DNA of 34,032 bases from Kiritimatiellia bacterium (GTDB lineage Bacteria > Verrucomicrobiota > Kiritimatiellia > RFP12 > UBA1067). The notes beneath the pieces are model-generated. The model made no database searches and was not told where the DNA came from. It worked only from the letters and a program-made list of their open reading frames with translations. This document shows, one piece after another, positions 1 to 34,032 of the stretch. The stretch is taken from the NCBI GenBank assembly GCA_016284515.1, contig JAEEOY010000079.1, positions 1 through 34,032 on the forward strand. Reading direction: 5' to 3'. The position numbers and the translations under genes are program-made. Each line of letters begins with the position of its first letter. Position 1 is the first letter of the stretch.

Positions 1-8
1 TGGGAGAG

Positions 9-35
9 GACGCGGCTGGAAGCCGCGTCTCCATG
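9..35. repeat. 27-base hairpin repeat, copy 1
   Basis: A 27-base sequence with the stem GCGGCT-GGAA-AGCCGC-like core (GCGGCTGGAAGCCGC) followed by GTCTCCATG. An identical 27-base copy lies at 2344-2370, and a variant with the stem GGAGCTGGAAGCTCC is at 2314-2330. It looks like a dispersed non-coding hairpin repeat; no transposase is near it. Confidence 0.7.
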
Positions 36-37
36 AG

Positions 38-55
38 CGCGGCGAATGTGCCGCG
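38..55. repeat. CGCGGC-RNATGY-GCCGCG palindrome, copy 1
   Basis: Six-base arms CGCGGC and GCCGCG flank the centre GAATGT. This is one of eight copies in the window that share the centre RNATGY. It lies upstream of the first gene and just after the 27-base hairpin repeat, so the two repeat types are found side by side. Confidence 0.8.
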
Positions 56-85
56 GTGAAAATTTGAAAACGAAAGGTATGATGA

Positions 86-577
86 ATGAAGAAGTTGTTG
101 GTTGTTGTGGCTGCAGTGGCGGGCTATGCGGCGGTTGCCGCTCCAGTCGAGTTTCTCGGCATCGAGGTTGGCGGGACGTTGAACGTCCTTGACGCGAAGG
201 TGCGTGAGCGGGAGGGCCTTGGTGCGCCGACGCTGGTGAACCTTGTCATTGCGAAGTACTCATATTACGACTGCGATTCCGTCAAGCCGAGAGGGGGATA
301 CGACAATTTCGGCGTGTCGGTGTCGACGAACAATGTAGTCCTCAGCGTCTCCGCATGGGGTGTCTGCCCGGACGAGAAGACCGCCGCGGAGAAGAAGGAG
401 AAGATCCTCTCGGAGTTCCGGACCAAATACGCCGACCGCATCGCGCCCGAGGGGAACTTCACTATTGAAGTCTCCGCAGACAAGGACGGCGCCTCCGGCA
501 AGCCCTTTGTCGATGTTGTCATCTACACAGCCGAGTTCAAGGCGACGCTCGACCGCAACTACAAGCACGGGAAGTAA
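86..577 (+). CDS. small secreted protein of unknown function
   Basis: A 163-residue protein that I do not recognise. The N-terminus (KK, then a hydrophobic stretch LLVVVAAVAGYAAVA ending APVE) reads as a Sec signal peptide with likely cleavage near residue 19, so an envelope or secreted location is inferred. The mature part has a predicted mix of strands and one charged helix (around residues 96-113, rich in K and E), and two cysteines (63 and 94) that could form a disulfide. The start is supported by AAAGG eight bases upstream. An 18-base palindrome begins directly after the TAA stop. No neighbour in the degraded region downstream helps assign a role. Confidence 0.75.
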   Translation: MKKLLVVVAAVAGYAAVAAPVEFLGIEVGGTLNVLDAKVREREGLGAPTLVNLVIAKYSYYDCDSVKPRGGYDNFGVSVSTNNVVLSVSAWGVCPDEKTAAEKKEKILSEFRTKYADRIAPEGNFTIEVSADKDGASGKPFVDVVIYTAEFKATLDRNYKHGK

Positions 578-595
578 CGCGGCAAATGTGCCGCG
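578..595. repeat. CGCGGC-RNATGY-GCCGCG palindrome abutting a stop codon
   Basis: Centre AAATGT. The first base follows the TAA of the secreted-protein gene with no gap. A second copy (2832-2849) abuts the stop codon of the DRTGG gene in the same way. A role in RNA 3' end formation or stability is possible, but no T-tract follows, so it is not a standard intrinsic terminator. Confidence 0.8.
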
Positions 596-613
596 CGAAG
601 CGAGTCCCCGACA

Positions 614-775
614 GGGGCCGTGCGCGAGGCGATTGTCAATGCCGTCTGCCACCGCGACTATACGGACGACGGAAGCGTTCAGCTGATGCTTTTCCGTAAT
701 CGGCAGGAGGTGTTTAATCCTGGAACGCTGCCGCGTGTCTGGACTGCGGCGAATCTGCTGATGACGTACTGGTAA
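614..775 (+). pseudogene. remnant of AlbA/RecG-like ATP-binding protein
   Basis: Reading from 614 gives GAVREAIVNAVCHRDY followed by a strand-rich stretch and FNPGTLP, ending in TAA at 773-775. This matches the HATPase_c_4 region of the AlbA_2/RecG-like putative DNA-binding ATP-binding proteins, where EAIVNAxxHRDY is the N-box and xNPGxLP follows. Only about 53 residues remain: there is no start codon, no N-terminal AlbA domain and no C-terminal winged helix. The reading frame is shared with the YhcG fragment that follows the stop codon. I read it as a decayed gene fragment, not a working protein. Confidence 0.6.
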
Positions 776-1432
776 ATAGGCGCGTTCCTTTCGCCGCGGA
801 TTCATGCCGGAAGCTGGGACGTGGCGGTAGTCGCCCGTCTTGCCGACTATCTTAAACGACAGGATCCGACGCTCAGGGGATACGGCAAGAGCAATCTGTA
901 TAACATGGCGAAGGTATACGATGTCTTTTCGTCGGATGCGTTTACCGCCCTGAACGATCAACATCAAAAACAACTTACGCGGGGGCTGGACTTTTTCCAG
1001 TCGGCAACTGGAAAAAGTGATGTCGTGAGAAGTGGAGTAGCCGGAGTTGCGAGGCTTTAGCGGCAGAAGCTTGAAGAACATGCGTTCGTTTTATGAGGCT
1101 TGGAGCATGCTTGAGCCCAATTCGGCAATTCAAATTGCCGAATTGCCAAAAGACACTGAAACGGCAGGTTTAGTGGCTCAAACCGGAGAATGGGAGATTC
1201 GGCAATTCAGATTGCCGAAATTCGCCAATTGGAATTGACGAATTTACCAAATTTTCCCCTTGCCGAGTTCTTGAGCATAGGGTTCACCCATCACATTATG
1301 CAGGATTTCCGTCAACCGATGGGCGTTGCGACCTACAAGACTGCGGACGAAATTGATCCGGATCTGCTCAAGGCGCTGCCTCCGAAGGAAGAATTGGAAA
1401 GGTTGCTTGAGCCCGAGGGTAATGGTCAGTAG
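776..1432 (+). pseudogene. fragmented YhcG/DUF1016-family nuclease gene(s)
   Basis: Three pieces of the YhcG (DUF1016, PDDEXK nuclease) family are visible. From 776 the frame reads WDVAVVARLADYL...LRGYGKSNLYNMAKVYDVF, the N-terminal helical domain. From 1047 a second piece reads RGFSGRSLKNMRSFYEAW and SAIQIAEL, the same domain again. After a frame change near 1190-1240 the sequence gives NFPLAEFLSIGFTHH and then jumps to QPMGVATYK and LPPKEELERLLEPEG, the typical C-terminal end. The central nuclease core is missing. Two different N-terminal pieces mean either two eroded paralogues or an internal duplication. A repeated AATTC-rich inverted repeat at about 1120-1225 marks the frame change. Confidence 0.6.
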
Positions 1433-1450
1433 ATTGATGAGGAGGTTGGT

Positions 1451-1567
1451 GTGCGTAAGAAAAACCAAACGGGCGGGGTTGTGAAGTTGGTGGCGCCTGG
1501 AGAAGCAATCGGCTTTGGGGCGATGGTGGCGGCCGGGCGGGCGTTGGGTGTGGCTTGTGTGATATAA
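1451..1567 (+). CDS. doubtful 38-residue open frame
   Basis: GTG at 1451 is preceded by AGGAGG ten bases upstream and opens a 38-residue frame (VRKKNQTGG... ending ALGVACVI) that stops inside the next -10 box. I do not recognise it. It lies between two decayed genes and may itself be debris; the good ribosome site is the only positive evidence. Confidence 0.15.
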   Translation: MRKKNQTGGVVKLVAPGEAIGFGAMVAAGRALGVACVI

Positions 1568-1568
1568 T
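1560..1568 (+). promoter_or_regulatory. extended -10 (TGA-TATAAT)
   Basis: TGATATAAT stands out in GC-rich sequence and lies 18 bases before the ATG of the Fic remnant, with GGAGG in between. It has the same TGN-extended form as the other promoters in the window. Confidence 0.5.
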
Positions 1569-1586
1569 TTGAAGCGGAGGTAAAGG

Positions 1587-1975
1587 ATGAAGAAGATCGA
1601 ATACATTCCGAAGTTTACGGTGAGCGGCAAGGCGATGCGGCTCATTATGGAGATTGCCGACGCATTAGAACGATACAAAATCGTGATGGAGGGGCCTGAT
1701 GGCGTGCGGCTCAGAAAGCTCAATCAAATCGGACACTGAAGGCCAAGGGTGAAGCATATGAGGTAGGGGAAGAAAGTAGGGTTAAGAGTAGGGATAAAAG
1801 TAGGGATAAGGTATTGTGCCTTTTGCGCAAGCAGCCTGATTTGACGCAAGCTGAGCTTGCTAATGCATTGGGATTGACGGTAAAAGCGATTGAGAAGATC
1901 GTTCGTCAGTTGAGGGATGCTAATCTCATCAAGCGTGAGGGTGGCAAGAAATTCGGACGCTGGATTGTGGCATAA
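1587..1975 (+). pseudogene. Fic-family protein with the catalytic centre deleted
   Basis: The ATG at 1587, preceded by GGAGG and AAAGG, starts a 50-residue frame (MKKIEYIPKFTVSGKAMRL..., then ADALERYKIVMEGPDGVRLRKLNQI) that matches the N-terminal domain of Fic-family (AMP-transferase) proteins. It ends at a TGA at 1737-1739. One frame over, from about 1736, the sequence continues as KSRDKVLCLLRKQPDLTQ, AELANALGLTVKAIEK and GGKKFGRWIVA, the winged-helix tail of the same family, stopping at 1973-1975. The HPFxxGNGR catalytic core, normally about 200 residues, is absent. The -10 and ribosome site are intact, so a 50-residue peptide could still be made. The tail could instead come from an AlbA/RecG-like protein, which carries a similar winged helix. 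Confidence 0.6.
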
Positions 1976-2211
1976 AAAAGAATGAGCAAGTCCACACAGA
2001 TTGTGATGCACGAACGGCCGCCATCCGCAATCGCTACATTCTCGAACGTTCAGAGAGTGTAAGGTTCTAAGATCAAAAATTTTGACCTTAGAGACTACCC
2101 CGGTAAAGAAAGCGTGCGGTGATTCCTGCCACGAGATAGGCAAGGACGGAAGGCAAAGTGGATGCCATAGGGTCGCACACCATAGCATCCCTAATGTGCG
2201 CCTATCCCTGA

Positions 2212-2239
2212 TTCTACACGTTTCTACACGTTCTACACG
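2212..2239. repeat. tandem TTCTACACG repeat
   Basis: Three consecutive near-identical units of 9-10 bases (TTCTACACG, TTTCTACACG, TTCTACACG). Short, and of unknown role. Confidence 0.6.
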
Positions 2240-2251
2240 GCTCAAAAGAAA

Positions 2252-2280
2252 TTCCGTGTATTCTGTGTATTCGGTGGTTG
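2252..2280. repeat. GTGTATTC-type intergenic repeat
   Basis: Degenerate octamer repeats (CCGTGTAT, TCTGTGTA, TTCGGTGG) that, read on the minus strand, encode TEYTEYTEF. From general knowledge, this kind of sequence is widespread in intergenic regions of many bacterial genomes and gives spurious protein predictions. Confidence 0.55.
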
Positions 2281-2286
2281 AAAGGT

Positions 2287-2304
2287 CGCGGCGGATGTGC
2301 CGCG
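2287..2304. repeat. CGCGGC-RNATGY-GCCGCG palindrome
   Basis: Centre GGATGT. It lies in the repeat-rich intergenic stretch, directly before the GGAGCTGGAAGCTCC hairpin (2314-2330) and the second 27-base hairpin repeat. Confidence 0.8.
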
Positions 2305-2343
2305 GTTGAGTGGCGGAGCTGGAAGCTCCACCTCCTTGGGAGT

Positions 2344-2370
2344 GACGCGGCTGGAAGCCGCGTCTCCATG
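2344..2370. repeat. 27-base hairpin repeat, copy 2
   Basis: Identical over 27 bases to 9-35, with the GCGGCTGGAAGCCGC stem-loop followed by GTCTCCATG. Identity across 2.3 kb indicates recent copying or gene conversion of a mobile-like hairpin element. Confidence 0.75.
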
Positions 2371-2583
2371 GGGGGCGGAGCTGTTCGGACACTGCGCTCG
2401 CTGCGCTCCCTCCGCGTCCTCATGGCGGCCGCGACAAGCTCGGTCTTCCTGCGTCGGGAAAGGGTGGTTTAAGTTCGCGAAGCATCGGCCGCAGCGGTAG
2501 CGAAGGCGCTTTGTAAACCGTCGGAGTTTCATCATGCTGTTTACCGCTGCTATCCCCGTCACATATTGCAATAAGTGACGGCT

Positions 2584-2824
2584 CAAGGAGATGCGGCGTC
2601 CCGCCGCGTCGGAGTGACGCACCGGGACGGTGCGTCTCCTTGGGGTGCGATGCCAGGCGGATGAACCAAGGAGATGCGGCGTCTCGCCGCGTCGGAGTGA
2701 CGCACCGGGACATATCCCCCTCGCCGAAGGCGAGCCGCGAAGCGGTGGCTACAGGGGTGTGCGTCTCCTTGGGGTGCGATGCCAGGCGGATGAACCAAGG
2801 GGATGCGGCGTCTCGCCGCGTCGG
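2584..2824. repeat. nested long direct repeat array
   Basis: Units begin CAAGGAGATGCGGCG at 2584, 2667 and (CAAGGGGATGCGGCG) 2796. Unit 1 is 83 bases. Unit 2 is the same sequence with about 46 extra bases inserted after CACCGGGAC. The extra piece contains two perfect mini-hairpins, CTCGCC-GAA-GGCGAG and CCGC-GAA-GCGG. Unit 3 is a partial copy of about 29 bases. Each unit opens with the hairpin GCGGCGTCYCGCCGC. The arrangement indicates duplication followed by insertion of one repeat into another. Confidence 0.75.
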
Positions 2825-2831
2825 CAAATAA

Positions 2832-2849
2832 CGCGGCAGATGCGCCGCG
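2832..2849. repeat. CGCGGC-RNATGY-GCCGCG palindrome abutting a stop codon
   Basis: Centre AGATGC. It directly follows the TAG (2852-2850, minus strand) of the leftward DRTGG gene, mirroring the copy at 578-595, which directly follows a TAA on the plus strand. Confidence 0.8.
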
Positions 2850-3185
2850 CTATCGCTTTGCCGGGGCGAGGTCGGCAAGCTTCACCGAGGCCTCGAACTG
2901 CGAAAGGGGAGTCGTCATTATGCCGATGCCCTCGCGCTTCGCAGCCTCGATCATGTCGTCCGGGGCCGGCCTGTCGTGGCAGAGGACGATCGCCTCGATT
3001 CCGGCGAGCGTGCAGACGGCGATTGCGTTCAGGTGGTTCTGGATCGTGATCAGGACCGATTCGTCTCCGCAGTGTCCCATCACGTCGGAGAGAAGGTCGG
3101 AGGTGTACGCCGCGGTGATCGCGGCCTCGGGATTGTCGACGACTACTGTGCCGCCGACGCGGTCTTTGAGTTCATTGAAGGTCAT
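2850..3185 (-). CDS. DRTGG-domain protein (leftward arm)
   Basis: A 111-residue single-domain protein of the DRTGG fold, a small putative regulatory or ligand-binding domain also found in the N-terminal part of some phosphotransacetylases. Visible family features are AAYTSDLLSDVMG near residue 26, the VLITIQNHLNAIAVC strand-helix, GIEAIVLCHDRPAPDDMI and GIGIMTTPLSQFEA near the end. It is a diverged paralogue of the DRTGG protein at 4070-4408. It lies downstream of the PHP gene on the same strand, separated by a heptamer repeat that runs right up to the ATG, so no Shine-Dalgarno sequence precedes the start. In anaerobes such small DRTGG proteins commonly sit with PHP and RsbW-like genes near iron-hydrogenase loci; a regulatory role is inferred. 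The ligand is unknown. Confidence 0.8.
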   Translation of the reverse strand: MTFNELKDRVGGTVVVDNPEAAITAAYTSDLLSDVMGHCGDESVLITIQNHLNAIAVCTLAGIEAIVLCHDRPAPDDMIEAAKREGIGIMTTPLSQFEASVKLADLAPAKR

Positions 3186-3241
3186 GTTAGTCGTTAGTTG
3201 TTAGTCGTTGGTCGTTAGTCGTTAGTTGTTAGTTGTTAGTG
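3186..3241. repeat. heptamer tandem repeat (GTTAGTC/T)8 before a start codon
   Basis: Eight consecutive 7-base units, GTTAGTC or GTTAGTT with one GTTGGTC and a final GTTAGTG. On the minus strand the array (GACTAAC/AACTAAC) ends directly at the ATG of the DRTGG gene and fills nearly all of the gap after the PHP stop. Variation in copy number would change the distance between the two genes and the mRNA leader. Confidence 0.85.
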
Positions 3242-3258
3242 GCTGGGGGCGGAATTCC

Positions 3259-4020
3259 TCAGAAGCTTGTCAGCCTCGGCGATATCCTCGTCGCTTTCGC
3301 GGCGAAGATGGCCTTGAGTCCGGCTACGGAGAACTCGCCGTCGGCTTCGGTCCAGACGCGAGCGACGTCGTCGATGTTGTGCGCGTCGGAGGATCGCGTC
3401 ACGGCGTAGCCTTCGACCTTCGGGAGCCACAGGCTCTCGTCGGCGGTGCGCGAAAGCTCGACGGCGTCGAAGAAGAGCCCTCCGCCCGGCTGGATCTCGG
3501 TGTCGACGAGCGGACGCGGGATCGTCCCCAGGGTGCCGAGGACGGAGTGGTTTTTGCGGTCGACGTGCGCGGCGATGAAGAGTCCGCCCAGCTCGTGCAC
3601 CTTCGTCGCCGTCTCGGGGATCGTGCGGCGGCAGCCCATGGCGAGGATGCGCCATTCCATCTCGACGATGTCGTCGTCCCATGTCACGACGGGCTGGTCG
3701 CCGAAGGTTTCCGGGTCGTTCACGCGCTTTGGCATGGCGGCGTATACCCAGTCCGTCATCTCCAGCGCCTGCTCCACGGTGTCGAAGAGGGCGAGGGTGT
3801 GGACTTCCTCGGCGGTCTGGACCTCCATGCCGAAGAGGCACTTGAGTCCGGCGCGCCTTGCGCACTCTGCTATCGCGGGGGTGTTGCGCGCGGACTGGTG
3901 GTCAGTGAGGGCGATTCCGTCCATTCCGGACGCGAGCGCCTGGCGCACGATCTCCGACGGCGCCATCTCGAGGTTGGCGCACGGCGACAGGCAGCTGTGT
4001 ATGTGCAAATCAAACTTCAC
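3259..4020 (-). CDS. PHP-domain metal-dependent phosphoesterase
   Basis: A 253-residue PHP (polymerase and histidinol phosphatase) domain protein, expected to hydrolyse phosphoesters with a multi-metal site. Visible metal-ligand motifs: HIHSCLSPC at residues 6-14, ALTDHQS near 38, GMEVQT near 67, HVDRK near 150 and SDAHN near 213. The start is GTG at 4020-4018. A TGC-TATAAT box on the minus strand (4036-4028) ends only seven bases before this GTG, so the transcript is probably leaderless. The gene diverges from the DRTGG/CBS genes. Near the 3' end another frame reads SDEDIAEADKLLRNS and stops at 3236, which looks more protein-like than the annotated tail SPRLTSF; a frameshift there is possible but unproven. 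The true substrate is unknown. Confidence 0.85.
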   Translation of the reverse strand: MKFDLHIHSCLSPCANLEMAPSEIVRQALASGMDGIALTDHQSARNTPAIAECARRAGLKCLFGMEVQTAEEVHTLALFDTVEQALEMTDWVYAAMPKRVNDPETFGDQPVVTWDDDIVEMEWRILAMGCRRTIPETATKVHELGGLFIAAHVDRKNHSVLGTLGTIPRPLVDTEIQPGGGLFFDAVELSRTADESLWLPKVEGYAVTRSSDAHNIDDVARVWTEADGEFSVAGLKAIFAAKATRISPRLTSF

Positions 4021-4027
4021 GCCGCCT

Positions 4028-4060
4028 ATTATAGCAAATGCGGATTTTTTTTGCTATACT
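4028..4060. promoter_or_regulatory. overlapping divergent extended -10 promoters
   Basis: The minus-strand -10 TATAAT (4033-4028), preceded by TGC, serves the PHP gene. The plus-strand -10 TATACT (4055-4060), also preceded by TGC, serves the DRTGG gene. The two boxes form an inverted repeat (ATAGCAAA at 4031-4038, TTTGCTAT at 4050-4057) only 21 bases apart, so each polymerase would cover the other's upstream region. A run of eight T lies between them. Distances to the start codons are seven and nine bases. Confidence 0.7.
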
Positions 4061-4069
4061 ATACGGCAA

Positions 4070-4408
4070 ATGAACATCACTGACATTGTTAAGACCCTTG
4101 ACGGCACGCTCGTCGCGGGTGGGGAATCCGACCGGAAGGTCGGCACTGTGGTTGCGAACGACCTCATGAGCGACGTTCTGCTCAACGACGGCGACGACAT
4201 CCTGCTGCTGACGTCCCTTGCGTCCGACCAGGCGATCCGCACGGCGAACATCGTCGGCGCGATGTGCGTGGTCGTGCACAACGCGAAGCCGCTGCCGCAG
4301 ACGATGTGCCAGGTCGCCGACACGCTCGGCATCCCGCTCGTGAGCTCGCCGCTCTCGAAGTACGACAGCTGCGTGCGCATCCACGACTTCCTGGCCAAGG
4401 AGGGCTGA
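4070..4408 (+). CDS. DRTGG-domain protein (rightward arm)
   Basis: A 112-residue DRTGG-fold protein and paralogue of the gene at 2850-3185. Shared features are VVANDLMSDVLLNDGDDILLL, the AIRTANIVGAMCVVVHNAKP segment and GIPLVSSPLSKYDSCVRI near the C-terminus. The ATG at 4070 lies nine bases after the TATACT -10 box, with no Shine-Dalgarno sequence, so initiation is probably leaderless. Its TGA overlaps the next ATG by one base (TGATG), indicating translational coupling to the CBS-HATPase protein. The family is thought to be regulatory; no ligand has been established that I can assign here. Confidence 0.8.
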   Translation: MNITDIVKTLDGTLVAGGESDRKVGTVVANDLMSDVLLNDGDDILLLTSLASDQAIRTANIVGAMCVVVHNAKPLPQTMCQVADTLGIPLVSSPLSKYDSCVRIHDFLAKEG

Positions 4409-5487
4409 TGGAGTACCGTCCGACGATCCTGACAGGCGGCGAGAAGCTCAGCGACGACCAGATCATGGCCGCGCACGAGCGCAAGCACGTCAAGCGCGTG
4501 TCGGGTCCGGGCCTGCCGGGCTCGGACGGGCAGGGCGAGCCGCTCGTCATCATGGAGCTCCTTCAGCGCCTGCGCGTGAAGGACGTCATGCGCGACCACG
4601 ACATCATCTCGGTCGTCAGGACCGACACGATGCACTTCGCGCAGAACCTGATGAAGCGCAACCACATCTCCGGCGTCCCGGTGGTGGAGGGCAAGCGCCT
4701 CTTCGGAATCGTCTCGATAAACGACATCATCCTCGCGCTCGAGGGCGGATGGATCGGCGAGCAGTGCCAGAAGCACATGGCGACGAACCTCGTCGTCCTG
4801 GAGGAGGACATGCCGCTTGCCTTCGCGCTCAAGTACTTCGAGAACTACATCTTCGGGCGCTTCCCCGTGCTGAACAAGGAGCGCGACCTCGTGGGAATCG
4901 TCTCGCAGCGCGATGTGACGCGCGTGCTGATGCGCGAGCTCACGAACGAGCTCGCGAGGCTCGAGGGCGCGCCCGGCACGCCTGGGGCGGAGCAGCCGGG
5001 CGCTGCGCAGGGACAGGAGGCGAGCAAGAGCGAGCCCGTCCTGCCGTACTACTCGATGCGCCAGTTCGTCGTCGTGAGGAACGACCTCACGAACGCGGGC
5101 AAGGCGGCGAACGCGATCAAGAAGATGCTCGGCGACGCAGGGGTCGAGAAGAAGATCATTAGGCGCATAGCCGTGGCGGCGTATGAGCTCGAGATCAACA
5201 TCTGCATCCACTCCCTCGGCGGATCCATCACGTTCATCCTCGACAGCCACAAGGCGACGGTCATCGCGAAGGACAAGGGGCCGGGGATCAAGGACGTGGA
5301 GTGGGCGCTGCGGGACGGAACGTCCACCGCGAACGACTGGATACGCTCCATGGGCTTCGGCGCCGGAATGGGGCTTTCAAACTCCAAGCGCGTCGCCGAC
5401 GTGTTCGACATCAAGTCGACCGTTCCGACAGGCACGACCGTCCTTTGCGAGTTCAACCTTCCGGAGCGCGCTGCGGCTGCAAAGTGA
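4408..5487 (+). CDS. CBS-pair / RsbW-like histidine-kinase-type ATPase fusion
   Basis: A 359-residue cytoplasmic protein. Residues about 55-115 and 120-176 form a CBS pair (VKDVMRDHDIISV, SGVPVVEGKRLFGIVSINDI, then RFPVLNKERDLVGIVSQRDV), which usually binds adenine nucleotides. A Gly/Ala/Pro/Gln linker (about 177-213) leads to a GHKL ATPase domain (214-355) with the N-box EINICIHS, DKGPGI and GFGAGMGLSNSKRVAD. The last motif is typical of the anti-sigma or serine-kinase-like ATPases of anaerobe DRTGG/PHP loci. There is no phosphoacceptor-histidine domain, so an RsbW-type switch or kinase is more likely than a classical sensor kinase. It could couple energy state (CBS) to a partner protein. 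The GTG of the NusG-like gene overlaps its stop. Confidence 0.85.
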   Translation: MEYRPTILTGGEKLSDDQIMAAHERKHVKRVSGPGLPGSDGQGEPLVIMELLQRLRVKDVMRDHDIISVVRTDTMHFAQNLMKRNHISGVPVVEGKRLFGIVSINDIILALEGGWIGEQCQKHMATNLVVLEEDMPLAFALKYFENYIFGRFPVLNKERDLVGIVSQRDVTRVLMRELTNELARLEGAPGTPGAEQPGAAQGQEASKSEPVLPYYSMRQFVVVRNDLTNAGKAANAIKKMLGDAGVEKKIIRRIAVAAYELEINICIHSLGGSITFILDSHKATVIAKDKGPGIKDVEWALRDGTSTANDWIRSMGFGAGMGLSNSKRVADVFDIKSTVPTGTTVLCEFNLPERAAAAK

Positions 5488-6008
5488 CCGAGACGGACGA
5501 TTTTGACGAGATCGACCCCGCGGTTCCGCGGTGGTATCTGATCCACACCAAGCCGCGCGCCGAGAAGAAGGTGTCGTGGTATCTCGGCAGGTTCGGGTGC
5601 TTCTGGCACATGCCGAGCAAGGACGTCGTGCGCAAGGTGCAGCGCAGGAAGGTGCGGAGGGTGCTTCCGCTCTTCCCTGGCTATGTGTTCGCCCGCATGA
5701 ACGCGGACCAGCGCATAGGGATGCTGCGCACGAACTACATCGTGCGGACGCTGCTGATCCCGCGTCCGCGCGAGACGATACACCAGCTCCGCCAGCTCAG
5801 GCGCGGCGTCGCCATGGCGACGGAGATGCGGGTCCTGTCGAAGACCTTCCACGAGGGCGACCACGTGCGGGTCACGACGGGGCCGATGCGCGGGACAGAG
5901 GGATACGTCAAGCGCGACGGAGGACGGACGCTCCTCTATCTCAACGTCGAGATCCTCGGCAGCTCCGTGGAGGTCGCGATACCGCCGTCCGACGTCGAGC
6001 GCATCTGA
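5484..6008 (+). CDS. specialised NusG paralogue (RfaH/UpxY/LoaP-like)
   Basis: A 174-residue protein with a NusG N-terminal domain (about residues 15-110: WYLIHTKPRAEKKVSWYL, LFPGYVFARM, VRTLLIP) and a C-terminal KOW module (about 118-174: GDHVRVTTGPMRGTEGYVKR, then VEVAIPPSDVERI). NusG-family proteins bind RNA polymerase and alter pausing or termination. The FPGYVF motif and the extended basic N-domain (QRRKVRRVLP) are more typical of operon-specific paralogues than of housekeeping NusG, which is normally beside secE, rplK and rplA; none of those are here. The GTG start overlaps the CBS-HATPase stop by four bases, so the proteins are probably co-produced. The target operon is not shown by the sequence. 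Confidence 0.85.
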   Translation: MTETDDFDEIDPAVPRWYLIHTKPRAEKKVSWYLGRFGCFWHMPSKDVVRKVQRRKVRRVLPLFPGYVFARMNADQRIGMLRTNYIVRTLLIPRPRETIHQLRQLRRGVAMATEMRVLSKTFHEGDHVRVTTGPMRGTEGYVKRDGGRTLLYLNVEILGSSVEVAIPPSDVERI

Positions 6009-6050
6009 CCGGACTCGGATGAATCTGATCGCCCGAAGTGTCGGGGATTG

Positions 6051-6059
6051 TGGTATAAT
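6051..6059 (+). promoter_or_regulatory. extended -10 (TGG-TATAAT)
   Basis: TGTGGTATAATG lies 36 bases before the ATG of the M20 peptidase gene, with TGAGGA as ribosome site between. No recognisable -35 is found at the expected spacing. Confidence 0.65.
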
Positions 6060-6095
6060 GTTCCTTACAGAATGCATTCTTGCAATGAGGAAAAC

Positions 6096-7445
6096 ATGGA
6101 AGACAAAGTCCTTGCGGAATATTTCGAACTGCTCCGATACGAATCCGTCGGAGCGGACCCGGCGCACCTTCGCGACTGTGTTTCGTGCGCGTCGTGGCTA
6201 AGGAAGTGGCTTGGCAAGCTCGGCTTCTCCGCCGAGCTCGTCTACCCAAAGCAGGAAGCTGGCTCGGTGCCGCCACCACCCGTGCTCTTTGCGCAGAGGG
6301 ACGGTGGCGAAGGCGCGTCGACGGTGCTAGTGTATGGACACTACGACGTGCAGCCGGCGGACCCCGTCTCCGAGTGGAAGACGCCTCCGTTCGAGCCGAC
6401 GCTCGTTGACGGACGCGTCTACTGCCGCGGCGCGAACGACGACAAAGGGCAGACTTTTGCGTTCCTGTGCGGAATGCGCGACTACCTCGCAGGGGAAGGT
6501 CCGAAGCTCAACATCAAGATAGTTCTCGACGGACAGGAGGAATCTGGCAGCGCGGCGCTTTCCGCGCTCGCGCCTGAGATGCGACGGCGCCTCGCGGCGG
6601 ACGTCATGCTCGTGTGCGACACGTCCGCTGCGCCAGGGATGCGCCCTGCGATCGTCGCGGGGCTTCGCGGCGTTGCGCATTTCACGCTGCGCCTGACGGG
6701 TCCGAACCGCGACCTCCACTCCGGGGAGTACGGCGGCGTCTCGCCGAACCCCGCGCAGGGCCTTGCCGAGCTTATCGCGAGTCTGCACCATCCGGACGGG
6801 TCGATCGCAGTCGCTGGGTTCCGCGACGGAATCGAGCTCCCGACGCACGAGGAGCTTTCCGCGGCCGAGGCGAGCACGCCGTCGGAGTCCGACTGTGCGG
6901 CGGACATCGGATGCGACCCAGTCGGCGGCCAGATGGGCAAGACGCTTGCGCAGCGCACGTCGTTTGAGCCGACGATAGAGGTGAACGGAATCCACTCCGG
7001 GTACGGCGGGCCGGGCGCGAAGACGGTGATCCCCTGCGAGGCGGTCGCGAAGATGTCGATGCGCCTAGTCCCGGGGCAGTCGCCGCGCGGCGCATTTGCC
7101 GCGGTTCGCACGCATCTGGAGGACCGGTGCCCGAAGGGAATGAAGCTCGAGTTCGAGGAGGTTAACCAAGGGACGCCGGCCTTTAGGCTTCCGCTCGCGT
7201 CGCCGGTGTTCCGCCTTGCCGCCGACGTGTTGGGCGAGATGGACGGCCGCGGGGCGCTTTTCCAGTGGGACGGTGCGTCGATTCCGGTTCTGTCGGTCCT
7301 GCGCGAGGCGTCTGGCGCGGCTCCGCTCATCGTGGGGTGGGGGCAGAGCGAGGACCGCATACATTCCCCAAACGAGAGCTATTCGCTTGCGCAGTTTGAA
7401 AAGGCCCGCGAATGGGGAAGGCGCATTCTTGGCGCGTTGGGGTGA
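6096..7445 (+). CDS. M20-family dipeptidase
   Basis: A 449-residue cytoplasmic zinc peptidase of the M20 family (dipeptidase/ArgE/DapE-like). Visible metal-site motifs: GHYDVQPAD (His82, Asp84), RGANDDKGQ (bridging Asp115) and DGQEESGS (Glu148 catalytic, Glu149 ligand). LHSGEYGG (around residue 209) belongs to the lid/dimerisation domain that M20 peptidases insert in the catalytic domain. The length fits the family. The product probably releases amino acids from dipeptides or acylated amino acids; the sequence does not fix the substrate. The start is supported by TGAGGA five bases upstream. The response-regulator gene follows after one base. A CGCGGC-N6-GCCGCG palindrome lies inside the frame (7086-7103), encoding RGAFAA. 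Confidence 0.9.
   Translation: MEDKVLAEYFELLRYESVGADPAHLRDCVSCASWLRKWLGKLGFSAELVYPKQEAGSVPPPPVLFAQRDGGEGASTVLVYGHYDVQPADPVSEWKTPPFEPTLVDGRVYCRGANDDKGQTFAFLCGMRDYLAGEGPKLNIKIVLDGQEESGSAALSALAPEMRRRLAADVMLVCDTSAAPGMRPAIVAGLRGVAHFTLRLTGPNRDLHSGEYGGVSPNPAQGLAELIASLHHPDGSIAVAGFRDGIELPTHEELSAAEASTPSESDCAADIGCDPVGGQMGKTLAQRTSFEPTIEVNGIHSGYGGPGAKTVIPCEAVAKMSMRLVPGQSPRGAFAAVRTHLEDRCPKGMKLEFEEVNQGTPAFRLPLASPVFRLAADVLGEMDGRGALFQWDGASIPVLSVLREASGAAPLIVGWGQSEDRIHSPNESYSLAQFEKAREWGRRILGALG
7086..7103. repeat. CGCGGC-N6-GCCGCG palindrome inside the M20 gene (reverse orientation)
   Basis: Centre GCATTT, which is AAATGC on the minus strand. On that strand it is identical to the copy at 29297-29314. In frame it reads RGAFAA. 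Confidence 0.7.
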
Positions 7446-7446
7446 A

Positions 7447-8094
7447 ATGAGCGACATTGCCAAAATCAGGATAGTCGAGGACGATGCGACAATCCGCGCA
7501 CTCCTCGAGATGGCGCTTCTGGGCGCAGGGTATTCCGACGTCGCGTCTTCGGCGCGCGGGGACGAGGGGATGGCGATGATCAGAAGCGACAGGCCGGATC
7601 TCGTCCTGCTCGACGTAATGCTTCCCGGCATGGACGGATTCGCCATCGCCCGCAGTGTGCGCGGATGCGAGGAACTGGCCGCGACGCGCATCATAATGCT
7701 CACGGCGCGTACTGCGCCGGAGGACATTGTCCGCGGGCTCGAAAGCGGCGCCGACGACTATGTCACGAAACCTTTTGACCGCAAGGTGCTGCTTGCGAGG
7801 GTCAAGGCCGTCCTGAGAAGGGGGCTCCCGGTTGTGGAGGGCGTCGATTTTGACGGACTCAGAATCGACGAAGTCTCAAGGTCTGCGACGCTAGATGGCG
7901 CTCGGCTGGACCTGACGCCGGGCGAGTTCTCGCTCCTAGTGCGGCTTGTCGCGCACAGGGGGCGCGTCTTCGTGCGCCCTCCGGACGAGCGCACTGTTGA
8001 CGTGCAGGTCGCTAAGCTCAGGCAGAAGCTCGGCGCATGGGCGAACCACATCGAGACTGTCCGCGGCATAGGCTACCGTGTAGCGGAGCCGTGA
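7447..8094 (+). CDS. OmpR-family response regulator with shortened DNA-binding domain
   Basis: A 215-residue two-component response regulator. The receiver domain (about 1-120) has the acidic pair in IVEDDATIR, the phospho-acceptor Asp in LVLLDVMLPGMDG, the Thr of IIMLTAR and the Lys of DDYVTKPF. The C-terminal winged helix (about 135-213) starts normally with LTPGEFSLLVRL and ends with RTVDVQVAKLRQKLG and IETVRGIGYRV. Between RVF and RTVDV only VRPPDE remains, where family members have about 17-18 residues (the REQLL...VWG helix), so one helix of the DNA-binding fold appears missing. No histidine kinase gene is nearby, so it is an orphan here. It is one base downstream of the M20 gene and probably cotranscribed. 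Confidence 0.85.
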   Translation: MSDIAKIRIVEDDATIRALLEMALLGAGYSDVASSARGDEGMAMIRSDRPDLVLLDVMLPGMDGFAIARSVRGCEELAATRIIMLTARTAPEDIVRGLESGADDYVTKPFDRKVLLARVKAVLRRGLPVVEGVDFDGLRIDEVSRSATLDGARLDLTPGEFSLLVRLVAHRGRVFVRPPDERTVDVQVAKLRQKLGAWANHIETVRGIGYRVAEP

Positions 8095-8147
8095 AGCGTT
8101 AGCGCGGGTAGCTTTGAAGTAGGCATGCCCACTGTACGCCCGCTTTA

Positions 8148-8156
8148 TGGTATACT
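8148..8156 (+). promoter_or_regulatory. extended -10 (TGG-TATACT)
   Basis: TATGGTATACT lies 33 bases before the lnt ATG, with AGGAAG (8175-8180) as ribosome site. The 95-base gap from 8095 holds this promoter and nothing else that I recognise. Confidence 0.6.
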
Positions 8157-8189
8157 ATGCGGCGCTAAGCGCATAGGAAGCATAAATTG

Positions 8190-9830
8190 ATGGTTACAGA
8201 TTTCATCAGAAAGGCCGTCCGGGTGTTCTGGCTGCTGCCGGGATTCCTGCTGTGGGCGTCGTTTCCTCCGATGGGCGAGATGACAGACTCGCTCTTCGCG
8301 CTCGCGCCTTTGCTGTGGCTTTCGCGCAACCGCGACGCGAAGACTGCCCTGCGCAGGTGGTTCCTCAACGGATTCATCTTCTGGTTCGCGACGCTTTCGT
8401 GGATGCCCGCCATCGTCAAGAACGGCGGACCCTGGCCGCTCGTCGTGCTCGGATGGGGCGCGCTCTCCGCATACTGCGCGCTCTACTTCGGCGCGTTCGG
8501 ATGGCTCTCCGCGAAGGTGTGGGCGTGGGCGAAGGACGAAGGAGCGCCGTGGAGGAAGGCTCCGCGCTTTCCGTACGGGCGCAGGCTTTTCGCGATACTC
8601 GTCGCGGAACCGGTCCTCTGGTGCGGACTCGAACTCGTCCGCTCGCGCCTCATGGGCGGCTTTTCCTGGAACCACCTCGGGCTTCCGCTCGTCAATGCCG
8701 GACTCGGCTCGCCCGCCGCGCTCGGGGGCGTTTATCTCCTTAGTGCAATCGTCGTGCTCGTCAACGGAACTATCGCCGGAATCGCCGAGCGCCTCATGAA
8801 GCGCACGACGCGCTGGGCGTTCGTCGAGACGCTTGTTCCGATGCTGCTCGTCCTTGCGCTGTACTTCGCCGGCGGAAGGGCTGTGAAGGCCTCCGCCCCC
8901 GTCGACGACGGATCCAGCGCGCTGCGCGTCGCCCTTGCTCAGCGAAACTTCCCGTGCGTCTTCAAGCCTGCGGAGGCGGAGGATCCCATAGACGTCTACT
9001 CGAACCTCCTCTCGAACGTCGCCTTTGCGAGGCCGGAACTCCTGGTCCTGCCGGAAAGCGCGCTCAGCGAATTCGGCGCGGCGGATTCGCCGCGCTCGCG
9101 CGCGTTTCTGCGGTGGGTCGCCGAAATCTCCGGCGCGCGCGAAGTCATTGCTGGCGGCGGACGGTTCTCCGGCGGCAAGGAATACAACTCGGCGGTGCTC
9201 TACGGCGCAGGACCGGCCGTCCCCAACTCGCAGCTCCCAGTCTACGACAAGGTCCATCTCGTGCCGTTCGGTGAGTTCATCCCGGGCGACAAGTGGATCA
9301 CCGCGCTGCAGAAGCTTGCACCCGTCGGGAGCTGCACGCCCGGTGAGCTGAAGCTCCTGGGGGGGTACGGCGTTGCGATCTGCTACGAGGACACGGATTC
9401 CGCGCAGATGCGCGCGCTGGCGCGGATGGGCGCGAAGTGCCTCGTGTTCATCACGAACGACAGCTGGTTCTCCGAGTCGATCGAGGCGGAGCAGCACGCG
9501 TGGCAGTCCGTCGCGCGCGCGATCGAGACGGGGCTCCACGTCGTGCGGGTCGGAAACTCCGGCGTTACGGGGGTGATATCTCCGCGCGGCCGGGCGAAGT
9601 GGCTCTCGGGGCATGACGGGCGTCCGCTCGTCGATGCGCGCGGGCTTATGTGCGAGACGGTGCTTGTAAAAGACTTCGGCGAAGCGGCGGGACGCCGCTT
9701 CCCCCAGTCAACGCCGTACGCCCTCTGGGGCGACATTCCGCTGGCCGTTATATTTGCACTTCTCATAGCGGCGTCCGTTTTGGTAAAATATTACGATAAC
9801 CATGAAAAACGAAGATACATGTCCATGTAA
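8190..9830 (+). CDS. lnt: apolipoprotein N-acyltransferase
   Basis: A 546-residue inner-membrane enzyme that transfers the third acyl chain to the N-terminal cysteine of lipoproteins, the last step of lipoprotein maturation in Gram-negative bacteria. The N-terminal half has several hydrophobic segments (around residues 10-25, 68-110 and 170-230) and the C-terminal half is a nitrilase-like domain with the expected Glu-Lys-Cys triad: Glu289 in [11 protein letters not shown], Lys354 in [12 protein letters not shown] and Cys398 in [15 protein letters not shown] follows. A final hydrophobic segment (about 513-528) is near the C-terminus. ATG 8190 is preferred over TTG 8187 because AGGAAG lies nine bases upstream. 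Its last 29 bases overlap the SEC-C gene. Confidence 0.93.
9781..9789 (+). promoter_or_regulatory. probable internal extended -10 (TGG-TAAAAT)
   Basis: TTTTGGTAAAATATT lies inside the 3' end of lnt, 12 bases before the ATG of the SEC-C gene. It matches the window's TGN-extended pattern and would give a very short or absent leader. Confidence 0.4.
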
Positions 9831-10305
9831 GAGCGGCAAGCCCTTCGGGGAGTGCTGCGGTCCGATCATTGCCGGCACTGCGAAGGCGGAGACGGCGGAG
9901 GCTCTTATGCGCGCGCGCTACTCGTCCTACGCGACGGGCGACGTCGGCTTTCTCAAGACCAGCATGACCGAGGAGGCGCAGGCCGATTTCGACGAGGAGG
10001 CGTCCAAGGCGTGGTCCAGAGCCGCGCGCTGGCACGGCCTCGAGGTGATTTCCACCGAGAAGGGCGGTCCTGCGGACGAAGACGGCGTAGTCGAGTTCCG
10101 CGCGCTCTACACCGCGAACGGCGAGTTCTGCAACCACCACGAGCGCTCGACCTTCAAAAAGGTCGGCGGAGAGTGGAAGTTCGTCGACGGCGATTTCGTC
10201 GCCGAGAAGCCCATCGAGCGCGAGGAGCCGAAGGTCGGCAGAAACGACCTTTGCCCCTGCGGTTCGGGCAAGAAGTACAAGAAGTGCTGCGGCAAGGGGA
10301 AGTGA
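9802..10305 (+). CDS. YchJ-like SEC-C metal-binding protein
   Basis: A 167-residue cytoplasmic protein with a SEC-C zinc motif at each end: [13 protein letters not shown] (residues 7-19) and [13 protein letters not shown] (about 151-163). Between them is the YchJ/NTF2-like domain with [31 protein letters not shown] and [13 protein letters not shown]. The SEC-C motif is the zinc-binding C-terminal module of SecA and binds SecB and ribosomes there; in YchJ proteins the role is not firmly established. The arrangement with both SEC-C motifs is the usual YchJ architecture. It overlaps lnt and is two bases from the next gene, so it is part of an operon. Confidence 0.88.
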
Positions 10306-10306
10306 G

Positions 10307-10963
10307 TTGAGGCCGGCCGCGTTCCTTTTCGATCTCGACGGCACCTTGGTGGACACCGAGGCGGCCTGGACGAAGGCGATCGTCGACTTCGTCGTCTCGC
10401 GTGGCGGGAGGACGACGTTCGAGGAGATACTGCCCTCTGTGATCGGACGGAACTGGCTGGACATCGACAGGGCGCTGCACGAGCGATTCCCCGTTCTCGG
10501 AGACACGACGCCCATGGAGGACGCGCGCGAGCTGCGCGAGTTCTACAGGGCGTACGCGGCCGATCCCAAGTCGATGCGCGTCGAAGGGACGATCGCCTTC
10601 CTCAGGAAGGCCTCGTCCGTCGCGCCGTGCGCGATAGTCTCGGGCTCGCCGCATGACGACGTCGTCGCGGCGGCGAAGATGTGCGGAATCGACGACTGCG
10701 TCTCGCTTGTGCTGGGCGCGGGCGAATACGAGGCGGGGAAGCCCAGCCCAAGCGGATTCCTCCGCGCGGCTTCGCTTCTCGGCGTTGCGCCGTCCATGTG
10801 TGTCGTCATCGAGGATTCCGAAGTGGGGGTTGCGGCCGGCGCCGCAGCCGGGATGAAGGTCGTTGCGCTTGACCGCTCCACGCTGGTGAAGCAGAACTTC
10901 TCCGGCGAGACGTGGCGCGTGCGGGACATGTCCGAACTTGACTTCGAAAAGGAGTTCTCATGA
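10307..10963 (+). CDS. HAD-superfamily phosphatase / phosphoglucomutase-like
   Basis: A 218-residue haloacid dehalogenase-type hydrolase of the beta-phosphoglucomutase/CbbY/Gph group. Motif I is FLFDLDGTLVDTE (nucleophile Asp and acid/base Asp), motif II AIVSGSP, motif III Lys in GEYEAGKPSPSGF and motif IV VIEDSEVGVAAGAAAGM. The helical cap (about residues 17-85) is the C1 type of this group. It dephosphorylates a small phosphometabolite or isomerises a sugar phosphate; motifs alone do not decide which. The start is taken as TTG at 10307, preceded by AAGGGGA about six bases upstream; there is no closer ATG. Its TGA overlaps the next ATG (ATGA). Confidence 0.85.
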   Translation: MRPAAFLFDLDGTLVDTEAAWTKAIVDFVVSRGGRTTFEEILPSVIGRNWLDIDRALHERFPVLGDTTPMEDARELREFYRAYAADPKSMRVEGTIAFLRKASSVAPCAIVSGSPHDDVVAAAKMCGIDDCVSLVLGAGEYEAGKPSPSGFLRAASLLGVAPSMCVVIEDSEVGVAAGAAAGMKVVALDRSTLVKQNFSGETWRVRDMSELDFEKEFS

Positions 10964-11490
10964 GTTCGAACCCTGACTTCGACCGCTGGTACGCCGCCCG
11001 CAAGGTGCGCATACTCCTCTCTCCGACGCACGAGCTGGAGACGTTCGGCAACACGCTCGTCAACTACCATCTCGTCTCGGAGCTCGACGACTATCCGGGG
11101 AAGATCAGGATACGCGAAGGGCGTCTCGAGGCGCACCAGCCTCTCGTGATCGCCCCGTCTTTCTCCGAGATCACGACAGAGGGCTTCAGCGACGAGGCAA
11201 AGGCCTACGTAGAGTGGCTCAAGGCGAACGAGGAGAACCTGCGCATACTGCGATACGGATACTGCCTGAAGACCGACCACTTCTCGGAGCAGATAGTGAC
11301 GGACTCCCTGGCGGCGGTGACCGAGCGCGTCAAGGCCGAGGTGCTCGCTTCGCGCGACGCCTTCGCCGCGGTGCTTCAGGGCGTGGACGATCCGTGGGAC
11401 GTCGCGCTCGTGGAGCTCTGGAGGCACGAGGTCGAGCGCAGCGCGGGCAGGAACATCCGCGAGCTTGGAGAGAAGGGAAAGCTGTTTTGA
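10960..11490 (+). CDS. conserved-looking protein of unknown function
   Basis: A 176-residue soluble protein that I cannot assign to a family. It is rich in charged residues and mostly helical. Notable stretches are RWYAARKVRILLSPTHELETFG at the N-terminus, SELDDYPGKIRIREGRLEAHQP, an aromatic helix YVEWLKANEENLRILRYGY and a C-terminal helix VALVELWRHEVERSAG. No signal peptide, membrane segment or obvious catalytic motif is seen. The ATG overlaps the HAD stop by four bases, and the ParA-like gene follows 23 bases later, so it is probably expressed with both. Normal codon use and the tight operon position support a real gene. Confidence 0.8.
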   Translation: MSSNPDFDRWYAARKVRILLSPTHELETFGNTLVNYHLVSELDDYPGKIRIREGRLEAHQPLVIAPSFSEITTEGFSDEAKAYVEWLKANEENLRILRYGYCLKTDHFSEQIVTDSLAAVTERVKAEVLASRDAFAAVLQGVDDPWDVALVELWRHEVERSAGRNIRELGEKGKLF

Positions 11491-11513
11491 GAATTTTGAA
11501 GGAAGGGCATAAA

Positions 11514-12443
11514 ATGGAAAGAAGGACAAAGGTAATAGCGATTGCAAACCAGAAGGGCGGTGTAGGAAAGACCACGACTGTGGTGAACCTCGCGGCGGCG
11601 CTTTCCGCGCGCAAGAGGGCGGTTCTCGTAGTGGACCTCGATCCGCAGGCGCATGCGACGCTCGGACTCGGACTCGAGAAGACGCCGGGCATCTCCATGT
11701 ATCCGGTGCTCCTCGGGGAGAAGCAGATTGCGGACGTCATACAGCCGACGAAGTGGAACAACCTTAACGTCATTCCGTCCGAAGTCGATCTCGCTGGCGC
11801 GGAGCTGGAGTTCTCCATGCGCGAAGACAGGCTTGATATGATCCGCAGCGCGCTCGCCCCGGTCAAGGAGTCCGGCGCGTTCGACTACATCATCATCGAC
11901 TGCCCGCCCTCGCTCGGAATCGTAATGACGAGCGCGCTCGTCGCGGCGGACGGCGTGCTGATTCCGATTCAGGCCGAGTTCCTCGCCATGGACGGCCTCG
12001 CGCTCATCACCGGCTCGATCGACCGCATCCGCGCGTCGGCGAATCCGAACCTCGAGCTCAACGGCATCGTCTTCACGATGGTCAATTCGCAGGCGAAGCT
12101 GACGCAGGACGTCATCGCTGAAGTGCGCGGACACTTCGACGACAAGGCCTACGAGACGCTTATCCCGCGCAACGTTCGCGTTTCCGAGGCGCCTTCGATG
12201 GGAACGCCCGTCGTGTTCCTCGATCCGCGTTCCAAAGGCGCGGAGGCGTACAAGGCGTTTGCCTGGGAGTTCATGGCGAAGAACCCGACGCGCTTTGACG
12301 TTGCGAAGGCCCCTGCGCCCGCCCCGGCACCTGCTCCCGCTGAGCAGCCCGCGCCCGAGGCCACCGCTGAGAACGTTGCTGCGGCGGAGGCTGTTGCCAC
12401 GGACAATGGACAGCCGACTGGCGACGCGCCGTCCAATTCATAA
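11514..12443 (+). CDS. ParA/Soj-like P-loop ATPase
   Basis: A 309-residue MinD/ParA-family ATPase, expected to form ATP-dependent sandwich dimers on DNA or on a partner surface for segregation or positioning. Deviant Walker A is NQKGGVGKTT (about residues 12-21), Walker A' is DLDPQAHATLG and Walker B is YIIIDCPPSLG. The C-terminal 45 residues are a low-complexity Ala/Pro/Glu tail (KAPAPAPAPAPAEQPAPE) absent from classical chromosomal ParA. No parB or parS-like site is visible nearby, so it may be an orphan positioning ATPase or its partner may be elsewhere. The start has GGAAGGG seven bases upstream. Confidence 0.9.
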   Translation: MERRTKVIAIANQKGGVGKTTTVVNLAAALSARKRAVLVVDLDPQAHATLGLGLEKTPGISMYPVLLGEKQIADVIQPTKWNNLNVIPSEVDLAGAELEFSMREDRLDMIRSALAPVKESGAFDYIIIDCPPSLGIVMTSALVAADGVLIPIQAEFLAMDGLALITGSIDRIRASANPNLELNGIVFTMVNSQAKLTQDVIAEVRGHFDDKAYETLIPRNVRVSEAPSMGTPVVFLDPRSKGAEAYKAFAWEFMAKNPTRFDVAKAPAPAPAPAPAEQPAPEATAENVAAAEAVATDNGQPTGDAPSNS

Positions 12444-12463
12444 TCCATCATTCATCATTCCCT

Positions 12464-13267
12464 ATGCTTCTCACCGCCGTCATAACGACGCGAAACGAGT
12501 CCGCCAACATCGCGAACTGCATCCGCTCGTTTGACGAGTTCCGCGACAGGGTCGAGATAATCGTTGTCGACAACGCGTCGACGGACGACACCAAGTCCAT
12601 CGCGGAGTCTCTCGGCGCGAAGGTGTTCGACAAGGGGCCGGAGAGGAGCGCGCAGCGCAACCTCGGATGGCGCTCCGCGTCCGCGCAGTGGGTCGTTGTT
12701 CTCGACGCGGACATGATGCTTCCGCGCGAGACCGTCGAGGAGATGCTCTCCATCGCGTCGTCGCCAGATTCCCTCGACGCGTACTGGGTCCCCGAAGTGA
12801 GGACCGGGAGCGGAATCCGCGTGAGGGCGCGCAACTTCGAGCGGTCGTTCTACGACGGCACATGCATCGACGCGCTGAGGCTTTTCTCAAAGCGCGTCCT
12901 CGAGAAGACCGGCGGATACGACGAGAACCTCATCGCGGGACCGGAGGACTGGGAGCTGGACATAAGGGTTCTCGCGACGGGCGCGAAGTGCGCCGTCATG
13001 TCGCACAACCTGATACACAACGAGAAGCGGCTCACGTTCAAGAGGATGCTCGAGAAGAAGGCGTACTACACGAAGAGCTTCGCGGCGTACCAGGAGAAGT
13101 GGAAGGGGCATCCGGCGGTCAGGAAGCAGTTTTCCCCGTGGTACCGCTTCGTCGGCGTCTTCATCGAGAACGGTAAGTGGAAGCGCCTTCTCGCCCATCC
13201 GATCCTCGCCGCCGCCATGTACATAGAGCGCTTCGCGGTTGGGGTCGTGTATCTCGTCAATCGCTGA
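12464..13267 (+). CDS. family 2 glycosyltransferase
   Basis: A 267-residue GT-A-fold glycosyltransferase. The N-terminus has AVITTRNESANIANCI, VDNASTDDT and the metal-binding DAD motif in VVLDADMMLPRE. Acceptor-side motifs are GGYDENLIAGPEDWEL (the ED pair near residue 165 is the expected base region) and EKRLTFKRMLEKKAYY. No membrane helix is obvious apart from a weakly hydrophobic C-terminus (HPILAAAMYIERFAVGVVYLV). It probably transfers a sugar in envelope polysaccharide or glycolipid synthesis. ATG 12464 has no good Shine-Dalgarno sequence and is 20 bases after the ParA stop, so coupling within the operon is likely. Confidence 0.88.
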   Translation: MLLTAVITTRNESANIANCIRSFDEFRDRVEIIVVDNASTDDTKSIAESLGAKVFDKGPERSAQRNLGWRSASAQWVVVLDADMMLPRETVEEMLSIASSPDSLDAYWVPEVRTGSGIRVRARNFERSFYDGTCIDALRLFSKRVLEKTGGYDENLIAGPEDWELDIRVLATGAKCAVMSHNLIHNEKRLTFKRMLEKKAYYTKSFAAYQEKWKGHPAVRKQFSPWYRFVGVFIENGKWKRLLAHPILAAAMYIERFAVGVVYLVNR

Positions 13268-13287
13268 AATGTTGGTCGAGGTGTTGA

Positions 13288-13443
13288 ATGGCTGATGGAA
13301 CATACGAGCGTCGCGGTCCGAGGGAGGCCGAGCTGAAGAGGCTGCAGCGCATCCTCGACGAGCGCCGCAAACCATCCGCCGCCAAAGACGGCACAGAAAC
13401 GGCGAATCCTCATGGCTCGCAGGACGCTTCGTCCGAGCGTTAG
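13288..13443 (+). CDS. possible 51-residue basic/charged protein
   Basis: ATG 13288, with GAGG six bases upstream, opens a 51-residue frame beginning MADGTYERRGPREAELKRLQ and ending SQDASSER. Its first half is a strongly charged amphipathic helix with no membrane segment. It follows the glycosyltransferase by 20 bases in the same direction, consistent with an operon tail gene. I do not recognise it. The coding-like third-base GC and ribosome site are the support; it could be spurious. Confidence 0.4.
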   Translation: MADGTYERRGPREAELKRLQRILDERRKPSAAKDGTETANPHGSQDASSER

Positions 13444-13502
13444 GGCTCGCGCGTTCCCTGCTGATCAGAGTTTCTGCATCTGTCCTATCAGGCCGTTGCG
13501 GC

Positions 13503-13531
13503 GTGCGCATTTTTCACGATATTTTTTGCGC
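13503..13531 (+). promoter_or_regulatory. 29-base upstream element, copy 1
   Basis: Begins GTGCGCA, has a central CACGAT followed by a T-run, and ends TTTTTGCGC. It matches 20506-20534 at 26 of 29 positions. The distance from its first base to the first base of the -10 box is 60 in both cases. It is flanked by TGCGCA repeats in inverted orientation. A regulator site or curved-DNA upstream element for the SGNH/CotH operon is inferred. Confidence 0.6.
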
Positions 13532-13559
13532 ATCTTTCAATGTTGCATAGGCGTAGATT

Positions 13560-13568
13560 TGATATAAT
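13560..13568 (+). promoter_or_regulatory. extended -10 (TGA-TATAAT)
   Basis: TTTGATATAATG, 80 bases before the ATG of the tandem SGNH gene. A TTGCAT lies 14 bases upstream, too close for a standard -35. The leader carries AAGGAG before the ATG. Confidence 0.65.
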
Positions 13569-13648
13569 GTCGCCGAAAGTTGGTCAGGATTACCTGCGCA
13601 TCGTGCGTTGGGCTGGCCTGCCGGAGACAAAACAAGGAGTGGTTTGCA

Positions 13649-15046
13649 ATGTTCAAAATGAGAAAGCTGTTCTTCGCCGCGTTTGCGGTGACCTTTGCGG
13701 GAGCGCTTTTCGGCGTCCCGGTAAGCTCCATCACCCCCGAGCCGCAGAGCAGTGATCCGGACAACTGGTGGCAGAAGCGCTTTGCAGAGAAGCAGGAGCT
13801 CGTCAAGAAGGGCGGAAGCGAGGTAGTGTTCATCGGCGATTCGATTACGCACGGGCTCGAGGGCAGCGAAGTCTGGAAGACGAAGCTGGCCGTCGCTCCC
13901 TACAACGCCCTCAACCTCGGGTTCGGCGGCGACCGGACAGAGCACGTCCTGTGGCGCCTTGACCACGGCGAGCTCGACGGATACAAGGCGAAGGTCGTTG
14001 TGCTGCTCATCGGCACCAACAACACGGGGCACCGTTCGCGCGCTGACGAGACGCCCGTCGACACGATCATCGGGATCAACGAGGTGATCCGCAAGATACG
14101 CTGGAAGCAGCCTCAGGCCAAGATCATCCTTCATCCGATCTTCCCGCGCGGGGAGAAGCCGGACGACGAGCTTCGCGTCCGCAACGAGATTGTCAACAAC
14201 TCCATCCGCCAGCTTGCGGACGGGCAGACGATCTTCCTCTGCGACTTCAACGACCTGCTTACCGAGCCCGACGGGACGCTCTCGAAGGAGATGATGCCCG
14301 ACTTCCTCCATCCCGGACCCAAGGGGCAGAAGATATGGGTCAGGTCCGTCCTTCCCCTCATCAACAGGCTTCTCGCCGCATCGGGCGATGACCTTCCGCC
14401 TGCCGCGCGCGCGACGGCGCGCAGGCTCCCCGAGTACGTCGGGCGCATGACCGACCGCCGCCGCAAGGCGATGGAGAACAAGGGCGGAACGTTCGACGTC
14501 GTGTTCCTCGGCGACTCCATCACCCATGGCTGGGAGGGTCAGGGACGCGAGGTGTACAAGAAGCTCTGCGAGGACTACAAGATCCTCAACCTCGGGCACA
14601 GCGGCGACCGCACCGAGCACCTCGTGTGGCGTTTCCTCAACGGAGAGCTCGAGGGCTACAAGACGAAGATGTTCATGCTCATGATCGGCACGAACAACGG
14701 CGGCGACTCCGCGGAGGACGTCGCGGCGGGCGTGAAGCGCATCATCGAGATATGCCAGGAGAAGCATCCCGAGGCCAAGATGCTTCTTCTCCCCATCTTC
14801 CCGAGGAACGACAACGCGCGCAACAACCACCGCATCAAGAACGAGAAGACGAACGAGATAATCAAGACGTACGCGGACGGCGACAAGGTGATCTGGTGCG
14901 ACTTCAACGACAAGTTCCTTGAGCCTGGCCCGGACAAGGTCCTGCCGCGCTCGCTCATGCCCGATCTCCTTCACCCCAACCACGACGGATACCTCATCTG
15001 GGATGCAGCGGTGCGTCCGTACTTCAAGAAGATCTGCGGCAAGTAA
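13649..15046 (+). CDS. secreted tandem SGNH/GDSL hydrolase
   Basis: A 465-residue secreted protein with two complete SGNH esterase domains. A signal peptide (KMRKLFFAAFAVTFAGALFG) covers about residues 1-22. Domain 1 has FIGDSITHG (Ser65), the block III GTNN and DFLHP (Asp218, His221). Domain 2 has FLGDSITHG (Ser290), GTNN again and DLLHP (Asp439, His442). Both catalytic triads are therefore intact, and the domains look like an internal duplication of a PAF-acetylhydrolase-like GDSL esterase. Such enzymes remove acetyl or other acyl groups, here probably from polysaccharide. ATG 13649 is chosen over 13658 because AAGGAG is nine bases upstream. The CotH gene follows 23 bases later, so the two are probably one operon. 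Confidence 0.9.
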   Translation: MFKMRKLFFAAFAVTFAGALFGVPVSSITPEPQSSDPDNWWQKRFAEKQELVKKGGSEVVFIGDSITHGLEGSEVWKTKLAVAPYNALNLGFGGDRTEHVLWRLDHGELDGYKAKVVVLLIGTNNTGHRSRADETPVDTIIGINEVIRKIRWKQPQAKIILHPIFPRGEKPDDELRVRNEIVNNSIRQLADGQTIFLCDFNDLLTEPDGTLSKEMMPDFLHPGPKGQKIWVRSVLPLINRLLAASGDDLPPAARATARRLPEYVGRMTDRRRKAMENKGGTFDVVFLGDSITHGWEGQGREVYKKLCEDYKILNLGHSGDRTEHLVWRFLNGELEGYKTKMFMLMIGTNNGGDSAEDVAAGVKRIIEICQEKHPEAKMLLLPIFPRNDNARNNHRIKNEKTNEIIKTYADGDKVIWCDFNDKFLEPGPDKVLPRSLMPDLLHPNHDGYLIWDAAVRPYFKKICGK

Positions 15047-15069
15047 TTCAAGTGCAGCGAGGAGCCGGA

Positions 15070-18000
15070 ATGAAGACCTGTCTGTTTTATCGCAAGCGAT
15101 TCGCATTGCGGCTTGCAGTTGCAAGTGCAATGGCGATCTGCGCCGTCGCCGCTAAGGCGGCGCCATGGTTCGACGCAGGGGTGTCCGCGTACGAGTCATG
15201 GCCGGACGATGGAACGGACAAGGTCGTTGCCGGCGCAGGCACTTGGACCGGCACGGATTCCGCGCAGCTCGTCGGCGGTGAAGACGGAGCCAGGCTAAAA
15301 CTCGAATCCGACGGGCCGGTCCCGCTGGGCTTCGACGCGGCGGTGACTAAGCAGATTGCGGACGACAGGCCGTCGATCTCCACGACCGTCCGCTTTTCCG
15401 GGTCCGACGACGCACCTCAGCTCGACCCAGTCGACAAGGCGATGGTCACGGTCGCGTCGGTCGACGGCGTCCCGCGTTACTTCGGCCTCGGCTTCGACCC
15501 TGATGGCGGGACGAACGTCCTATACGTCCTGGAGGGACCAGAGCCGGACGAAAACGCGGATGTGCTTCTTGGATTTGCGTTCAAGGTTGAGGGCGGCGCG
15601 ACTTACATCAAGTACACGATCGACGGGACACCCCTTACCCTTGCTGGTTCTGAATGGATTCTCACAAGCCTTGCCTCCGGCAACGAATCTGTTTCATCCG
15701 TCTGCTATGCAGGCATCGGAGACGTCGTCTCCCTCGCCGGCGAAGTCGGTTCGGACGAGCCCGCCGTGACCAAGACGCTGACGATCCCCGCGCTAGAACA
15801 CGTCGTCATAGAGTCCGTAAAGGTCGCCGGCACCGACATTGCGTCCGACGGCGAGGGAAACTACGTCGTGACGCAGGGGTCGGTCGTGACCGTGACGTTC
15901 ATGCCGGACCCCGGCTGGGCGCTTAACGTCGCGTCGATGACTTTCATTGTCAACGATGACATGACGCTTCCGGAGACGGGACGTCCGACCCCGGTAAACG
16001 TGGCCGCGACGGTGACGATCAACGAGGTGATGGCGAAGAACGGATCTACGTTGTCCACGAAGCGCGGATTCGAGGGGCTGGACTGGGTCGAGCTATACAA
16101 TTCCGGAGACGACGACGTTGACCTCACCGGATGGTACATGGGCAATGACCCGACGAAGAAGACGAAGAAGTGGCCTCGCATCGAGGGAAGCTGCGTCGTC
16201 CCCGCGAAGGGGTACAAAATCGTGTGGTTCGACGGCGACGCCCTCAACGGCGACTGGGCTCCGGACGAGGCCCATGTAGAGGCGAACATCTCGACGGACG
16301 CCGGCAAGCACACCGTGTTCCTCGCATCCGCGGCCGCGACATCGGCCATCGTGCAGCAGATCAGGATGCCCGGTGGCGTCAAGGACGTCTCTTACGGACG
16401 CGGACATCTTTCGCGCACGCTCATCTCCTCAACGTCGACAGCCGAATACAAGGCCGGAGGCGGGGAATGGACGCCGGTTGACGGGTCTGTCGGCATGAGC
16501 GCCGCGGCCGGAGGCTTCACTGTCGTTAGCTACCAGATCAACAAGGATGTCGGCAACATGGATGTAGTAGATGCGTGCCTGGTCGATCCGTCGACATGGA
16601 AGGATGGCTATCCCGTCACCAACACGACGCAGACGCTTGCGTTCGCCGGTACCAACCAGACGCCAAGTTTTGACCTGAATCTCTACAGCTCTTTCCCTGG
16701 TGGCGTTTCGGGCAACAACTTCATCTGCGTCGCGACAGCGACGATCCAGATTCCCGAGAAGGGGGACTGGACGTTCGACGTCGGTTCGGACGACGGATTC
16801 AGCGCAAAACTTACGCGCCTCGACAGGAAATGGGGCTGGGAGAGCCGCGGCTCGCGCGGATACGGACACTCGAGTGCGACTTTCAACCTCGAGGCGGGCT
16901 CCTACGAGGTGGAGGTACGCTACTTCAACGCCGGCGGTGGCTATGTGATGGACTTCAGCGCCGCGAAGGGCCGCACGGGCTTCAATGCCGAAACGTTCCG
17001 GCTTGTCGGAACGGGCGACGTCGTCCATGCGGGCGCGCTCGGCGCGCAGGTCGCGGCGGACGTTTCGGACGAGATGATCGGCAAGTCGAAGTCGCTCGAG
17101 TGGAAGACGACGTTCACCCTCGACGAGACGCCGGTCGCGGCGGATGGCTTCCGCCTCCTCGTCAAGTATGCCGACGGATTCTCCGCGCGCGTCAACGGAA
17201 CGCAGGTCGCCTTTGTCGCGGCGAATGCGCCGCGTGCCGCCGCGGATGCGCTCAGGGCGCAGGAGTTCGCCGTCGATCCGTCTCTCGTCGTCAAGGGCGT
17301 CAACACGCTCGAGATCACAGCTGAGAACGATGCGATCGGCGACACCGAGTTCTATCTTTCGGCCGAGCTGGTCCATGACATGTCGGAGGACCTGTATGTG
17401 TATTTCCCGTCGCCCACGCCCGGCGCGGCGAACGCCGGCAGCGGACGCACGGGATTCACGCCGAAGGTGGCGTTCAGCGAGGCGCACGGATGGAAGGACG
17501 AGGCGTTCGACCTCGCGCTCTCCTGCCCCGACAGCGCTACGGCCGTCATCTACTACACTCTCGACGGAACCTCGCCCGTCATCGGCGCGCCGAAGACGTT
17601 CCGCTACACTGCGCCTTTCCGCGTCGACAAGACGACGGTCGTGCGCGCCGCGGTCCCAGACGTCGATTCGATTCTCCAGATTGACGCGTCCGCGACGTAT
17701 CTCTTCTACGACGACGTGATTTCGCAGGATGCGTCCGTACCGGAAGGCTTCCCGGCTGACATGGCGGTCAACAGCCAGCGAATGCTCTACGGATTCGACA
17801 CGGCCATCACGCAGGGCGACGCCGATACGCGAGAGCGGCTGAGGCGCGGCCTCACGGAAAATACGCGCACCGTATCGCTGGTGATCGATCCGAAGAACCT
17901 TTTCGACGGCGCGAGCGGCATATATGTCAACGCCTCCGGCAACGGACGAATCTGGGAGCGCCAGACGATGGTCGAACAGATCAATCCGATGGACCATGCA

Positions 18001-20493
18001 GACGAGTTCTCCGTTTCGGCCGGGCTCCGCATCCGCGGCGCAGTCAGCCGCGGCTCCGGTTTCGCGAAGCATTCGTTCCGTCTCTTCTTCCGCAGCGAGT
18101 ACGGCATGGGCACGCTCGCGCATCCGCTGTTCGGCGACGAGGGAGCGGACGAGTTCGAGAAGATCGACCTGCGCACGTCCCAGAACCACTCCTGGGCGCA
18201 CGACGAGGATGGCGACACGTTCATCCACGAGTGCTTCTCCCGCGACTCCGAAGGAGCGATGGGCACGACGTACAACCGCAGCCGCTACTACCATCTCTTC
18301 ATCAACGGCGTCTACTGGGGGCTCTACCAGACCGAGGAGAGGGTTGACCAGAACTACGCCGAGAGCTACAACGGCGGCTCGGCGGAGAGCTACGACGTCG
18401 TGCGCACCTCGCAGCCCGGATACAACACGGGAGTCGTCGAAGGCGAGACTGCCGCATGGACGGAGCTCTGGCGCATCACCACGCAGGAAGGGTACGGAGA
18501 GGGACACGAGGCGAACTACAACAGAGTGCTCGGACTCAACCCAGACGGTACGCGCAATCCGGACTATCCGATACTCCTCAACGTGACGAACCTCATCGAG
18601 CACCTACTCTCGGTCCACTTTGCAGAGGACTCCGACGCGCCAGTCAACGGCGGCGGCTGGGCAAACAACCTTATCGCCTTCCGCAACCGGAACGACGGCG
18701 AGGGCAAGGAGGACGGCTTCCTCTGGAACCGCCACGACGCGGAGCATTCGCTCGGCTTCGGCGGCGGAGCCAACCAGGTGAAGTCGCTCATCTTGAGCAC
18801 GCCCGAGCAGCTCAATACCGATCCCAATAAAGACATGCGTGCGATCAGCAACTTCAATCCGACCCTGCTCAACTACGAGCTGATGGCGAACGCGGAGTAC
18901 CGACGCATCTTCGGCGACCTTGTGTACAAGCACATGGTCAAGGAAGGCGGCGCGCTTACCGCGCCAGCTGCGGAGGCGCGCTACCGCAAGCGCATGGCCG
19001 AGATAGACGACGCGGTCGTAGCCGAGTCCGCGCGCTGGGGCTACAAGTACGGGACAAAGCGCAACCGCCAGAGCTGGCTCAACAGCTGCAACGACCGCAT
19101 CAACTTCATCAACCAGAGGCTGACATACCTCATCGCCGAGTACAAGCGGCGTGGATGGTATCCGTCCATAGACGCGCCCACGGCGCTCGACGGAGCGGGC
19201 GCGCCTGTCGTAGACGGACAGACCATTGGCGCGAAGGAAATGCTGTACCTCACCGGAAGCGGAGCGGGAACAGTCTACTACACGACCGACGGGAGCGATC
19301 CGCGCGGCGCGGACGGAGCGCCTTCCGCCGCGGCCATCGAATACTCCGGCGCCTCGCCGGTGCCGGTATATGTCCCTGCGATCGCAAGGGGGGAAGCCTG
19401 GAAATACTTCGACGAAGGCTCCAAGCCCGCGGAGAACTGGACGGCGTCCAATTACGCCGACACGTCGTGGAAATCAGGCGCGAGCCGCCTCGGCTTCGGC
19501 GGCAACGGCTCGTTCGCCACGGCGCTGAACAGATATGTCGGCGGAGGCTCGTCTGGCACCCAGGTGACGACGTTCTACTTCCGCAGGAAGTTCACGATGC
19601 CGGACGGCGCAGAGTCCATTACGGCGCTCAAGGCGTCGCTTGACTGCGACGACGGATATATTGCCTATGTAAACGGCGTGGAAGTCGGACGCGATCAGGT
19701 CAATTCGACCGACTACAGCGCGTTTGCGACGGGGACAAACATGGGCGAGAGGGAAGCAGTCTGGACGTTTCCAGCAGGTACGCTCGTCGAAGGCGAGAAC
19801 GTGATCGCGGTAGAAGTCCACCAGTGCAACGCGAATTCCTCCGACGCCTGGTGGAACCTCGGTTTGTCCTATGCGAAGGCCGGGAACGTCGAGGGGGGAA
19901 TCTCCGTGCCCCCCAGCGGACTTTCGATATGCGCTCGCGTCGTTGACGGATCTGGTGAATGGAGCGCGATTTCCGAAGTGTCCGTGAATGGCGTGATGCC
20001 GCAGGTACCGATTATCGCGGACGGCACGGAGGTCGGCACGGTGGACGGATCGGTCGCCACGATCGACACGGCATTGGCAGGCTCGGGGACGCAGATATTC
20101 ATCCCCGCAGGGGTGAGCGAGGTCAGGATGTCCGCAAAGGACTCTGACGCAGCGGTGATCGACACGACGGACTATTACGCCGGCTCGCTCGTTCCGCAGG
20201 ATGGCACGGTCACGCCCGCGCTTAACGAGTCCGTCGTCAAGCCTTCCTTCGTGGAGTCATCCCCGAAAGCAGGCGACGCCATCGTCGTCACTTCGGTTGG
20301 CGTCCGGCTGACGGTCTCGGCCAAGCCCGGACTCTACTACACGCTTGCGCGCAGCGCTTCCGCCGACGGAACATACGAGCCTGTGGAAGAGGCGAAAGTC
20401 CAGGCGAAGTCCGGCTCGTCGTTCGTCACCTTCGACGTGGAGAAGGGTGCCGAGCCTGCGGCGTTCTTCAAGGCCGAAGCCTCCGACAGGTGA
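15070..20493 (+). CDS. giant secreted CotH / lamin-tail / PA14 / chitobiase-type protein
   Basis: A 1,807-residue extracellular protein. A long signal peptide covers about residues 1-33. The lamin-tail domain starts near 316 (INEVMAKNGST, DWVELYNSGDDDVDLTGW). A PA14-like domain spans about 487-650 (WTFDVGSDDGFSA). A chitobiase C-terminal-type module is at about 798-881 (VIYYTLDGTSPV). The CotH kinase-like domain spans about 930-1300, with NGVYWGLYQTEERVD near 1076 and WNRHDAEHSLG near 1219. A second chitobiase-type module (VYYTTDGSDPRG) is at about 1371-1437, followed by a jelly-roll-like domain at 1443-1604 (DDGYIAYVNGVEVGRD). CotH proteins can phosphorylate surface proteins; here the set points to attachment to, or organisation on, a polysaccharide surface. 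ATG 15070 has GAGGAG six bases upstream. No sorting signal is seen at the C-terminus. Confidence 0.88.
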   Translation: MKTCLFYRKRFALRLAVASAMAICAVAAKAAPWFDAGVSAYESWPDDGTDKVVAGAGTWTGTDSAQLVGGEDGARLKLESDGPVPLGFDAAVTKQIADDRPSISTTVRFSGSDDAPQLDPVDKAMVTVASVDGVPRYFGLGFDPDGGTNVLYVLEGPEPDENADVLLGFAFKVEGGATYIKYTIDGTPLTLAGSEWILTSLASGNESVSSVCYAGIGDVVSLAGEVGSDEPAVTKTLTIPALEHVVIESVKVAGTDIASDGEGNYVVTQGSVVTVTFMPDPGWALNVASMTFIVNDDMTLPETGRPTPVNVAATVTINEVMAKNGSTLSTKRGFEGLDWVELYNSGDDDVDLTGWYMGNDPTKKTKKWPRIEGSCVVPAKGYKIVWFDGDALNGDWAPDEAHVEANISTDAGKHTVFLASAAATSAIVQQIRMPGGVKDVSYGRGHLSRTLISSTSTAEYKAGGGEWTPVDGSVGMSAAAGGFTVVSYQINKDVGNMDVVDACLVDPSTWKDGYPVTNTTQTLAFAGTNQTPSFDLNLYSSFPGGVSGNNFICVATATIQIPEKGDWTFDVGSDDGFSAKLTRLDRKWGWESRGSRGYGHSSATFNLEAGSYEVEVRYFNAGGGYVMDFSAAKGRTGFNAETFRLVGTGDVVHAGALGAQVAADVSDEMIGKSKSLEWKTTFTLDETPVAADGFRLLVKYADGFSARVNGTQVAFVAANAPRAAADALRAQEFAVDPSLVVKGVNTLEITAENDAIGDTEFYLSAELVHDMSEDLYVYFPSPTPGAANAGSGRTGFTPKVAFSEAHGWKDEAFDLALSCPDSATAVIYYTLDGTSPVIGAPKTFRYTAPFRVDKTTVVRAAVPDVDSILQIDASATYLFYDDVISQDASVPEGFPADMAVNSQRMLYGFDTAITQGDADTRERLRRGLTENTRTVSLVIDPKNLFDGASGIYVNASGNGRIWERQTMVEQINPMDHADEFSVSAGLRIRGAVSRGSGFAKHSFRLFFRSEYGMGTLAHPLFGDEGADEFEKIDLRTSQNHSWAHDEDGDTFIHECFSRDSEGAMGTTYNRSRYYHLFINGVYWGLYQTEERVDQNYAESYNGGSAESYDVVRTSQPGYNTGVVEGETAAWTELWRITTQEGYGEGHEANYNRVLGLNPDGTRNPDYPILLNVTNLIEHLLSVHFAEDSDAPVNGGGWANNLIAFRNRNDGEGKEDGFLWNRHDAEHSLGFGGGANQVKSLILSTPEQLNTDPNKDMRAISNFNPTLLNYELMANAEYRRIFGDLVYKHMVKEGGALTAPAAEARYRKRMAEIDDAVVAESARWGYKYGTKRNRQSWLNSCNDRINFINQRLTYLIAEYKRRGWYPSIDAPTALDGAGAPVVDGQTIGAKEMLYLTGSGAGTVYYTTDGSDPRGADGAPSAAAIEYSGASPVPVYVPAIARGEAWKYFDEGSKPAENWTASNYADTSWKSGASRLGFGGNGSFATALNRYVGGGSSGTQVTTFYFRRKFTMPDGAESITALKASLDCDDGYIAYVNGVEVGRDQVNSTDYSAFATGTNMGEREAVWTFPAGTLVEGENVIAVEVHQCNANSSDAWWNLGLSYAKAGNVEGGISVPPSGLSICARVVDGSGEWSAISEVSVNGVMPQVPIIADGTEVGTVDGSVATIDTALAGSGTQIFIPAGVSEVRMSAKDSDAAVIDTTDYYAGSLVPQDGTVTPALNESVVKPSFVESSPKAGDAIVVTSVGVRLTVSAKPGLYYTLARSASADGTYEPVEEAKVQAKSGSSFVTFDVEKGAEPAAFFKAEASDR
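17217..17234. repeat. CGCGGC-RNATGY-GCCGCG palindrome inside the CotH gene
   Basis: Centre GAATGC. It is read out of register with the in-frame RGxCAA copies and gives the residues AANAPR. Confidence 0.7.
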
Positions 20494-20505
20494 CCGCGGC
20501 GGCTC

Positions 20506-20534
20506 GTGCGCAAATTTCACGATTTTTTTTGCGC
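20506..20534 (+). promoter_or_regulatory. 29-base upstream element, copy 2
   Basis: Begins GTGCGCAAATTTCACGA, continues as a run of eight T and ends GCGC. The ends form a perfect inverted repeat, GCGCAAA (20508-20514) and TTTGCGC (20528-20534). It matches the element at 13503-13531 at 26 of 29 positions, with the same 60-base offset to the -10 box. It lies in the 87-base gap between the CotH and GH2 genes. Confidence 0.6.
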
Positions 20535-20562
20535 GGTTGCCACGCTTTACCCGTAAAAAATA

Positions 20563-20571
20563 TGGCATAAT
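20563..20571 (+). promoter_or_regulatory. extended -10 (TGG-CATAAT), leaderless start
   Basis: TATGGCATAAT ends nine bases before the ATG of the GH2 gene. No Shine-Dalgarno sequence fits in that space, so the mRNA probably begins two to four bases before, or at, the ATG. Confidence 0.6.
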
Positions 20572-20580
20572 ATAACTACC

Positions 20581-23500
20581 ATGAAAAGACTCATTGTAGC
20601 GTTGTCCGCAATTGCGGTGTTCGGAGCGTTCGCAGGCGAACGCGTGGTGCAGGGACTTGGCGGCGAAGGCTGGAGCCTTTGGCTCGACCGGAAGGCCGAG
20701 TACAAGTCCGACAAACTCCACCTTAATCCCGTTGACGCGGCGAAGATCCGCGACGGGCGTGCGGACTGGCTCGCGCCGGTCGACGCGAAGGCGCTGACCG
20801 TTGCCGGGCCGACGTGCGGATGGGACTCGCTCTTCGTGAAGCGCGTCTCCTGGACGAAGGCCGAGGACGCGTGGAAGGACGGTTCGCTGAGCATAGACGT
20901 CTCCGTTCCTGGCACGGTCGAGGAGTACTTCTTCGACTCCATCTCCGGCAACCGAAAGGGCGAGCGCGAGACGGGCGACTACAAGGGCGTCAGCTGGTGG
21001 GGCCGCAAGTTCACCGTGCCTGCGTCCGCGAAGGGGCGCCGCGTGGCGCTCTTCTTCAAGGAGGGCATCCGCCAGCGCGCCGAGGTGTTCGTGAACCGCA
21101 AGCTCGTCGGATACGAACTCGTCCTGCAGTCGCCGTTCGAGGTGGACGTCAGCGATGTCGTGAATTTCGGCGGAGAGAACGAGCTCGCCGTCAGGATCAC
21201 GGACGCGAACGGAAACTTCGGTTGGGGCGACTACTCCTGGACGAAGTGGGGCGACACGATGTTCCCGCTCTCGCACGGCTTTGGCGGCATCCCCGGAGGT
21301 ATCGACCTCGTAGTGACGGATCCCGTCCGCGTCGCGGACGTGTTCGTGCGCAACAAGGCGAAGCTGCGCGACATCGACACAACCGTAGAGATCGTCAACT
21401 CGTCCGCCTCTCCCGCGTCCGTTTCCGTTGAGGCGGCGATCGTTGAGAACTGGGCTGCGAACAAGCCGGTGAAGAATCCGAAGACCGTCTTCACGAAGTC
21501 CGTCGGCAAGGTTTCCGTTCCCGCCGGCGCGACGAAGACAGTGGACTTCAACGCCGTCGTCAAGGACGCGAAGCTCTGGGAGATTCACAATTCCCACCTC
21601 TACGACATGGTCGTGACGCTGAAGGACGCGAAGGGCGCGATTGTCGACCGCTACACCGCCCGCTTCGGATTCCGATTCATGGAGGCGAAGGGCGTAGGAA
21701 CGGACGCGCAGCTGTGGCTCAACGGACGCCGCGTGTTCATCCTCTCCGCGATCAGCTGGGGCTACTGGCCGTCAAACGGAATGTTCCCGACACCAGAGCT
21801 TGCGCGCAAGCATGTCGAGTCCGCCGTGAAGCTCGGCATGAACATGCTCAACTGCCACCGTTGCCGCGGCAACGAGTCGATTCTCAATGCGGCGGACGAG
21901 CTTGGCGTGATGTACTACGAGGAGCCGGGCGGATTCAGCTCCTACCGCACGAAGCCAAACGACAAGCTCGACGGCGTTGACCAGTCGATCGCGCACGAGA
22001 TATGCCGCCAGAAGTTTCTCAGGATGGTGAAGAACCACCGCAACCACGCCTCGCTCATGATCTACAACATGGTCAACGAGCCTGGCTGGGAGCCCGACGA
22101 CCTCACGAAGGAGGACATGGCGCTCGCGCACCTCATCGACCCGACGCGCCTCATCGTGTACGGATCCGGCTTCATGGGCATCGGCAAGCCCGAGCCCCGC
22201 AAGCTCAACATGCTGCCGTATTCGCAGGAGCAGAACATCACGGGCTTCACGGATGTCCACAACGCGAGCGCGTCGCCTGGCGTGTACGTCGACTCCAACT
22301 ACTCGTCTTCCACAGGCTTCGCCCGCAACGAGCGTGCGCAGACCGAGCTCTTCATCTGGGGAGAGGAGGGCGCGCTTGCCGCTCCGCCGCAGCTCGAGCT
22401 TATACAGGCCGCAAAGAAGGGCAAGCCCAACGGATGGGACGGACAGCAGTACGACCTCTGGTACGAGGGGTACAAGTCCTATCTCGAAAAGAAGGGGCTT
22501 ACCGCCGCGTTCCCGTCCGTCACCGACCTCATTACGTCGATGGGCAACATCCAGTACTACGAGCACGGACGTCTCCTCGAGAACGCCAGGATCGCGGACG
22601 GATGCGAGGCGTACATCTTCAACGGCTACGAGTCGATGAAGGACGACAACATCTCCGGATGCGTCGACTGCTACCGCAACCTGAAGGGCGATCCGAAGCT
22701 CGTCAACCAGTACATGAAGCCGCTTGTGATGTCCGTGAAGGCCTGCGACAAGCTCGGTGCCGTCGGTGACGTGAACACGCTCGACCTCTGGGTTGTCAAC
22801 GAGTACGCCATTCCTGCCGGTTCCTACGGCGTGAAGGCGCGCGTAAAGACGCCGACCGGCAAGGTGCGCGAGCTACACAAGGGGTCCGTCAAGGTTTCCG
22901 GCGGCGCGAAGTTCAGCGACCTCGCCGCGGAGAAGATCGGAGTCGCTCTCGACGACGGCCCTGGGTACTACAAGATCGCCGCGGAGCTTCTCGACGCCCA
23001 GGGCAAGGTGCTCGCCGTGGGACATGACGAGATGCTCGCCATCGACGTGAAGGGCGCGAAGATTGCTTCGAAGTGCGCAATCGTCGGCGGCGGAGAGGAG
23101 TACGTTAAATTCGCCGAGTCGATCGGCGCGGACCTGAAGCGTTACGATCCCTCGATGGGGCGCCTCGACGGCATCCTTCTCGCTCCGACGGACCTCGGTC
23201 AGCAGTTCCGTCCTGTTCCCTCGTTCAACTTCCGAGCGAAGGACGGCGTGACGCCCGGTCTCAACCTCGACCACTTCCTCGGCAAGAAGTTCGAGACGCC
23301 CGTCGGAGAGCGCATCTCGACGGCGGCGATCGACTTCGACCTCAAGTCGAAGCTGATGCCTGGCTACGACATTGTCGGACTCGGCAACTACTCCGTCCGC
23401 TGGGAGGGCTTCATCGTCTGCGACCACACCGGCGAGATCGAGTTCGAGTACACGTGCGACGACGGTGCGCGCGTGTGGTTCGACGGAGAGCTTGTGGTCG

Positions 23501-24114
23501 ACAAGTGGACGAACGGACCGAAGCAGGTGCGCACGTTCAAGAAGAGCCTCGTCAAGGGCGGAAAGTACGCCATCAAGATCGAGGCATACCAGGACGGCGG
23601 AGACTGGATAGCGAGCCTGAAGTGGAAGCTTCCGCTCCCCGACGTGAAGTTCGACATGAACGACATCCTCCGCCGCGTGCGCGAGGACGGCACGAAGCTC
23701 ATCCTCGTCGAAGACGCGGAAGTGTGGCTGAAGAAGCTGCACGACGCGAAGGCGTTCCCGGAGTACAAGGTGTTCCATCCGCACAAGACATGGGTCGGGC
23801 ACAACCTATTTGTCGCGGACCATCCGATCTTCGACGGACTTCCCAAGAACTGCGCGATGAACTGGGAGTACCAGAAGCTCGCGGTGTACGACGGACCGAA
23901 GCACTTCGGACTTACGATGGATGGCGAAGAGGCGCTTGCGGGCGTCGTCGGCGTTCCGCTCCGCGGCATTGCGACATCCGTCGGCGTCGTTCCGTGCGGG
24001 AAGGGCAAGATCATGTTCTCCAGCCTGGACCTCGCGCCGAATCTCGCGTCCGACGACAAGCCGGCCGTCACGCCGAAGAAGATATTCGCGAACATCCTCC
24101 GCTGGGCGAAATAG
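20581..24114 (+). CDS. secreted GH2-family glycoside hydrolase with PA14 and C-terminal domains
   Basis: A 1,177-residue secreted enzyme of glycoside hydrolase family 2 (beta-galactosidase, -glucuronidase or -mannosidase type). The signal peptide is about residues 1-19. The N-terminal jelly roll (about 100-215) contains VSVPGTVEEYFFDS, SWWGRKFTVP and AEVFVNRKLVGYE. The TIM barrel follows from about 375 (WLNGRRVFILSAISWGYWP, LGMNMLNCHRCRGNE). The acid/base Glu500 is in YNMVNEPGW, and the nucleophile is in FIWGEEGAL (Glu595 or Glu596). A PA14 domain lies at about 888-1020 (FEYTCDDGARVWFDGELV), and the C-terminal 150 residues resemble a glutamine-amidotransferase-like domain (LILVEDAEVWL, VADHPIFDGLP). 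NCHRCRGNE replaces the usual RTSHNP-type motif, so the substrate may differ from classical beta-galactosidase. Translation is probably leaderless. Confidence 0.88.
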   Translation: MKRLIVALSAIAVFGAFAGERVVQGLGGEGWSLWLDRKAEYKSDKLHLNPVDAAKIRDGRADWLAPVDAKALTVAGPTCGWDSLFVKRVSWTKAEDAWKDGSLSIDVSVPGTVEEYFFDSISGNRKGERETGDYKGVSWWGRKFTVPASAKGRRVALFFKEGIRQRAEVFVNRKLVGYELVLQSPFEVDVSDVVNFGGENELAVRITDANGNFGWGDYSWTKWGDTMFPLSHGFGGIPGGIDLVVTDPVRVADVFVRNKAKLRDIDTTVEIVNSSASPASVSVEAAIVENWAANKPVKNPKTVFTKSVGKVSVPAGATKTVDFNAVVKDAKLWEIHNSHLYDMVVTLKDAKGAIVDRYTARFGFRFMEAKGVGTDAQLWLNGRRVFILSAISWGYWPSNGMFPTPELARKHVESAVKLGMNMLNCHRCRGNESILNAADELGVMYYEEPGGFSSYRTKPNDKLDGVDQSIAHEICRQKFLRMVKNHRNHASLMIYNMVNEPGWEPDDLTKEDMALAHLIDPTRLIVYGSGFMGIGKPEPRKLNMLPYSQEQNITGFTDVHNASASPGVYVDSNYSSSTGFARNERAQTELFIWGEEGALAAPPQLELIQAAKKGKPNGWDGQQYDLWYEGYKSYLEKKGLTAAFPSVTDLITSMGNIQYYEHGRLLENARIADGCEAYIFNGYESMKDDNISGCVDCYRNLKGDPKLVNQYMKPLVMSVKACDKLGAVGDVNTLDLWVVNEYAIPAGSYGVKARVKTPTGKVRELHKGSVKVSGGAKFSDLAAEKIGVALDDGPGYYKIAAELLDAQGKVLAVGHDEMLAIDVKGAKIASKCAIVGGGEEYVKFAESIGADLKRYDPSMGRLDGILLAPTDLGQQFRPVPSFNFRAKDGVTPGLNLDHFLGKKFETPVGERISTAAIDFDLKSKLMPGYDIVGLGNYSVRWEGFIVCDHTGEIEFEYTCDDGARVWFDGELVVDKWTNGPKQVRTFKKSLVKGGKYAIKIEAYQDGGDWIASLKWKLPLPDVKFDMNDILRRVREDGTKLILVEDAEVWLKKLHDAKAFPEYKVFHPHKTWVGHNLFVADHPIFDGLPKNCAMNWEYQKLAVYDGPKHFGLTMDGEEALAGVVGVPLRGIATSVGVVPCGKGKIMFSSLDLAPNLASDDKPAVTPKKIFANILRWAK

Positions 24115-24120
24115 GGAAAT

Positions 24121-24149
24121 GCGCCGACGGACGTGTTCCTGCTCGGCGC
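24121..24149 (+). terminator. hairpin after the GH2 gene
   Basis: Perfect inverted repeat GCGCCGA (24121-24127) and TCGGCGC (24143-24149), six bases after the stop codon, with TGTTTTTCC twelve bases further on. It may terminate or protect the GH2 transcript; the T-tract is too far from the stem for a strong intrinsic terminator. Confidence 0.35.
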
Positions 24150-24188
24150 CACTTGCAATCTGTTTTTCCGCATCGGAATCACCTGATT

Positions 24189-24197
24189 TGATATAAT
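24189..24197 (+). promoter_or_regulatory. extended -10 (TGA-TATAAT), leaderless start
   Basis: TTTGATATAATC ends six bases before the ATG at 24204. At a usual -10 to start distance, transcription begins at or beside the A of the ATG. CTAACT between them has no ribosome site. Confidence 0.65.
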
Positions 24198-24203
24198 CTA
24201 ACT

Positions 24204-26387
24204 ATGAAGACATCATACTCGTTCTGTGCGGCCTCTTTCGCAACGCTGTTTGCGCTTTCCGCATTCTGTGGTTCGCGTCACGCCGGAAATCCTGTATATC
24301 CGTCCTATGACGGACGCGTCATGGCCGGATATCAGGGATGGTTCCACAACCGCTCCGGCGGCGTGATGTATCCGAACGAGGAGTCTGTGCGCATCGACAT
24401 GTGGCCGGACGTTTCGGAATACGAGAAGACGTATCCGACGGGGCTCAAGCTCTCCAACGGAGAGGGCGCGCGCTTCTTCTGCTCGGATGACGAATCTACG
24501 GTCGAGACGCATTTCCGCTGGATGGAGGAGTACGGACTCGACGGCGTCTTCCTCCAGCGCTTCTTCGGCAACGCCACGAAGAAGACGAAGGAGGCGCGCG
24601 AGGAGTCCGTTACGGTGATCCGCCATTCTCTCAAGGCCGCCCAGCGCCATTCCCGCGCGATTTCGATCATGTACGACCTCTCGGGGCTCAAGCCAGGGCG
24701 CGACGACTGCATGAAGCTCGTCGACGACTGGAAGTTCCTCGTCGACGAAGTGAAGGTTACGAACTACGGCGGGCGCAACATGTACCTCCACCACCGCGAG
24801 AAGCCGCTCGTCGTCATCTGGGGCGTTGGCTTTCCGGACCGTCCGTACTCGATACGCGACATCAAGCTCGCCGAGTTCATGGATTTCCTAAGGAACGACC
24901 CGGAGTACGGCGGGTGCAGCGTTATGCTTGGGGTGCCGACGCGCTGGCGCGCGCTCGACCACGACTGCGTGAAGGATGACTATCTTCACGAGCTGATCAG
25001 GAAGGCCGACCTCGTGATGCCGTGGATGGTCGGTCGCTTCAACTCGCGCTCCCCAGACGTCATGTCGCGCTACCGTGGTATCGTCGAGAAGGATGTCGAG
25101 TGGTGCAGGGCCGCGGGCGTCGACTATGTCCCGCTCGTATACCCCGGCTTCAGCTGGTACAACCTTAGCCGCAAGGAGAAGGGCCTCACGCCGTCTCCGG
25201 TTGAGGTGATCCCGCGCCAGGGCGGAAAGTTCTACTGGGGCCTCATAGAGAACGCCGTCGCTGCGGGCGCGAAGTCGCTTTACGTCGCGATGTTCGACGA
25301 GGTAAACGAGGGAACGGCGATCTTCAAGGTCACGGACGAGCCGCCAGTCGGGGAGACTGTGAAGTTCGCGAAGATGGACGGACAGCCCTCCGACCACTAC
25401 CTGTTCCTGACCGGCGAGGCGGGGAGGCTTCTCCGCGGCGAGCGCAAGCCGCTGCCTGCAGGCGAGATCCCGGTCCGCACGTTCAGGTACGAAGGCAATC
25501 CGTTCGCAACCCATTTCTACTACGCCGACCCGTCGGCGCACGTGTGGAACGGACGCCTCTACGTCTATCCGTCGCACGACATCGATCCGCCGCGCGGATG
25601 CGACCTGATGGACCGCTACCACATTCTTTCGACCGACGACATGTCCAACTGGATTGACCACGGCGAGTTCATGCGCGCGAGCGACGTCGAGTGGGGGCGT
25701 CCCGAAGGCGGATTCATGTGGGCGCCAGACTGCGCGTACAGGGACGGCAAGTACTACTTCTACTTCCCGCATCCGTCGGAATCTCGCTGGAACGACAGCT
25801 GGCTCATCGGCGTAGCCGTTAGCGACCGTCCGGACGGAGGGTTCAAGAACGTCGGGACGATTCCCGGGCTCGGCGGATTCGCGATGATCGATCCGTGCGT
25901 GTTCACGGACAACGACGGCAAGAGCTACATCTACGCCGGCGGCGGCGCGAAGATGGTCGGCGCGAAACTGAAGGACAACATGGTCGAGCTCGACGGAGAG
26001 GCGAAGCCGATGGTCGGAATGGAGGACTTCCACGAAGGGCCGTGGGTGTTCCGCCGCGGCGACTGGTACTACCTCATGTATCCCGACAACCACGAGGAGC
26101 CGGGCGTAGGCGGACAGAACCGCCAGCACTACTGCATGTCGAAGAATCCGCTGGGACCCTGGGAGCATAAGGGCGTGATTCTCGAGTCCACCGGATGCGA
26201 CACGAGCCACGGCTCGATAGTCGAGTTCAAGGGGCAGTGGTACATCTTCTACCACAACCGTGTCCTTTCCGGCCGCGGCAACCTCAGGACGCTGTGCTAT
26301 GACAGGCTCTACTTCAATGACGACGGAACAATCCGCCCCGTAAAGCAGACCCGCCGCGAGCGCCAGCCGTTCTGGAAGGGCAAATAG
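24204..26387 (+). CDS. secreted GH71/99-like - GH43 fusion glycoside hydrolase
   Basis: A 727-residue secreted fusion. Following a signal peptide (about 1-24), residues 33-410 match the GH71/99-like family of bacterial xylosidase/arabinosidase-type proteins (VMAGYQGWF, VRIDMWPDVSEYEKTYPTG, HFRWMEEYGLDGVFLQRF, VPLVYPGFSWYN, SLYVAMFDEVNEGTA). Residues 428-720 form a five-bladed GH43 domain with the general-base Asp442 (YYADPSAHVW), the pKa-modulating Asp563 (MIDPCVFTDNDGKSY) and the general-acid Glu611 (FHEGPWVFRRGDWYYLMY). GH43 enzymes mostly cleave arabinose or xylose side chains. Having both activities in one polypeptide suggests sequential attack on one branched polymer. The gene follows the GH2 gene by 89 bases but has its own leaderless-type promoter. 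Confidence 0.88.
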   Translation: MKTSYSFCAASFATLFALSAFCGSRHAGNPVYPSYDGRVMAGYQGWFHNRSGGVMYPNEESVRIDMWPDVSEYEKTYPTGLKLSNGEGARFFCSDDESTVETHFRWMEEYGLDGVFLQRFFGNATKKTKEAREESVTVIRHSLKAAQRHSRAISIMYDLSGLKPGRDDCMKLVDDWKFLVDEVKVTNYGGRNMYLHHREKPLVVIWGVGFPDRPYSIRDIKLAEFMDFLRNDPEYGGCSVMLGVPTRWRALDHDCVKDDYLHELIRKADLVMPWMVGRFNSRSPDVMSRYRGIVEKDVEWCRAAGVDYVPLVYPGFSWYNLSRKEKGLTPSPVEVIPRQGGKFYWGLIENAVAAGAKSLYVAMFDEVNEGTAIFKVTDEPPVGETVKFAKMDGQPSDHYLFLTGEAGRLLRGERKPLPAGEIPVRTFRYEGNPFATHFYYADPSAHVWNGRLYVYPSHDIDPPRGCDLMDRYHILSTDDMSNWIDHGEFMRASDVEWGRPEGGFMWAPDCAYRDGKYYFYFPHPSESRWNDSWLIGVAVSDRPDGGFKNVGTIPGLGGFAMIDPCVFTDNDGKSYIYAGGGAKMVGAKLKDNMVELDGEAKPMVGMEDFHEGPWVFRRGDWYYLMYPDNHEEPGVGGQNRQHYCMSKNPLGPWEHKGVILESTGCDTSHGSIVEFKGQWYIFYHNRVLSGRGNLRTLCYDRLYFNDDGTIRPVKQTRRERQPFWKGK

Positions 26388-26427
26388 CGCCGCGGGAGCA
26401 GCCTCTGCCGCCGCCATACAGCCCCCA

Positions 26428-26461
26428 TCCCCCGAAATGAACAGTGAATCACCACGGGGGA
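26428..26461. promoter_or_regulatory. inverted repeat over the -35 region of the activase promoter
   Basis: TCCCCCG (26428-26434) and CGGGGGA (26455-26461), seven-base arms with a 20-base loop. The right arm covers the place where a -35 would sit for the -10 at 26475. It could be an operator for this operon or a weak terminator of the GH71/99-GH43 gene; no T-tract follows. Confidence 0.4.
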
Positions 26462-26471
26462 CGGGAAAATA

Positions 26472-26480
26472 TGGTATAAT
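26472..26480 (+). promoter_or_regulatory. extended -10 (TGG-TATAAT)
   Basis: AATATGGTATAATATAG lies 70 bases before the ATG of the activase-dehydratase gene. The leader contains GAGGAA and AAGG, so this gene has a conventional 5' untranslated region. Confidence 0.65.
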
Positions 26481-26550
26481 ATAGAAAATTTTGTCTAAGT
26501 TGTGCAAAATGTGAAGAAGACGAAGGCGAAATAGAGGAAATAAGGCAACA

Positions 26551-28680
26551 ATGGCAGATTCGAAGAAACGCTATCTCGGAATCGACATCGGTTCGACGAC
26601 TTTCAAGGCCGTCCTGCTCACGGAGGACGGGAAGGTCGAGCGCACTGTCTACAAGCGCACGCAGCCCGTCGAGGCCGGGAAGGTCGCCTGCACCGGGCAC
26701 TGCTCCGGATGCGGCGCATGCGGCGGTGGCGCGTCGAAGCGTCTTGCGCTCGAGTTCCTCAAGGTCGCCGGCATCACGTCTTTCAAGGACATCGCGGCGA
26801 TAGTCGTCACCGGCAGTCAGATCGTCGAGGACACGCGCAAGTTCATTCCGTTCGACTTCCAGGTGAGCGAGGTCACCGCTCACGTCGCGGGGGCGAAGTT
26901 CCTGCATCCAGATGTGGACGCGATCATCGACTGCGGCGGTCAGGACTCGAAGTGCATGGTGTACAATCCGACGATGAAGCTCTGGACGTCCATGATGTCC
27001 GGCGTGTGCGCCGCCGGAACGGGCAGCTTCCTCGACTCGGTCGCCGCGAAGCTCGGCGTCAAAATCGAGGACGTGGCGGAGAAGGTGAACTACGACTCCG
27101 ACACCGAGTTCAGCTCCGTGTGCGCGGTGCTTTCCGCGACGTCGATCAACAAGTTCAAGAACCGTGTGCCGATCGGAGACCTCCTCGCCGGCGCGTGCAA
27201 GGCGCAGGCGCGCACGATCCTCAACTCCGTCGGGCAGCTTCTCCTAAACGCTCCCGGGCGCAAGATACTCTTCCAGGGCGGCGTCGCGTTCAACAGCGCG
27301 GTTGCGTTCTTCCTCAAGAAGCTCACCGGCAGCGAAATCGTCATCCCGCAGTACCACGAGGTGATGGGCGCGCTTGGCGCGGCAGTGATCGCGCGGCAGC
27401 TTCACGACCTCAGGGACGCCGGGAAGCTCGACCTCGCGAAGGTGGAGTACGAACCGACGCGCGGTAAGTCCGTTACGCTCCGCATCAAGGCGACGCGCCG
27501 CGACTTCTTCTCGTCCGACAAGTCCAAGCCGCTCGTCTGGCGCAACCTCTTCTTCCCGACCGAGATACTCAACGCGATGGGGTGCCGCATCCGCACCCTC
27601 GAGACCTATGCCGCGCTCTTCGGCAGGAAGGCGGACAAAGTCAAGGAGGCGCTTGGAAGGGCCGCGCAGAAGGGCTTCGACGGACAGACCTGCTCGTTCC
27701 TGCGGATGCTCGAGGGAATGGAGCTCGAGAAGCCGGACTACATCGTCTCCACGATGCAGCCGTGCCAGCAGGCCGAGCGCGTCTTCGCCGACCTCGCGCG
27801 CGAATACGGGATCTCCGACCGCATCTACTCCCTCCAGACCCCGATCAACGCGCAGAGCCGCGCGGCGATCGAGACGATCGCTGACGGACTCGCCGAGTCT
27901 GTCTCGCTCATGGAGAAGACCTTCGGATGCAAGCTCGATCAGGGAAGGCTCGAAGAGGCGTGCGTGCTCTCCAACGAGGCCGCTGAGATTGCGCGCCAGT
28001 GCGCGCACCTGCGCTTCACATCTCCGCCTCTCGTGAGGGGCAGCGAGGCGATATACAACGCCGTGGTGTTCTCCCAGCTGTGGGGAACGCAGGATCTCGT
28101 CGACATCCAGAAGGCTTACTTCGACGAGCTCGTCCAGAAGAAGCTCTGGGCCGAGCAGCGCTACTCCATCGACGACACGCATCGCCTCCTGTGGCTGCAC
28201 CTCCCGCCGTTCTACGACTCAAAGCACCTCACGTTCATCGAGACGACGTGCAACGCGCCGATCGTGTTCGAGGAGACGAACTTCGTCGGATGGGATCCGC
28301 TCGACCCGAAGGACCCCTACCGCTCGCTCGCGCGCAAGCTCCTGCAGTCCGGCTTCCTCGACCCCGCCCAGCGCGTTGAGTACGTGAAGAGGGCGATCCC
28401 GGCAGGAAAGTTCAATGGCGTCATCCTCTACACGCACGGGTTCGGACGCTGCTCGCTCGCCGACCGAGCCTTCTCGAAGCTCCTCAGGGAGACGCTCGAC
28501 TCCATCGGGTGTCCGCTCCTCACGCTCGAAGGCGACTGCATGGACGCGTCGATCGATCCGTGCTCTACGGTCACGAAGATATCCTCGTTCGTAGAGGCGC
28601 TCAACCTCAACCGCTACGGAAACATCTTCGGCAAGGTTGTCGAGGATTCCGTCGGCAAGGTCGTCGAGGCCAAGAAGTGA
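26551..28680 (+). CDS. fused 2-hydroxyacyl-CoA dehydratase-type activase and [Fe-S] component
   Basis: A 709-residue cytoplasmic protein. Residues about 7-290 are a BadF/BcrA/HgdC-type ATPase activase (YLGIDIGSTTFKAVLL, VVTGSQ, IIDCGGQDSKC, ILFQGGVAFNSAV) with the cluster-bridging cysteines Cys153 (VCAAGTGSFLD) and Cys191 (SVCAVLSATSI). The rest (about 320-700) is the HgdB/BcrB-like component with Cys345, Cys381, Cys405 (MQPCQQAE), Cys634, Cys654 and Cys663, probably holding one or two iron-sulfur clusters. The activase hydrolyses ATP to drive low-potential electrons into its partner; here both are one chain. An extra CX3CX2CX2C motif (Cys47, 51, 54, 57) sits in the activase domain. It may be a dehydratase, a reductase or a double-cubane-type protein; the substrate is unknown. 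A P-loop ATPase gene follows ten bases later. Confidence 0.85.
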   Translation: MADSKKRYLGIDIGSTTFKAVLLTEDGKVERTVYKRTQPVEAGKVACTGHCSGCGACGGGASKRLALEFLKVAGITSFKDIAAIVVTGSQIVEDTRKFIPFDFQVSEVTAHVAGAKFLHPDVDAIIDCGGQDSKCMVYNPTMKLWTSMMSGVCAAGTGSFLDSVAAKLGVKIEDVAEKVNYDSDTEFSSVCAVLSATSINKFKNRVPIGDLLAGACKAQARTILNSVGQLLLNAPGRKILFQGGVAFNSAVAFFLKKLTGSEIVIPQYHEVMGALGAAVIARQLHDLRDAGKLDLAKVEYEPTRGKSVTLRIKATRRDFFSSDKSKPLVWRNLFFPTEILNAMGCRIRTLETYAALFGRKADKVKEALGRAAQKGFDGQTCSFLRMLEGMELEKPDYIVSTMQPCQQAERVFADLAREYGISDRIYSLQTPINAQSRAAIETIADGLAESVSLMEKTFGCKLDQGRLEEACVLSNEAAEIARQCAHLRFTSPPLVRGSEAIYNAVVFSQLWGTQDLVDIQKAYFDELVQKKLWAEQRYSIDDTHRLLWLHLPPFYDSKHLTFIETTCNAPIVFEETNFVGWDPLDPKDPYRSLARKLLQSGFLDPAQRVEYVKRAIPAGKFNGVILYTHGFGRCSLADRAFSKLLRETLDSIGCPLLTLEGDCMDASIDPCSTVTKISSFVEALNLNRYGNIFGKVVEDSVGKVVEAKK

Positions 28681-28690
28681 GGTCAGCCGC

Positions 28691-29362
28691 ATGGACCGGC
28701 GCATAACACTTTTCGCGGGCCACTACGGAAGCGGCAAGACCAACATCGCGCTCAACTACGCGCGGCATATCCGCCGCGCATATCCGCGCGTCGCGGTCGC
28801 GGACCTCGACATAGTGAACCCCTACTTCCGCACCAAGGACTCCGCGGCGGAGCTCGCTGCTGACGGAATCGAACTCGTCGTGAGCGACTTCGCGAACTCC
28901 AACGTCGACTTCCCGGCGATGCCGAAGGAGACCTACGCGCTCATGGCCGACCGCGCGACGCGCGTCGTAGTGGACGTCGGAGGAGACGACAGGGGCGCAC
29001 TTGCGCTCGGACGCTACGTGGACGACATCCGCGCCGAAGGCGACTACGAGATGCTCGCCGTCATCAACGCGTCGCGTCCGCTCACCACGACGCCGCAGGA
29101 CACCGTCGAGGTGCTGCGCGAGATCGAGGCGGCTTGTGCGCTTCCGTTCACGGGGATCGTCAACAACACCAACCTCGGACAGAAGACGACGGCTGAGACG
29201 GTTCTCGCGTCCGTTCCCTACGCGGACGAGGTGTCGCGGCTCATGGGTATCCCAGTGCGCTTCACATGCTGCGCCGCCGCGCTCGAGCCCGAACTCCGCG
29301 GCAAATGCGCCGCGCTCTTCCCCCTCGTCATCCAGAAGCTCTACTACCAGCTCGACGCGTAG
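28691..29362 (+). CDS. MinD/CobQ-like P-loop ATPase
   Basis: A 223-residue nucleotide-binding protein of the CobQ/CobB/MinD/ParA group. The P-loop is FAGHYGSGKTNIALNYA (residues about 8-24), the switch-like segment is VADLDIVNPYFRTKD and the Walker B-like strand is RVVVDVGGDDRGA. VINASRPLTTTPQDTVEVL and GIVNNTNLGQKTT resemble a clostridial family that lies beside iron-sulfur oxidoreductase genes; that association is from memory and unconfirmed. It is ten bases downstream of the activase-dehydratase gene and may help assemble or regulate it (inference). ATG 28691 is chosen because the upstream in-frame start would overlap the previous gene by more than 40 bases. The 18-base palindrome at 29297-29314 encodes RGKCAA in its C-terminal region. 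Confidence 0.8.
   Translation: MDRRITLFAGHYGSGKTNIALNYARHIRRAYPRVAVADLDIVNPYFRTKDSAAELAADGIELVVSDFANSNVDFPAMPKETYALMADRATRVVVDVGGDDRGALALGRYVDDIRAEGDYEMLAVINASRPLTTTPQDTVEVLREIEAACALPFTGIVNNTNLGQKTTAETVLASVPYADEVSRLMGIPVRFTCCAAALEPELRGKCAALFPLVIQKLYYQLDA
29297..29314. repeat. CGCGGC-RNATGY-GCCGCG palindrome inside the P-loop ATPase gene
   Basis: Centre AAATGC, identical on the opposite strand to the copy in the M20 gene. In frame it reads RGKCAA. Confidence 0.75.
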
Positions 29363-29397
29363 TTTTTTATCTCCCCGGCTTTACTTTCCACAGCTAC

Positions 29398-29426
29398 TTG
29401 CATACCCTACGGGGGTATGGTATAAT
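29398..29426 (+). promoter_or_regulatory. csoR promoter (TTGCAT-17-TATAAT)
   Basis: TTGCAT (29398-29403), a 17-base spacer and TATAAT (29421-29426) preceded by TGG. This is the only promoter in the window with both a plausible -35 and the extended -10. The CsoR operator fills the spacer. Confidence 0.7.
29401..29419. promoter_or_regulatory. CsoR-type operator
   Basis: CATACCCTACGGGGGTATG, a dyad with arms CATACCC and GGGTATG. This has the TACCC-N-GGGTA form typical of CsoR/RcnR-family operators. It lies between -35 and -10, where repressor binding would block polymerase, and precedes a CsoR gene, so autoregulation is likely. Confidence 0.75.
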
Positions 29427-29457
29427 ATGCATTCGAAAGGTCAAGGAAGGACTAAAG

Positions 29458-29736
29458 ATGAGAAAGTGCATCGAAGACGTGACGGCGCTTCAGCTGAGGC
29501 TGAAGAAGATCGTCGGGCAGCTGACAGGTGTCCAGAAGATGCTTGCGGAGGATGTCCCGTGCGAGGACATCCTCACGCAGCTAAACGCGGCGAACGGGGC
29601 GCTGCACCGTCTGTCGTTCATAATACTCGACGGACATCTCCGCCATTGCGTGCGCGAGGGAATAGAAAAGGGCAATGCGGACGAGACGATCGAGTCGTTT
29701 GCGGAGGCGCTTGAGAGCTTTTCGAAGATGGCATAG
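29458..29736 (+). CDS. csoR: CsoR-family copper-sensing repressor
   Basis: A 92-residue all-helical DUF156 repressor. Members form tetramers and leave DNA when metal binds. The residues Cys35, His60 and Cys64 (VPCEDI, DGHLRHCV) match the C-H-C Cu(I) triad of CsoR; in the related persulfide sensor CstR the histidine position differs, which argues for copper sensing. RLKKIVGQLTGVQKML is the usual first-helix signature. The start is supported by AAGGAAGG seven bases upstream. The operator overlaps its promoter, and the efflux permease gene follows 12 bases later. Confidence 0.88.
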   Translation: MRKCIEDVTALQLRLKKIVGQLTGVQKMLAEDVPCEDILTQLNAANGALHRLSFIILDGHLRHCVREGIEKGNADETIESFAEALESFSKMA

Positions 29737-29748
29737 AGGGGGCGGGAA

Positions 29749-30783
29749 ATGAAAGACATATTGCTTGCGTTCGTCCATGTGTTCGCCATGATGGCACCGT
29801 GGCTCGTCTTTGGCTTTCTGATGGCGGGAATCATCGCCGTGTGGATCCCGCGCAGCTGGGTGAACCGCATGATGGGCGGCAGCTCAGGCTTCCGTGGAAT
29901 TCTCCGCGCCGTGGCGATCGGCGTGCCGCTTCCGATCTGCTCGTGCGGCGTGCTGCCGATCGCGGCCGGACTCCGCAAGCACGGCGCTGGGAAAGGTCCG
30001 ACCGCCGCGCTCCTCATCTCCACGCCGCAGACGGGCATCGATTCCATTCTCGCGACATACGCTCTGCTCGGTCCCGTCTTCGCCGTGGCGCGTCCGATCG
30101 CCGCCGCGATTACTGGCGTCGTCGGTGGTGCGGTCGTCTCGGCAGTCGGCGGAGAGGACGCGTCGTCCGTCGCCGTAGAGGAATCGGCTGCGGGCTCTCG
30201 AGGGATCAAGGCGATCTTCTGGCAGGCATACAGGCGGCTTCTCGGGTCCGTAGCGAAGCCGCTTGCGGTCGGACTCGCCGTATCCGCGCTTGTCACTGTG
30301 CTTGTCCCGGACAACTTCTTCGCGGATGCGTTTCATGGCAGCGACTGGATCGCGATGCCCGTTATGGCGCTCGTTGGCTTCCCGATGTACGTCTGCTCGA
30401 CGGCGTCGATTCCGATTGCCGCGTCACTCGTCGCGAAGGGCGTCTCGCCCGGCGCGGCATTCGTCTTCCTGATGGTAGGCCCTGCGATGAACGCAATGTC
30501 GCTCACGACCGTCGCCGCGCTTGTCGGACGCAAGGCCGCCGCCGCGTACGTTGCGGTGATCATTGCCGGCGCGATCCTCTGCGGCATTGCGATCAATCTT
30601 ATCCCGGATGCGCTCCCCGCGACTTCCGCGATCGCCGCCGCGGGCCATTCGCTTTCCGCAGTCCACTGGGCGTCTGCCGCGTTCCTCGCCGCGATGATCG
30701 CCTACAACCTTGTCCGCCCTGTGGGGATGGGGCACCACAAGTGCTCTTCAAAGCAGGAACCGGAGCCGAAAGAGGGACGGTAA
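29749..30783 (+). CDS. SO_0444/DUF318-family Cu/Zn efflux permease
   Basis: A 344-residue inner-membrane permease of the DUF318 (SO_0444) family, related to organoarsenical permease ArsP. It has about eight hydrophobic segments. The family signature PLPICSCGVLPIAAGLRKHG (residues about 59-78) carries the Cys-Ser-Cys pair expected to handle soft metals, and LLISTPQTGIDSI follows. A second half-repeat has VGFPMYVCSTASIPIAASLV, then VGPAMNAMSLTT. Two-fold internal pseudo-symmetry fits the family. Its position behind csoR indicates copper or other soft-metal export. The C-terminus ends MGHHKCSSKQ, a short His/Cys-containing tail. Confidence 0.88.
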   Translation: MKDILLAFVHVFAMMAPWLVFGFLMAGIIAVWIPRSWVNRMMGGSSGFRGILRAVAIGVPLPICSCGVLPIAAGLRKHGAGKGPTAALLISTPQTGIDSILATYALLGPVFAVARPIAAAITGVVGGAVVSAVGGEDASSVAVEESAAGSRGIKAIFWQAYRRLLGSVAKPLAVGLAVSALVTVLVPDNFFADAFHGSDWIAMPVMALVGFPMYVCSTASIPIAASLVAKGVSPGAAFVFLMVGPAMNAMSLTTVAALVGRKAAAAYVAVIIAGAILCGIAINLIPDALPATSAIAAAGHSLSAVHWASAAFLAAMIAYNLVRPVGMGHHKCSSKQEPEPKEGR

Positions 30784-30875
30784 GCCGTGCGTCTGCGGCA
30801 ACTATGCAGAACTGCTTGCTTTTACTAAAAAGGATGTTGCAAATTTACGAAATGGATGCTCGCTCTTTAAAATTC

Positions 30876-30884
30876 TGATATAAT
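30876..30884 (+). promoter_or_regulatory. extended -10 (TGA-TATAAT), leaderless start
   Basis: TCTGATATAATG ends six bases before the ATG at 30891. GTCAGT between them contains no ribosome site. Upstream, 30784-30875 holds a GCAAATTTACGA that weakly resembles the 29-base element, but at a different distance. Confidence 0.65.
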
Positions 30885-30890
30885 GTCAGT

Positions 30891-33800
30891 ATGAAAAGAG
30901 CAACAGCATTCGCGGCCGCCGCGGTCGCTTTCGTGACATCGGCGTTCGGAGCCGAAACTGAGACGTCGGTCAGTTTCTATTCGCCGTCCATCGTGCGCAT
31001 CGTGCGCGCCGAGCGGGGACAGTCCCTGGCAAAGCCGTGGAAGGCGGTGATTGCCGCTGAAGACAAGACTGTCGCAGTCGAGCGCACGGAGTCCGAGAAG
31101 GAGACCGTGTGGAAGACCTCCGCGCTCGTCGTCTCGCAGGCGAAGGAGTCGGGGCTCTTCACGTTCCTCTCCCCCGACGGCAAGGTGCTCCTGAGCGAGA
31201 AGGGCAAGACTTCCGTCTCCCCGGCGGCGCAGGCGTTCGCGCTCGGCGAGGAAGCGCCGCTCTACGGACTCGGCGACTTGCAGAAGCCCGTCCTCGACAT
31301 CCGCGGAATCTCCCACCGACTCATGCCGCAGAACCAGGGCGACGGAATCGCCTATGTCGCATCGCCGCTTGGCTGGGCCCTCTACTGGGATGACTCGAGC
31401 CCTGTCGCGTTCGCCTCCTCGAAGGACGGTTTTTCTTTCACGAGCGAAAGCGCCGCGTTCGTCGACTACTACTTCATCGCCGGCGGTTCTATGGACGCAT
31501 GCGTCGCCGGAATGCGCCAGCTCACCGGCCCCTCGCCGATGCTTCCTCGCTGGGTGTACGGCTTCTGGCAGTCGCGCGAGCGCTACAAGACCCAGGACGA
31601 GATCGTGTCCGTCCTGAAGCGCTACCGCACTGATGGAATCCCGCTCGACGGAATCGTCCAGGACTGGCAGTACTGGGGCGACAACGCGCACTGGAACGAC
31701 ATGAAGTTCGACTCGCGCACGTTCCCCGATCCGAAGAAGATGGTGGACGACATCCACGCCCTCCACGCTAAGGTCCTCATCACCGTGTGGCCGTCGTTCG
31801 GACCTAAGACGGACGCCTTCAAGGAGCTCGAATCGAAAGGTCTCCTCATTCCCGTCACGACCTGGCCCGCGTGGGTCTCCGACGAGGACCACAGCCCGTC
31901 GGGCGCGCACATCCAGGACTCCTACAGCCCCGTTGCGAATGAAATCTACTGGAAGCACCTCCTTCGCCTCGTCGATATCGGAATAGACGGATGGTGGATG
32001 GACTCCACCGACCCGGACCACTTCGAGAAGGAAGGCGACCTCGAGCTCCCGACCTCGCTCGGACTCCCCTGGCGCGCGGTGCGCAGCGCATATCCGCTCG
32101 CCTGCACCGAGCCCGTCGCCGCGCGCCTGAGAAAGCGCGACGACAAGCGTCCGTTCATCCTCACCCGCGGCGCATCCGCCGGACAGCAGCGCTGCTCTAC
32201 GAGCGTCTGGAGCGGAGACGTCGAAAGCTCTTGGGACGGATTCTCCTACCAGATTCCGGGCGGCATCAACTATTCGCTCACGGGCAATCCGCAGTTCGGA
32301 TGCGACCTAGGCGGATTCTTCTCCGGCAGCTGGCTCCCCAAGGGCGGCGTCGACAACCCCGAATGGCGCGAGCTCTACGTCCGCTGGTTCGAGGCAGGCG
32401 TGTACATGCCGATGATGCGCAGCCACGGCACGGGTGTTCCGCGCGAAGTGTATCTCTACGGAAAGCCCGGCGAGGAAGTCTACGACGCGCTGCTCGGCGC
32501 GATAAAGCGCCGCTATGCCCTGATGCCCTACATCTACTCGACCGCGGCGGATGTGTCGCGCAACGGCACGAGCTTCATGCGTCCGCTCGCCGCCGACTTC
32601 CCGTCCGACCGCAGGGCGTGGCCCCTCGCGCAGGAGTACATGTTCGGCAGGAGCCTTCTTGTTGCGCCCGTGACAACGCCGGGCGGGAAGGTCTCGGTCT
32701 ATCTTCCTGAGGGTACTGACTGGTGGGACGTCGCGAGCGGAAAGCGCCTGCGCGGCGGATATGCCGCGGACCTCGTCGTGCCGCTCGCCGCGACGCCGTG
32801 CTACGCGAAGGCGGGGACGATAATGCCGCTCGGGCCCGACGTGCAGTGGAACGGCGAGAAGGCGTGGGACGATCTCGAGGTCGTCGTCTATCCCGGCGCG
32901 GACGGAAAGTTCACGCTCTACGAGGACGACTTCGAGACGCGTGCATGCGAGCGCGGCGAGTTCACCGAAATCGACTTCACGTGGGACGACGCGAGGCGGA
33001 CGCTCAAGATCGGAGCTCGGCGCGGAAGCTATCCCGGCATGCTCGTGAAGCGGCGCTTCCGCATCCGCGTCGCGGACGGATCGGTTCCGGGCGTTCGCGA
33101 AGTCGAATACGCAGGCAATGCCCTCGAGGCTGACTTCGCGAAGTCGTACTGTGAAGTTCTCGGCGACGGATGGGAGTTCTCCTACGGCGGCACGGGCGAA
33201 TGGCAGAAGGTGTCCGTTCCGCACGACTGGGCGATCTCGCGTCCGTTCGACTTCCACGCTGATCCGCAGAACGACGGCAACGGAAACACCGGCGCGCTGC
33301 CGTGGGTGGGGAAGGGCGTCTACCGCCGCACGCTGCGCCTTCCCTCCGAATGGGCGCGCGGCACATGTGCCGCGCTTGAGTTCGACGGCGTGATGAGCCG
33401 GCCGGAGGTGTATCTCGACGGAAAGAAGATCGGCGGATGGAACTACGGCTACATGGGCTTCCGCGTGGAGCTCGCGAATGTCGCGAAGTTCGGAGTCGAC
33501 CAGGAGCTCGTCGTGAAGTGCGACACGACGCGCCAGCGCTCGCGCTGGTATCCGGGCGCCGGCATCTACCGCGAGGTGCGTCTCGTCGCTGACGATTTCG
33601 ACAAGCGCGCGCTTCCGGGGTCCGTGTTCATCACTACTCCCGTCGTCACGAAGGAGAAGGCCGTCGTGAAGGTTGAGTGGGAAACGCCCGCCGGACCCGA
33701 CTCCACGACGTTCGAGATTGCGAAGCCGAGGCTTTGGGACATTGATGATCCGCACCTATACGAGTTCGAGCTTTTCGGCAGGAAGTACAGATACGGAATC

Positions 33801-34032
33801 CGCACGATCGAGTGGAAGAGCGACGGATTCTTCCTCAACGGACGCCGCGTCGCGTTCAAGGGCGTCGACCTCCACTCCGACCTGGGGCCGCTCGGCATGG
33901 CGTTCGACAAGTCCGCCGCGCGCCGTCAGCTCGAGATCATGCAGGACATGGGCGTCAATGCGTTCAGGACGTCGCACAATCCGCCGGACCCGAAGATGCT
34001 CGACCTCTGCGACGAGATGGGAATACTCGTGT
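30891..34032 (+). CDS. secreted GH31 - GH2 fusion glycoside hydrolase (3' end beyond window)
   Basis: One open frame of at least 1,047 residues runs to the window edge without a stop. After a signal peptide (about 1-21), residues about 60-750 are a complete GH31 enzyme, alpha-xylosidase or alpha-glucosidase type. Visible are LPRWVYGFWQSRERY, LDGIVQDWQYWGD, the nucleophile Asp371 in GWWMDSTDPDHF, the acid/base Asp443 in VWSGDVESSWDG, and the DUF5110-type tail VVVYPGADGKFTLYEDD. From about 752 a GH2 enzyme begins (GDGWEFSYGG, VSVPHDWAISRPFDFHAD, VYLDGKKIGGW, YPGAGIYREV), reaching DGFFLNGRRVAFKGVD and AFRTSHNPPDP, the start of the barrel. The GH2 catalytic glutamates lie outside. The two are joined by a very short linker. 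Xyloglucan-like substrates carry the alpha-xylosyl and beta-galactosyl bonds such a pair could cleave; this is inference. Confidence 0.88.
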   Translation, partial: MKRATAFAAAAVAFVTSAFGAETETSVSFYSPSIVRIVRAERGQSLAKPWKAVIAAEDKTVAVERTESEKETVWKTSALVVSQAKESGLFTFLSPDGKVLLSEKGKTSVSPAAQAFALGEEAPLYGLGDLQKPVLDIRGISHRLMPQNQGDGIAYVASPLGWALYWDDSSPVAFASSKDGFSFTSESAAFVDYYFIAGGSMDACVAGMRQLTGPSPMLPRWVYGFWQSRERYKTQDEIVSVLKRYRTDGIPLDGIVQDWQYWGDNAHWNDMKFDSRTFPDPKKMVDDIHALHAKVLITVWPSFGPKTDAFKELESKGLLIPVTTWPAWVSDEDHSPSGAHIQDSYSPVANEIYWKHLLRLVDIGIDGWWMDSTDPDHFEKEGDLELPTSLGLPWRAVRSAYPLACTEPVAARLRKRDDKRPFILTRGASAGQQRCSTSVWSGDVESSWDGFSYQIPGGINYSLTGNPQFGCDLGGFFSGSWLPKGGVDNPEWRELYVRWFEAGVYMPMMRSHGTGVPREVYLYGKPGEEVYDALLGAIKRRYALMPYIYSTAADVSRNGTSFMRPLAADFPSDRRAWPLAQEYMFGRSLLVAPVTTPGGKVSVYLPEGTDWWDVASGKRLRGGYAADLVVPLAATPCYAKAGTIMPLGPDVQWNGEKAWDDLEVVVYPGADGKFTLYEDDFETRACERGEFTEIDFTWDDARRTLKIGARRGSYPGMLVKRRFRIRVADGSVPGVREVEYAGNALEADFAKSYCEVLGDGWEFSYGGTGEWQKVSVPHDWAISRPFDFHADPQNDGNGNTGALPWVGKGVYRRTLRLPSEWARGTCAALEFDGVMSRPEVYLDGKKIGGWNYGYMGFRVELANVAKFGVDQELVVKCDTTRQRSRWYPGAGIYREVRLVADDFDKRALPGSVFITTPVVTKEKAVVKVEWETPAGPDSTTFEIAKPRLWDIDDPHLYEFELFGRKYRYGIRTIEWKSDGFFLNGRRVAFKGVDLHSDLGPLGMAFDKSAARRQLEIMQDMGVNAFRTSHNPPDPKMLDLCDEMGILV
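33357..33374. repeat. CGCGGC-ACATGT-GCCGCG perfect palindrome inside the GH31-GH2 gene
   Basis: All 18 bases are self-complementary (centre ACATGT). In frame it reads RGTCAA, within the GH2 sugar-binding domain just before LEFDGVM. Family alignment around it shows no obvious length insertion, so the palindrome may have replaced existing codons rather than been added. Confidence 0.75.

Follow-up and report, generated by a model that had tools for sequence, protein, structure and literature searches.

The uptake words DUS and USS are asymmetric 9-12-mers which are dispersed, tolerated in coding DNA and differ between species as dialects. REP elements are extragenic insertions, and the sites of the matS/Noc/SlmA class are dimer-type palindromes present in tens of copies. 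The Chi octamer, the recombination signal of RecBCD/AddAB, is read in one orientation. According to excerpts of PMC3784561, Chi has many copies in host genomes and is over-represented in phages without recombinases of their own. The HIPs of cyanobacteria are another close case. In the excerpted text of PMC4390886, HIP1 GCGATCGC and its alternates are palindromic, over-represented, dispersed and sharply variable between related genomes; they measure 5–8 nt and occur at ~0.5–2.5 per kb. The alternates replace one another, each with a matching methylase. A methylase together with biased mismatch repair has been proposed as the origin of HIP1 and its alternates. What HIP-like words do is a long-standing open question.

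We describe here a highly iterated palindrome outside the cyanobacteria, CGCGGC-RNATNY-GCCGCG, which is present in some gut-dwelling Kiritimatiellae bacteria and in some phages related to their prophage. As with HIPs, it is over-represented throughout the genome, including coding DNA. It differs in being an 18 bp site with a loosely fixed six-base centre, which makes it longer and more specific than the HIPs of the PMC4390886 excerpts, and in being several to more than 20 times sparser. The phylum is another one, phages carry the site, and C5-methylase genes, as scored in incomplete assemblies, show no consistent link with the number of sites. Like DUS/USS the site is dispersed, tolerated in coding DNA and variable in its centre from species to species, but it has no asymmetric core. 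Unlike Chi, it is a two-fold palindrome and not an asymmetric, orientation-dependent word. It shares with REP/BIME elements a GC-rich palindrome with hairpin potential, but is mostly intragenic and shows no spread by insertion of a unit. In open-licence PMC no paper on the 18-base word was found, and neither the exact pattern nor two truncated versions of it gave a match there.

The window, that is, the whole stretch of 34,032 nt that was analysed, contains 11 exact CGCGGC-N6-GCCGCG sites. The expected number is 0.13, in keeping with the original prediction of far fewer than one, and the maximum in 100 dinucleotide shuffles was 2. That prediction had listed eight copies. The arms are exact at all eight coordinates, but the list was incomplete: the full-arm sites at 28761-28778 and 32751-32768 had been overlooked, and the supposed near match at 9077 has exact arms and is therefore a full site. 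No strand is assigned below, and the label "reverse" formerly attached to 7086 has little meaning, because the arms form a two-fold palindrome. The sites are:

38-55, no strand: site with centre GAATGT, outside the called genes
578-595, no strand: site with centre AAATGT, abutting the stop codon of a weak gene call (116-577) on its 3' side
2287-2304, no strand: site with centre GGATGT, in a region without a called gene
2832-2849, no strand: site with centre AGATGC, in a region without a called gene
7086-7103, no strand: site with centre GCATTT, in an M20 peptidase gene, frame 0, RGAFAA; orthologous site in 3 of the 32 named relatives that align
9077-9094, no strand: site with centre GGATTC, in the apolipoprotein N-acyltransferase (Lnt) gene, frame 2; exact arms also in four further species of this clade (5 of 30 aligned)
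17217-17234, no strand: site with centre GAATGC, in a large CotH/LTD-domain gene, frame 2
28761-28778, no strand: site with centre ATATCC, in gene 28691-29362, frame 1; this species only (1 of 23 aligned)
29297-29314, no strand: site with centre AAATGC, in gene 28691-29362, frame 0, RGKCAA; this species only (1 of 22 aligned)
32751-32768, no strand: site with centre GGATAT, in gene 30993-34031, frame 0, RGGYAA; 1 of 10 aligned, some possibly paralogues
33357-33374, no strand: site with centre ACATGT, a perfect palindrome, in gene 30993-34031, frame 0, RGTCAA; 1 of 18 aligned, some possibly paralogues

All 11 fit the centre R-N-A-T-N-Y, and the base after AT may be G, T, C or A; the centre does not keep ATG, as had been thought. 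Independent gene calling places seven of the 11 inside genes, where four had been counted. Of the four frame-0 sites, 7086, 29297 and 33357 read RGAFAA or RGxCAA and 32751 reads RGGYAA. Neither Rfam (gathering threshold) nor ARAGORN gave a match in the window. Further GC-rich hairpin repeats lie close to sites within it. Its density of 0.32 sites per kb (11 in 34 kb), compared with 0.1145/kb over contigs C1-C34, marks it as a site-rich stretch.

The results on spacer, arm rearrangement, mismatches, half-site positions 7 and 9, flanks, gene placement and frame rest on a 312.5-kb sample of contigs chosen from the site list. Since they were so chosen, the sample density of 0.157/kb is biased and is superseded by the figure of 0.1145/kb. 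The site has two-fold symmetry and its spacer hardly varies: 49 words have a spacer of 6, eight a spacer of 5 (five of these belonging to a different repeat) and 0–3 any other spacer between 0 and 24. Of the 20 different permutations of the arm, the one giving CGCGGC-N6-GCCGCG is alone in being enriched (49; the runner-up has 4). Exact arms (49) outnumber arms with one mismatch (35), of which a control pattern yields 23. Position 7 of the half-site is R in 98/98 half-sites and position 9 is mostly A (85%), while the flanks hold little information and no signature beyond the palindrome. On their own the half-sites are barely enriched, with 1610 (full sites included) against a Markov expectation of 1484, and a half-site or methylase-type short word is accordingly unsupported. 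The bases at the two ends of the centre do not favour pairing with each other (G.T 16, A.C 15, G.C 11, A.T 8), which argues against a hairpin whose stem continues into the centre. An RNA hairpin or terminator was set aside for this reason, and also because most sites are intragenic and the Rfam and ARAGORN searches of the window were empty.

The excess extends to the whole host genome, which holds 423 CGCGGC-N6-GCCGCG sites compared with 7 for the reversed-pattern control. The centre is of the form R...Y in 406 of the 423, and the tight form, with the R-N-A-T-N-Y centre, numbers 311 against 1 for the control. Across contigs C1-C34, with the window standing for C19 and two contigs reading as N, density does not vary in excess (dispersion p = 0.30). 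This, together with the occurrence of sites in other named assemblies (at the place orthologous to 7086, in 3 of 32 aligned relatives), led us to reject a mixed-bin artefact. Across 387 genomes sampled from the phylum the tight form is enriched in this genus only. Copy number over the 61 genomes of the genus ranges from 0 to 406; 14 have more than 60 sites (64-406 copies) and are referred to as high-site genomes. These are larger than the others (median 3.1 Mb vs 2.0 Mb) and are scattered on the Lnt tree, where at least two changes are forced. The share of the tight form also differs by species, being 311/406 in G000 and 57/175 in G247. In 52-100 kb samples of the low-site genomes G004, G026, G009 and G016 no other dominant palindromic word was seen, the ranking in G004, G009 and G016 being swamped by runs of N.

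Coding DNA bears a large part of this load. The excess held against a codon-matched model applied to ~11% of the genome: 37 coding sites were observed and 3.4 expected under synonymous shuffling, the corresponding values for the tight form being 27 and 0.48. A codon or amino-acid artefact is thereby rejected. There is no preference for non-coding DNA, since 37 of 50 sites are fully coding where the coding share is 82% (p = 0.20). In aligned orthologues the arms are conserved beyond their flanks, and they are kept while the free centre positions drift. They are intact in 36 of 71 pairs (pairs that are not mutually independent) against 8.4 in shifted windows, and in 16 of 25 against 3.0 when one partner per site is taken. 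Where the closest orthologues lack the palindrome, a stretch of equal length with different bases takes its place. Thus length is equal in all 32 relatives aligned at 7086, at 28761 and 29297 in G010 and clade members, and at 9077 in the same set save for G435 (+3 bases); more distant relatives have indels of 3-18 bases in either direction.

Phages carry the site as well. Nine of 50 viral records counted, all fetched on the ground of holding a site, carry 3-7 copies, and some related phages reach a host-like density. Terminase, portal or phage transposition genes were found in four of five tested records with 3-7 sites, and the host genome holds a related portal gene (73% identity). Phage sites fall in portal and methylase genes too; at the portal gene site four prophage homologues have equal length. 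The prophage-bearing 20 kb of the host genome contains no site, which suggests, weakly since only ~2 were expected, that residence alone does not produce sites. A 20-kb stretch of the high-site genome G429 with a distant portal homologue is likewise devoid of them.

We consider the chances about even that CGCGGC-RNATNY-GCCGCG is a dispersed, HIP-like, genome-wide signal, read as duplex by a putative dimeric host protein and having a chromosome-wide job. Of the three ideas originally advanced, that of a protein-binding site fits best, given the near-fixed spacer, the symmetry of the centre, the uninformative flanks and the near lack of enrichment of lone half-sites. The reading of a dimer on duplex DNA draws on the constraint on both halves (R7 and mostly A9), the unpaired centre ends and a half-site count near expectation. 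A putative homodimeric DNA-binding protein would recognize two inverted 9-bp half-sites, CGCGGCRNA, the centres of the six-base arms lying 12 bp apart. Its job might be repair, protection or organisation of DNA, and any replicon living in the cell would gain by carrying sites, in the way that Chi is kept by E. coli and by certain of its phages. The scatter of high-site genomes on the Lnt tree is not what an essential housekeeping signal predicts, and the site-free prophage stretch of the host also weighs, if weakly, against this reading. Sites are also mildly clustered (12 gaps of <1 kb vs 5.1 expected; p = 0.003), an observation which counts against this explanation. The signal is strong enough to set residues in Lnt, the M20 peptidase and the phage portal protein, and residues at the sites (RGxCAA etc.) may reflect pressure at the DNA level instead of protein function. 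The 18-bp word is long enough to serve as bait for the putative reader as it stands, and the spread of 0 to 406 copies over 61 genomes permits correlation with gene content.

Three families, PF00145 (C5-methylase), PF02195 (ParB) and PF01797 (RAYT), were scored in the 61 genomes, whose assemblies are incomplete; none was present in all high-site genomes and absent from the low-site ones. A second ParB occurs in 4/14 high-site and 7/47 low-site genomes (p = 0.26; p = 0.66 at ≥2.5 Mb). The C5-methylase counts bear on the restriction or methylation site originally suggested and on a HIP-type methylation by-product. In the latter, the site would be the target of a methylase, and mismatch repair with a bias would drive mutations, ratchet-like, towards the palindrome. 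The HIPs of the PMC4390886 excerpts are likewise palindromic and dispersed and swap between genomes, each alternate with its matching methylase. C5-methylase genes are found in 10/14 high-site and 19/47 low-site genomes (p = 0.066), a family match that does not give target specificity, and methylase genes occur in phages that carry sites (C5 in L346, a weak N6 in L313). The association weakens, however, at ≥2.5 Mb (10/13 vs 4/9; p = 0.19), and no C5-methylase match was obtained in the high-site genomes G010, G034, G019 and G427, all incomplete assemblies. A ratchet should also leave many one-off forms, whereas exact arms exceed one-mismatch arms and the half-site is barely enriched. The HIPs of those excerpts are moreover 5-8 nt long at ~0.5-2.5 per kb, against 18 nt and 0.11 per kb here. 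We regard this origin as unlikely.

The binding-site reading could be carried further, to a new class of long palindromic mark whose dedicated dimeric reader would use it to identify the cell's own replicons as self or to protect their DNA. Host-dependent phages would have evolved the mark in their own genes, newly arrived prophages being still without it. This extension is speculative and strikes us as rather unlikely.

Distinctly less probable is a signal for DNA uptake in natural transformation, maintained through preferential uptake and recombination of site-carrying DNA. The dispersal of the sites, their tolerance in genes, the predominance of exact over one-off arms, the restriction to a lineage and the species-specific centres would all suit it. 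Known uptake words are asymmetric, however, whereas CGCGGC-N6-GCCGCG needs both inverted halves, and phage portal and methylase genes hold sites as well.

We think it very unlikely that the word is a positional site of the matS/Noc/SlmA sort marking one part of the chromosome. Although it is a dimer-type palindrome of suitable length, it has hundreds of copies and not tens, a density that does not vary in excess over the 34 contigs of an unclosed assembly, and a presence in phages.

A short mobile palindrome of the REP/RAYT or RPE-like type inserting copies of itself, as also suggested originally, is the least probable origin and is unsupported because the closest site-less relatives have equal length, with no 18-base gap or insertion footprint; the hairpin repeats nearby and the RAYT counts (13/14 high-site vs 28/47 low-site genomes, p = 0.024) speak for it, but coding DNA is not avoided, the flanks have no signature, and the RAYT association is no longer significant at ≥2.5 Mb (13/13 vs 8/9, p = 0.41).

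Eleven exact copies of the palindrome CGCGGC-N6-GCCGCG lie in the window, against 0.13 expected from dinucleotide shuffles. The eight copies and one near match listed in the original prediction are all real, but the list fell short of the full eleven, the sites starting at 28761 and 32751 having been missed; nor does the centre always keep ATG as claimed, since 11/11 window centres follow instead R-N-A-T-N-Y (the tight form). Spacers of 0–20 other than 6 give at most two words each within the window. The host genome (G000), a 3.86-Mb metagenome-assembled genome of 292 contigs, carries 423 sites of the N6 form and 311 of the tight form, as compared with 7 and 1 for the control, the pattern read backwards. 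Contigs C1–C34, which total 436,650 bases (two of them reading as N), contain 50 sites, or 0.1145/kb; their density shows no excess variation between contigs (dispersion p = 0.30) and they are mildly clustered (12 gaps <1 kb vs 5.1 expected, p = 0.003). Four of the 11 window sites fall at 38–2849, overlapping a stretch without a called gene (578–2850) which apparently contains remains of genes as well as several hairpin repeats rich in GC (e.g. around 2590–2830).

Genes on C1–C34 were called with a home-made gene caller. The fully coding sites (37/50) match the 82% coding share (p = 0.20) and are distributed among frames 0 (16), 2 (15) and 1 (6). Synonymous shuffling leads one to expect 3.4 coding sites (maximum 11 in 300 shuffles), and 0.48 of the tight form, of which 27 are found. 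The imposed peptides RG..AA (23 vs 5 for AA..RG) and AA..PR (19 vs 0 for PR..AA) are over-represented; the third-frame peptide AR..RR shows no excess (6 vs 7 for RR..AR).

The anatomy of the word was studied in 49 G000 sites from contigs chosen as already known to hold sites. Position 7 is a purine in 98/98 half-sites and position 9 an A in 85%, and the flanks carry little information. Spacer 6 accounts for 49 words and spacer 5 for eight, five of them from another repeat; arms with one mismatch (35; control pattern 23) are fewer than exact arms (49). The half-site count is near its Markov expectation in C1–C34 (1610, including full sites, vs 1484), and the first and last bases of the centre are indifferent to pairing (G.T 16, A.C 15, G.C 11, A.T 8). 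Given the half-site constraint, spacer, flanks, half-site count, arm exactness and pair-indifferent centre, a two-fold symmetric site recognized as duplex is a closer fit than either a hairpin or a short word for methylation. Beyond the observed symmetry, spacing, conservation and phage sharing, we infer a homodimeric host protein which would bind the dispersed site as intact duplex, and which may serve a genome-wide maintenance role. At one locus (L414:10803-10840) two sites stand just 20 bp apart within a single 446-aa reading frame. A different dispersed repeat, with spacer 5, reads CGCGGC-TGGAA-GCCGCG followed by TCTCCATG; its flanks are conserved, and it has the look of a hairpin repeat lying between genes.

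Copies of the spacer-5 repeat
11-27, window
2346-2362, window
L098:2943, locus
L109:15986, locus
L114:2285, locus

Among 387 genomes of the phylum, those standing out for the tight form besides G000 all belong to the same genus (G247 57, G032 7, G011 5, G009 4), and the remainder hold at most 2 each. G044, of the same order and another family, stands out for the looser N6 form (73 vs 8 control) with one tight copy only, perhaps an independent palindrome with a different centre. When 61 genomes of the genus were scanned for the form with a purine first and a pyrimidine last in the centre (R...Y), 14 exceeded 60 sites (high-site genomes) and the other 47 had ≤31 each.

R...Y form counts in the high-site genomes
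G000 406
G034 246
G439 241
G435 238
G432 228
G010 227
G441 212
G029 182
G247 175
G429 159
G008 122
G002 73
G427 66
G019 64

On a tree of the apolipoprotein N-acyltransferase Lnt (30 genus genomes) a single supported clade unites six of the high-site species; G010, G247 and G427 are high-site yet lie apart from it, and at least two changes in site number are forced. The share of AT-centred sites varies by species, like a dialect: 311/406 in G000, 57/175 in G247 and 17/33 of the listed G439 sites, the last counted by eye.

Site 7086 lies in an M20 peptidase gene. The closest named relatives found with this peptidase belong to uncultured bacteria going under Kiritimatiellae, Verrucomicrobia, Lentisphaerae or plain bacterium, and their titles place many of them in ruminant gut; the host group is deduced from these names. 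The site has counterparts in 3/32 aligned named relatives (centres GCATTT, GCCTTT and GTAATT). Length is unchanged in the site-less relatives; one (L016) has the identical six residues with the arms broken, and the others have different residues. Site 9077, in the Lnt gene, occurs in 5/30 aligned species, all of the high-site clade; their arms are exact and their centres read GGATTC or AGATTC. G435, though in that clade, has no site and is three bases longer there. Sites 28761 (1/23 aligned) and 29297 (1/22) are private to the host species, the nearest relatives being of equal length with several bases different and some distant ones having indels of 3 to 18 bases. Also private are 32751 (1/10) and 33357 (1/18), some of the aligned sequences probably being paralogues in both cases; at 33357 clade members are one codon shorter. 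With the near-identical pair G034/G439 left out, the arms are intact in 36/71 orthologue pairs aligned between high-site genomes (the pairs not being independent) vs 8.4 in shifted windows, and in 16/25 vs 3.0 with one partner per site.

The site is shared with some phages. Scanning viral contigs for the tight form yielded 114 stretches, and 80 of these were retrieved as loci. Fifty viral records, all chosen for holding at least one site, were counted whole, and nine have three or more (G467 7, G458 6, G454 5, G488 5; G445, G464, G489, G491 and G492 3 each), or some five lineages once near-identical pairs are merged; the control pattern is absent from seven of them and occurs twice in G454 and once in G489. 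For five of the nine, ten proteins in all were matched against phage families. G488, G467, G464 and G492 encode terminase, portal or phage transposition proteins; the G458 proteins match only families of unknown function. Between phages 95–99% identical, three site pairs have a changed centre and kept arms; in most other close pairs the entire site is identical. In the G467 portal gene a site stands in place of ordinary codons, with no extra length relative to four prophage homologues. This portal has matches in 10/61 genus genomes, including a host gene 73% identical that sits in a site-free 20-kb stretch (L415; G000 contig C247, 20001-40000) adjoined by stretches with 4, 4 and 2 sites. Homologue-bearing stretches of low-site G412 (29 kb) and G218 (40 kb), of G434 (26 kb) and G423 (20 kb), and of high-site G429 (20 kb) hold no sites; three sites each occur on a 9-kb contig of high-site G008 and on one of 6 kb assigned to the bin of low-site G440. 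A phage C5-methylase gene (L346:10780-11892, minus strand) has a site within itself.

Of C5-methylases (PF00145), RAYT transposases (PF01797) and ParB (PF02195), no family occurs in every high-site genome while missing from the low-site ones in the 61 incomplete assemblies of the genus. With that incompleteness, C5-methylases (10/14 vs 19/47, p = 0.066) and RAYTs (13/14 vs 28/47, p = 0.024) lean towards high-site genomes. The latter are the larger, and in genomes of at least 2.5 Mb the difference is not significant for either family (p = 0.19 and 0.41, respectively). A second ParB shows no link to site number in the 61 genomes.

Our literature searches, only one of which used the literal pattern, found no paper on the 18-base word. 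Its closest precedent is HIP1 and its alternates, as described in PMC4390886. Since the 18-base word differs from the highly iterated palindromes (HIPs) of that paper in length, density and two-half structure, and C5-methylase genes fail to track its copy number consistently, we regard it as a HIP-like variant set apart from them. For the phage part the closest precedent is Chi, which, according to PMC3784561, is over-represented in lambdoid phages without recombinases of their own.
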